Origin: Phoenix dactylifera | Lineage: Eukaryota; Streptophyta; Magnoliopsida; Arecales; Arecaceae | NCBI RefSeq assembly: GCF_009389715.1 | Contig: NC_052405.1 | Location: 13,584,194-13,648,193, forward strand | Length of the DNA stretch: 64,000 nt | Direction of reading: 5' to 3' | Part shown: one piece after another, positions 1-64,000 of the stretch | Position numbering within the stretch: position 1 is the first letter of the stretch | How the letters are laid out: each line of letters opens with the position of its first letter | Notes under the pieces: model-generated | The model's database searches: none | What the model was told of the DNA's origin: nothing | The model's input: the letters and a program-made list of their open reading frames with translations, nothing else | Made by a program: the position numbers and the translations under genes

Positions 1-539
1 AGAACCTTAGAAGAAGATGTGGTGATGCAGCTATGACGATGGACCGAAACAAGGTATTTGTCATGCTTCCATAAATATCATATATCTCTTGTTAGTAGTT
101 GCTAATGAAATATCTTTCATTATTATATTAACTCTGTGCCTCTCATCCTCTATGGCAGCTGGATGACTGGGTTGTTTGCAAGATTTATCTGAGGCCGAGT
201 GCTCGCAAAGAATTGTGTGGTACAGAACTTCCTACAATGGAAAGCAGAGAGCTGGAGGTGCAAGAAATATGGTATCAACCTTTTGTATTACCAATTCAGC
301 AGATCACTGAAGGATTTGACCAAGAGGTGGAGTTTTGTTCTTATAAGTCGCATGATAGCTCACTACAGTATCCATCTCCTGATGAACTACAAGAGAATTT
401 TGAATCACTGCCAGCTGAAAAGATCCTCCAACAATTCGCTGATGCACCTGATACAAACTTGGATATTCTGCAATTGCCGACTCTTGATGAGCTAGAAAAG
501 ATTTTTGAACCACCACTGGCTGATGAGATTCTCCAATAA
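1..539 (+). CDS. NAC-domain transcription factor, 3' end of copy A (partial, runs off the left edge)
   Basis: Two exons are visible: 1-53, whose 5' part lies outside the window, and 159-539. They are separated by a phase-0 intron (GT at 54, AG at 157-158). The second exon opens with LDDWVVCKIYL, the last conserved block of a NAC domain, where the usual sequence is close to 'DDWVLCRIY'. An acidic tail of about 110 residues follows. The tail contains a 35-residue repeat, and TAA at 537-539 falls inside its second unit. Base for base this matches 59416-59954 at an offset of 59415, with only about 1 percent differences, so it is the end of a second copy of the dual-NAC gene. NAC proteins are plant nuclear DNA-binding factors; the target here is unknown. 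Only the C-terminal end can be judged. Confidence 0.85.
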
Positions 540-905
540 TTCGCTGATGCACCCAATGAAGGCGTCGGTGTTGAGCAACATGGCATGATGAGCTTTTCTC
601 CTTAATTGCCTGAATAGAAGCTACAGGAAGCACACCTTGTTCTACATAGGTTGTGATTTTTTATATCATGAAATATATTTATGACCATTTTGTAGATGAA
701 AACATTGCCTATTTACGTTGAGTTTGTAATCATTTTTTCCAAGTTTTACACAGCAAGAAATAAACAAATTATGCACTTCACAACAAATATTCAGCGGTGC
801 ATTGATGTGATTTTCTATGGTCCTTTTGATTGTTCACTTGTAAATTGATTCAATAAATTACAGTTTCACTTTTTAGGAGAGGTTTAGTTTCCACGAAGAC
901 TCATT
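540..905 (+). terminator. 3' untranslated region and poly(A) signals of NAC copy A
   Basis: After the TAA the same frame stays open for 21 more codons to a second TAA at 603-605. The following AT-rich stretch has AATAAA-type signals near 760 (AGAAATAAAC) and at 852-857. The same layout follows the intact copy at 59955-60315. The transcript end itself cannot be seen. Confidence 0.35.
604..890 (+). repeat. 3'UTR-like repeat, unit 1 (partner at 2204-2497)
   Basis: The run from 'TGAATAGAAGCTACAGGAA' through 'TTTTTAGGAGAGGTTT' is repeated, more diverged, at 2204-2497 in the same orientation. Both units keep the TTGATTCAATAAAT signal near their ends. Block B has the pair at about 11138-11412 and 12290-12580, and block C at about 60019-60305 and 61614-61905. 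The first unit is the 3' end of the NAC transcript, so the second looks like the leftover 3' end of an older NAC copy. Confidence 0.7.
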
Positions 906-2203
906 CTTGAAAAAAAAAAATCTAACCCTTCCATGGGAACCATCTTCCAGTATGTTTTCTGATGTGAACAATATAACATTTGTTTGTAACCTTTGGTGAG
1001 AGTTATTTTGTTCCAAATATTTTTCAAATGCTTCTTAATTCACCTTTCAGTTTAGTGGCAGGTAAAGCCTTATAAAAGATGCTCTAGTTTATGGCACATC
1101 TCACGAAAAATGAAAAAGGTTTGGATTTTGCTGCTGGGTTTGCAATTCTGGTCTCTCTGCTTTGAATAAAGGTGCAGCAGAAATCAAAGTTGGCCTTTCC
1201 TTATAATAATAAATTCAGCTACGCTTCCAAGTATTCAAGCTTTGTTGCATAGTTCCATAATTGCAGAATACAGAAAGGAACCCCAAGAAGCAGAGGAACT
1301 TTACACCTTGAAGTTATGTTTTCTCTCTCTTCAATCATAAAGGAGAGATACTGATCAAAGTATCAGATTTCTGAAGAATAATGCAAGTTGGCATGTAGTC
1401 CACCTCCTTGCCCTTCATCCACTTGTATCCACCCAACCAACCATATAAACCCAACTAAATCGACACCAAGAGTCTCATTTGTAAACTAAATATAAGCTGC
1501 TTTGGAATGTACCACTTTTCATGGTTAACCAAACATATAAAAACAACTTTCTCAGGCATCATGTTCTTGTTATTTATTTAAGAATTCTTTTAGTCTATCA
1601 TCTTAAAAGATCTTTTTCTCCATGCTCGGCATGGAACCTCGGTAACTTCTTGAATGGAAAGGTAGCTTGTCTGAGAATATAGGCGATGTACCAATGAGCT
1701 TCCGATAGTGAAAGGAAAGGCTGGCAGTGACCCACCCGCTTGCATGTAATTCATAATCGTGATATTTTGTGATTTTGCAATGTATGCTTTTATCTGAAAT
1801 GAAGTTTGGCTGCATGTTGTAAATTCAGAAAAATGACAAGATCATGCAACTGAGAGTTTATTTGAGTAGTATCATTCAAGCTCACAACCCCTTCCTTCAT
1901 ACACTTTCCTTCTTAGCTCTCTTTCTCTCTCTCTCTTCTTCACAATCCAGACATCCTAAAACAACCTTTTTAGTTTATTTTATTTGAAACAAGTAAGAGA
2001 AATGGAACGGGAATATATATATAAGTGAAAACTTTCAATTTAGCATTAATATTCCAGTCAATCAATTATGTAATCTTGAGATATTTTGCTGGTCAGTAAT
2101 TCTAGGAGAGCTCTAACAATCATAGTTTAGCTAAAAAGATTCAGAGTTATAGGATGATCACAGATTAGCAAGATCCTATGATTTAGCAAGAGATTTTGCA
2201 TAC

Positions 2204-2497
2204 TTGAATAGAAGCTGCAGGAAACACCACCTAGTTCTACATAGGCTGGTGACTGCTTATGTCATGAAATATATTTACGACAATTTTGAAGATGAAAATA
2301 TTGACTATTTATGTTGAGCTTGTAATTGTTTTCTCCAGAAGATAGAAGCAGTTTTACATTAAGAGAAATAAAGAAATTGTGCTTCGCGACCAGCATTAAG
2401 CTTTGCATTGATATGATTTTCTATGGTTCTTTTGGATTGTTTATTTGTAAATTGATTCAATAAATCACAATTTCAGTTTTTAGGGGAGGTTTTGAAA
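2204..2497 (+). repeat. 3'UTR-like repeat, unit 2 (relic of an older NAC 3' end)
   Basis: This is the diverged direct repeat of 604-890, about 1.6 kb downstream. No NAC coding sequence precedes it, so only the transcript tail seems to remain. That origin is inferred from resemblance to the NAC 3' region. Confidence 0.6.
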
Positions 2498-2593
2498 GAA
2501 CAGGAAGGAAATCGTTGAAAGTACTAAAAGTTTCCATGGAAAGAAAACCAATGAAAAGCTTATTTTTTCAGGAACTAGAGTTTTGAGTCAAGT

Positions 2594-2898
2594 TTGCCGT
2601 ACCGATTGGTACGGATCGGTGCGGGCCGGTACGTACCAGTACCGGACAGAACTGGTGCGGTACGTACCGGTACCGGATGGGCCGGTACGTACCGGTACCG
2701 TGCCAACCTGGTACCGGCCCGAGCCGACCCGGTACCGGTCCGTACCGAATGGTACCGGCCCCCACCGACCTCAAATTAGTTTTGGCTTTTGGCCCGAACC
2801 AGCCGAACCGGCACAGTACCGCTTCGGTTTGGTATGGTACCAGTACCGTGCCTGTACCGGTGCCCACTGGTACGTCGGTACGGTCGGTACAACGAACC
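2594..2898. repeat. CCGGTACGG-rich dispersed repeat
   Basis: About 300 bases are dominated by GGTACGTACCGG, GGTACCGG and CGGTACGG, with GC content far above the surroundings. Many words are their own reverse complement, so open frames appear on both strands and are not coding. Relatives in this window lie at 12683-12927, 26300-26560, 28620-28910, 29050-29090 and 61972-62097, with shorter traces near 4165, 14135, 23280 and 32935. Confidence 0.75.
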
Positions 2899-5034
2899 TT
2901 GGTTTTGATATAATTATGCTTTGCAAGTTGCAGCCAAAAAATACCTTGAAGGGAAAGAGATGCTGTAAATTTTCAGAACTTGTGATATTTTCTATAAATC
3001 AGCAACCTAACAAGCTTAATAGTATCAAAAATAAGGTGTGCACTTCGTTGATCTCTTTCTTCAACAATATATTCAGTTTTTTTTCACAGTTTAACTTCTC
3101 AGTTCTTGAATTACTATTCAAAATGCATTTATGTATGCAAGAATGTAGGATTTAATATGCATTTCTATCAAACTACATATCACCATGGAAATTCTTCTTA
3201 TGGTTCAAGGGGATACGGAAAATCCATCACCGATCACACTATTCTTTAGATTAAGGATGGTCCTCAACTCTTTCCTTTCAAAACACATTTATGTGTAGTG
3301 GAAAGGGATGGATTGTGTCTTGCTAACCACAGTTATGGGAGCATAATGACATGGAGAAGAAGTTTCCTAATGTTATGGTGGTTTATAAATCTCAATGAAT
3401 GAGAGCAATACAATGTGAAATGGGCTAGATTCATCTGGTGGGAAAGGAGTTTCATCATGGCACGTAATCCCTTATGCTAGGTGCTTGAGCTTATCATTTA
3501 ATTCCTTCATGATTTCATCAAGATCTCAACATGTCCTGTCAATGTTCGCTACAAATTCTAAAAATTCTTGCCAAGGATTGTTTAGATAATCAATCTATCT
3601 ATTAACAAAAGTTCACTTTCATACTAAATTGATGAAGGGAAAGGATTCAGGCTTTGTCATCTGTTGAGATTTTGCTGCCCAAATTTGCTATAGGTATTAC
3701 ATTAGGGTGAAGGAGCAATAGTTGTGAAGGGAGAAGTAATTTAAACCTATGTAGTGCAACCTTGGATGACAATCTACAATAGAAACATTATCCAATATAA
3801 CTATTTACGATGTTGAGAAGGAAACAACAAATCAGGAATGATATCAGCTGGTATGTTCCAATCTTTGTCCAAAAGGTGCAATCCTTGGCCCAAATAAAAG
3901 CAAAGACAGTGAAGCATTGAGATCTAAAATGAAAAGAGTGAGCTTGATTTGTTTAAAAAACTATATATACTACAAAGCAATACAATTACAACATTTTTCC
4001 GCCTCTTTATAGCTTAAGACAACACCAATAGGGTAAAGTAGGTTTCATACGAGAAAGGGCACCCTTTCATTATAACTATGACCTAACTAGAAAAGTTTGT
4101 AAGGATCATAATGAAATATTTCTTTAATGGAAGCTGTTCATAGCAAGTTCTGCAATTTCGATACCAGGTACGGTACCAGTATCGGTTTGAGATGTTATGG
4201 TATACACTCCGTATCGAAACAATCCTTTAACCATTTTTCTCAGTTTTTATCTCAATCCTCCTTGGCACAGATCACTAATACATAGCCGACCTAGGTGTTG
4301 GGTTCGAGGTATGACAAATATTTAAATATAATACTTTATTTTAATAAATAGTTTAAAGCAACCAATTTATTTAGCAAACTACCTAGATCACAGTTCACTT
4401 CAAACTTATTTTAAATGGTGTTGGCCTTAGGACGATTTTGTTGCCCCCTTCTTTACTATGGTTATTGGGCACCCAAATCAATAGATCCAAGGGCTTGGTG
4501 ATCAATTAGGAAGTCATAAGCTACTGTAATCATAAAAATCAGGGTTGGGCTGCTCAGTGACTTAGTATTTGATTTGTTGTTATATTGCCAAGCTTTGTGT
4601 TTCTAGTTTTGGGTACTTTTACAGTAGTTTGACCCTCGAAATATTATAGGATTCCATCTCATACTCTTAATCATACTAAAGCCAGATTGAAATGGACAAT
4701 ATCAAAAAATTAGGAAGTATAATAGTTTACACAGCGATCCCATAAAAATCATTAACTGACAAATTCTAATCAACTGTTATGTTGTTTTTACATGACAACT
4801 GCTTCTTTATATGGTTGTTCATTAATGCAGTGAGCCACGAGTGTTGAGGCACAAAATTTGAGTTTTTTTTTTCTTTTTTCTTTTTGATCTAAGGTGTTTT
4901 ATGTGACTTGAAACTGCATTATTCCCTCTATAGGGTTTTTCTAGGGTAATATCATGGTCATTTCAACATAGTCCATGTTAACATAGGCAGCTTTCAACAT
5001 TGTTTTTACCTGAGGGTCATCTCTTTTTGTTCAG
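2899..5034. other. AT-rich non-coding stretch
   Basis: To 4966 this is the right part of block A. From 4967 to 5034 it is intron sequence directly before a UPF2 exon. No gene, tRNA or clear transposon end was seen. A short CCGGTACGG-family trace (TACCAGGTACGGTACCAG) lies at about 4165-4190. Confidence 0.5.
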
Positions 5035-5286
5035 GCTTGTTTAGATGACTTCACTCATCAAAACATAGATGTTGCTTGCAATCTTCTTGAGACATGTGGC
5101 CGTTTTCTGTATCGATCTGCAGAAACAGCAATACGCATGGCAAACATGTTGGAAATAATGATTCGTTTAAAGAATGTCAAAATTTTGGATCCATGTCATA
5201 GTACACTGGTAGAAAATGCCTACTACTTGTGCAAACCACCTGAACGATCTGCTAGAGTTTCTAAAGTACGCCCTCCATTACATCAG
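5035..5286 (+). CDS. UPF2: UPF2 exon U8 (fragment L)
   Basis: 84 codons in phase 0, between TCAG at 5031-5034 and GT at 5287. The translation runs from ACLDDFTHQNIDVACN to KVRPPLHQ, part of the second MIF4G region. This exon has no partner in the main UPF2 locus, so fragment L is the only place in the window that carries it. Confidence 0.85.
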
Positions 5287-5374
5287 GTATCACATTAGTA
5301 CTTCTTCAATTCTTTTGTTCAGATTACACAGTTGCAATAAGTTGTGTAAGTTAATATATTGTTGTCTTCTGCTG

Positions 5375-5593
5375 TATATCAGGAAATTGCTTTTCTCAGA
5401 CCTCGATAAGTCAACTGTTGAACATGTTCTTAGGCAGTTGCGCAAGTTACCTTGGGCAGAATGCAAACCTTATATCTTAAAGTGCTTTTTGAAGGTCCAC
5501 AAGAGGAAGTACAGTCATGTTCATCTAACTGCTTTACTCACTGCAGGCCGCAGTCGCTATCATGATGAATTTGCAGTGGCAGTAGTAGATGAC
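5375..5593 (+). CDS. UPF2: UPF2 exon U9 (fragment L), acceptor site lost
   Basis: 73 codons from YIRKLLFSDLDK to the AVAVVDD end, which is followed by GT at 5594. The family sequence requires the exon to start at TATATCAGG (5375), but the two bases before it are TG. The nearby AG at 5381-5382 would put the exon in the wrong frame. This exon is also absent from the main locus. Confidence 0.8.
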
Positions 5594-5999
5594 GTCAGCT
5601 TTCTTGCTAGGGAATTTGTCTTTTTTTCCTTTTTTTAAAATTAATTATGAATATAAGAAACAGAGTCGTCTTCCTTCAAAAGCTAATTTAAGCTCCTATT
5701 GGTAGATCTTGAGGTATCTTGCATCATAACAGTATATGTTCTAGTTCATATTAAATCTCTCCTGACTACTGGTATCTTAAAGTTTTACATGTTCTGATAC
5801 ATGTGGATTTTATAGTTTCAAAATTGAGCATTCAAGTTAGTTTAGCAGATTATTCTGACTCGTCTCTTGTTCAGCTGTATTCTTTTATGGATTAGGTATA
5901 TCTAGGCTGGGTGTAATTTGTGGAAGTGTATACTCCTCATCTTCAAAATGTTTTTTTTGTTTTAAAAAAATTAAGGGGATCCCCATCTTAAAATGTGAT

Positions 6000-6672
6000 C
6001 GATGTCGGATGAACTGGTAGTGGGCACCATACCAGTTGCCTGGTGGGACAAGTCGGTTTCGGCCCATTCCGTGCCGTACGGGGCCCGTACCGACACAGTA
6101 GAGGAGGCAGGAGAGAGAGAAAAAGAGAGAGAGAAGGGGGAGAGAGGGAGGGAGGCCGGCGGAGGGTGGTGAAGGCCGGCGGAGGGCCGGTGGAGGCCGG
6201 CGGAGGGCCGTCGAAGGTCGGCGACCCGGGCAAGAGACGGAGGAAACCTTCGTTGCCAAAAACCAGGGCGGGTCCCCTGTTTCGTTCGAAACTGGGGTCC
6301 AACCCTTTTTTTTATTTTGCGGTTTTTAAGTGAAAGCAAATCATTTCGACTTGACTTAAAAATTGTAAAATAAAAAAGGGGGTCGAAACAAGAGACCCAC
6401 CCTATTTTTTGTTTGTGGAACTGCAGAGGCCGGAGGAGCGTCCTTCATGTGGCTAACCGGCCTCCGCCGGCTGGCTTCCACCTCTTCCTCTCTCTTCCTT
6501 CCACTCCCTCTCCCTCCCCCACTCGCTCTCTTTTTCTCTATTTCTTTCTCCTTCTCCCCCTCCGGCAATGGATTTTGTTTCTGTTGCTGGAACTGTGCCG
6601 GTCAGCCGTCGGAACGACTCGGAACGGCCGAAACCACCCTATTCGGGATGGTTTCACCGACCCTGTTTAGGA
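6000..6672. repeat. Fold-back GC/GA element, copy 1
   Basis: The left arm runs in this order: GGTACGG-type sequence, ACACAGTAGAGGAGGCAGG, (GA)n, GGCCGGCGGAGG units, then TTTCGTTCGAAA at 6280-6291. An AT-rich core with TTTTTAAGTGAA and ACTTAAAAATT follows. The right arm reverses the order: GTCGAAACAAG, CCGGCCTCCGCCGG, (CT)n, CCCCTCCGGCAA, then GGAACGGCCGAAACC and CGGGATGG. The arms are imperfect reverse complements, so the several open frames here are composition artefacts. It lies in the UPF2 intron between U9 and U10. Confidence 0.7.
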
Positions 6673-6992
6673 TCCTGAGATATGTAAAGTTTTTAGTATC
6701 CTCAGATTTGATTTTTTTTCTTTATCTTGTTAAATCTGAATTGATTAATATAATTTGCTAGAATTGCTACAAAAAGCTCCTTTTACATTTCATTTAGCTT
6801 TTATTTCAACAAGTTCGGTGCCTTTCATTTGATAAGGAAAGAATGATTTCTCTGGCTTTCATAATTTTAATGGAGACCTTCCCCTAGATTTCTCAATTAT
6901 ATAATTTGTCATATGTAGGTTTTGAGTTTTATGTTTTGTTGGTCAGAGTTAAATGAGTGGCGAGTTTGTTATTTTCTAAGCAAGGTCTGTTG

Positions 6993-7610
6993 TTCTGGTA
7001 CCGGGCATCGTACTAGTTGCCTGGCGGCATGAGTCGGTACGGGACCACGCCATGCTGTGCCGAGCCTGTACTGACACAGCAGAGGAGGCAGGAGAGAGAG
7101 TGAACAGGTGAGAGAAAAGGGAGAGAGGGAGGGGGAGAGGAGCGCTAGCGAAGTCCAGTGCCCGGATAGGTGGCGGAGGCTGCGGCTAGGTCTCTGTTTC
7201 GTTCGAAATAGGGTCCGACCGCTAAAAAATTTTGCAATTTTTAAGTGAAGTTTACAAAAAATATTTTAAAAAAATTAAGTGAAGTTGGCAATAGGTTTGC
7301 CGGCTTCAACTGAAATATGCAAAAATAAAAGGGCTCCCCTTCAGGCCCCTATTTCGAACGAAACAAGGGACTGGAGGTGGAGCCCCGCCTCCGCATCTCT
7401 CCGGCCTTTGCATCTTGGGACGACCTCTCTTCCCTCCTCTCCTTCTCCCTCCCTCCCCCATTCTCTCTCGTTTCCTTTTTTTTTCTCCTTCTATCCCTCC
7501 GAAGACGGCATTTCGGTTTGGTTGCTGGAACCGTCCCAGTTCGCCGCCGATACGGCTTGGTACGCTCTGAACCGGGCGGTTCGGGATGGTTCCGCTGACC
7601 ATATTCTGGA
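6993..7610. repeat. Fold-back GC/GA element, copy 2
   Basis: This copy has the same architecture as the one at 6000-6672. Here both central motifs are intact: TTTCGTTCGAAA at 7197-7208 and its exact reverse complement TTTCGAACGAAA at 7352-7363, about 145 bases apart around an AT-rich core. (GA)n and (CT)n tracts flank them, with CGGTACGGG and CGGTTCGGGATGG outermost. Confidence 0.7.
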
Positions 7611-8194
7611 GTTTCATCTCAGCATTTTTGGAAGTCGATGAAACTACAAGGAGGCTTGTTGGCCATTTAAGCCTTCTATCATTTTTGGGTTTCTTTTGAA
7701 GAATCAGCGTGATCTGGTCATTAGATGTATACCCTTTTGATCTAGTCATTGCACATACATTGCATATTTTTCGTTTCAACTCGTATGGAAGTTCATCTTT
7801 TGAGTACAAGTCATGTAATCACATGACATATGTAATATGTATCGAGGGGCCATATGTAAAAGATGGCCGACGGAAATTACAATGTGTTGAACATACTGAA
7901 TATAGAGATAAACAAGAAATAAGCAGCCAATAAATGTTCATGACATGTGTAAAGCCTAGACATCCGAAGTTTTATGAACCACAATATCATATTTCGCCAT
8001 ATCCATCCATCTTCTTTGGTCTCCTGTTCTGCTTTTCAACCCTTAAAACCTAAATATCAGAACACTTATTAAGATGCTCAGTAGAATTTTCCAGCCCCAA
8101 AGGTACTATGCTTTATTTTTTTCAGTTAATGGCTGGTGCATTTAAAAATATCATTGTATAATTATTTTTAAAAAAGAATGATAAACAATTTCAG
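7611..8194. other. UPF2 intron sequence, no feature seen
   Basis: AT-rich intron between the second fold-back element and exon U10. Short open frames here are unsupported. The same sequence recurs before 41919. Confidence 0.4.
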
Positions 8195-8365
8195 GTTTTG
8201 GAGGAGATTAGGCTTGGGTTAGAATTGAATGATTATGGAATGCAGCAGCAGCGCCTTGCTTACATGCGACTCTTAGGAGAGCTATACAACTATGAGCATA
8301 TTGATTCATCTGTAATTTTTGAAACATTATACTTGATTATCATTTTCAGCCATGGAACACCAGAA
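8195..8365 (+). CDS. UPF2: UPF2 exon U10 (fragment L)
   Basis: 57 codons between TTTCAG and GTAAGT, reading VLEEIRLGLELNDYG to FSHGTPE. This is part of the third MIF4G region. The near-identical partner is at 41919-42089. Confidence 0.85.
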
Positions 8366-10526
8366 GTAAGTAATGTGCCTTATTATTATTGATTATTGAA
8401 ATTCTTATTTGTATTTCTTACCTCAAGTTTTCAATTTTTATATTAATGTTTGTAGAAATTTTGTTGCTGGCATAGTGGAAAACATTACATGAATGATTAA
8501 AGTTAAAGCCATATCTGGTTTTTGGGATTTGGCAAGGGTTGGTTATTTGACTAACAGTTCTATTGCACTATATACTTGGTTAATTTGCATACCAGAAGTT
8601 AAAAAAAAATTATCAATTATTATATTCATCAAGGTTTTATATCTATTATGTTATGGATTCTACAAATTGATAACCTTGTTGACCTGCATTTGAGGGATTC
8701 ATGTATACAGATGACTGATCTATGATGCTTTTGAAATTTGAAGCTTAAAGCTTCTTAGATTTTGGTGATGAATGACTTAAATGGACAAAAAGTTAAACAA
8801 TTGTGGTCAAGCTTAAAATCTTCTGATTGCAAGTTCTAATTAGATCCTTGTTTCCAATGTTTTTGCATGACTTTATCCTAGTTGTTACATAATCATGAAA
8901 TGTCTTTTAATTTTATAAAATCCTGGATAATAGATTTATAATAGAAATGCTTTCTTCTCATGCTACTTGTGTCCTAATCACTTTTCTCCCATTAATTACT
9001 AGCGTTTTATTTTTGCTGTTTCTCTATTATTTTTTCCTTCTTGCCAAACCATGTAATACTATTTGAAACTGTTCTTACTTGGGGCATTTTTAAGTTAACT
9101 GTTTATGATCATGAAAACAGGAAGCTTTGCTCCAGTTAGTCACGATGTTAAAAATGCGATGTGAAATGGTCGCTAGGAGAGAACTGGTGTAACCAACTAC
9201 CAAAGCTTGATGTTTCTACATAGCTTCTGGATTCAATGTAGATAAAGACACTTCCTTCTCATTTCATGCTCTTTCAGTTTCTTGTGAGCAGGCTTGGGCA
9301 TTCCACAGAATCAACAATCTAAAAATTTGTTACAATCAAGTTTAGTCAATCAAGACATAATTTAAAAAAATTATGGTCAAGATTTGAGGTTGTTCATAAA
9401 GAATTATAAAGTACAGATGAAAAACAGATAAAAGTAATGTCGTGTACCCTTTGTTGCTGATGTTGGTGAGGCATAAGCTTGTAGAGTCCCACATGGGAGT
9501 TCCAGTTCATTTAATGGAACTCTAAACCAATGGGATCATCATTATTTCGAATGAAGGAAACTGCTAATTCTCAGTCATCATATGTAAAGTGTGGAAATCT
9601 TTAACTTTGAGCACTATGTACTTTAAAATACATAGCCTTTATGAAGATAATTAGTCCTATTGCAGTTTAGTAGAGGCTAGGAAACTTTAATTTTCTGCTA
9701 GTTATTAGTGATCAGATTGAATGGCCAGATCCACATGGCTGGCAGATTAAGGTGAAAGTAACTAAGACAGAATTTCAATATTATAGACAAGGAGGCTGAG
9801 ATATACTGAATACCCACCTAATTACTCGAGGTCCGGAGCACTCTTCAGTTTAGCCATGATATATTGACAGAATATGGTTCTTGTGGAAATATATAACATG
9901 CGATTCTTTCAATAGTATACTGCTTGTGCATATCCGTATCTTGCATACTTTCATCATAAAGCAATACATTTTCTTTGGGGTACATAGGGACTATATTAAC
10001 ATATGTAAAAATCAGACATGAAGATGCATGGAGATAGTGTGTTGCGATCAAACAACAGCTTTTCTAGTTATGTGAAAAAATAAAGGCAGTACAACAAAGA
10101 GAAGGAGAATAAGAAAGAGGGTAAGAGAACTAATGCTCTGAAGTCTGAATGCACAAATTGCCAACTGTTGTTCCTTATCTTATTACTGTAACTTCTAGAA
10201 ATCTCGGGGGTAAAGACAAAAACTGCATCATTGTTCAAAAGTTAAGATATTGACAGAATCATAATTGGTAGATGCATATATTCGATACAAGAATGGCACA
10301 AGCATTGACTGCAATATGCCCAACACATCAAAAACATGATGTTGTTTTAATTCATTCAGTTATTTGGTGTTGTGAATAGCATTTTAACTTTGCAATCTGA
10401 ACTTGTCCTTGTTCATGAAATCAAGTTTTTCTTTTCCTTCATTTTTCTACTTCATGTAACATGATGGAAATATTCTTTGGCCAATTTTTCTTATTAGTGC
10501 ATTTTTTTATTTTTCTTATTGTAAAG
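8366..10526. other. UPF2 intron U10-U11, with one exon-like stretch at 9121-9192
   Basis: AT-rich intron. A stretch after AACAG at 9121 reads 23 in-phase codons (EALLQLVTMLKMRCEMVARR...) to TAA at about 9190. It does not match any part of UPF2 that I know. In the duplicate the acceptor reads ACTG instead of ACAG. Nothing else is recognised. Confidence 0.35.
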
Positions 10527-10712
10527 CAAGATGCACTGGATCCACCAGAAGACTACTTTCGGATCAGGATGATAAAAACACTTCTTCAGACATGCGGTCG
10601 CTATTTTGATCGAGGTTCTTCAAAGAGGAAACTTGATAGATTTTTGATATATTTTCAGAGATACGTCCTTAGCAAAGGTCCAATACCACTAGATATTGAG
10701 TTTGACATTCAG
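10527..10712 (+). CDS. UPF2: UPF2 exon U11 (fragment L)
   Basis: 62 codons from QDALDPPEDYFRIRM to PLDIEFDIQ, between AAAG and GTTAGT. It ends the third MIF4G region. Codon 29 is CGA (10611-10613); the duplicate at 44240-44425 has TGA at this codon. Confidence 0.85.
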
Positions 10713-10792
10713 GTTAGTTAAAATTTGCTTGTCAAGTAGTTATTTATTTTTCTATCATCCAATAGTGGTCATCCTATTTCCAGTAAGTTGCT

Positions 10793-11062
10793 TTGAGCCT
10801 CCTAGCATGTAAGGTTATTTTAGAATTGTCAATGCACTTGTCATACCTTATAGTTACAATTATTTTGTGTATGCAATGTGATGCAGCAAAGGGTACAACC
10901 AATAGGTACTATGACCAGCTAGACCATGCCAAGCGTTGGAGGAGTCAGCTGAAAGTTTTCCAGTTTCATACTTGTCAGCTAGCTAAAGTCGAGAAACAAA
11001 ATATGGAATTTTATAACCCTCTGCCTGTGCCACATATGCCAATCAAAAGGAAGAGGAAGTAA
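10793..11062 (+). other. Unrecognised reading frame ending in KRKRK
   Basis: An 89-codon frame whose last 60 or so codons look protein-like (DAAKGTTNRYYDQ ... FYNPLPVPHMPIKRKRK, stop at 11060-11062). A TGCAG acceptor-like site precedes it near 10887. It sits directly after UPF2 U11, where the family sequence calls for U12, and is not part of UPF2. The duplicate at 44506-44775 is also open, but the copies are too alike for that to show selection. Part of it recurs inverted at 45099-45166. Origin unknown. Confidence 0.3.
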
Positions 11063-11078
11063 ACTGGAGCAAAGAGGT

Positions 11079-14000
11079 TGCACCCAATGAAGACGTCGGT
11101 GTTGAGCAACATGGCATGATGAGCTTTTCTCCTTAATTGCCTGAATAGAAGCTGTAGGAAGCACACCTTGTTCTACATAGGTTGTGATTTTTTATATCAT
11201 GAAATATATTTATGACCATTTTGTAGATGAGAATATTGCCTATTTACATTGAGTTTGTAATCATTTTTTCCAAGCTTTACACAGCAAGAAATAAACAAAT
11301 TATGCACTTCACAACCAATATTAAGCATTGCATTGATGTGATTTTCTATGGTCCTTTTGATTGTTCATTTGTAAATTAATTCAATAAACTACAGTTTCAC
11401 TTTTTAGGAGATGTTTAGTTTCCACGAAGACTCATTCTTGAAAAAAAAAAATACTAAGCCATCCCGTGGGAACGAGATCAGGCCCAACTCCTCGCCCTTC
11501 ATCCACTCGTATCCGCCCAACCAGCCATATAAACCCAACTAAATCGACACCAAGAGTCTCATTTGTAAACTAAATATAAGCTACTTTGGAATGTACCACT
11601 TTTCATGGTTAACCAAACATATAAAAACAACTTTCTCGGGCATCATGTTCTTGTTATTTATTTAACAATTCTATTAGTCTGTCATCTTAAAAGATCTTTT
11701 TCTCCATGCTCGGCGGGGAACCTCGGTAACTTCTTGAATGGGAAGGTAGCTTGTTTGAGAATATAGGTGATGTACCGATGAGCTTCCGATAACGAAAGAA
11801 AAGGCTGGCAGCGACCCACCCGCTTGAATGTAATTCATAATCATGATATTTTGTGATTTTGCAATGTATGCTTTTATCTGAAATGAAGTTTGGCTGCATG
11901 TTGTAAATTCAGAAAAATGACAAGATCATGCAACTGAGAGTTTATTTGAGTAGTATCATTCAAGCTCACAACCCCTTCCTTCATACACTTTCCTTCTTAG
12001 CTCTCTCTCTCTCTCTCTCTCCCCTTCACAATCCAGACATCCTAAAACAACCTTTTTAGTTTATTTTATTTGAAACAAGTAAGAGAAATGGAACGAGAAT
12101 GTATATATACGTGAAAACCTTCAATTTAGCATTACTATTCCTGTCAATCAATTATGCAATCTTGAGATATTTTGCTAGTGCAGTAATTCTAGGATAGCTC
12201 TAACAATCATAGTTTGGCTAAAAAGATTCAGAGTTATAGGATGATCACAGATTAGCAAGATCCTGTGATTTAGCAAGAGATTTTGCATACTTGAATAGAA
12301 GCTGCAGGAAACACCACCTAGTCCTACATAGGCTGGTGATTTCTTATGTCATGAAATATATATACGACAATTTTGAAGGTGAAAATATTGACGATTTATG
12401 TTGAGCTTGTAATTGTTTTCTCCAGAAGATAGAAGCAGTTTTACACTAAGAGAAATAAAGAAATTGTGCTTCACGACCAGCATTAAGCTTTGCATTGATG
12501 TGATTTTCTATGGTTCTTTTGGATTGTTTATTTGTAAATTGATTCAATAAATCACAATTTCAGTTTTTAGGGGAGGTTTTGAAAGGACAGGAGCGAAACC
12601 GTTGAAAGCACTAAAAGTTTCCATGAAAAGGAAACCAATGAAAAGCTATTTTTTTCAGGAACTAGAGTTTTGAGTCAAGTCTGCCGTACCGATCGGTACG
12701 GATCGGCACGAGCCGGTATGTTCCGTACCGGTACCGGATGGGCCGGTACGTACCGACTCGGTTCCGGCCCGTACCGACCGGTATCGGCCCATGCCGACCT
12801 CAATTTTTTTTTGGCTTTTGGCCTAAACCAGCTGAACCGGTACAGTATCGATTCGGTTCGGTATGGTACTGGTACCGTACCGGTACCGGTGCCCACCGGT
12901 ACGTCGGTACGGTTGGTACAACAAACCTTTTGTTATAATTGTGCTTAACCTTTTGATATATTTTCTGTAAATCAGCAACCTGACAAGCTTAATAGTATCA
13001 AAAATAAGGTGTGCACTTCGTTGATCTCTTTCTTCAACAATATATTCAGTTTTTTTTCACAGTTTAACTTCTCAGTTCTTGAATTACTATTTAAGATGCA
13101 TTTGTGTATGCAAGAATGTAGGATTTAATATGCATTTCTAGCAAACTACACATCACCATGGAAATTCTTCTTGTGGTTCAAGGGGATACGGAAAATCCAT
13201 CACCGATCACACTATTCTTTAGATTAAGGATGGTCCTGAACTTTTTCCTTTCAAAACACATTTATGTGTAGTGGAAAGGGATGGATTGTGTCTTGCTAAC
13301 CACAGTTATGGGAGCATAATGACACGGAGAAGAAGTTTCCTAATGTTATGGTGGTTTATAAATCTCAATTAATGAGAGCAATATAATGTGAAATGGGCTA
13401 GATTCATCTGGTGGGAAAGGAGTTTCATCATGGCACGTAATCCCTTATGCTAGGTGCTTGAGCTTATCATTTAATTCCTCCATGATATTCATCAAGATCT
13501 CAACATCTCCTGTCAATGTTCGCTACAAATTCTAAAAATTCTTGCCAAGGATTGTTTAGATAATCAATCTATCTATTAACAAAAGTTCACTTTGATACTA
13601 AATTGATGAAGGGAAAGGATTCAGGCTTTGTCATCTGTTGAGATTTTGCTACCCAAATTTGTTATAGGTATTACATTAGGGTGAAGGAGCAATAGTTGTG
13701 AAGGGAGAAGTAATTTAAACCTATGTAGTGCAACCTTGGATGACAATCTACAATAGAAACATTATCCAATATAACTATTTATGTTGTTGAGAAAGAAACA
13801 ACAAATCAGGAATGATATCAGCTAGTATGTTCCAATCTTTGTCCAAAAGGTGCAATCCTTGGCCCAAATAAAAGCAAAGACAGTGAAGCATTGAGATCTA
13901 AAATGAAAAGAGTAAGCTTGATTTTTTAAAAAATATATATATACTACAAAGCAATACAATTACAACATTTTTCTGCCTCTTTATAGCGCAAGACAACACC

Positions 14001-14939
14001 ATTAGGGTAAAGTAGGCTTCATACGAGAAAGAGCACCCTTTCATTATAACTGTGACCTAACTAGAAAAGTTTGTAAGGATCATAATGAAATATTTCTCTA
14101 ATGGAAGCTATTCATTGCAAGTGCAGCAATATCGATACCAGGTATGATACCAGTATCGGTTCGAGATGTGATGATATACACTCCGTATCGAAACAATCCT
14201 TTAACCATTTTTCTTAGTTTTCATCTCAATACCTAGGCACAGATCACTAATACGTAGCCGACCTAGGTGTTGGGTTCGAGGTATGACAAATATTTAAATA
14301 TAATACTTTATTTTAATAAATAGTTTAAAGCAACCAATTTATTTAGCAAACTACCTAGATCACAGTTCACTTCAAACTTATTTTAAATGGTGTTGGCCTT
14401 AGGACGTTTTGTTGCCCCCTTCTTTACTATGGTTATTGGGCACCCAAATCAATAGATCCAAGGGCTTGGTGATCAATTAGGAAGTCATAAGCTACTGTAA
14501 TCATAAAAATCAGGGTTGGGCTGCTCAGTGACTTAGTATTTGGTTTGTTGTTATATTGCCAAGCTTTGTGTTTCTAGTTTTGGGTACTTTTACAGTAGTT
14601 TGGCACTCGAAATATTATAGCATTCCATCTCATACTCTTAAGCATACTAAAGCCAGATTGAAATGGACAATATCAAAAAATTAGGAAGTATAATAGTTTA
14701 CACTGGATCCCATAAAAATCATTAACTGACAAATTCTAATCAACTGTTATGTTGTTTTTACAAGACAACTGCTTCTTTATATGGTTGTTCATTAATGCAG
14801 TGAGTCACGAGTGTTGAGGCACAAAGTTTGAGGTTTTTTCTTTTTCTTTTTTCTTTTTGATCTAAGGTGTTTTATGTGACTTGAAACGGCATTATTCCCT
14901 CTACAGGGTTTTTCTAGGGTAATATCATGCTCATTTCAA
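11079..14939 (+). repeat. Duplicated non-coding block B (truncated copy of block A)
   Basis: Matches 548-4966 with scattered substitutions and one deletion of about 0.5 kb near 11455-11470. Its left end joins the UPF2 intron sequence at TGCAC, shared by both parents of the junction. Its right end stops at TTTCAA, after which the sequence is unrelated to A. It contains no NAC coding sequence. Confidence 0.88.
12683..12927. repeat. CCGGTACGG-rich dispersed repeat (block B copy)
   Basis: The block B version of 2594-2898, about 60 bases shorter and partly rearranged. It is full of GGTACGTACCG, GGTACCGG and their reverse complements. Confidence 0.7.
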
Positions 14940-15860
14940 TAAACATAAATTGTATAATCACAAATTCCTTTGCAAATTATCCAAGTCTTTGTTTGTTCTT
15001 TTCGGAAAACACTTGTTCAAATTTAGGTCTGTATCTGGCCATTGTGGAGGGTTCTAATAATTCCATTTTGCTAAAAAAACCAGTTAAACTTAACAATAAA
15101 TTGCAATTAAACTAGATTCAAAAAACCAACTCTTTCCCATGACTATTAATAGCTTGCATAAGGGCTCCCCAACACATTCACATGCACATTGAAGGGGAGA
15201 GGGGGAGGTGTGTGCTATGACAAGGTAGGCCATGAATTTAAAGTTTAAAAAGCATCTATCCTATTCCATTTAGATAATTTTTGAGAGAGAGAGAGGAGAG
15301 ACATGGGAAAGTATTGCAAAGAGAGATGTCAAGAGAAGGCTGGTCATGAGGTTTTAGTTTAGAGAGCTCGATCTGAATTTCATTTTCATAATTTGAATCT
15401 CTATTTAGATGTTTTCGCTATCACTTTTAATCTTTTATTTTTAGAAATATTTTTTATTTTTTTAAAATATAAATATGTATTGTATAATCGATTATTATAA
15501 ACATAAATATAACTATGGAAGCAAAGATAATTGGGGGTAGTAGTGGAGGTTTTAGAAGAGTCAACATGATCACACACTTGCAAGGACACATGTTTGGTGA
15601 AGTTAGTTTTCTGTACAGCTGTAATAGAAGGCACACACACTTACCTCATGTTATTCTTTTAATGTACAACATAGAGTTAGCTTTTTTAATTGTAAATAAA
15701 TACACAGATGTAACTGAAAAAGAGCAGAATAAACCATTCTTTCATTTCCTTCCAACTTCGTGGCATTTCCTCTGCTCCTTCTCTATTCTCTGCTTGCGTT
15801 TCTTGGGGTGTTGATTGCAATGGAGCTGAAACTTTTCTTTTAACAAGAGGCAATAAAGAA
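14940..15860. other. Unassigned AT-rich stretch
   Basis: Sequence right of the block B break. A short GA-rich tract lies near 15283-15300. No gene or transposon terminus was recognised. Confidence 0.4.
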
Positions 15861-16125
15861 TATGATGATGTTGGTAGCGAGGTTGGTGGTACTATGGTAG
15901 AGATAGTGATGATAGTGCATAGTGGTGTTATGGAGGCGATGGGGGGTGGCGATAGTGTGATGATAATGGTGATAGCAAATATCAAGATGTGGTGGAAGCG
16001 ATGACACTAGTAAACAATAACGATGGAGGTAGTAGAGGTGCTATTGATGTAGTGGAGGCAATAATAATAGCAGCGATGGTGATAAACATGGCGATTGCTA
16101 CGACTGAAGCAATATTAGTGGTGAT
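15861..16125 (+). repeat. Cryptic GAT/GGT-rich low-complexity stretch
   Basis: Irregular repetition of GATGATGxTGG, GGTGGT, GTGATGATA and GCGATGG words over about 260 bases on the + strand. The open frames across it are a composition effect. Confidence 0.45.
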
Positions 16126-16447
16126 AGTAAAAAAATATTATTTTTTTTATTTTTTAGAAATAAATATATATATTTTTTGAAATAATAAAATAATTTTAAA
16201 AGTAAAAGAAAATAAACTAATGCAAACAAATATCCTTCATTGTTGATGATTTTTCATGGGTCTTGGAAACATTTATTGTTGTCATGGTATATTGGTATTC
16301 ATTAAAATATAATTTTTATATAAAAAATTCCAGGTTTTTATGCAAAATTCACAAAGTCAAGAAAACATAGACGAGAACTATTTCGGACCGGCTAGCCGCT
16401 AAACCCTACAACGGTCCAACTTTAAACCCTCCCCTCAACTCCTTCCC

Positions 16448-16451
<4 letters not shown>

Positions 16452-16478
<27 letters not shown>

Positions 16479-16479
16479 A
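16452..16479 (+). repeat. (CT)n tract directly before an ATG
   Basis: About 13 CT units end two bases before the ATG at 16480. CT tracts are common in plant 5' leaders, which agrees with 16480 being the start of the mS38-like gene. Confidence 0.6.
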
Positions 16480-16894
16480 ATGGCATCTCTTCTCCAAAAG
16501 CTCCTCAAAAGACTTCCCCCCAACCCTCCCCTTCGAATCCTCGCATCCTTTGCCAACCCCCAGCTCGCAAATCCCCCGCTCCATCCATCCCTTCTCCACG
16601 ACCCACTCCCCCGAACCAATCCGAGCCCGAACCCTTCTTCCTTCCCTTCTCTTCCCGATGGCTTCCGCCAATCCCTCCAATTTTACCCCGGCTTCCCCCA
16701 TTGTTTTGATTTGAATCCGGTCCCGATCCGGATTCGATCGATGCGATGAGGAGAGTGACAGCGATCCAGGGGTTGGTGAGGAGGGATGCGATCGCACGGT
16801 GTGGGCCGACAGTGTGAAGAAGAAAAGGAAGAGGAAGATGAACAAGCACAAGTACAAGAAGCTGCGGAAGAGACTTCGGCGCAAGAAATCTTGA
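16480..16894 (+). pseudogene. Mitochondrial ribosomal protein mS38 / AURKAIP1-COX24-like, frameshifted
   Basis: ATG at 16480 follows a CT-rich leader and opens MASLLQKLLKRLPPNPP, a Leu/Pro/Arg-rich start typical of a mitochondrial targeting peptide. That frame stops at TGA 16747-16749. Shifted by one base, the sequence from 16745 reads DEESDSDPGVGEEG, then TVWADSVKKKRKRKMNKHKYKK and a final RKRLRRKKS, stop at 16892-16894. This is the basic C-terminal motif of the mS38/COX24 family, a small protein of the mitochondrial small ribosomal subunit. The second frame has its own stop at 16712, so the shift lies between 16715 and 16746 in the GATCGATGCGATGAG run. Either the gene is broken or one base is wrong in the sequence. 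No intron fits the gap. Confidence 0.75.
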
Positions 16895-16989
16895 TCTGGT
16901 TGGAGCCCATGCTGTCATCGTTTTTTATTTCCTATTAAATGTTTTAATTTGGTCTAAATTTATAATCTTTTTGATAATTTATCGGCATA

Positions 16990-17075
16990 CGAAAGCTGAG
17001 GAAGGTAGTAAGGCTCCAGAAGTCTTGATGTGGTTAGAGCCCATGGCGTCTTTGTTTTCACTTATTTTTGGAATA
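16990..17075 (+). repeat. Partial tandem copy of the mS38-like gene tail
   Basis: AAGCTGAGGAAGG...AGAAGTCTTGATGTGG followed by TTAGAGCCCATGG resembles 16859-16940 at an offset of about 134 bases. It covers the last codons, the stop and the start of the 3' region. The coding sense is lost. Confidence 0.5.
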
Positions 17076-18145
17076 AATAATTTGGTCCAAGTTTGGATTT
17101 TTCTGTTAGATTATATGACATAAAAGGCTAAAGTTTCGATTTTGGGTCATTTTTGTCTTAGATATTTGATGCACCTTGTTAACGATGAGAATCTTATATG
17201 TCTGCATCCTCCTTATTGCCAAACTTTTGAAATAGATAACATATTGACCTACAATATTTAACCAAATCCTTTGAATATATCAAATATAACGCATGGGAAG
17301 TTCTACTTAATCTTCACCATTCTATTTTTATCATATCCATCTTAATCATTTATTACAGTCATGCAGCCAATATTTTCAAAACAACAGAAGTGAGCATTTT
17401 TTAAACTTTTCTCTCCATCTTATGAGTACTTTGGAATATTTATTGGCCTTTGATTTTGTTGAGGGCCTTGAATAATTCTTTGTTCCTACTAAAAGTGCAA
17501 GCTTATCCACTGCTTTACATTTAAGAATATATCTGCAAAACTGTGCAAAAAAAAAAAATCATCTAGAAATGTCTTACAGTATGAAACCTTTGCATACTGA
17601 AGATAGTTTAATGAATGACAAGTATATTATGATTGAGGTTTAGGGCTGACTTTTGTGTATGCCTCTTGTTTCACATTTTTCATTTTTGGCTTGTTGTTTT
17701 CCTCATTGATATCAATGTCGCATTCCAGCATACACTTCTTTTTCTACAGCACCCTACAACATCCCGAGATTACCACACCGTAGGTTTTTGTATGTGAAAG
17801 GCCATATACTCTCTTTTTGCATAAATTTTCCCTCTTTTATCAGTTCCTTATATGTGGAACTAGCCTTAATAAGTGACCATCCTGAGAATAAGGGAAATTG
17901 TTTTGTTATTTATTTTTGTTTTTTATGGTCTTCTTTACATTATCATCTTCCATACTTTTATTTTAATTTATTTTTAATGTTTTAATGATTAGACAGCTTA
18001 GAAATTATTGCTATACTAGTCACCTATCATTGGGTGTTTCTGTAGTTTAAATTCGCAGTCAATAACCTAATTAACCAAACTAACTGGGTTTCTCACAAAA
18101 TATCATATAATTCTATATCATTTGAACCTAATGTGATATAGAACA
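17076..18145. other. Unassigned AT-rich stretch
   Basis: No gene, repeat array or transposon end recognised. Short open frames are of random-looking composition. Confidence 0.35.
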
Positions 18146-18149
18146 GTTC

Positions 18150-20130
18150 ATGGGAAAGGAGAAGTTCAAGGTTTCGGGCTTTAGAATTCTAGAACTAAAC
18201 CTATAGTTGGCTGGACTTTCTATTCAGATCTGGGTTTTGAGAAAAGGTGAACTACAAGCAAGGTTTCCTAGTCGAAAATATGCAATAGTGTTTTACAATT
18301 TTACATGTTTCTGGATGTAAGGATGGAATAGATGCTTGAGGAAAAAGATAGTTGGTGAGAAAGAAAGAAGGAAAAGAGTGAAGATCTGGACTCACATTGG
18401 GGTGTTGCTCCATGATTGAGCCTCACACTTGTGAGAAGGAAAGATAATGGAGAAAGAGAATATATGGTTACCTGGAACTCATTGGAGGGCCCAGCATGTG
18501 ACTTTGTATTATAGAAAGCAGAACTCAAATGACAAATGGCTCTTCTACCAAAGAAAAAAGGGCTTCTAACATTAAACAAGACTACATTATTATCATTATA
18601 TTAAATTCCCTAAGGGGGCTTGACTGTTCATAAATGACCTAAAAATGGCTTATGACCAAAATGCCTCTCCACTTATAATCGAATTACAAGTTAGTCACTA
18701 TTTCATGCCCATATAACTCATGGACCTAGTAAACATAAATATAAAATAGCCTCTGCTATGTGCAGGAGTGCATGATCTAATGATTAAGCAAAATAGTACA
18801 AAATAATAGAAAAACAACATGAATTCAAGTACTCTCTCAAACAGTAAAGCCAGGACCACTAACTCTCAGGTCTATTAATTAGCTAATACTTGATTGCCTC
18901 AACCAAATTACTTGATCCTTGACTCTCTTGGTCCACAGGTTCCTACAAAATCAACTTAGTGACTGCATCATGCATGCTTGCTATCCTGGATTATCTAATG
19001 TTCAAGATCTTCCTAATGTTCTCTTCCTTATGAAATATGATAATAAATTCCTCAACATATCCTTTTGAAGCTCCAAGTTCTTCTCTAGTGGCTGCCTATA
19101 CACCTTTCACTGTGCTATTTCTTCTTGTTGAAATCAATGTCCTTTGACACACTGTAACTAAGGATCTTAAAAGATAATATTCTTCAATATTGAAGAGAAT
19201 ATGCATCAGAAAGTAAGCACTTCTTTTGTGTAAGCATTGTTTACCTCTAAATTTGTAGCTTCTTTATCCACAAGTGCACTTCATGAGCAACTTATTCTTC
19301 AATCCTGGGGCTATCATATGCAGCTACTTCAGTTTGCGGTGGATACTGTGGCATGTCATCCTTGACTATCTAAACACAAAGGATGATGATAGGATCATAA
19401 ATAGCTTTTTCGATATTCTATCTTCAATATTTTTGAGAGAATTCTGATCTTCAATATCATTCTGGATATCTTGTTTGTTGGCAAAACTTTGGGGAGCTTT
19501 TTTCAGCTCCTCTTTCAATTCTTATGCTACAATGCACTCTTTGCTAGACTCTTAGTTTTGCATTATGAGAATCCATTGGAAGTTGTAGATGATGCCATCT
19601 TCTTTAGCATGCTATTTTCACATGTTTGACTAGGCTCTTGGGTAGTAGGTGCTTCAATGCTTTAGATATAATGTGCATCTGAGAGTCTTTGGCTTGAAGA
19701 GGTTGTGACCTATTGCACTTTGACCTTGATCTATATTGATTGGTGTCTTGCATAGTGTCAAATAATACATCAAGCTGATTGCTATCATTGTCCACAATTA
19801 ATTACATTTTCTTGGTGTCGAAAGACTGTCCCTTTGATACCATGACTATCCTTCATGAGTGCATAGAGTGTTAACATAACTCTGATGCCAAAAAATGATC
19901 TTGTTTCGCCTAGGAGAAAGGGGTAATTTAAGGTTTTGGCTTCAGGATGCGAGGACTGAAATTATCGTTGACGGTAGTTTCTAATTTAATATGCATTTTC
20001 AATAAAGGTTAGCTACGAGTGGCGTCTCTTCAGGGGAAAAATGCAAGGGATATTGGGGTTTTACCAATGATTTGAGGATCTGAGGTTATCTAAAAAGAAA
20101 GAAAAAGTGCACCAAAATTATAAATGAGAT
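18150..20130 (-). mobile_element. Possible old non-autonomous LTR retrotransposon
   Basis: 18160-18430 and 19910-20180 can be aligned as diverged direct repeats; both run AAGGTTT.GG.CTT ... AAAGGT.A.CTAC ... GAAAA.ATGCAA. Just inside the right repeat, the minus strand reads TTTTTGGCATCAGAGTTATG and then CATGGTATCAAAGG. Both resemble the TGGTATCAGAGC primer-binding site for initiator tRNA-Met used by many plant LTR elements. No gag, protease or polymerase sequence is recognisable in between. A 63-codon minus frame at 19604-19795 follows the site but is unassigned. Repeat identity is low, so the call is tentative. Confidence 0.4.
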
Positions 20131-20457
20131 TAAATGGGAGAGGGAGAAAGGTATAAGGCCTGGCCTCACTCTGTTGGTCTTCACCTAGAGCTGGGAACGC
20201 TACCAGTGCATGATACACTAGTGCTGTTTGGGATAAATAACTATAGTCCTATTCAATTTCTTGTTCTGCAATTAATTTTACATAGTGAACTCAGAATTTA
20301 TAATTTGCATTTGTTCTTGTAAACCTCATAGGCTGATTGATATTCATCAGATATTCGGTACTAGTAATCTGCTATATGATCTTCAGCTGGTTTTCAAGAT
20401 CAGAACATGCAACTAACACATAACTGAACCTTATAAATATAATTTTTTGCTTTGCAG

Positions 20458-20545
20458 GAAAGTGCTGCACGTCTTGAGGAATATAAGAAATCAATTGATG
20501 GGAAACTTGCTCTCCGTCATAGTAATCTGAATCCTGAAAGGCCTG
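20458..20545 (+). CDS. UPF2: UPF2 exon U1 (N-terminal region)
   Basis: 88 bases between TTTGCAG and GGTAAC, reading ESAARLEEYKKSIDGKLALR and then HSNLNPERP. This closely matches the conserved 'AAR.EE.KKSI..K..LR..NLNPERP' stretch near the UPF2 N-terminus. It ends in phase 1. The initiator exon and the following exon were not found. Confidence 0.8.
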
Positions 20546-22800
20546 GTAACTATGTAGCGAAGCATGTCATCTTCATAATTTTTCTGTTGTTTTTTGACTG
20601 TATTCTGCTAGAAAGTTAGGGATTCAAGTTTAGGATTAGTTACTACTATTTCATGATTGTGTTAGATGTCAAAAAGTTACATGAGCCCTATTACCTTGAC
20701 ATTTAATAAAACTAAAACAAAATGATCGATGGACATCCAGACATCAGAATTTGCCCCTCCGCAAATGCAAGTGACATACCCAATAACATTTTTAGATGAG
20801 GAGATGCAATATTTCATCACAAGTGATGGCATGCAAAAAATTGATAGGTATTTGGACTATATTATTTTTTTTTCCAATTCTGGTTGGGATACCCCAAAAT
20901 TATGAAGGGAATTGATCCTACTGGTCCTCACCTCATCAGCTGATAAGCAAACCATTCTTTGTGTTGTTACAAATTTTATTATTGATGCTGTCAGATGTCC
21001 CTATGCAAGAAAATATGGAGTTTTGGATTCACACAAAAATTAAGGTTTTCTTTTTGCATTCTAGTGAAATTGGTCTTCTTATGTGTGAAGTATGGAATTA
21101 AAAATCTGATACAAGATCCCTTGTCCATGTGCCTGAGTCCTGCACCCCCCCTCCAACCCACAAAAAAAAAAAGAAAAATCCAGCATCAGTTGGCTACATA
21201 CAATATATCCTGTTAGCAGTTTCAACCAAGACTCTGGTGTTGGCATGATATGCTTATGATGGTGGAATATAGTATGTCCACTTGGAATGCGCTGGTATGG
21301 AAAGTTATGCTAGCTTGCAGATTCACAACATGCATGCTTGGATAGGCTACTTTATTCATTTTGTTTTAAATAGATCAATTATATTGCTTTGTACTAGTGC
21401 TTAGACATGTTTTAGACAAATAAATATAGTCTTAATTAGTCCGTAGAAATTGAGAATCATTAATCATCTCACATATCTATACATACTGGGATTTAACATT
21501 TGCATTGCATGATTTGTCAAAGCTAACATTTGTGAACAGTTGTATACACCTATTACAATACAAATAAGCTCAAATCTATGATATAACAATATGAGTATAT
21601 GCAACTATTTTTACACGTTAATAGCAGACTTTTAGTGTTGTAAAAATATTGTCAGTACTATGGGAAGTTCATATTACTAATGGTACTAAGGAAAGCTTAT
21701 ATACCATGTCATACCAATTTATAATCTTTGGTCAAACTACATGCCGACTTTTATTGCTATTATGTTCAATTGTCGATCACAGTTTCAAATCCTATCAGAA
21801 AAGGTAGTTATGAAGTGATTCAGATCATTTTGCAAAGATACTAAAAAGTTGTTTAGATTGGGTATGGGTTAAAACAGGAAAATTCAGCATAAGGCTATAC
21901 TGCTATATACTAGCATGTACTGATGCGTATTGAAACAACACAAACTGATGCAAAGTCAATATGCATTTATACAGGTCAGCACACTTGATAGAGGTGTGCA
22001 CCCTTGTACCAGGTGGATAAACTGTCAGCACATATATGTTGTTGATATTGCATGAAAGGGAAGGTGCTCTGAATGTTTATTACATCAATGTATGGCTGCA
22101 AAATCAGATTGAAAAAGCAATTATATAGTGATTGACATTTCATCAGCCACAACTCGCAAACATTTGCGGTTGGAGAGAATTTTGAGAACTTGCTAGAAGA
22201 CTTTCCGGTCTGTAGATAAATTAGTGGATATTCTTTGGACTTTCCAGGTATTGGGTTATGGTGTTTACAAATGGTTACCTAATTTTGCTGTCCTTAGGTA
22301 CTGTTCATCTTTGGAATGATTTTTTTCTTTTTTGGGGTCTCGGATAGCCTCCTCATTTAACTCTCGTTCTTTTCTGGATACTAGACTACTCAATTACTTT
22401 GTACACTGAGTGGTTGATGAAAGGTTTCAGAAACTATTGCCCCTTGGCTGGGCCCATCAAATTTATGTTACAGGAATTCTCTGTTTCCTTCAAAAAATTC
22501 AGTGAAAAATAGAAAAAATATTAGAGATGGAAACATGCCAAGGGGAAAAGTTGTATTATTTGGAATGATGGAAGCATGCCAAGGGGAAAAAGTTGTATTA
22601 TTTGGAATGATTGAATGTACGATTCCAATGTTTTTAGACAGAAAGTCTTGAACTGACAATATTTAAGGATAAGGTTATATCTAAACCAGCAAAAAATGCT
22701 AAATAATTGTGTCACACATCACTTTGCAGTCTATGTTATTCGACTGCTTGATAATGATCTAAAACTACAGAGATGTAATGATGTATAATTGTTGACTTGA
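20546..22800. other. UPF2 intron sequence, nothing recognised
   Basis: AT-rich. A short inner duplication of ATGCCAAGGGGAAAA lies at about 22535 and 22575. The expected second coding exon of UPF2 was searched for by eye and not found. Confidence 0.35.
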
Positions 22801-22803
22801 TGT

Positions 22804-23075
22804 TAGGGATGGCAACGGGTTGGATAGGCAATTACCTGTACTTGCCCTGTACTTGCCTCGAGGCCGGGTGGGTAGAGTTAGAAGGGGCAGATTGGAGGAT
22901 TAGGTTGGGTAAAGCTGTAAAAATCAATATTTTTTGCATACAAATCATTTTTTTTGCCTCGTTAGGGGATTTCTGAAGAGTGATATATATCTGGGTCGGG
23001 CACGGGGCGGGTTTTGCCATTACTCATACCCGCCTTGGATCCATAGCGGGTCGGGTAGAGGCTAGAGTAAAAATA
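22804..23075. mobile_element. hAT-like non-autonomous element fragment
   Basis: The stretch begins TAGGGATGGCAACGGGT, and further in has GGGGCGGGTTTTGCCAT and then ACCCGCC...AGCGGGTCGGGTAG. Many plant hAT-type miniature elements end in GGGATGGCAA with GC-rich GGGTCGGG near both ends. The right end (TTGCCATTACTCA) is a poor inverse of the left, and the outer limit is uncertain. Confidence 0.4.
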
Positions 23076-23269
23076 TACGGCTTAGAAAAGAAATGATTTT
23101 TAAGGGGGGCTTAACTTAGTTTGGTTGGGCTTTAAAAACCATTTCACCCCGATTCTATCTTCTACTGTTAGAAAAGTGCTAGAGTTAGACATCAAGGATA
23201 GGCAAGGGAGAGAGTGCAGGCATCTTGCAACCCAACAGAGAGCAAAACTTGTTTGCAAGGTTTGCCATC

Positions 23270-23425
23270 TTTGGTAGCGGATCTCGTACCGTTGCCATCA
23301 TGGTATAGTGACAGTATCTTGGTAAGGGGTAGGTTCAGCTTACTAATATTCAATACACCTCTCATACCGCGTACCGGTAGGTATACACCAGTATTGACCC
23401 CTACGGCATACCATACTTGGTTGAG
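23270..23425. repeat. CCGGTACGG-family trace
   Basis: Decayed words of the family: TCTCGTACCGTTGCC, ATACCGCGTACCGGTAGG, ACCAGTATTGACCCC and TACGGCATACC. Confidence 0.4.
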
Positions 23426-26280
23426 TGATTAACTTAGCTAGTCTTCGCCTTTGACCTGACCAGGAGAGAATATACGGTCAAGCCAAGCCACCCTTCCTCA
23501 CTTGCCCGAATGGAATACATATTTCCATCATCTAGTTGAGAAGGGAAAAGGCCCGACATGGAACTAGATCGTGAGTCTTCTAAACAATTACATTATGGAG
23601 AAGTCCATTCTCATCATAATCGATCCATATCCTACCATAATGTCTGGAGTACTAGGCTTGCTTAAGTTTCCAATCTAGCTTACTATGCTATGTGCGAAGG
23701 AATTTCTCTAAGATCGCACAAGCTAGCTAGAGGTGAAATTTGGAAATGGCTATGAACAACAGACATTTTCGCATATATGTTTTACCTCTCCATTTGCTAC
23801 CCATGTCCCTTCATCCCCATCCTCATCCTTGTCCAAATCTTTTGCCTTCTTGTGCCACCATCCTTTGTTCTCTTTGCTTTTCTCTTCTACTCAGCATAGG
23901 CACTATGTGGAACCCTAGTTGCTCACAAAATGTGGCCATTTTTTAAAACTCTTGGTTCCATTTTGGAAGTTATGCGTAAAACAAACTATATGTAGTAATA
24001 GAAGTTTCATCTTCTTTTCCATTTTATTCTATTTTTTTTTGTTAATTTGTATTTATAATTGATTAAGTAGTATTTTCTTCATTAACTTCTATAATTTTTA
24101 GATTTAGGAGGAAATGTATGTGTATATTATTTATCTAGATCTACTTATGAACAATACGTGGTGAATAGTTAATAAGACTTGGTAAATTCAAGAAATTACT
24201 TGATTGAGTGATCCACATGGATGATCTAACGAATGATGATTGAAGGATATTGATTTTTAGATTTTGCTGATTGGGATATGCTAACAAATTCTAACTTTGG
24301 CTTAGTTATAACCTGAGGTATCAATTTTTTTTAAAAAATAATTGAATATGTTTGAAATTTGTGGTTTTGCCAACTTCCTGTCATATCTCATGGAGGAAAG
24401 TTTTGTCCTTAGCTAAAACCAAATGTCTGCTTTTGTTAGTATTCTTCTGTGAAGCTTAGAATGGATTTCCTTCCATATTTATATTTAAGATAAAGATGTT
24501 ATCCAACTACTGCTTAATAGTTTTTTAAAATAACAAAGTAAATTTTCAAGTGATGTTCTGAATTGTCTTGTCGAATTGTACATCTATGGTTACAAGTACT
24601 TTTATGAAGTTGATGGATTTAAAGAAGGCACACTGGGGTTGGTCATGGGTCTATTACCAACTATCAGGAATTAGGAATGAGTGAGGGTATTCTTAGTGAA
24701 AGCTATGAGAAATTTCACCCTCAGCTAAGTGATTATTAACAGATGAGATGACAGAGTCTGCTGTCTAGTAGCTCTCTTAGATGACACAGTCTGCTTTCTA
24801 GTAGCTTTCTTACACAATGTTTTTGAAAAGGACTGATGCCAGCCCATGTCAGTCACTGGATGTTACAACACCTTTATCGACAAACTGTTCAGCCAGTACT
24901 CTGTATCCGTATGAGTGGGTATGTAGCCATCATTATGGGCTGTACTGATGCTACTTGAATCCTTGCTCTTATATGCTCAATCAGTTTTAGGTAATTTTTG
25001 GTATCTTGCTATTCATGATCTTCTTTCTCAATTTTTTTTCTGGGTGTAATTTAAAGGTTTCTCAGCATTATACTTGTTCCACTAGTCTATAATATATCAA
25101 AGAAATGAAAGTTTTAAAATTTGGAATATACCATTAAGATTTTGTATGTTGCAACCCCCCCCCCCTCCTCTCTCGGGGGGCGAAAATAAGAACTCTCCTT
25201 AACAGAAAGAATATTTCCACGCAATCTCCTAGTTGCACTCAAATATCAGAAGCATAAAGAAGATATAGTGCCAGAAAATGTAGTTGCATAATTTAGATTC
25301 TTTAACATGTCATTGCACCATAATAAAGACACATTTCCTCAATTCCAATCTAATGGTATCAAAAATATAGACACCATTGCTCTTTCCTGATGCCATATTA
25401 TCGTAAATATTGACAACTCTATCATATTCCTTTCAGATTCAGATCATAACACTCTATTGAGGTCACATAGCAAGTTTTCCTTTTCTTTACTCTATAGTTT
25501 CTTCCATAAAAAAAGAGAAAAAAAGATAAGTGAACGAAATATAGAATATCTTTACCATAAATAAGTGAATGAATGATTCCAAATATCAAAAATTATCACA
25601 TCTATCCATCAAATGTTTTCTTCATAGTTATGCATTATTTTTATTTTTAAATTTGATTTTTAACTATTTTCTGTTTTAATTCAGTCTGCTTTTATTTTTT
25701 ACATTAAGTTTATTTTTTTATTTTCCATATTCAATTTTGTATCCTTCTAAAGCTTCTCTGATGTCCGTTATATCTTCTTGTTAGAAATGGCTTATGGAGG
25801 ATTGGATGCCAAACAAATGTCATGAAGTTATAATTTATAATTGTGTTTTCTTTCATACCTTGGCATAAGGAACAAAGTGAATCAATTAAGAAACACTTTT
25901 TTAAAAATAATACAACAAAATCCTATGATTTCTTGTGGCTTCTATAAACAGGTAGCTTCTTCCTTTTTATGCCTCTGTTGTTCTAGATGCACGGTGTACA
26001 TATATTTTTCCTCTATTTAACCCTCAGTTTATTCATAGGTGTTATTTATATATTTTGCTTTCTTTCTCCTTGGTACTTGACATGTAATGAATACAACATA
26101 CTATATTTTCCAATTTCTTTACAAAAGACAAATTATTTTCATTCGATATGATGCTTATTAATGAAAATGCAAATCCAACTTTATGACTGTAGAAGTCTTT
26201 TATTTATCAATAATGTTGATCAGATGGCTTAGGGTTTTAAGTAAATAGTGAATTATTGTTGAAGCTTTTTATGTTTTAAG
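23426..26280. other. UPF2 intron sequence, nothing recognised
   Basis: AT-rich with homopolymer runs, for example a C run near 25156-25166. No gene-like or transposon-like sequence was identified. Confidence 0.35.
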
Positions 26281-26299
26281 CTTGGGATTGGTGCTAGCA

Positions 26300-26560
26300 A
26301 GGTTTGGAGTCTTGGTATCGGGCACCATACTGGTATATTACCGGTTTAGTACGGGGACACACGTTGTACCTAGATATCTTTTGAGTCATTTTTCTTACTT
26401 CCTATCTCGGTACTGCTTGAATCTGGGTAGTATAGGTCGATATGTACCCTGGGTCACCTCGATACATCTTGGTATGCCTCGGTATGAGTCGGTACGGGTT
26501 CGAATGGGGCCTGTACCAACCCGAATACTGGGTGGTTCGGGGTGGTAGGGCAAACACTGC
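26300..26560. repeat. CCGGTACGG-family element, diverged copy
   Basis: Starts with GGTATCGGGCACCATACTGG, the same opening as the fold-back elements (GGGCACCATACCAG). It ends with GGGTGGTTCGGGGTGG, like their right ends, but lacks the GA/CT tracts. It sits just before UPF2 exon U2. Confidence 0.55.
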
Positions 26561-26694
26561 TCTAGCCTCTTTTAATCCCTCTAAAATCATGTCTTTTTTT
26601 TTTCTGATCTTGAACTGTAGTGGATGAAACATAGTTGATTCCAAGATGACCTATTCAATTGCTTCAGATCACTAGTTTTTTATAATTTTACTAG

Positions 26695-26782
26695 TGTCAA
26701 CTTAAGCAAATTTGTCAGTGAAGCTGTGGCAGCTATTTGTGATGGCAAGCTTAGAACTTCAGATATACTAGCTGCTGTGCAG
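26695..26782 (+). CDS. UPF2: UPF2 exon U2, first copy
   Basis: 88 bases between CTAG and GTATCA, reading VNLSKFVSEAVAAICDGKLR and then TSDILAAVQ. This is the start of the first MIF4G region, in phase with U3. It is repeated at 27729-27816 with two changed residues. Confidence 0.82.
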
Positions 26783-27728
26783 GTATCAAATTGACAATTT
26801 ACATTTTTGTTCCTGCATGGCTTGCAAATATTGTCTTTATCTTTGTGTCCAGCTTGAACTTTGTTAGTTATTAGAAAACATCTCAAATCTCTACTGACTA
26901 CTTGATAGGATTCTAGGACCTTTTACATCTATCCTTTTAGTTGGTGCATATTTAAATTGTATACCCATATAATATTCCTAAGACATGGATTGTGTGCTTT
27001 GTTTTCTTATTTTTCTTGCATTAAGTTTGTCTTTTTGTTTAAGAATAGTCAAGAAGAAAAATGTCAAATCATTTCATCATACTTGCAGTTGTTTCCATGT
27101 ATCTTACTTTGTTTTGGTCTTTTTTGTGGTCAAGTTTTCTGAATTGGGAGTTGTTCTTGGGTTCTATTTTTCTGCTATTTATATCATATTTGGCCCCCCT
27201 TTTTTCTAATATTTGAATGTGATTAACTATTTAATCCTTACTGGGTTTGTCTCAGAAAACATTTAATTTTGTGAAACCATTTCTGAAAATCTTGGTGTTA
27301 CAACATTTTTTTTTAACTATTCATTTCTAATTTCATTGTTCTTAGTTTTTAAGTTTGGCTTTTTGTTTAAGAATAGTCAAGAAGAAAAACGTCAAATCAT
27401 TTCATCATACTTGCAGTTGTTTCCATGTATCTTACTTTGTTTTGGTCTTTTTTGTGGTCAAGTTTTCTGAATTGGGAGTTGTTCTTGGGTTCTATTTTTC
27501 TGCTATTTATATCATATTTGGCCCCCCTTTTTTCTAATATTTGAATGTGATCAACTATTTAATCCTTACTGGGTTTGTCTCAGAAAACATTTAATTTTGT
27601 GAAACCATTTCTGAAAATCTTGGTGTTACAACATTTTTTTTTAACTATTCATTTCTAATTTTTTAACTATTCATTTCTAATTTCATTGTTCTAATTTCAT
27701 TGTTCTTAGTTTTGTCCTCTAAAACTAG

Positions 27729-27816
27729 TGTCAACTTAAGCAAATTTGTCAGTGAAGCTGTGGTAGCTATTTGTGATGGCAAGCTTAGAACTTCAGATAT
27801 ACAAGCTGCTGTGCAG
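27729..27816 (+). CDS. UPF2: UPF2 exon U2, second copy
   Basis: Same 88-base exon as 26695-26782, with AAVQ preceded by SDIQ, the usual family residue, where the first copy has L. Splice sites are kept. Using both copies in one message would shift the frame, because 88 is not a multiple of three. Confidence 0.82.
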
Positions 27817-28619
27817 GTATCAAATTGACAATTTACATTTTTGTTCCTGCATTGCTTGCAAATATTGTCTTTATCTTTGTGTCCAGCTTGAACTTTGTTA
27901 GTTATTAGAAAACATCTCAAATCTCTACTGACTACTTGATAGGATTCTAGGACCTTTTACATCTATCCTTTTAGTTGGTGCATATTTAAATTGTATACCC
28001 ATATAATATTCCTAAGACATGGATTGTGTGCTTTGTTTTCTTATTTTTCTTGCATTAAGTTTGGCTTTTTGTTTAAGAATAGTCAAGAAGAAAAACGTCA
28101 AATCATTTCATCATACTTGCAGTTGTTTCCATGTATCTTACTTTGTTTTGGTCTTTTTTGTGGTCAAGTTTTCTGAATTGGGAGTTATTCTTGGGTTCTA
28201 TTTTTCTGCTATTTATATCATATTTGGCCCCCCTTTTTTCTAATATTTGAATGTGATTAACTATTTAATCCTTACTGGGTTTGTCTCAGAAAACATTTAA
28301 TTTTGTGAAACCATTTCTGAAAATCTTGGTGTTACAACATTTTTTTTTAACTATTCATTTCTAATTTCATTGTTCTTAGTTTTGATCCTGCATTTACATC
28401 AGCATTTTCATTTCAGTTCTGTTTGCAGCATGCTCACAACCTTTTTAGTGCTTGACAGTTTGTTGCATACTTCGAAGCTAGTCTTGTACTTGTCTTTAAG
28501 TAGAGCATAATTACAATAAAGTAATAGGTAACGTGAATTATGCTTTTTTCATTGAGTTTGGAATTGATGTTATGGGGTACATGATGTTTTGTCAAGTTAC
28601 TAGGTGTCCAAAAGCTAAG

Positions 28620-28910
28620 GATCGCCGAACCGTACCGGTCGGCGCCGATATCGGTTCAGACCGGTATCGAACCGGCCACAGTGCACACACAGCGAAGGCG
28701 AGCGTGAGCACGCATGAATATGCCACAACGCGCTACAGTGGCATTAAATGCTACTGTAGCAGAGCTATAGTGTATGGCTATAGTGGCATTAAATGCCACA
28801 GTGGACCGGACTCGGTGCCGGTTCGCACGGAGTCCTGGTCAAACCAGACGGAACCGGTCCGGTTCCGTCTGGTTCGGCCTTATACTGGTCGGGGCCGGAA
28901 CCGTTTTGTG
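28620..28910. repeat. GC-rich CCGGTACGG-family repeat with inner CACAGTGGC units
   Basis: Outer parts read GAACCGTACCGGTCGGC and CGGAACCGGTCCGGTTCCG. The middle carries ACAGTGGCATTAAATGCTACTG and a second GTGGCATTAAATGCCACAG, which is nearly self-complementary. No coding sense. Confidence 0.6.
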
Positions 28911-29058
28911 TAGCCAGCACACTGCTGAAAGCAGACAGACGAGCATAAAACATACAATGACAAAATTTGGCAGCATGGTACAGTCAACAAATAACCAGAT
29001 GAGACTAACTCTACTCGAGAAGGCATGACTCTGTTAATTAAAGCATGTTATTTGAGAG
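28907..29058 (-). repeat. 152-bp inverted repeat, left arm (partner 31743-31895)
   Basis: The reverse complement of this stretch matches 31743-31895 over its length with about five differences, from CTCTCAAATAACATGC to GTGCTGGCTACA. The matched segment includes a splice-acceptor-like CTGCTTTCAG and the first bases of the exon-like frame at 31877. Confidence 0.88.
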
Positions 29059-29309
29059 TACGGGCTGAACCGTACCGGCCGATTCAGCATATCTTGCCAA
29101 AAGCATATATATTTGATGTGTATGCAGATGTCTATATATTGTAACATGCAACTAATTGGATCTATTTCCTGATATTTGCTAAAATTGGTAAATGATAAGC
29201 CAAACTTACATTAATTTGACTTATACGTAGAATTGCCAGAAGTTGATGTGTAATTGGAGGGTCAAGCCTATGAAATGTCTAGTTATTCATGAAATTCAAT
29301 TTAAAGTGT

Positions 29310-29740
29310 TTAGATAATGGTCGGCGGAATTGTTCCGAATCGGATAGTTCCGGCCGATTCGAGCCGTACCGGTGGCTCACCGGTACGGTTCCGGCAATAG
29401 AAACGAAATCCGTTGCCGGAGGCGGAGGAGAAGGAAAAGAGAGAGAGAGAGAGAGAGAGAGCGGAGGAGAGAGGGTGGCGGAGGCCGGCAGAGGGACCTT
29501 TTGCGATTTACGCGGCTGTTCCCCTGTTTCGTTCCGCCGGGCCTCTGCCATGCCTCCGCCACCCTCCGCCGGCCTCTCCCTCCCTCCCCCGCTCTCTCTC
29601 TTTTTCTCTCTTGTTCTCTCTCTTCCCTATCTGTTCTACTGTGTCTGTACGGGCCTGGCGTGGCACGATACAGGCCCGTACCGACTCGTCCTATTGGAAA
29701 ACTAGTACGGTGCCCAGTATTGGTTCCACCAACGTTGGTT
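29310..29740. repeat. Fold-back GC/GA element, inverted copy
   Basis: Relative to the copies at 6000, 6993, 39697 and 40646 the arms are swapped. The left side has AACGAAATCCGTTGCCGG and (GA)n, the reverse of their right arm. The right side has (CT)n, TACTGTGTCTGTACGGGCC and GCCCGTACCGACTCG, the reverse of their left arm. The element is therefore inserted in the opposite orientation. The core is shorter and reads CCCTGTTTCGTTCCG. Open frames across it are composition artefacts. Confidence 0.65.
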
Positions 29741-31742
29741 TGGATAGCACCTTTTGGAACTAGATATCATGGATTAAGTGCTGATTGGCATGACACAACA
29801 TGATACGGATCATGCTAGTACCTTATAAGCATGCAGAACCATCATGTTGTTGTCCGCATATAATTACTTTTATGCTGCTGTGTGAAGCAATGGCATGGGA
29901 TGGCATGGCAGGAATGACACTAGTATTATGCCAGCACCTTACTGGCACACAATTCTTCCATCTATGGGATGTGGAAGTGGAGGTAGGGGCATATTGCATC
30001 TGGGAGGTAGGGTGGTGGTGCAGTGTGATGTTTTAAGAAGGGTGAAGGATATATAGGAGAGTTTGAATCACCGTCATGGTGTGAGATTCTAGCAAAGCAG
30101 AGTGCAAAGGAGAGGGCAACTCATAGTGTTTCCATTGTACTTACACTAGTCTTTCCCCCTTATGCCCTTCTATTCTTGTAAGTCACTAAGATGTTCCAAA
30201 ACAGTTATGGATTTGATGCTTCACATTGTCAGGTGGATATTTGATTAGGATCCAGCTGGAAATTGACCTGAATCAGAATAGTTGATACCCTTGTTGTATG
30301 TATTTATGCATATTTACTTGCCGTCATCCCGAACTTCATTTTGTAACTCACAATCAATTTGTGTTATCCATTTTCTTTTACTTAATCCTTCTTTTAATAT
30401 ATCAGTTGCTATTATCTTTTTTTTTTTTTGAAAAATCAGATCCACCTGAAATGATTTTGACACCTTTATTTGTCATCTGTATGGTTTCCATCTTTCCATT
30501 TCTACGTCCTTGCTGAATCATTATTTTGTTATTACTGTCTGAGCCAGATCTTCTTCATCAGTGTATTTGAAATTTTGAATCATTACTATGTACTCCTAGT
30601 GCAAATCCTTTTTGGTAGTTAAGAAAGTCTTTTTTCATTGTTCTATAGTCCCATCATATTTTACAAGGATATCAACATCTTTATGGTTCATGGATTATGC
30701 TTCTAATATGGCTTAGAGCTCTATCTATTCAACCCCCATCTTTGCTAGATCTGGGTTTCCTTCTTAGTCATGTTTTATGTGAAGAAGTTAATATGCAAAG
30801 CTGCTTGTTCAATGATGGTTTCCAACCTCTCTGCCTTGGAATTCTTGATGTAATCTATTTTTCATGTCATTTATCAATCTGAGACCTTTTTCTTATTAAT
30901 TATGTATTACACTCTAGGTTTACTATTCAGTTACTTTGTTTAAGCATCTTTTAACTTTAGATTTGTCTACACGGCCCAGCCACTTAGCTGATACCTTCTA
31001 CCATAAGGTCCCCTTTTGCCTCCATTCATCCGTCTTATCCTTATATATTTTGCCATTATATGTCAATTATCAAGGGCCGAAAGAACATAACCACCACCTA
31101 ACTCTTACTCTTTTCTCTCTTACTGGCCGTTTTTACTAGTCTATGCTTGGTAATCAAACGTTACCTGGGGATAACTTGACATTTCTTATTTCATTTGTTA
31201 TTGTTCTGGATGCTAGGTCTGCATCTGGTGATGCAAATTAAAGCTCAGGTTTGTTCTGATGTTATACACCTGCAATTCAGGAATAGCTTTAAGGGAATGA
31301 GTTAATGTTGACAGATAAAAACCCTTTAGGATGTATCCTTAATGAGTTAATGTTGTCTACACGCTCTTGATGATCTATGGTTTCTCTTACATTTACCTGT
31401 TTATGGCACAGTTGTATAATTTAGGGATAATCAATATATACAGTTCAATAAATATGAGTGTAAAAAAACACACCACAAAATTAAGATAATCTTATTAATA
31501 ATTTTGTGGTTCTTCCTTGCAATGTCAAGTATTTTTGTTCCACCTCATTGTGTTATTTAAAAAGGTCGAAACACTGATCCATAAGAGTCAGAATCGTGCA
31601 GCATCATGAATCAATTTTATACATTCAGGCATCTTATTCTGCTACATGGGAACATTCACTTATCTATTACTCTGATTATTTTTGTTGATCAGTCTTTTAT
31701 AGGTTCTCGTAGCAGTTTTTTCTCCACTTTATTTTCAGAAAA
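29741..31742. other. Intron sequence between the inverted-repeat arms
   Basis: AT-rich, with one T-run near 30418. No gene or transposon recognised. It is the loop between the 152-bp arms. Confidence 0.35.
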
Positions 31743-31895
31743 CTCTCAAATAACATGCTTTAATTAACAGAGTCATGCCTTCTCAAGTAGAGTTAGTCTC
31801 ATCTGGTTATTTGTTGATTGTACCATGCTGCCAAATTTTGTCATTTTATGTTTTATGCTCGTCTGTCTGCTTTCAGCGGTGTGCTGGCTACAAAG
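31743..31895 (+). repeat. 152-bp inverted repeat, right arm
   Basis: Partner of 28907-29058. It ends inside the exon-like stretch that begins at about 31877, so the left arm appears to be an inverted copy of this end. Confidence 0.88.
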
Positions 31896-32014
31896 ATAAA
31901 AGAAGAATGCAAAAGCAGGGTCGATAAGTCCTTTGTCTTAAAAGAATTTTTTCCCATGCTAAATCAAGCTTACATGGAGTTGGATCGACTTGCTATCTCG
32001 AAAGAACTACAGTA
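31877..32014 (+). other. Exon-like stretch of unknown gene
   Basis: After CTGCTTTCAG the frame reads SGVLATKIKEECKSRVDKSF and then VLKEFFPMLNQAYMELDRLA to TAA at about 32012-32014. Composition looks protein-like, and the acceptor is good. It is not UPF2: the family sequence passes directly from U2 to U3. It may be the last exon of an unrelated captured gene. Function unknown. Confidence 0.35.
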
Positions 32015-32215
32015 AAAACTTGTAGTAATGCTGTATCTTACCTAGGTGTTAAGTGAATTGCTGCCTCAGCATGGAAGGTTGATGACTTAGTGTTTTAGTC
32101 TGGCTGCATAAACTATACTGTAGAAATAAATCTTTACATTAATGGTAACATGCAAGTGCTATTAACTTGTTTTGATGCTATAATCCTTTTTTTATTTATG
32201 TGTTCCTGTTTGTAG

Positions 32216-32566
32216 GTCTGCTCGTTGCTTCATCAGAGATACAAAGACTTCTCTCCTTGTCTTATTCAGGGCCTCCTGAAAGTGTTCTTTCCAGGAAAAT
32301 GTGGTGATGATTTGGATGCAGATAAAAACATGAGGGCAATAAAGAAGAGGAGCACTCTAAAACTTCTAATGGAACTTTATTTTGTTGGAGTTGTTGAGGA
32401 TGCCAGCATTTTCGTAAATATTATTAAGGATCTTACTAGCTTGGAACATTTAAAAGATCGGGATGCAACTCAGACAAATTTGTCCCTTCTTACCAGTTTT
32501 GCTCGACAAGGCAGATATTTCTTAGGGCTCCAGCTCCATCAGCCTGGACAAGAAGTTCATGATGAG
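32216..32566 (+). CDS. UPF2: UPF2 exon U3 (first MIF4G region)
   Basis: 117 codons after TTTGTAG, from VCSLLHQRYKDF through LKVFFPGKCGDDL, RSTLKLLMELYFVG and LLTSFARQGRYFLG to QEVHDE. Family sequence places the exon end after GATGAG at 32566, but the next bases are GAACTACC, not GT. Loss of one T from GTAACT would explain this. A GTAAGT lies about 40 bases on, but after an in-frame TAA. Confidence 0.85.
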
Positions 32567-32599
32567 GAACTACCTAGAATTTGCTAAGTTTTATGCTAC

Positions 32600-33600
32600 T
32601 GCTTTTGTAAGTTGACTTAGTATGGATGATGGTTAGGTCTTGTTCTGCCAAATTGGTGGACCTATTAATGGGAATTTTGAAATTGTTTGCATATGTGTAT
32701 ATATTGTTCTATTTTCATTGTAAGACAATGGAAGCCAATTATTTTTATCACACCCCAGCACATATGCCATCTAATAATCTGGATATTAGTCTTGTTATGT
32801 ATTTAAGTATCAAAAACCTACCATCATATGTGAATACATGGTTTCAAAACTCTTGGAACGGGATTGTATGACTGATATCGTACGTTCGATGTAAAACATG
32901 CATCGTTATAGGTGCTGGCATCGCCAAAACTGTGTACCGGTATGTACCAGCCATACTAGTCTGCACTACTCCATACTGGTGTGTAACGATGGTATCCTAC
33001 CAATTGTACCAGGACACACCAACAGTTTTTCATTTTTTCTGAAGCTCTTAGTTTTGTTATAAGCCCATTGATACCAGAACCTTACCATTCTAATGGAAAA
33101 ATAATGTAGGATTCGGTACTGGTATTTAAAACCTTGTACAAATATATGCTTCTACACTAAGTACTTACTATTTTCTTTTCTTCTTTGATATATTTAATGC
33201 TCAGCATCGAAGTTTCTATATAAAGTAATATAGGAATACTCCAATTGTTTATTAACATGATCATACTAGCCATCTAGCACTAGTGAGATTTCATCCTCGC
33301 TTCATTATAGATTTGTGCTCATAATTGTTTTGAAAAAACTAAAAGTCAAAAAAGATGCATTTTTGATATAGTAATAAATATCACCATCTGCTTGTTGCTG
33401 GGAGTAAGTTTGCTGATATGTGGTTGCATAATCCATCTCATGGATGATATTAAACTAGTGGACAAGTAAATACAATATTGTCTGGTTTGATAGATTGTAG
33501 TTCAAAGAAACTTGTAGGTGGTATTGCTTTTATGTGCTTGATAATTCAATATTTAATATGCTAGATAATATTTTATAGTTAGCTTACCCAACTAGATATA
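32600..33600. other. UPF2 intron with a decayed CCGGTACGG-family trace
   Basis: AT-rich. At about 32925-33025, words such as GTGTACCGGTATGTACCAG and CATACTGGTGTGTAACG are a decayed member of the dispersed repeat family. Nothing else is seen. Confidence 0.4.
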
Positions 33601-34580
33601 TTGTGGTCAGTGTTCAGTATTTAATTTGTTGAAGCTTCAATACCTTGAACAATCATCATGTTAGGCTTAAGGTGGCTGATATCTCTTTTTCCAACTATTT
33701 GGGGTCGGGTTTATGAATCCTTATTTGCCAAGTATCCTTTTCTAGGGCTACCTCTGATGTTGTTCGAAATTTCTTCATTTCCTTTCTCACAACCTCTATT
33801 CATGTTAATTTAGGTCTTCCTCTTCTTTCAACCTTTAACACAAACTAAAATACCTCTCCTTACAGGAGCCGCCTAAGATCGTTGTTATACATCACCATAC
33901 CATCTCAATCGATTTTCAATCACTTTATCCTTAATTTGTGCAACCTCTAATATATTCATTTCTTAATCTATCTTTACTAGTTTTACCCTACATCGATCTT
34001 AATATTCTCGTTCTGCCACACTTAATTTGTTTTCATGTACCTTCTTTATCACCCAACACTTTTAGCCTACAATATTGCGGGTGTTACTGTTATTACAATA
34101 CTTATCCTTATGTCTCCAAGGTAATGCATGTATCATATAATATCCTAGATGCACTTTCTACTTCATCCATCCAGCTCATGCTATTGTATATATCTTCATT
34201 TATCTCCTCATCATTTTGTACAATAGATCCTAAATTATGAAATCTATTTCCGTGGTATCTCTTGTCCATCAATCTTATTTGATAATATGTCTTCATTTTC
34301 ATTCTCATTAAATTTACAATTCATGTATTCTCTTTGTTCTACTAGTTTTTAAGCCTTTATCCTCTAACCCTTGTCCTCTATAAATCCAATTTAGTATTTA
34401 ATCTAGCTTTCTTTTCATTGATCAATGCTATATCGTCTGCAAAAAATATACACGATAGGACATCTTTCTGAATATCAGCTATGAGTGGAATGTGTTGTGG
34501 TCAGTGGTTGTATTTAATTTACTGAAGCATCAATGCCACGGAACATCATTATTGGACGGCTCGAAGTGGCTGATGTCCCT
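33601..34580. repeat. Diverged direct repeats flanking the LINE fragment
   Basis: 33601-33685 (TGTGGTCAGTG, GTATTTAATTTG, AAGGTGGCTGATAT) resembles 34495-34580 (TGTGGTCAGTGG, GTATTTAATTTAC, AAGTGGCTGATGT). At about 85 bases these are far longer than a usual target-site duplication. Confidence 0.5.
33690..34470 (-). mobile_element. LINE (non-LTR retrotransposon) 3' end, decayed
   Basis: On the minus strand, broken frames read RYHGNRFHNLGSIVQNDEEI, then SWMDEVESASRILYDTCI, then pieces like LRNEYIRG and finally DTWQIRIHKPDPK near 33720. This order matches the C-terminal part of the plant LINE reverse transcriptase, with 'FRYLGSIIQ.DGEI', 'GWMKWRSASGVLCD', 'RNE.IRE' and '.KRIH.ADP'. Many stops and frameshifts are present, so it is dead. 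The 5' part is missing. It lies antisense in a UPF2 intron. Confidence 0.75.
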
Positions 34581-36873
34581 TTCTAGATGATTATGTTATC
34601 AAGTAGATAATTCATGAAAAACCCTGTTAATTCACTGGTTAATATTGCTCGACCATAGTGATGTAGGTTTTAGCTTGCTCTTCAGTTTGTTCTTCATGGG
34701 GTAATGAGAAGTTGATAATCTTCTCGCACCAACCTACCTAGAGTGGAGGTGGACTACAATTTTTCCAGAGGCTATTAGAATGTTGTACTTCACATTATTG
34801 TTTACCAACAGTGACATAATGTAATTTTCATCATTTTGGTGAAGAGAACTTGAATATTCTAAATAATGTCTTCTGGGAAGATGTCAACTTTCGAACTATG
34901 TTTTGTATTAATAGGGTTCAGTGATGCCATCTGTGTTTACTTAACTGATCAATCTCCTCACCAGATTCCCTTGGAACCATCACCCCATTTTTGGGGTCAT
35001 TGGATGAGCAGATGACAACCATAACAATTTGTGTATTGCATGCTTGTGGTGTGTGTAAATTAATTAAAATTTAATTTGATGCCTTCATGTGAAACTTCAA
35101 TCTGCCATAACCTTGGTGGCATTGTTGTGTGGGGTTCATAGTGTTTAACCTGTTCCTGAGCTACAGTTCCATCCCCTATTTTTTTCTGTTTTGCCATATT
35201 TGTTGCTAACAATTCGACACATACCATTTCCTCTATACTATCTCATTCTCATGCTGTCGTTCATGCTATTAAGTATTAACCAAATTAGTGAAGAGGTATG
35301 CAGTGATATGATATGCATATATTTTAGTCTATATAATCTTTTTATTGTTTTATCATGTATGCTAAAGTTGATTTGAAAATTTACAGAAGAATAATTTCTC
35401 TAAAAATTAATCTTCGTAAATTAAATTTAACATGCATGCTGAGCAGAACTCAATCTCAAGAAGGTTTGTTCATTTTTTAAGACTATTGCATTAAAGAAAC
35501 ACATCAACAGATGAATAGAGAATGGATATAGAATGATCCTGTTAAAATGGATCTATGTGGTACTCCACCTTATGCAGATTCTGTGTTGTCTTCCTGCTTA
35601 TTTGACTTATATAGAGTTTGAGCTCTTTCTCCTGAAATGTCTTCCTGCTCATTTACATCATCACCCTTCACGGGTTGAGTTCCCATGTTGACCTCCTTAA
35701 TGCTGTTTGAAGAAGCTAAAGAAGGGTTTCTGATACACTGGCTGATCCATTGGATGGGCATTTTCTCAAAATGATGTGTGGACTGGCTTATCCATACCAA
35801 ATAATGATCACAGACTTTTGCATGGTGGCTTAAGCATCTGTCTCCCCTACCTATGCTAGAAATGCCTTCAAGCAATATGTCCATTTTACTTCAGTGGGCA
35901 ATACTTTCTTTAGGTATGCTCAATCACCTGAATTGATTCTGGAAAACCAAACCTGTAGGGCTTGAACCAGAATTGTCTTAGGCTCATATATTCCTTTTTC
36001 TGATTCAGCCTAGGACATTTGTGATAAACTGTTACATACGGCTATGGAGCGAGGATGGATGGAGGATTGGGCCAGGTTTAAATTATGAAGAAAATCCATT
36101 ATTTTGCACCCTTTCTGATCAAAGATTAGTTAGTTTATATCTAGATTCAGCAAAATATGCTCCAACAAACACTGAAAATTTATTAGCTTTGACTGACCAG
36201 AAGGCAATTGGCATGTCTTGAATGGCTACATTTATATGTACATAATGGACATAGATACGTTCAGCAGCTCAGCAGATGCTGTGAATTCTGTGTCCATCAA
36301 TCTTGGAGGTTCATCTCTTTTTCTTTTCCACGAAAAGCATGTCTTAACATCAGCTATAAGTCTATTTTAGTGATCCCAGAATATTTCTCTCATTTTTCAG
36401 TTGCTGCAATGGCTTAATATTATACTTTGCCAAAAATGTGAGAATTCTTCACGTGCATGATGAAAGCTGTGTTCATGTTCCATTTTATCATAAAATGTTG
36501 GCATTGGGAAGAAAGAGTAAATTGCACTTAAAAGCTTGCTCCTATATTGGCATTTATTGGTATAAAAGGCATAGTTGCAGCACTGTTAATTTCAGATACT
36601 TATTGTTCAGAATTTGTCAAAGCTCATTTCTTCCATCTTCTTTAGCTTCGAATAGCATGCCAGAATATTAGGTACGGTAAGATTGACTTATTGGCTGTAT
36701 GAAACATAGGTCACTCTTCATAGGCTTTCTTAAATTCTTATTAGATTTTATTTTGTTCGGTAAGTACTAGATTGGTCACCTTTATTTTCTGATTTTTATT
36801 ATCTCTATATCTTCTAACTGTATGATTGCAGATTCCTTCTTCCTCAATTAACTTTCTACCATGTCTCTTGCAG
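34581..36873. other. UPF2 intron sequence, nothing firmly recognised
   Basis: AT-rich. A 104-codon minus-strand frame at 35570-35884 has fairly balanced composition but no family I recognise, so I leave it unannotated. Confidence 0.35.
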
Positions 36874-36978
36874 TTCTTTAAAGGCCTTAATGTCACTGCA
36901 GATCAAAAGAAGTTCTTCAAGAAAGCATTGCACTCATATTATGATGCTGTAGCTGAACGACTTCAATCTGAGCATAAT
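36874..36978 (+). CDS. UPF2: UPF2 exon U4
   Basis: 35 codons after CTTGCAG, reading FFKGLNVTADQKKFFKKAL and then HSYYDAVAERLQSEHN, followed by GTAAGT. It continues the first MIF4G region and is intact. Confidence 0.88.
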
Positions 36979-37189
36979 GTAAGTTTTGGAACTGTCTAAA
37001 ATTTTGGCATAATCTGAATATGCTTCTCTTAGCCTGGTTGAGCATGTGCTGCTTGCTTTGATTGTAATTCATTTGCTTTACCCTTCATTTTTGATGTATT
37101 AGTATAATCCTTTTATGTTTTTCCATGTTTGTGCAACAACTTTCCAGAAGCATTGAATAATATTGATTTTTTTTTTTTATACTATGCAG

Positions 37190-37317
37190 TCTCTTCGAAT
37201 GCTGGAACTTGAGAATGCAAAGATCTCGAGTGCTAAAGGGGAGCTTAGCGATGAGAATGCAGCTTCATACGAGAAGCTTAGGAAATCTTATGATCACTTA
37301 TTTCGTTGTGTCTCCTC
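37190..37317 (+). CDS. UPF2: UPF2 exon U5
   Basis: 128 bases after TATGCAG, reading SLRMLELENAKISSAKGELS and then DENAASYEKLRKSYDHLF, ending in phase 2 at GTAAGA. Intact. Confidence 0.88.
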
Positions 37318-38287
37318 GTAAGATCGTTAGCCAAACTTTCTATCTTGATATTTTGCTTTGAACTTAAATGTCTCATAGTTCCTAGTCTAATGTCTTTTCT
37401 TGTTTTCATGAGTAGATTAATCTCTTTATTATATTGTAATGCAAACTCAGAAATCCTGCCTTTATCTTAATATGTCACTTTGAGTTACCATTATCTTTGT
37501 ATATGCTATTATCTCTAGTATACATACTTCTTTTGGTTCAGTTCTCAATCTTTTAAGGAAAGAGTTCGGAGATGTACCAATTAAACGCGGAAACTTTCTT
37601 TCAAATTACATAATTTACAAAAGTCTTTAGTTAGAAGAGGTACCGACAACCAGTTGTGCTTCCACATGTGCATTGCATGTGCCAATGACAATTGCTATTT
37701 TATGTTGCAAGCTCTCAGCTTGATTTTATGTTCCAGTGTCACTCTTGTATGACTACACATGCTCGTCTTTAGTGAATACAAACCTTTTGCTTCATTTCTG
37801 TCTTGAAGAGACAGGAGAAGCATACTATGTAATAGGGGGAGTATCCTTTTCAAGTTACATGTCTCAGTGGAGAAAAGTTTTCAATCAGAATGGACTCGTT
37901 ACTTCATCTGTCAGTCATGTCTATATGAGCTCGAAGTCTTCATAAATGCACATCCTTAGGTTTGATTTTGTACTCCTCTCTGAGGGAGAGAAATAAGAGG
38001 TGTGTCAGCCCAGTTCATTTATCCAGTTTCATAAATAATAGAAAGTAATCTGTTAGCTAATGGGAAACCGTAGCCGTCAATTTTTCCTTTCATGTGCCTA
38101 ACACATGCCAAACATTAGTTTATTGATGTTGCATGCTTTTTGCACCTTTTCTCTCTTCCTTCTATAAATTTTCTTTCTTTCTTTCTTTCGTTTTTTCTTC
38201 CTGCCTTTTATTTATTTCTCATTAGCTTCATTATTGTGCTTCCATCTACAATCTCATTCTTTTTTTCCCCTATTTTTCGGTATACAG
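37318..38287. other. UPF2 intron U5-U6
   Basis: AT-rich, with a TTTC repeat near 38168-38190. No other feature seen. Confidence 0.4.
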
Positions 38288-38464
38288 TTTAGCTGAGGCC
38301 CTTGATATGCAACCTCCAGTAATGCCAGATGATGGGCACACGACTAGGTTAACCACAGGTGTGGATGTACCATCTTCCGCTTCTGGAAAGGAGTCTTCTG
38401 TGCTTGAACCTGTGTGGGATGATGAAGACACAAGGGCATTTTATGAATCCTTACCTGATCTGAG
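38288..38464 (+). CDS. UPF2: UPF2 exon U6
   Basis: After ATACAG the frame reads LAEALDMQPPVMPDDGHTTR through EPVWDDEDTRAFYESLPDLR, the conserved linker after the first MIF4G region. It ends at GAG before GTTGGT. Intact. Confidence 0.88.
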
Positions 38465-38640
38465 GTTGGTTAAAACTTTTACTAGTGTTGTTTATGCTAT
38501 CGTTCAGAACTATTATATAGAATTTATACTCTCTGAATTTTCAGTTAAAGATACTGTTCTTATTTATCTATGTGAGAGATTTCTGTTATTTCTGTTTGTT
38601 TGTAGTTCATGTGATACAAATTGGCTTATTTTGTAACCAG

Positions 38641-38722
38641 AGCTTTTGTTCCTGCTGTATTATTGGGAGAAGCAGAACCGAAGTCGAATGAGCAACATCC
38701 AAAGACACCAGAACGACAAAAT
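38641..38722 (+). CDS. UPF2: UPF2 exon U7
   Basis: After AACCAG the frame reads AFVPAVLLGEAEPKSNEQHP and then KTPERQN, followed by GTAAGG. The next family exons, covering the first part of the second MIF4G region, are not found before the duplicated block starts at 39387. Confidence 0.87.
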
Positions 38723-39696
38723 GTAAGGATGAAATGGTTATCTTCTGGCATCTCTCTAATGAGTTTTAAAAGTTTATGAAAAGAATATATTGCCTTAAAA
38801 TTTGCATTAATTTTTCTGAGAATGGTGTACTGTAATCAAATTTGTTAGGGAACTAATAATCTTAGAAGCTGAGTGCTCCTTATCATGTTACTGAAGTAGC
38901 AAGTATAGAGCCATCAGGAGCATGATAGTTTTACTATCAGAGATCTCATTTAGTATTTTTTGTGTTTGAAAATGCCTTAAAAATTTTATCCCAAAAAACC
39001 TTAAAATTCTGCTCAGGGTTATGGGTATTGTTACACTTAAAGGGTGATTTGCCCTAGCATCATTTTTCCATGGTTAGTTTGTCTGTTAAAATCCGAAAAT
39101 GGTAAGATTGAACTGAAACGATGTCTTCCACTAATTGTTTAGTGTGACTTTGCTGAGCTTGGTTCCATATCTTAGTTGTAAAAAAATGAGAATTGATAGG
39201 GGAATGATAGTGACGTAAAAGGAGTGGGGATGCATCCTTTGGCAAATGTCAGGTTCTTAAACCACCAAGGGAAAACTGTTGGAACATATATTTATTTGCA
39301 CATGCATATATGTTCTTTTGAGATGTTCAGTTGCAGTTTTTCTAATGCTGTTGCGTGTGTTCGAAGGGATGGTGTGATATGCAAGGTTCCTATTGGTAGA
39401 TCTTGAGGTATCTTGCATCATAACAGTATATGTTCTAGTTCATATTAAATCTCCCCTGACTACTGGTATGTTAAAGTTTTACATGTTCTCCATGTGGATT
39501 TTATAGTTTCAAAATTGAGCATTCAAGTTAGTTTAGCAGATTATTCTGACTTATCTCTTGTTCAGCTGTATTCTTTTATGGATTAGGTATATCTAGGCTG
39601 GGTGTAATTTGTGGAATTGTACACTCCCCAGCTTCAAAATGTTTTTTTTTGTTTTAAAAAAATTAAGGGGATCCCCATCTTAAAATGTCAATTTAG

Positions 39697-40330
39697 GATC
39701 AATATCGGCTGAACCGATATTGGGCACCATACCAGTTGCCTGGTGGGACAAGTCGGTTTGGGCCCGTTTCGTGCCGTACGGTGCCCGTACCGACACAGTA
39801 GAGGAGGCGGGGGAGAGAGAAAAGAGAGAGAGAAGGGGGAGAGAGGGAGGGAGGCCGGCGGAGGGCCGGCGGAGGGCCGTCGAAGGTCGGCGACCCGGGC
39901 AAGAGACGGAGGAAACCTTCGCTGCCAGAAAACAGGGCGGGTCCCCTGTTTCGTTCGAAACTATGGTCCGACCCTTTTTTTATTTTGCAGTTTTTAAGTG
40001 AAAGCAAATCATTTTGACTTCACTTAAAAATTGTAAAATAAAAAAAGGGGTCGAAACAAGAGATCCGCCCTATTTTTCGTTTGTGGAGCCGCAAGGGCTG
40101 GAGGAGCATCCTTCGCATGGCTAGCCGGCCTCCGCCGGCTGGCTTCCACCTCTCCCTCTCCCTCTCCCTCCCCTGCTCGGTCTCTTTTTCTCTCTTTCTT
40201 TCTCCTTCTCCCCCTCCGGCAACGGATTTCGTTTCTGTTGCTGGAACCGTGTCGGTCAGCCGTCGGAACGACTCGAAACAGCCGAAACCGCCCTATTCAG
40301 GACTATTCCACTGACCCTGCTTAGGATCCT
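39697..40330. repeat. Fold-back GC/GA element, copy 3
   Basis: Partner of 6000-6672, with TTTCGTTCGAAA at about 39949-39960 and a shorter GGCCGGCGGAGG array. Arms, (GA)n, (CT)n and AT-rich core are in the same order. Confidence 0.7.
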
Positions 40331-40645
40331 GAGATATGTAAAGTCTTTAGTTTCCTCAGATTTGATTTTTTTCTTTATCTTGTTAAGTCTGAATTGATTA
40401 ATATAATTTGCTAGAATTGCTACAAAAAGCTCCTTTTACATTTCATTTAGCTTTTATTTCAACAACTTCGGTGCCTTTCATTTGATAAGGAAAGAATGAT
40501 TTCTCTGGCTTTCATAATTTTAATGGAGACCTTCCCCTAGATTTCTGAATTATATGATTTGTCATATGTAGGATTTGAGTTTTATGCTTTGTTGGTCAGA
40601 GTTAAATGAGTGGCGAGTTTATTATTTTCTAAGCAAGGTCTGTTG

Positions 40646-41333
40646 TGCTAATATCGGGCATCGTACTAGTTGTTCGGTGGCACGAGTCGGTACGGGCCCA
40701 CGCCATGCTGTACCGGGCCTGTACTGAAACAGCAGAGGAGGCAGGAGAGAGAGTGAACATGTGTGAGAAAAGGGAGAGAGGAGCGCTGGCGGAGGCCGGC
40801 GCCCGGACAGGAGGCGGAGGCTGCGGCTAGGTCTCTGTTTCGTTCAAAATGGGGTCCGACCGCTAAAATTTTTGCAATTTTTAAGTGAAGTCGCAAATCA
40901 TTTGCTGACTTCACTTAAATATCGTGAAATTACAAAAAATATTTTTAAAAAATTAAGTGAAGTTGGCAATAGGTTTGCCGGCTTCAATTGAAATCTGCAA
41001 AAATAAAGGGCCTCCCTCCGGGCGCCTGTTTCGAACGAAACAAGGGACCGGAGGTGGAGCCCCGCCTCCGCATCTCTCCGGCGTTTGCCTCCTCCCCACG
41101 GAGGCTCCCTGGCCTCCGCCGGCCAGCCTTGGACGACCTCTCTTCCTTCCTCTCCCTCTCCCTCTCCCTCTCCCTCCCTCCCCCATTCTCTCTCGTTTCC
41201 TTTTTTTTTCTCCTTCTATCCCTCCGAAGACGGCGTTTCGGTTTGGTTGCTGGAACCGTCCCAGTCCGCCGTTGATACGGCTTGGTACGCTCCGAACTGG
41301 GCGGTTCGGGATGGTTCCGCTGACCATATTCTG
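40646..41333. repeat. Fold-back GC/GA element, copy 4
   Basis: Partner of 6993-7610. It keeps an extra core segment of about 40 bases (near 40890-40930) with TTTAAGTGAAGTCGC and GACTTCACTTAAA facing each other. Its right arm keeps CCTGGCCTCCGCCGGCC. Copy 2 lacks both, so this is the more complete version. Confidence 0.7.
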
Positions 41334-41918
41334 GAGTTTCATCTCATGATTTTTGGAAGTCGATGAAACCATAAGGAGGCTCGTTGGCCATTTAAGCCTT
41401 CTGTCATTTTTGGGTTTCTTTTGAAGAATCAGTGTGATCTGGTCATTAGATGTATACCCTTTTGATCTAGTCATTGCATATACATTGCATATTTTTTGTT
41501 TCAACTCGTATGGAAGTTCATATTTTGAGTACAAATCATGTAATCACATGACATATGTAATATGTATCGAGGGGCCATATGTAAAAGATGGCCAACGGAA
41601 ATTACAATGTGTTGAACATACTGAATATAGAGATAAACAAGAAATAAGCAGCCAATAAATGTTCATGACATGTGTAAAACCTAGACATCCGAAGCGCTAT
41701 GAACCACAATATCATATTTTGCCATTTCCATCCATCTTCTTTGGTCTCCTGTTCTGCTTTCCAACCCTTAAACCTAAATATCAGAACACTTATTAAGATG
41801 CTCGGTAGAATTTTCCAGCCCCGAAGGTACTATGCTTTATTTTTTTCAGTTAATGGATGGTGCATTTAAAAATATCATTGTATAATTATTTTTAAAAATG
41901 CATGATAAAAAATTTCAG

Positions 41919-42089
41919 GTTTTGGAGGAGATTAGGCTTGGGTTAGAATTGAATGATTATGGAATGCAGCAGCAGCGCCTTGCTTACATGCGATTCTTAG
42001 GAGAGCTATACAACTATGAGCATATTGATTCATCTGTAATTTTTGAAACATTATACTTGATTATCATTTTCGGCCATGGAACACCAGAA
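41919..42089 (+). CDS. UPF2: UPF2 exon U10' (main locus)
   Basis: 57 codons between TTTCAG and GTAAGT, the same as 8195-8365 apart from two residues (MRFLGEL and IFGHGTPE here, both the more usual family residues). Confidence 0.85.
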
Positions 42090-44239
42090 GTAAGTAATGT
42101 GCCTTATTATTATTGATTATTGAAATTCTTATTTGTATTTCTTACCTCAAGTTTTCAATTTTTATATTAATGTTTGTAGAAATTGTTGCTGGCATGGTAG
42201 AAAACATTACATGAATGATTAAAGTTAAAGCCATATCTGGTTTTTGGGATTTGGCAAGGGTTGGTTATTTGACTAACAGTTCTATTGCATTATATACTTG
42301 GTTAATTTGCATACCAGAAGTTAAAAAAAAATATCAATTATTATATTCATCAAGATTTAAAACCAATATGTTATGGGTTCTACAAATTGATAACCTTGTT
42401 GACCTGCATTTGAGGGATTCATGTATACAGATGACTGATCTATGATGCTTTTGAAATTTGAAGCTTAAAGCTTCTTAGATTTTGGTGATGAATGACTTAA
42501 ATGGACAAAAAGTTAAACAATTGTGGTCAAGCTTAAAATCTTCTGATTGCAAGTTCTAATTAGATCCTTGTTTCCAATGTTTTTGCATGACTTTATCCTA
42601 GTTGTTACATAATCATGAAATGTCTTTTAATTTTATAAAATCCTGGATAATGGATTTATAATAGAAATGCTTTCTTCTCATGCTACTTGTGTCCTAATCA
42701 CTTTTCTCCCATTAATTACTGGCATTTTATTTTTGCTGTTTCTCTATTATTTTTTCCTTCTTGCCAAACCATGTAATACTATTTGAAACTGTTCTTACTT
42801 GGGGCATTTTTAAGTTAACTGTTTATGATCACGAAAACTGGAAGCTTTGCTCCAGTTAGTCACGATGTTAAAAATGCGATGTGAAATGGTCGCTAGGAGA
42901 GAACTGGTGTAACCAACTACCAAAGCTTGATGTTTCTACATAGCTTCTGGATTCAATGTAGATAAAGACACTTCCTTCTCATTTCATGCTTTTTCAGTTT
43001 CTTGTGAGCAGGCTTGGGCATTCCACAGGCTCAACAATCTAAAAATTTGTTACAATCAAGTTTAGTCAATCAAGACATAATTTAAAAAAATTATGGTCAA
43101 GACTTGAGGTTGTTCATAAAGAATTATAAAGTACAGATGAAAAACAGATAAAAGTAATGTCGTGTACCTTTTGTTGCTGATGTTGGTGAGGCATAAGCTT
43201 GTAGAGTCCCACATGGGAGTTCCAGTTCATTTAATGGAACTCTAAACCAATGGGATCATCATTATTTCAAATGAAGGAAACTGCTAATTCTCAGTCATCA
43301 TATGTAAAGTGTGGAAATCTTTAACTTTGAGCACTATGTACTTTAAAATACATAACCTTTATGAAGATAATTAGTCCTATTGCAGTTTAGTAGAGGTCAG
43401 GAAACTTTAATTTTCTGCTAGTTATTAGTGATCAGATTGAATGGCCAGATCCACATGGCTGGCAGATTAAGGCGAAAGTAACTAAGACAGAATTTCAATA
43501 TTATAGACAAGGAGGCTGAGATATACTGAATACCCACCTAATTACTCAAAGTCCGGAGCACTCTTCAGTTTAGCCATGATATATTGACAGAATATGGTTC
43601 TTGTGGAAATATATAACATGCGATTCTTTCAATAGTATACTGCTTGTGCATATCCGTATCTTGCATACTTTCCTCATAAAGCAATAAATTTTCTTTGGGG
43701 TACATAGGGACTATATTAACATATGTAAAAATCAGACATGAAGCTGCATGGAGATAGTGTGTTGCGATCAAACAACAGCTTTTCTAGTTATGTGAAAAAA
43801 TAAAGGCAGTACAACAAAGAGAAGGAGAATAAGAAAGAGGGTAAGAGAACTAATGCTCTGAATGCACAAATTGCCAACTGTTGTTCCTTATCTTATTACT
43901 GTAACTTCTAGAAATCTCGGGGGTAAAGACAAAAACTGAGTCATTGTTCAGAAGTTAAGATATTGACAAAATCATAATTGGTAGATGCATATATTCGATA
44001 CAAGAATGGCACAAGCATTGACTGCAATATGCCCGACACATCAAAAACATGATGTTGTTTTAACGCATTCAGTTATTTGGTGTTGTGAATAGCATTTTAA
44101 CTTTGCAATCTGAACTTGTCCTTGTTCATGAAATCAAGTGTTTCTTTTCTTTCATTTTTCTACTTCATGTAACATGATGGAAATATTCTTTGGCCAATTT
44201 TTCTTATTAGTGCATTTTTTTATTTTTCTTATTGTAAAG

Positions 44240-44425
44240 CAAGATGCACTGGATCCACTAGAAGACTACTTTCGGATCAGGATGATAATAACACTTCTTC
44301 AGACATGCGGTCACTATTTTGATTGAGGTTCTTCAAAGAGGAAACTTGATAGATTTTTGATATATTTTCAGAGATACGTCCTTAGCAAAGGTCCAATACC
44401 ACTAGATATTGAGTTTGACATTCAG
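44240..44425 (+). CDS. UPF2: UPF2 exon U11' with in-frame stop
   Basis: Matches 10527-10712, but codon 29 is TGA (44324-44326) instead of CGA, so the reading frame ends after GHYFD. The splice sites are unchanged. A single C-to-T change explains the difference. Confidence 0.85.
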
Positions 44426-44505
44426 GTTAGTTAAAATTTACTTGTCAAGTAGTTATTTATTTTTCTATCATCCAATAGTGGTATTCCTATTTCCAGTAAG
44501 TTGCT

Positions 44506-44775
44506 TTGAGCCTCCTAGCATGTAAGGTTATTTTAGAATTGTCGATGCACTTGTCATACCTTATAGTTACAATTATTTTGTGTATGCAATGTGATGCAGC
44601 AAAGGGTACAACCAACAGGTACTATGACCAGCTAGACCACGCCAAGCGTTGGAGGAGTCAGCTGAAAGTTTTCCAGTTTCATACTTGTCAGCTAGCTAAA
44701 GTCAAGAAACAAAATATGGAATTTTATAACCCTCTGCCTGTGCCACATATGCCAATCAAAAGGAAGAGGAAGTAA
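44506..44775 (+). other. Unrecognised reading frame ending in KRKRK, second copy
   Basis: Duplicate of 10793-11062, still open. It lies inside the intron between U11' and U12. Family unknown. Confidence 0.3.
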
Positions 44776-45098
44776 ACTGGAGCAAAGAGGTTGCACTTTG
44801 AATATTAACATGCAAATAAAAGTAAACTGGATTGAAGAACCCTTTAACTTGGTGATGGAAATTCTTTTGAAAAATTGTATTAACATGCCAAAGGCTACCT
44901 CTTACAATGTATTATACACATATTTATAGGATATAATCCCCTAACCCTAATTCGGGCATTAAACTCGATACGAAATCATACTTGAAATAGGACTCGACAA
45001 TAAGGAAACATGCTGGAGTTATTCTTCTACAAATATGGAAATCTGGCTAAAATTTGATATTGTTCTTAATGAAAAATCTATAAGAAAATTTGATGAAT

Positions 45099-45166
45099 CC
45101 ACTGGCTCCTCCAATGCTGGTTATAGTACATGTTGGTTGTATCCTGTGCTGCATCACAATGTGCAT
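45099..45166 (-). repeat. Inverted fragment of the KRKRK-frame sequence
   Basis: On the minus strand this reads TGTGATGCAGCACAGGATAC and so on to TTGGAGGAGCCAG, matching 44590-44665 with a gap of about 16 bases. The two lie in opposite orientation about 0.5 kb apart. Confidence 0.6.
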
Positions 45167-45470
45167 AATTCTTATGCTTTGAAAAAGTCACATATCTCTT
45201 TTTAGCTTTGACTATGGAAATAAAGTTCTTTTTATAGTATTGCTGAATGAAACATAGAGATTCTGGCTGATTGGATTTTGGTTTGTCAATTGGCACCTCT
45301 CTCCTTGTTGCTAGCTCCAAGGAGAGGATCCAGGTTTGATCCTGGCATGTGACCCTCCCACTATAATTCTTGGAAAACAAAAAGAAATAAAAGAAGAAAC
45401 AAAGAAATTCTGCATTTATTCTGCATTAATAAATTTAGTGGATATTTCTCATTAATTAAAATGCTTGCAG

Positions 45471-46024
45471 GATATGTTCGCCGATTTACAACCAAACATG
45501 ACTCGATACTCATCCATTGAGGAAGTTAATGCGGCACTGATTGAACTTGAAGAACATGAGCGCATAGCCTTAATGGAGAAGGCCAGCAGTGAGAAACACT
45601 CTGATGGTGAATCTCAGAAAGCTCCATCCCAAACAACTACAACCATCAAAGCCAATGGCAGCAGTGTAGCAAACAGAATGGAGGAAAATGGCAGGGTCCA
45701 GGAAGAACCACCAGATAGTGAAAGCTATTCAGATAGTGGCAGCATTGATCAGGAGGGACATGAAGACGAGGAAGATCTGTTGTATGAGGACAAATCAGAT
45801 GACAGATCTGAAGGGGATGGCGACGATGAAGATGATGGGGGACCCATTGGTTCTGATGAGGAAGACATGTCCAGGTCAGGCAGAAGTTGGTGGAAGTTAA
45901 TCCGAAGAAGGAAGAGGAATTTGACCGGGAAATGAGAGCCCTGATGCAGGAGAGTTTGGAGTCCCGCAAATTAGAGCTACGGGCAAGGCCCACTCTGAAC
46001 ATGATGATACCAATGAATATTTAA
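45471..46024 (+). pseudogene. UPF2: UPF2 exon U12 (acidic C-terminal region), frameshifted and truncated
   Basis: After GCTTGCAG the frame reads DMFADLQPNMTRYSSIEEVN and then an acidic Ser/Glu/Asp-rich stretch to GSDEEDM. Near 45870 the frame slips by one base. From 45875 the shifted frame reads VRQKLVEVNPKEEEEFDRE and then ALMQESLESRKLELRARPTL to NMMIPMNI and TAA at 46022-46024. In intact UPF2 the protein continues for over a hundred more residues, including the UPF1-binding part. I find none of that downstream. The unshifted frame runs to a stop at 45933-45935 and its last 20 or so residues are not UPF2-like. Confidence 0.85.
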
Positions 46025-46612
46025 GGTTCAAAGTTTAGAAGAATGGTAGTCAGTAGTCACCAATCCGAAATCAAGACTCCTGGGACTTGTTCGGTGCAGC
46101 CTGATAAATGCAAGCTGCTGCACCACCCAGGCATTCTTCTTCAGAGTGAAGTATTTGCGAGTCTGTATATACTGTTTCTATCGTCGTCTTGGATATAGTT
46201 GTTTGGCGATTGTTGATCTCAGAAGTTAAGATTAGATAATATTCATGCTCTTACTAGAAATTCTATTTCTTTTATGTAGTACAACTTCTGTTTTAGCATG
46301 CTATGAGGATGCCACCATGAAAGTTGGCAATTAGCTTTATGAGATCTAAACTACTTGGAGAATGGACCTCTACTTAGATAATGGATGTAGCTTGTTTATT
46401 GTGCCTTGGTAAAGTTTTACCATGGTGCTAAAGCTTGTCTGGTTTCCTGTTTAAAGGCTAGAGCTTGTGATTATTTTCATCTATAGACCAAATAATGCTG
46501 AATACAATTTGATATATTACATATATTAGTAATGTAAAATAGAATACAAAGAGAGGAGTGGAGGAAAGTACTCTTCTGCAATTGTTGTTTTATAGTTCTA
46601 TAAGAGTTTCAG
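46025..46612. other. AT-rich spacer between the UPF2 remnant and the armadillo exon
   Basis: No coding sequence recognised. Its right end is intron sequence leading to the acceptor at 46612. Confidence 0.4.
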
Positions 46613-47031
46613 GCAATGTTGTGAGAGGTGAGGAGGGCTATTACCTTGGCAGACTTCCCTTCCTCCTTGAAGCTGTATCATCTGGTAAATTGTTCTCAAT
46701 AACTCTAGCTGCTCAAGCTGCAGGAACCATTGCACAATTAAGTTATGAAGGAGTGAACAGGGAAGCTATGGTGGAAGCTGGTGCTATACCAGTCCTGATT
46801 GATCTGTTGAGAGGTGATTCAGCGGAACTGAGGGAATATGCCGGGGAAGTTCTGATTAATTTTGCAGAAGACCTGCTTTACCACGAGAGAGTTTCTGAAG
46901 CTTTTGATATCCCTTCATTCCTGGCCGTACAAGAGAGGTTAAGCGGAATCCGGGCTTCTGATGAGCACATGGTTAGGTCTATGAGACTGATAAGTGCTGA
47001 ACAATTCACATCGGACCCAGAAGTAATCTGA
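46613..47031 (+). CDS. Armadillo-repeat protein, last exon only
   Basis: After GTTTCAG (AG at 46611-46612) the frame is open for about 139 codons to TGA at 47029-47031. It contains two armadillo-type helices sets, AAGTIAQLSYEGVNREAM and EAGAIPVLIDLLRGDSAELR, then EVLINFAED. The end, FDIPSFLAVQERLSGIRASD and EHMVRSMRLISAEQF...DPE, matches the C-terminus of a plant ARM-repeat family (the Arabidopsis At2g25130/At4g31890 type, from memory). That family usually has several hundred residues before this. No upstream exon is found in the window, so this is either a fragment or the end of a gene disrupted by the UPF2 rearrangements. No internal stop is seen. Confidence 0.75.
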
Positions 47032-47690
47032 CTCTTTTGATGGTATTCTATCAGATGTTACTGTGCTGTTATAGGTTCTTTGTCGCTGTTTGTTTTTCAC
47101 CTTGTAACTTTTTTTGTTTGATTTTATCTCTTTTAATGAAGAAGATTTTGACAATGCTGTTGCGTTGTGATTAATATTCCTACAGTTATGATCAAGATAT
47201 ACATGCCAGCAGCAATAGAAATGTAGACTTTTACATATGGCCTCGTTTTTATTCAACAGCCTGCATTTAGGGGAGATTATGATACCCAGCTGGGATATGT
47301 TTCATGTGAGATTTGCTTCTATCGAGCAGCTTATTTTTCTTTTCAACCAACTTATGTCAATAACTAGCACTTGGTCTTTTTGTGCCTAAGAGCCTAAGAG
47401 TGAGCATCCCACAGCTGCCTTCCATGGTGCGGGAAAGAGCATTGCCTTGGGTGGGTGGTGGTTATTATCACAAACTTGTTGCAGGATAGTGTACTTCTGG
47501 ACAGACTGATCATATGTCATAGGTACTGTCGCTTGATCCACCGATCCTTCTCATGGTTGATTGGGTAGAACTACTTGGTTAGACTCTTGAATTTATTCTA
47601 TGCTAGATTTGAGATGTCGTTTTCCTTATGTACGAATTCCACCAGGTAAGATCATTGCTAGAAAGCTTGAGATGGGCAAAAGATATCTTT
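47032..47690. other. 3' flank of the armadillo exon and unassigned sequence
   Basis: AT-rich. A possible poly(A) region lies near 47128-47145. Sequence from about 47390 may already belong to the minus-strand LTR element described at 47690-54130, but no domain is readable. Confidence 0.35.
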
Positions 47691-48370
47691 TGGATATTAG
47701 AGTATCTATAGATAGTAAAGTATGTCTCAACTGGTCTAGCTAACTGTTCTCGATTTGACCTTTAACTTTAAATGGTTGACGAGAGATATTTTTTGTACCT
47801 GTAGGCTGCTTATCCCATCCTCCTTCCTGGATGGTAGATTGTCATCTTGAGATGTAGGAAACAACTTGGCAATAGGAGTTGCTGGTGCTTGTGCTGAAGG
47901 TATCACCAATCTGAAGATGATCTTAGTGAGTTAGACAATCTTCTCCTCCAGTTGTATAAGACGTCCCTTTGTCTCATTATCCATCGAGGAAGAACTAGCA
48001 TCCATACTCGTCTTTGTCCTTTGATGTACTTGAAGCACGGATAGAACTTCTCTTGATTGCTTGTTGTTCATGTATTTGGACCATGAATAGAGGCCCCCAT
48101 GGATATAGAGGATTAGAGCTTTGATACCAACCTAATCCGATTGGGGAGAAAGAAGAATTTCTAGCTTTGGTACCAACTTACTCTCATTAATGTAGAGGAA
48201 TCTGGCTCTCCGTAACGATCCTTTTTTGCCGACGCTTTTCCCAAGCATCGGTGCTTTTTGAACTAGCGTCATCGTAGACTATGGCTTAAGACGACGCTGA
48301 TACGTGTCGTCAGAAGTAAAATTGACATCAAAACCTAGCGGTCGTTTCCCTCCTCCTCATTCTGCATCCC

Positions 48371-48893
48371 GATCAAGGCTAGCCCTAGCTCCTCTCCTCC
48401 TCTCTCCTCTCCAACGACGAGCGGCCGACCCTTGTCCTCTCCGGTGCCGAGCGACGTCCGACGGCAAGCTTCTCTCCTCCTCCCTCCTCTCCGACGACGA
48501 GCGGCCGACCCTTATCCTCTCCGGCGCCGAGCGACGTCTGACGGCAAGCTCCTCTCCTCCTCCCTCCTTTCTGACGACGAGTGGCTGACCCTTGTCTTCT
48601 CCGATGGCGAGCGACGTTCGATGGCAAGCTCCTCTCCTCCTCCCTCCTCTCCGACGATGAGCGGCCGACCCCTGTCCTCTCTGGTGCTGAGCGATGTCCG
48701 ACGACAAGCTCCTCTCCTCCTCCCTCCTCTCCGACGACGAGTGGCCGACCCTTGTCCTCTCCGGTGCCGAGCGACGTCCGACGGCAAGCTCCTCTCCTCC
48801 TCCCTCCTCTCCGACGATGAGTGGCCGACCCTTGTCCTCTCCGGTGCCGAGCGACGTCCGACGGCAAGCTCCTCTCCTCCTCCCTCCTCTCTG
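48371..48893. repeat. 80-bp minisatellite inside the CACTA element, about 6.5 units
   Basis: GCGACGTCCGACGGCAAGCT or a close variant starts at 48451, 48531, 48611, 48691, 48771 and 48851, exactly 80 bases apart. A partial unit precedes the first. Each unit carries CTCCTCTCCTCCTCCCTCC and GACGACGAGCGGCCGACCC. Because 80 is not a multiple of three, the long open frames on both strands pass through different phases and are not evidence of a protein. Confidence 0.93.
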
Positions 48894-50338
48894 GCATTTA
48901 ATAGCAGGTGAGTTTTTTTCCCAACCCTCTCTGGCATTTCAAATTTTAGAATTAACCAAAAATTAGTAGCTCGTGGATTGGTCCATAGAAACAATGCCTA
49001 TATGAAGTCCTTATTTATATGCATGATGTATTGTCTGTTACTTCTAATCTTATTTGCGGTGATTCGTGGTGCTTATTTTTGGATACTTATATGGTTTTTT
49101 TACGTTATCTTGCCTCTTAGATTTTCCTCGGTTGTTATTGCAGCACTTGATTTTTCTGATTCTATGTAGAATTTCTGTAATCCTTCTTTGCATTTTGTTC
49201 TTGATTTTATTGGCCTTATTCGAAACCCCCCCAAAAAAGGAAAAAAAATATAAATGGGCAACTATTTTTACGGGGCTTGTTTCTTAGTCCTCTGCTACAA
49301 GATAGAGAAAGAACATTTCATGGAAGTTTTGTTTAGGCGTGTCTGGGAGCATCACGAGCAGGATGGCCCGCTTGCTGTGGGTGCAGGATAGGTCTTCTGT
49401 CTTTTTTACTGTTTTTTCTTTGGTTACATGGTCGAGGAGATTAGCATCACTGTAAACAAAAGAGAGAAGATGGAACCTCCGCCTGTTTTCACTGAAACAG
49501 TGCCCAGTTTTTGACAAATATTTTTCACTTTCAGAAAATTAACATGGCTTTTATTGTCTACTGTTGAAGGCTCAGTGTTTAAACATAAGCTTATGCAATG
49601 CAAAATATGGAGACCACAGACCAAACGCTCTGAAGCAATTAATGCTTCCAACCCCCAAACTGCCGGCCAATATTGGTAGGAAGGAGGACCCCGCAATGCA
49701 TTCAGATAATTCTAAATAAATCTTCACATTATGTGCGAAGATTCTAATCCACCACTATAAACTCTAATGTCATAGACTACTAACTCTACCTAAATAAGAA
49801 ATGAAAACCTTAAGCCCTTATAATAATTTCTACCGCATCAAACTACAGATACGTGCGCTGATGGAATCCAAGAATGACAACCTATGCAAAATATAGTAAC
49901 TGAAAAACAGAGAAGGTCCCTGGCATGGTCAGCAACTGTTCTTGATATAGAAATGTTTTCTGAGTAATATTTCATCAGATAATAAGAAGTACATTATCAG
50001 TGCAAGGTCTAAATAATATAGATTAGTTTGGTTCCAATTCTCACTAATTGAATTAGTTCATTTCCAGGTTAAGGGGTTGGATGTCTTAATATTCTAACCC
50101 AGCCAGACCATTATATATATATATATAGTTTATAAACCAATCTCTCTTTGTGCCATTTGCCGTATGCCATGTTGGCAATAGAAAGATTCTTTGTGATTAT
50201 AGGATTGCTGCGATCTCTTTGCAAGATAATTGTTGACAAGGTCAATTTCAATTGCTCAGCTGGTCACATTGAATTAATTATCAATTCATATAGATTTTAT
50301 TTATTATTTAACTAATATTGTTTCTTTTTGTGCATATT
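48894..50338. other. CACTA interior, no coding sequence recognised
   Basis: AT-rich, with a TA run near 50112-50127. No transposase TNPD-type sequence is readable. Confidence 0.4.
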
Positions 50339-50344
50339 AGGTAA

Positions 50345-52180
50345 CAACATGCTGTGAGAAAAATGATTCAGAGATGTTGAGTTTCAGTACACGTCCGTGG
50401 GATCTTCTTCCAATCAGTCCCTGCGGTCCCAGCAGCCTGACGAGCCCCAGCAGCACGAGTCCCATTCTCAGCATGAGTCCCATACTCAGCACGAGTCTCA
50501 GTCTGAGCACGTTCCACCTACTGATTGTCCATACATGGATGACGTGCACATCCAGGGTAATTTGATTTATATTTTATATATTAATTTTTCTTACAATCTA
50601 ATTATATTAAATCATTTGCCTTTAATATTTTAATTAATGGATGGATATTTTATTTTATTTTTATAGATGGACTGGGGAGAGTGAGGAGGACACGAGGACC
50701 CACTCGAGCATGGGATGTGTGGAGCCTATGCGAGGATGAGAAGATCGTGGTACATTGCAATGAACTAGGGCAGCCTATCAAGAGGGCTGCAAGCATTTTA
50801 TCGATTTTTCTAGTATCGGTTGAGTGGAAGGGTCAGTTGTGTTCGCTCAACTATACGAAAAGAAATAAAATGCTTCCTTCAAATAAGGTTGAGCTTATTA
50901 AAGTTATTGAGGTAAAGAATTGAATTTGTTTACTATTATAATTTTATTTTTTGATTTAACATTGTTATAACATTCTTTAATTACTTTGATGTAGAAAAAG
51001 TTTTTGCTCCCTAAAGAGAGCCATGATTGGGTGCTGAAGTCCGTCAACCGCAAGTGGAAAGAATATAGGGCCAAGTTAAAGGCTGATTGGAAGCACGATG
51101 GTATGACAGAAGAGGAGGTTGCCCGTGTTTTTCCTCTTGATGTAATCCCTCATCAGTGGAGGGAGCTTGTCCACTATTGATTTTCCGTGAAAGCTCAGGT
51201 TGTGTATATTTTTTCAATACTTTATATTGTATTTACTAATAATTTAGATTACAAATTTATATTGTTCATTCTTTTTTTGGGAAGACATATTCCAACATTG
51301 GTAGAGCTGCACGAGCCTCTCAGACTATTCCTCATACTCCAGACTCGATGAGTTATGCTCGACGTAGAGCTGAATTCGTAAGTTTTTTTGAAACTCTTTG
51401 AAATTATTTTAAACTGCTCTATCATATAGCATATATCATGATAACTAGCTTGCCAATATACTTTTTGTTATAGATGGATGATAATGGGAGGGAGCCTGGT
51501 AAGGTGGAGTTTTATAAGATGACTCACACCCACCGAGATAGCAGTTTTGTTCGGAAGAAGTCAAAAGATATAGTTGTATGTATTCATCTTTGAATCTTTC
51601 AACGATATTTTTATTAGTTCTATTATTGGCATACATTAATATGACTTTTTCTTTTGAGAGATATAGGACAGGTTAACAACTCTTATTTCAGAGCACGTCG
51701 GGGAGTCATCATCATCCGACGCAACCAGTCATGTCGAAGCTCAGGTGCTCGCTGAATTATTGGGCCCAGAGCGTTATGGTAGAGTGAGGGGTTATGGCGT
51801 GGAGGTTACTCCCACTCAGTTGTCTGCAATGGGCATGTATACAAAAAATGCTGGAGAAGGCAGTACAATGCAGAAGTTAGTAGACTTCGGGCAACAATTA
51901 AAGATATGAAGGATCGCCATCAGGTAGAGTTGGTGGAGCTGAAGCAGAACCAACAAACTTTGCAGTCTCAGCTTGAGCATATTTCATCTATGTTACAACG
52001 ATTTCTCCCTCCTTAGGTAAATCACTTTATGTATTTGATGACTTTATATAATTATCACTTATTTTGTATGAGTTAATGATTTTCATATTTCTAACTTCTA
52101 AAGTTTCTCTTTTTTTTTGTAGATTCCTGATACTTCAACAACTCGTAGAGATGATGATGGTGCTAAATTTGGTCCCTGAT
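50345..52180 (+). pseudogene. Plant transposase (Ptta/En/Spm, Transposase_24 type), decayed exons
   Basis: Exon pieces: about 50345-50555, Gln/His/Ser-rich (QPDEPQQHESHSQHE), ending CPYMDDVHIQ; about 50668-50912, RVRRTRGPTRAWDVWSL, EKIVVHCNELGQPIKRAAS and NKVELIKVIE; about 50997-51180, FLLPKESHDWVLKSVNRKW, EYRAKLKADW and VIPHQWRELVHY; then shorter exons near 51285-51380, 51474-51576 and 51666-51909. The order RGPT, GQPI, W-LKS--RKW-E-RA-LK fits the plant transposase family found in CACTA elements. TGA at 51178-51180 stands where the family has W (IPHQW..LV.YW). The ends of several exons are guesses. Confidence 0.7.
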
Positions 52181-52394
52181 ACTTTTTAGACTGTTATTTA
52201 AGGAGTTTTATATGTATCTTTCTTATATTTTTCAAAGTACATTGTAATTATAAACTTATTAATCATATATGACAATATGAATGTTTTGAATGATTTGAAT
52301 ATTTCTGTTGATGTAAATGTAATGCAGGTTTATATTGATGTAAATGCTGATTTATGATATGCATGTGTTTTTCTAATATATTTTTTAAAAAATT

Positions 52395-52745
52395 CCTCTC
52401 CCGACGCTTTAAAGCGTCGTTAAAATCCAGTGGCTGGAACGCTTTCGCCGACGCTTTAAAAGCGTCGGTAAAACTATTCACCGACGCTTATAAGCGTTGG
52501 CAAAAATCCCAGCAACTATGGCAACACGCCCGAGTAGTAGTTTATGCCGACACGTGTTTGTGTCGGCAAAAACGCCTACACCGACGCTTTTTTTAGCATC
52601 GGTAAATCCCGAGTTTTGCCAATGCTTTTCTTTAGCATCAGCAAAAATCTTTCCCACTCAGTTATCGCCGATGCGTTTATGACGCTTTCTCTGGCGTCGG
52701 CGGAATTTTTACCGACGCTTATTAGTGTCGGTAAAGGCTGTGAAA
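52395..52745. repeat. CACTA subterminal repeats
   Basis: At least eight copies of CCGACGCTTT/AAAGCGTCGG variants in both orientations within 350 bases of the right end, for example 52400, 52448, 52480, 52580 and 52710. These are typical binding sites for the element's own DNA-binding protein. Confidence 0.7.
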
Positions 52746-52789
52746 AATGTCGGTAAAAGGTACTTTTTCTGTAGTGTGTAGAGGATCAA

Positions 52790-53031
52790 AGCTTTGATAC
52801 TAACTTAATTTGATCGAGGAGAAAGAAGAATTCGTGACTTTGATACCAACTTACTCCCATAAATGTAAAGGAATCTAGCTCTGATATTAATTACTCCTAT
52901 AGATGTAGAAGATCAAAGCTCTAATACTAACTTGATCTAATTAGATCAAGATAGAATTCCATCAGGTAAGAGCATGGCTATCATATCAACTTACTCCCAT
53001 AGATGTAGAGAAATTTGGCTCTAATACCAAC
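52790..53031 (-). repeat. Repeated primer-binding-site-like motifs in the LTR-element leader
   Basis: On the minus strand, TTGGTATTAGAGCC, TTAGTATTAGAGCTTTG, TTAATATCAGAGC, TTGGTATCAAAG and TTAGTATCAAAGC occur with shared flanks (CCTCTACATCTATGGGAGTAAG). Two further ones lie across the CACTA insertion at about 48118-48175. Only the outermost, next to the LTR, is in the position of a working site. Confidence 0.6.
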
Positions 53032-53299
53032 CTAATTCGATTAAGAAGAAGAAAGATTTTCTTTAACCCGCTCAACTAAAATCTCTCAAAAGAAATCGAG
53101 ATGAAGATGGAAGAATCAAAAAAATAGGGCTTAAGTCCCTTTTTATTTTATTGATTATCTACACCATCTAAACTGAGGTACATAGCTCATATTTATAATC
53201 CCAGCGAGATTCCTTTTTCACAATTTGGATTGGATTCCTCATTTAGCTAAAATAGGACTAGATATCCTACAATAAATATGACTAATAGTATGTGACCCA

Positions 53300-53990
53300 C
53301 AATAAGGATCACCCATCATGCAAATCTCAAAGCACACCGAACCCCTTCATTCATCTATAGCACAGATCTGAAAGCACCCTTATTATATGGTCCACAGCTA
53401 AAGATCATTTGTTGCATAGATCTCAAAGCACTTTGAACACCTTCATTCATTTACAGTATAGATCTCAAAGCATCCTTAGTATGTAGCCTATACTGAAAGA
53501 TCACCCACCGCATAGAACTCAAAGCACTCCGAACCTCTTCATTCATCCGCCAACGCAGATCTCAAAGCATCCCTAGTATATAACCTAAAGTTAAATAAGG
53601 ATCATTCACTGCATAAATCTCAAAGCACTCAAAACCACTTCATTTATTCTCTAGCATAGACAGCCCAACATTGGAAGGGGCAAGCATCGGAAGCCAAGCG
53701 GAGACTGTACGAGATGAAACAGCCTGAATAGCAGAGACAACCGCTTCAAAAAAAGTAGCTGAGAGAAAAAGGATCACCCGCCGTGCAAATCTCAAAGCAC
53801 ATAAAACTCTTCGTACATTCACTCTTAGTATATGGCCCATAGATAAAGATAACATATCACCCAGGTCTCAAAGCATTATGAACTCCATTCATCTACACAG
53901 ATCTCAAAGCACCTATAGTATATGGCCCATAGTTAAATATCACCCACTGCACAGATCTCAAAGCACTTCAAACCCCTTTATTTGTCCGCA
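53300..53990. repeat. Minisatellite of about 96 bp in the LTR, about seven units
   Basis: GATCACCCA..GCATAGATCTCAAAGCAC-type units start near 53307, 53403, 53499, 53600, 53772, 53848 and 53937. Each has a second AGATCTCAAAGCATCC half and a TATGGCCCATAG tail. Spacing is 96 to 101 bases for the first units and irregular later, around an insertion near 53655-53765. Confidence 0.75.
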
Positions 53991-54695
53991 CTCTTGAGTG
54001 GGTGAGGGTATTTTGGTTGGCAAGCTAACAACGTCCACTAGTTGGGGAGCTAGAGGACTAATTTGGAAACTTGAAGTACTCATTTAGAAATTTTAAAGTT
54101 GAGGGAATATCTCTAGGGTAGGCCCTAAGTTGAGGGAGTGTCCCTATAATTTTTTCTTAATATTTTTAAGCAATCAAAAAATAAAATTTGGAAACCTACA
54201 ATTGTTTAATAATAAAAATTTTCAAATTCAAACATAAGTATTCTCTATTTATTCTAATTCTAAATCTGAAAAGTGCTAGAAATAAATCTCCCATTTATAC
54301 CCAATCAAATTTAAATCTAAGATGACCTATTTAATGAGTTGAGCACAACTTAAACAAATGATCAGATAGCATACAAGTTGATTAATAAAGACCCCTATTC
54401 AATATGTTACATGGAGATATTAGAATGTCTCTAAGGACATGATGTTTGTTTTTGAACCACAATTCCATTTTTAGCAATTAGATATTAATTTCGGAAAAAT
54501 ACTTCCACCCCAAATCATATTTTAATTTTCTTTTTTTTTGACTTTCATTCTTCTATGATAATAGACGCATATTGCTGGTATTGGTTGGAAATTTTTATTT
54601 CTACATTTACATCAATATGATGCATGATGTAATGCTTTAGTCTATTCTAGAACATATCTCTTGTGCGTTGGCTTGATATTTTCCCTTTTAATGAA

Positions 54696-54989
54696 ATTCA
54701 AAATATCTAAATCTAATATATAAGTTTTGTCCTGCTTCAATTAGCATATAGTTCTTGTGATGTTGGTTTGAAAATTTGCTTTTTGAAAATTAAACTTCAA
54801 ATAAACTTTAGATTTAGACATAATTTTTGTTCAACCATTGAATTCAAAATCTCTAAATCCAATACACAAGTTTTGTTCCACTTCAATTAGCATCTAGTTC
54901 TTGTCATGTTCGTTTGAGAATTTTCTTTTTTGAAAATTAAACTTCAAATATAGTTTAGATTCAGACATAATTTTTGTTGAACCATTGAA
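54696..54989. repeat. Two-unit tandem duplication, 146-bp offset
   Basis: 54696-54839 and 54842-54989 both run ATTCAAAATxTCTAAATC through GAAAATTAAACTTCAAATA to GACATAATTTTTGTT. The AT-rich sequence shows no coding sense. Confidence 0.8.
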
Positions 54990-57830
54990 TTGATGTGCAT
55001 ATTCCTTTTTGCATATGTTTGGAATATTCTTTTAATAGTAAATTTGAATTTTGAATTTTTTTAATCGATGTGTAATTTTTTTTATTTTGTATTAATTGAC
55101 ACTTATATTTTATGTATCATTTTTTTTCCTTTTATGAGTCAATATTACCTCGTAACAAATTAACTATTTATTTTTATTTGATTTGCATATTTTTGGTTGG
55201 GAGACAATGACATGTGATTGTTGCCTGCCTATGTTTCTCTATGATCCATCATGCATTATAGTCCCTTCATCTTATCAGTGCAAATACCTCTAGACAAAGG
55301 GCCATGGCCATGGTCTGTGGTAGGTTTGGAGTCATCGCCTGCCCTTTAAAATCAGAAAGAACCAAAAAATCAAAAGATAAGAGTAGATAATGACAACATC
55401 ACAAAACCTAAGTCTTGAGTAAGACCTGCATGTACAATTAGGGAAGGCTAAAAGATGGAGAACCCCTCTAATGAAGGCCTAGGCTCATACTTCCTCATGT
55501 AGAAGGAGTCCACGGCATATATACCATACACCTATTAAGCAATCGGAGGCTAAGATTTAAAAACCAAAAGTTTAATCCCCATGCGCACTCTACAATGCTA
55601 CAATTAGGGTTTTGATAGTACAAGAGCTTTCTAAGAAGTTAGATCAAGAGATTTTGGACTCTATCCATCCATTTAGATATTCTAAAAATAAAAGAAAGTA
55701 AAAGACCACAATCTACTTAACTAAGATACAAGAATTAAGCTGAAATAAGTAAGAAAATAAAGACACACACAATCTTATCATACAGGGCAAAGAATTGTTA
55801 TTAAAATCAAGTCAATTACATGATATATATGGAGATCACAAGTTCATAGCAAGAAAAATAAAAAAAGGGGAAAGAAGAATTCTCTGGTAGTATATAGATT
55901 GGCATGATTTAACTTGTATCCAACTTTTTGGAGGAGGCCCTTAAGGATCTCCTCTATCTTGAACTTTTCTTTGCTTTAACCATTCTTGGATTTAAAATGG
56001 ATCTTGCTCCTAGAATTTGGGTGATCTAGATTTAATAGAATTGTGGGAGAAGCTGAACGGAAGGCAAGGGGGATAGAGAAAGTTAAAGAGAATCTGAGCT
56101 CAAACTAAGAAATCAATGACTAGAAAAGAGCTCAAAAAAACTAACAGAGATCTAAAACGGGAGAATGAGATCCAATTCTCCTCCAAGGGGCTACTTGAGC
56201 TAGAGACAGAGGGAATCAATGCTGAAGTTTGGAAGGGAAAGTTAGAGCTCAAAATATCGAATCTCTCACTTTTTTTTCCTTTTCTAATTACTTCTGAGTG
56301 GATTTTAGTCATTTTTGGATGATCTTTCTTAGTGGATTAGAGATATCTAAGAAATACTAAGCTATGACAAGTAGACCAATATAAGTTCAATCCGAGCACC
56401 TTTGACTAGGTTCTAAAAAATCATCAATTATAGGCTTATATTATATATCTATTTTTTCTATAGAAACTGACTCTTACAATTCTTTATATGATTTTTCTTC
56501 TTTGGTGTTACTTTTTCACCTTTTTGAATTGATGCGGACATATATTTTGGCAAAGAACATTTTAGAACCTGCACACGCTGCTCCATAGAATTAAAGCAGT
56601 TTTCCCACATGTAGGATCAAGACTAGGGCATCTCTTGGCGCAGCATTCAGACTGAAAATTGAAATTTGTGATTTTATTAAAGAGCTAGAGCTTTCTATTC
56701 CACCAGAAGATTTTTGGCCTAGGTGGAGCTTTCTATATACCGAGGATGTATCTGTGCCCTTACAACTTAATGTTATAATATTTTTTTGTCCTAATTGCAT
56801 GAACATCAAGTTTGCTGAATTAACTAACCCATGCACTTTATCATTTCTAGTCCTTCCTTTCATGATTCTGGAATCAGAAGTTTGAACGTGAGAAAGAGCA
56901 GATAAGATAACAAGTCATCAAATGCCATCATATTTATAAAAAATCAGTGCATCAAGGATTCTGTGTTTATTTAGTGGGTGATTGTGGTGTGGGAGTGGAA
57001 AGCAAAAGTCTATTGATACATGGCTATATTCAAAAATATGGGTTGGTTACGGTCTTAAAAAATTGTCTTTCTTTTCTCACCATGCAGTTGCAGCCATAAG
57101 ACATTCTGTGGGTTAGTGCCACAAAGTATTCCCCAGGTGTTGATCAACATTTCAGTAGCCAAACATTTCAGTAGACAAATTCAAAAAGCTGCAGACGAGT
57201 ATGCATGCTGGTTTTGTATCGGTGCATCATCATCTGAATTAGACTGAAGTCCCTGGTCACACCCTGGGTAACGGTGCACAGCAAGCTGTACATAAGTAAT
57301 AACAGCTGGTGTTTGTTACAGAATTCAATGAATTTCTCGTGAACATAACAACTGAATATGGTTCGTGTACAAGGCTGGCAAAAAATAAATCATTAGTGAT
57401 AGTTTCAAATCCCTTGAGCCATTGATAAGATTGAGGAAGCTTAGCCTCAAATAACTCATAATCCTCCAAACATGAAATCCCATAAACCATAATTACTAAA
57501 CCTTCCCAAGTATCAGGATTTGCAAACTAAGGGTCAACGTAATCTCAGTAAGGCCCTTATAGCAACAAGCTAGAACTAAATCGAAGTGAAATTTGGCCTT
57601 CGGAGGCCAAATTTAATCCAAATATAGAACGTGGCAGCTGAATCCAGAGAAGACAAGGAATTAGTTGAAAGAGAGGTCCGGGCCAGCCAAATCCAAGATT
57701 TCCGGGGACACAACGGTTTACTAAAGATGAGCTAATCTCCAGGATTTCCACCGGAGCAAAACCGGCAGCGATTGCAACCGTTTCGAGCAAAAATGTGACC
57801 GTTAGCGCGCGGGTTCGCCTGTGTGAAAGA
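54990..57830. other. AT-rich intergenic stretch upstream of the NAC gene
   Basis: No gene or transposon terminus recognised. The part from about 57560 is the likely promoter region of the NAC gene. A GC-rich patch with GTTAGCGCGCGGG lies near 57799-57812. Confidence 0.4.
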
Positions 57831-57839
57831 ATCTCTAGA

Positions 57840-58011
57840 GGGTCAATCACTGCCTCTCTGTATTCTATCTGTACTTCGGTCAGTCGTTCCTCCTCACCTG
57901 ATCCTTCTTCCTCTCTCGCTCTCTCCGTCTCTCTTGTGCGATCTTTTGCTCCTCAATCCTCTGATCTTCGTCTGAGAAGCTTGGAGTCCAAGAGAGGTCG
58001 CTGGGACGACA
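57840..58011 (+). promoter_or_regulatory. 5' leader of the dual-NAC gene
   Basis: A CT-rich stretch (CCTCTCTCGCTCTCTCCGTC near 57910) leads without an intervening ATG in a good context to ATG at 58012 (GACGACAATGC). CT-rich leaders are common in plants. The transcription start itself is not visible. Confidence 0.4.
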
Positions 58012-59954
58012 ATGCTGCCGCCGGGCTTCTTGTTCAGACCGAGCGACGAGGTTCTCCTCGTCACCTACCTCAAGAACAAGTTACTTCAGTGGCCTCTTCC
58101 CTGCGATGTTATTGTGGAGGCTGACGTCTATGGATGCCACCCCCAGGACTTGGCTTGTAATCATCTTGTGCTTCTCCATTGTCTTCTTTTTTGATTCACG
58201 GTTTCTAACCCTTTCTTTGAGTTTTCTTGGGTTGTTTCAGTGGAGTATCTCATGGCAAACAGGGACTTCGAGTGGTTCTTCTTCACTTCTACCCCTCGGA
58301 AGCATCCAGGCGCAAGCGAAACCAGCCGTGCATCTCGGCGCGCAGGCCTGGGACGATGGAAGGCCACGAAAGGTGTCAAGAACGTGGTGGATTCCAAGAA
58401 TAACACCATTGGGTCGAAGAAGAGTTTCTGTTACATGGAACAGAACTCGGACGGTGGCGAGAACAAAAGTATCTGGTTGATGGAGGAGTTCTCTATGCAG
58501 AACCTTAGAAGGAGAGGTAGTGCTGGTGAGATGAGGGACACAAATGAGGTGCATATCACCCTAAATAACTGTCAATGTTCTTGTTGCTGTGTTTTTCTTG
58601 AGTGTAGGAATTGATGTTCTAACGTTGCATCTCTAATCCTTTACTTGCAGTTGGATGACTGGGTCATCAGCAAGATTTACTTGACTCCAAAAGCTCGCAA
58701 GGCTCACGCTGATTTGAAACAATTTGCTAGTGCTACATTGGAACCCGCTTTCAAAAGAAGAAGGATAGAGGTGCCTTACTCTTCTCCATCTTTTCTTCTT
58801 CTTATTGGTCTTCTTCTCCTATTTGACTTTTTGTCTGTCTCCTTTGCCGACTCCCTCTCATCTGATATTCTGATACCACAGCTAGAATACATGATGGTGC
58901 CACCTGGATTTATTTTCCAGCCAACGGATGAGGAGCTCTTGGATTTCTTCCTCAAGGAGAAGCTCCTCCATCAGCCACTTCCATGCGACATAATCAAAGA
59001 AGCCGATGTCTATGGAAACCACCCTAGCAACCTTACTGGTAAACATATTATATATATATATCAACACCATGATCTCTTCTTTTTCTTATTCTCTATCTAT
59101 ATTTGCTATGATTGAGGTTCCTAACTCGTCATCCTTTTCTTGGGTTCCTTTCTTTAGGTCAAATGGCCATGGAAAATAGAAACTCGGAGTGGTTCTTCTT
59201 CACCTGGACCACTCGAAAGCATCCAAATGCAGAAGCCAGCACAAGGGCATCTCGGGTTGCAGGCCAAGGTCGTTGGAAATCTACCCAATCAGTGAAGCTA
59301 GTGCTCAACAGCAAGGGCCAGGTCATTGGCTCCAAGCAAAACTTCATCTATATGGAACGCACCCCCTTGGGCAAGGAGGAAAAGAGCATCTGGTTGATGG
59401 AAGAGTACTCCATCCAGAACCTTAGAAGAAGATGTGGTGATGCAGCTATGACGATGGACCGAAACAAGGTATTTGTCATGCTTCCATAAATATCATATAT
59501 CTCTTGTTAGTAGTTGCTAATGAAATATCTTTCATTATTATATTAACTCTGTGCCTCTCATCCTCTATGGCAGCTGGATGACTGGGTTGTTTGCAAGATT
59601 TATCTGAGGCCGAGTGCTCGCAAAGAATTGTGTGGTACAGAACTTCCTACAATGGAAAGCAGAGAGCTGGAGGTGCAAGAAATATGGTATCAACCTTTTG
59701 TATTACCAATTCAGCAGATCACTGAAGGATTTGACCAAGAGGTGGAGTTTTGTTCTTATAAGTCGCACGATAGCTCACTACAGTATCCATCTCCTGATGA
59801 ACTACAAGAGAATTTTGAATCACTGCCAGCTGAAAAGATCCTCCAACAATTCGCTGATGCACCTGATACAAACTCTGATATTCTGCAATTGCCGACTCTT
59901 GATGAGCTAGAAAAGATTTTTGAACCACCACTGGCTGATGAGATTCTCCAATAA
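58012..59954 (+). CDS. Dual NAC-domain transcription factor (copy C, complete)
   Basis: Six exons: 58012-58156, 58241-58548, 58651-58770, 58882-59038, 59158-59468 and 59574-59954. All joins keep frame, giving 473 residues. The first NAC domain (about 1-170) opens LPPGFLFRPSDEVLL and includes LGRWKATKGVK, IWLMEEFSMQNL and LDDWVISKIYL. The second (about 192-363) opens VPPGFIFQPTDEELLDFFLK and includes GQGRWKSTQSVK, IWLMEEYSIQNL and LDDWVVCKIYL. Both have the same intron phases (1 then 0), so the domain was duplicated with its introns. Both lack the usual GYWKATG and DWIMHEY wording, so this is a divergent NAC group. The tail is acidic with a 35-residue repeat cut by the TAA. NAC proteins bind DNA in the nucleus as dimers; two domains in one chain might pair with each other (inference). 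Confidence 0.9.
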
Positions 59955-60315
59955 TTCGCTGATGCACCCAATGAAGGCGTTGGTGTTGAGCAACATGGTA
60001 TGATGAGCTTTTCTCCTTAATTGCCTGAATAGAAGCTACAGGAAGCACACCTTGTTCTATATAGGTTGTGATTTTTTATATCATGAAATATATTTATGAC
60101 CAATTTGTAGATGAAAACATTGCCTATTTACGTTGAGTTTGTAATCATTTTTTCCAAGTTTTACACAGCAAGAAATAAACAAATTATGCACTTCACAACA
60201 AATATTCAGCGGTGCATTGATGTGATTTTCTATGGTCCTTTTGATTGTTCACTTGTAAATTGATTCAATAAATTACAGTTTCACTTTTTAGGAGAGGTTT
60301 AGTTTCCACGAAGAC
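59955..60315 (+). terminator. 3' region of the dual-NAC gene
   Basis: As in copy A, the frame reopens for 21 codons after the TAA (FADAPNEGVGVEQHGMMSFS and P). Poly(A)-like signals AGAAATAAAC near 60173 and AATAAA near 60267 follow. Confidence 0.35.
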
Positions 60316-61971
60316 TCATTCTTGAAAAAAAAAAATCTAACCCTTCCATGGGAACCATCTTCCAGTATGTTTTCTGATGTGAACAATATAACATTTGTTT
60401 GTAACCTTTGGTGAGAGTTATTTTGTTCCAAATATTTTTCAAATGCTTCTTAATTCACCTTTCAGTTTAGTGGCAGGTAAAGCCTTATAAAAGATGCTCT
60501 AGTTTATGGCACATCTCACGAAAAATGAAAAAGGTTTGGATTTTGCTGCTGGGTTTGCAATTCTGGTCTCTCTGCTTTGAATAAAGGTGCAGCACAAATC
60601 AAAGTTGGCCTTTCCTTATAATAATAAATTCAGCTATGCTTCCAAGTATTCAAGCTTTGTTGCATAGTTCCATAATTGCAGAATACAGAAAGGAACCCCA
60701 AGAAGTAGAGGAACTTTACACCTTGAAGTTATGTTTTCTCTCTCTTCCATCATAAAGGAGAGATACTGGTATCAGATTTCTGAAGAATAATGCAAGTTGG
60801 CATGTAGTCCACCTCCTTGCCCTTCATCCACTCGTATCCACCCAACCAACCATATAAACCCAACTAAATCGACACCAAGAGTCTCATTTGTAAACTAAAT
60901 ATAAGCTGCTTTGGAATGTACCACTTTTCATGGTTAACCAAACATATAAAAACAACTTTCTCAGGCATCATGTTCTTGTTATTTATTTAACAATTCTATT
61001 AGTCTGTCATCTTAAAAGATCTTTCTCCGTGCTCAGCTGGGAACCTCGGTAACTTCTTGAATGGGAAGGTAGCTTGTCTGAGAATATAGGCGATGTACCG
61101 ATAAGCTTCCGATAACGAAAGGAAAGGCTGGCAGTGACCCACCCGCTTGCATGTAATTCATAATCATGATATTTTGTGATTTTGCAATGTATGCTTTGAT
61201 CTGAAATGAAGTTTGGCTGCATGTTGTAAATTCAGAAAAATGACAAGATCATGCAACTGAGAGTTTATTTGAGTAGTATCATTCAAGCTTACAACCCCTT
61301 CCTTCATACACTTTCCTTCTTAGCTCTCTTTCTCTCTCTCTCTCTCTTCTTCACAATCCAGACATCCTAAAACAACCTTTTTAGTTTATTTTATTTGAAA
61401 CAAGTAAGAGAAACGGAACGGGAATATATATATAAGTGAAAACCTTCAATTTAGCATTAATATTCCAGTCAATCAATTATGCAATCTTGAGATATTTTGT
61501 TGGTGCAGTAATTCTAGGAGAGCTCTAACAATCATAGTTTGGCTAAAAAGATTCAGAGTTTTAGGATGATCATAGATTAGCAAGATCCTGTGATTTAGCA
61601 AGAGATTTTGCATACTTGAATAGAAGCTGCAGGAAACACTATCTAGTTCTACATAGGCTGGTGATTTCTTATGTCATGAAATATATTTACAACAATTTTG
61701 AAGAAGAAAATATTGACTATTTATGTTGAGCTTGTAATTGTTTTCTCCAGAAGATAGAAGCAGTTTTATACTAAGAGAAATAAAGAAATTGTGCTTCACG
61801 ACCAGCATTAAGCTTTGCATTGATGTGATTTTCTATGGTTCTTTTGGATTGTTTGTTTGTAAATTGATTCAATAAATCACAATTTCAATTTTTAGGGGAG
61901 GTTTTGAAAGGATAGGAAGGAAACCGTTGAAAGCTATTTTTTTCAGGAACTAGAGTTTTGAGTCATGTTTG

Positions 61972-62097
61972 CCGTACCGATCGGTACGGGTCGGTACGGA
62001 CCGGTATGTACCAATACTGGATGGAACCGGTACGTACCGATCGGTACGGGCCGGTATGTACCGATACTAGACGGAACCAATACGGTACGTACCGGTA
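61972..62097. repeat. CCGGTACGG-rich dispersed repeat (block C copy, shortened)
   Basis: Two rounds of GATCGGTACGGGxCGGTA followed by TGTACCxATACTxGA and GGAACC. It is shorter than the copies at 2594 and 12683 and marks the right end of block C. Confidence 0.7.
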
Positions 62098-63003
62098 TCT
62101 TATCACTAGAAGACCTGATGACAGTTTCTGTAACAGGAAAAACTCTCTCCCATGACTTTCACTCCAGCTAACCTCTTCCCTGCCTCCACCTGGTATGATA
62201 TATCTAGTGGATATCTTGTTGGGGCATCCAAATAGGTCCTTCATATGTTTGGTATCATCTGTTCAACTACTATTTCGTGTAAGCTTGAAGTTTTACTGGG
62301 AAGTTTCACATATATCTAATTTGCCATTCTACATGAACTCAACATCAGTGTGACATTCCTTTAGACTATCTATTAGGAAGACTGACGTATTTTTGCTCCC
62401 TTATATCACCTAAATCCTTGTTGAGTTGTTGTCAATTCTCTACAAATCCTAGTTTCTGTTGTGTGAATCATTATAGCCTCTAGATTTGTCACCCAGACAG
62501 GTGGAATTAATTCCACTCTGTAGATGTCTTAAGGAAACAATTTTGGAAGTGCTCACAATTCTACAATGTGTCTCTGGTCTTTCTCTCCAATCATATCATT
62601 GATGCATTTTGTCTTAAAATTTCTCACCATGTCTACTTCACTAGCAATTGCAACTTCTTTCAGGTAGATGAATTGTCTCTTTTCCTATCTTTTTTTATTG
62701 CATTGTGTTTGGATGGGTACTTATTGTATCGTTTTTCTGTTGTTATTGATTCACATAACAAAAACTAATAAATCTTTTTGCTTCAGATAACTTATCATTC
62801 TTAGACATCATGCATTGTTTTTCTTTTGCAGAAAAGTGATCTGCTTGTGTAGAACTTATTCCACTCTGTGCAATTCAAGCTCTAAATAACAAATTAACAT
62901 TTCCTAGTGCTAAATGCAAATTCACCTCCTTTTTAAAACTCTGCTTTTATACCTTCCATTTGGTGCCTGCTGTATTTTCTTATCAATTTTCTACCACATT
63001 CAG
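62098..63003. other. Unassigned sequence right of block C
   Basis: AT-rich, with acceptor-like TTTCAG near 62664. No gene recognised. Confidence 0.35.
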
Positions 63004-63139
63004 GTCAATGACATTGGTGTGTCGGATGGTTTTCCTCCAGGTGCAACAAATTGGGAGCTGTCTCAGAATTTCAGTGCATTATTCAGGACATCTTTCAACT
63101 CCATGTCGACTCTTCAAATGATTTCTGGAGTCCAGTTGG
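63004..63139 (+). other. Exon-like stretch of unknown gene
   Basis: After CACATTCAG the frame reads VNDIGVSDGFPPGATNWELS and then QNFSALFRTSFNSMSTLQMI to SGVQL, followed by GTGAGT. The site quality and composition suggest a real exon. A further candidate after TTGCAG at about 63487 reads FTPLFLCLNERINQQTRVRT and stops. I do not recognise the family. Confidence 0.4.
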
Positions 63140-64000
63140 TGAGTAGATGTTGGAAGCATTAAGCATATAACTTTTTTGTTGTATAAGTTGATAGGGTGTT
63201 TCAAACATATATCAACTTTGACATGAAAGCGATGTACTGGCTATGTTGGTGTCAAAATTTTTTTGGCCTTCCCATTTAGATTATTCTTTCTTCTCAATTA
63301 TCAATTGTAATTAAATTTTAAATATCTTTCTTTTTTGTCATCATTTGGGGAAGGCTTGTCTCATTATTACTTGTTAATCGAACTAGGAAATGCTACTGTA
63401 CTAGTGGATGATCTTCAGCCCATTGTAGTGATTATCTTTTCATACCACCTAAATTGTTTACTCTTCTTTTAATCTTGATATTGCAGTTTACTCCATTGTT
63501 CCTTTGTCTAAATGAGAGAATCAATCAGCAAACAAGAGTAAGAACATAGATCTCTGATTATGTGGAGCAGCACAAGCAAGCCCGAGTTGCCATCATGGTG
63601 CTCATTTCTTGAGTTATTTCCATTCACACCAAACTACAATCAGAGGATGTCATCCTTTGGGGACAGCGTGTATATTTTTGCTACTGATTGCTAGTGCTTC
63701 CATTGATTATTATTGTTTAGATTACTCGGTGCTCTGGAAAGCTGAAGGCAGATTGAGTCAATTGGCCCAACCAACTGAAACTGCCATTCTGGGACATGCT
63801 GAGTTTTTCTGATTGAGGACTTATTTGGGTAACCCACAAGGATTGGGTTAAATATGTGGATTGAACATTTTTTCCAGCCTAATCTTGTAGGAGAAAAAAC
63901 AAGATCTAATGCAGACTACAGGCCCACAAGAAGGGACTTTAGGCTGGCAAGAGATGATCGTTAAATATTTTTTTTTTCCTCTGAACCTTCCCTCACCCTC
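63140..64000. other. Right end of the window, unassigned
   Basis: AT-rich. Apart from the candidate exon near 63487-63549 nothing is recognised. A T-run lies near 63969-63977. Confidence 0.3.

Follow-up and report, generated by a model that had tools for sequence, protein, structure and literature searches.

Two partial UPF2 copies in Phoenix dactylifera are most probably decayed pseudogenes of a tandem array

Results

The stretch of Phoenix dactylifera DNA analyzed here, hereafter the window, comprises 64,000 nucleotides of contig NC_052405.1 (C14) and holds two partial copies of the RNA-surveillance gene UPF2. We are highly confident that it belongs to a real tandem array whose unit starts in UPF2 intron 1 and contains, in this order, an Armadillo-repeat gene, a regulatory double-NAC gene, blocks A and B of flanking sequence and a COX24_C-domain gene, and that the UPF2 remnants are decayed pseudogenes. 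That confidence applies to the explanation as a whole, in which the remnants have no selected role and full UPF2 is supplied by a gene putatively placed at the left of the array (on C1140, with a version on C915) and by a distant C10 paralog. The joints, the order of features on other contigs and the shared lesions are direct observations, and genes are called open on the basis of exon models.

The UPF2 identity proposed earlier from the letters alone was borne out by similarity to known UPF2 and MIF4G domains, with sequence matches of the window exons to PDB entries 4cem (E 4.8e-18), 1uw4 (E 9.8e-11) and 4lun, and of remnant 1 exons 12-13 to Pfam MIF4G (E 5.5e-15). The window lacks a complete open coding sequence with a start and the UPF1-binding Upf2 C-terminal domain. 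Its Pfam Upf2 match covers profile positions 6-61 of 133 and includes one TAA, exon 4 of remnant 2 alone scores 25.5 bits (below the cut-off of 30.8), and a Pfam search with the exon 16 part of remnant 2 returned no family. Self-comparison agrees with the earlier note that the two copies share a 5.4-kb block, with 7427-11083 equivalent to 41150-44796 (97.3%) and 5694-7251 to 39388-40891 (89.3%).

Comparison with the uninterrupted C1140 gene resolved remnant 1 (4967..11083, forward strand) into exons 12 (5035-5286), 13 (5375-5592), 14 (8195-8365) and 15 (10527-10712) with their introns, and no other UPF2 exon; these equal the exons U8-U11 to which the earlier note had limited this piece. A disabling lesion is present, the exon 13 splice acceptor being changed from AG to TG in all three small-remnant copies examined. 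Intron 15 contains an open frame of 57 aa (10889-11059), which was rejected as a UPF2 exon, having no Pfam match and no counterpart in the C10 stretch; it is probably repeat-derived, since 16 of the 42 matches in the search with the joint at 11079..11083 are short fragments at other places overlapping this frame.

By the same comparison, remnant 2 (20188..46022, forward strand throughout) is a pseudogene with exons 2 (20458-20545), 4 (32216-32554), 5 (36874-36978), 6 (37190-37317), 7 (38288-38464), 8 (38641-38722), 14 (41919-42089) and 15 (44240-44425, with an in-frame TGA) and parts of exons 3 and 16. Exon 3 keeps 90 of its 203 nt in two copies (26693-26782 and 27727-27816), within a damage region (26690..28383, forward strand) where a 450-bp deletion cut the exon and a 1.03-kb tandem duplication followed. 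The region also contains a 328-bp tandem repeat, and this damage, seen in the window copy, was not seen in the left C14 copy or the C580 copy. Exon 16 (45471-46022) retains the first 553 of 984 nt with a 1-nt frameshift and an early TAA; at 46021..46022 (J5) a 547-bp deletion has removed the exon's end and created a TAA. Missing altogether are exon 1 with the ATG, because the left edge is a joint in UPF2 intron 1 (20187/20188), and exons 9-13. The earlier assignments stand in that U1-U7 are exons 2-8, all retained here, and the absent exons are U8 and U9 with the three that precede them. Through exon losses and disabling lesions neither copy could make full UPF2, as had been claimed. Overlooked at that stage were the absence of exon 1 and its ATG, the cut and doubled exon 3, the exon 15 TGA, the exon 16 frameshift and TAA, and the lost exon 13 acceptor of remnant 1.

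The features around the remnants all lie on the forward strand. The window opens inside the preceding unit, with the 3' end of its NAC gene and the flank downstream of it, block A (1..2704); of this stretch, 1-2521 recurs at 59416-61933 (97.5%) and 1400-2704 at 11484-12789 (93.8%). Block B (2985..4966), a flank downstream of NAC, corresponds over 2985-4966 to 12958-14939 (96.5%). Beyond remnant 1 lie block A' (11079..12789), identified by self-comparison as NAC 3' flank with its first part missing, and block B' (12958..14939), which continues natively beyond 14939. They are followed by a COX24_C-domain gene (16480..16891) with halves in different frames, which we take to be mitochondrial mS38-like. 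As claimed earlier, A and B blocks precede each UPF2 part; B' does not directly adjoin remnant 2, since the COX24_C gene stands in between. Farther right are an Armadillo-repeat gene fragment (46543..47031), which adjoins UPF2 in the unit, the double-NAC gene (58012..59954; 473 codons), open in all five copies by the exon model, and the NAC end with block A'' (59416..61934) at the right of the window's unit.

Four joints connect these pieces and were searched for elsewhere. J1 (4966..4967), the right edge of block B, is a tandem-duplication joint beyond which UPF2 sequence starts 68 bp upstream of exon 12; at J2 (11079..11083) a deletion has joined UPF2 intron 15 to the position 9 bp past the NAC stop codon; J4 (39387..39390) is an 8.1-kb deletion removing exons 9-13; and J8 (20187..20188) is a large tandem-duplication joint from the downstream flank to UPF2 intron 1. 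Shared bases amount to 1 bp at J1, 5 bp at J2, and 2 bp at both J4 and J5. The junctions listed earlier at 4966/4967, 11079-11083 and about 39387 are real; that at 14939/14940 is native sequence, through which 7 of 13 matches run straight, and the B/B' similarity merely stops there. The real join at 20187/20188 was absent from that list.

J1 is whole at 4 of 16 matches, split by an insertion at one further place (two rows), and represented by its B side alone at 7 and its UPF2 side alone at 3 (C1140, C915, C10). Whole matches number 5 of 42 for J2 and 5 of 16 for J4 (C14 twice, C580 three times). For J8, 6 of 13 are whole, one further place is split (two rows), 2 show the flank side alone (C14:13654952, C915:99090) and 3 the UPF2 side alone (C1140, C642, C10). 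Each of the four, none of them unique in the assembly, is a single alignment at 4-6 places including the window, among them both C14 units and C580; J1, J2 and J8 occur on C915 as well, and J8 on C1140. As in tandem segmental duplications, the units stand head to tail, repeating every 65 kb or so on C14, and the sides of the joints occur singly elsewhere. J4 follows J8 in only 3 of 7 places, the split one included, so the loss of exons 9-13 is shown for part of the units; no J4 join was found after J8 on C915, on C1140 or at C580:80103, and at C580:12190 the contig ends before the J4 position is reached.

These recurrences bear on the suggestion in the earlier note that the assembly had joined two haplotypes of one UPF2 locus end to end. 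The paired blocks are 89-97% alike, which very high heterozygosity in the plant could produce; nearly identical small contigs are present; and 79 kb to the left of the window, at the array's left edge, C14 is interrupted by a 100-N gap (C14:13505279-13505378). However, misassembly is very unlikely when each of four searched joints recurs as a single alignment at 4-6 places, in several diverged units and contigs. In addition, the lesions described below are shared, meaning that the ancestral copy was broken beforehand, and the one-sided counterparts of J8 and J1 sit where the array model places them. We consider a haplotype join highly improbable.

The in-frame TGA of exon 15 and the identical cut point of exon 16 are present in all four large remnants examined, and such common lesions indicate descent from an already broken copy; frameshifts or cut exons occur in three of these four. 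A tree places the small remnants in one clade and the large remnants in another (support 100/99 each) and is silent on which arose first. The two classes and the parent differ from one another by 2.2-3.2%, and copies inside one class by 0.1-1.1%. The dN/dS ratio is 0.42-0.73 in six remnant-parent comparisons versus 0.13 between the parent and C10. Values below 1 are expected for the remnants because half of the path is the constrained parent, and may also be compatible with weak constraint on the remnants.

A search for intact UPF2 elsewhere in the genome was positive. By exon models, C1140 carries an uninterrupted 16-exon gene of 1,192 aa and C10 a distant paralog of 1,196 aa; the C915 version may have its 5' part on C642. 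The uninterrupted founder gene is on small separate contigs, apart from C14, where no complete Upf2 match was found, so that its place at the gapped left edge of the array is putative. Both carriers of the undeleted gene (C1140 and C915) show UPF2 first, then the NAC end, then block B (partial on C1140, 562 of 1,982), with J8 further on. This order disfavours the ancestral arrangement of NAC, block A and UPF2 that had been proposed. According to that history, an ancestral NAC-A-B-UPF2 block was duplicated whole, and the 5' half of one copy (copy 1) and a middle part of the other (copy 2) were then lost. Within the window A/B blocks do come ahead of both remnants, and the tandem duplication and the middle loss of copy 2 (the 8.1-kb deletion) stand. 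The loss of a 5' half by deletion in copy 1 is disfavoured, its left edge being better read as a tandem-duplication boundary. Furthermore, no B or NAC-end match was found, among the matches listed, in the roughly 11.6 kb between C1140 exon 1 and the contig end; directly ahead of copy 2 stand the COX24_C gene and the joint that leads into intron 1; and at both right ends the flank follows B without UPF2. Such a history therefore has very little chance of being correct.

Discussion

The mechanism and the sequence of events within the tandem array are inferred from these observations. J1 would date from the tandem duplication, either before or after that at J8, of a segment whose ends lie 68 bp ahead of exon 12 and at the right edge of B. 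Within the copy so made, a deletion would have removed everything between intron 15 and a point shortly beyond the NAC stop codon (J2), so that exons 12-15 stand between B and A'. J8 presumably arose in a larger tandem duplication that brought UPF2 intron 1 next to the flank downstream of the COX24_C gene; because the duplicated segment begins in that intron, the resulting UPF2 copy would lack exon 1 and the native promoter. A copy of this type would then have been damaged by the loss of exons 9-13 and of the last part of exon 16 and by a new stop codon. Further duplication of the unit that carried it, for which unequal crossing-over between the long and similar units is the most likely route, would account for the C14 period. 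A prediction set beforehand was that the flank after the right-most C14 block B passes the 20187 point without UPF2, at an expected position of 13655815 (13650567 + 5,248). The flank side alone ends at 13655841 on C14 and likewise at 99979 on C915.

That the remnants are expressed and adjust nonsense-mediated decay through truncated UPF2 or through small RNAs is, in our estimation, still less probable than the two readings weighed above. The large remnants keep the majority of their splice sites, the 8.1-kb deletion preserves the frame since the junction of exon 8 with exon 14 is in phase 0, and exon 14 is unchanged from the parent in all five large-remnant copies seen. Nevertheless, exon 1 and the founder promoter are absent, the stop in exon 15 and the frameshifts or cut exons interrupt the copies as described, and dN/dS is close to the relaxed-constraint expectation. 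An equally slim chance attaches to an array transcribed perhaps by read-through from the preceding unit's intact double-NAC gene, with in-frame exon 8-14 products or small RNAs dampening nonsense-mediated decay and copy number between haplotypes acting as a dosage dial.

The locus is very probably the product of ordinary gene duplication and decay and not of an assembly error. It illustrates clearly how partial tandem duplication, twice over and followed by array growth, can mimic complementary gene halves or an assembly error, and it is a warning for annotation that UPF2 matches here are not genes; within the unit, the double-NAC gene may remain constrained. No description of this locus was found in the available parts of the literature on UPF2 and tandem pseudogenes in plants.

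Tandem duplications with a boundary inside a gene have been studied, for example in Drosophila yakuba (PMC5460883). The likeness lies in a new copy that lacks one gene end; the array differs in having two nested partial UPF2 duplications per unit and a unit that is itself repeated. Compared with UPF2 (regulator of nonsense transcripts 2), the window exons match the same structures (4cem, 4lun, 1uw4) and the C1140 gene has 16 open exons, whereas the window copies lack exons 1 and 9-13, or are restricted to exons 12-15, and carry disabling lesions. A further close system is the unprocessed (duplicated) pseudogene, with introns kept, disabling lesions first shared and then private, and an intact parent elsewhere, from which the remnants differ in nothing essential.

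Uninterrupted UPF2 genes and anatomy of the remnants

The UPF2 assignment in the window is supported by matches of exons 2-4, as a typed join (E 4.8e-18), and of exon 14 (E 9.8e-11) to solved UPF2 entries. Across the searched genome (773 Mb, 2,391 contigs) the Pfam Upf2 domain was matched seven times. Three matches, on contigs C10, C915 and C1140, are complete without stops, and the other four, each with a TAA, break off at position 61; of these, C14, the contig on which the window spans 13584194-13648193, carries two (one inside the window) and C580 the other two. For the C1140 gene, assembled from neighbouring stretches of that contig, the exon model gives 16 coding exons, separated by GT-AG introns, in a single open frame of 1,192 aa, and the C10 paralog encodes 1,196 aa; the placement of UPF2 exons leaned partly on a UPF2 protein sequence. 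The complete domains and the open C1140 and C10 genes show that the genome holds uninterrupted UPF2 besides the window copies. Contig C915 starts within its UPF2 gene, which was read over 3.4 kb around the last exon, and a C642 stretch carrying the intron 1 side may be the missing other part. The genome-wide search with J4, the joint at 39387-39390, found no deletion in the exons 9-13 region of the C915 gene.

With exons defined against the C1140 gene, the small remnant (4967-11083) comprises exons 12-15 and their introns; its left edge lies 68 bp upstream of exon 12 and its right edge within intron 15. The large remnant (20188-46022) begins in intron 1 and retains exon 2, partial exon 3 twice, exons 4-8, 14 and 15 and 553 nt of the 984-nt exon 16. 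Missing from it are exon 1 and the 8.1 kb holding exons 9-13; neither remnant contains exons 9-11. Because the junction of exons 8 and 14 is in phase 0, the 8.1-kb deletion by itself leaves the frame intact. All four large remnants examined (a fifth, only partly present on C580, was excluded) share a TGA in exon 15 and an identical early end of exon 16. Further lesions are an exon 16 frameshift and a cut exon 3 in the window, an exon 4 frameshift and loss of the exon 3 acceptor in the left C14 copy, and a cut exon 5 in one C580 copy. The small remnants have lost the exon 13 acceptor (3/3 examined), and the left one also carries a stop in exon 15. Intron 15 of both window remnants (10889-11059 and 44602-44772) and of the C1140 parent contains a 57-aa open frame ending in a stop, for which the C10 stretch gave no match; fragments of it recur on other contigs, and it probably derives from a transposable element. 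The paired segments 5694-7251 and 39388-40891 are indel-rich (89% versus 97% in adjoining sequence) and resemble repeat pieces near 29319-29719. A 151-bp inverted pair (28909-29059 and 31742-31892, 97%) was also observed; its first member is absent from the parent and thus looks like a small insertion.

Recurrence of the joints

The unit is present again leftward on C14 (97.6-99.0% over long blocks) and on C580. In genome-wide counts that include the window, J1 (4966/4967, flank block B to UPF2) was intact at 4 of its 16 matches, with an insertion splitting it at one further place; J4 was intact at 5 of 16, and J8 (20187/20188, flank to UPF2 intron 1) at 6 of 13, again with one further place where it is split. 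J2 (11079-11083, UPF2 intron 15 to NAC 3' flank) was intact at 5 of 42 matches from the 40 scored candidates out of 85; the other matches were UPF2 side only (7), NAC side only (9) or short pieces of 54-80 bp (21). Both C14 units and C580 carry all four joints; C915 also carries J1, J2 and J8, and C1140 also carries J8. J5 (46021/46022, the lost end of exon 16) was compared in fetched copies only. The earlier note had offered an assembly joining two haplotypes as the alternative, and a single bad join cannot account for joints that recur across units and contigs. Two observations do count against a genuine array: C14 is without the founder UPF2 gene, and a 100-N scaffold gap (window coordinate -78914 to -78815) bounds the array on the left. 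This gap may be the place of the uninterrupted founder now on small contigs.

Origin and age of the array

J8 behaves as a tandem-duplication joint. Its flank side stands alone at the array right end, at C14:13654952-13655841 and at C915:99090-99979, and UPF2-only matches lie in founder intron 1 (C1140, C642) and in C10. The lone flank side was predicted before the search: calculation from the window gave 13655815, and the flank-only match on C14 ended 26 bases away. The pattern at J1 is similar, with B alone at 7 matches and the UPF2 side alone at 3. J2, J4 and J5 read as deletions, the latter two against C1140. Shared bases at the joints are few (J1 1, J2 5, J4 2, J5 2 bp; at J8, read from one side only, the overlap between one-sided alignments is 2 bp), suggesting that the founding events arose by end joining. 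The position 14939/14940, previously listed as a joint, proved native, with 7 of 13 matches passing through it, both right ends included. Nor was the proposed ancestral order of NAC, block A and UPF2 supported: along UPF2, C1140 and C915 give UPF2, NAC end, B and J8, with only 562 of the 1,982 bases of B matching on C1140. Window 17737-18268 matches C10 downstream of its UPF2 gene (74.6%) and 52191-52427 upstream (70.9%), in reversed order relative to C10; these matches would be either traces of old flanks or shared repeats.

In a tree of the shared 3.66-kb block, the small (n=3) and large (n=4) remnants form separate clades (100/99 each); the tree does not separate the order of the duplications behind J1 and J8. 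Divergence is 2.2-3.2% among small, large and parent and 0.1-1.1% within a class, by which the founding events would predate the spread of the array. With a plant substitution rate of roughly 6e-9 per site and year, rough dates would be about two million years for the founding and 0.1 to 0.9 million years for the subsequent spread. The units differ, with J4 following J8 at only 3 of 7 J8 places; the genome-wide J4 search found none after J8 on C915, C1140 and C580:80103, and at C580:12190 the contig ends after J8, before the J4 point.

Selection and other features of the window

Remnants compared with the parent gave dN/dS of 0.42-0.73 (6 comparisons, unequal-length exons and the fourth large remnant omitted), the constrained parent forming half of each path; parent against C10 gave 0.13 (10/16 exons). 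The window also contains Armadillo, COX24_C and double-NAC genes besides UPF2, a set that together with the introns would suit a flowering plant. By exon model, the double-NAC gene (58012-59954) has two NAC modules in one frame over six exons and is open over 473 codons in all five array copies fetched. Its dN/dS was 0.12-0.26 in 7 of 10 pairs, with silent differences only in the other 3, and its exons overall are not less diverged than introns (e.g. 19 of 1,422 versus 6 of 589). Given these small numbers, selection on this gene is a lead only. The COX24_C (mS38-like) gene at 16480-16891 has its N- and C-terminal halves in different frames, which would mean that it contains an intron, carries a frameshift or is a pseudogene. 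A GC-rich 80-bp tandem repeat lies at 48387-48891 (6.3 copies, 90% matches); both of its strands carry long open frames but probably no genes.

The observation of two partial UPF2 copies was itself correct and careful, and self-comparison of the window recovered the shared blocks. From the sequence comparisons, we infer that its cause is an ordinary one, namely partial tandem duplications nested within one another, decay of the copies as pseudogenes and growth of the array.
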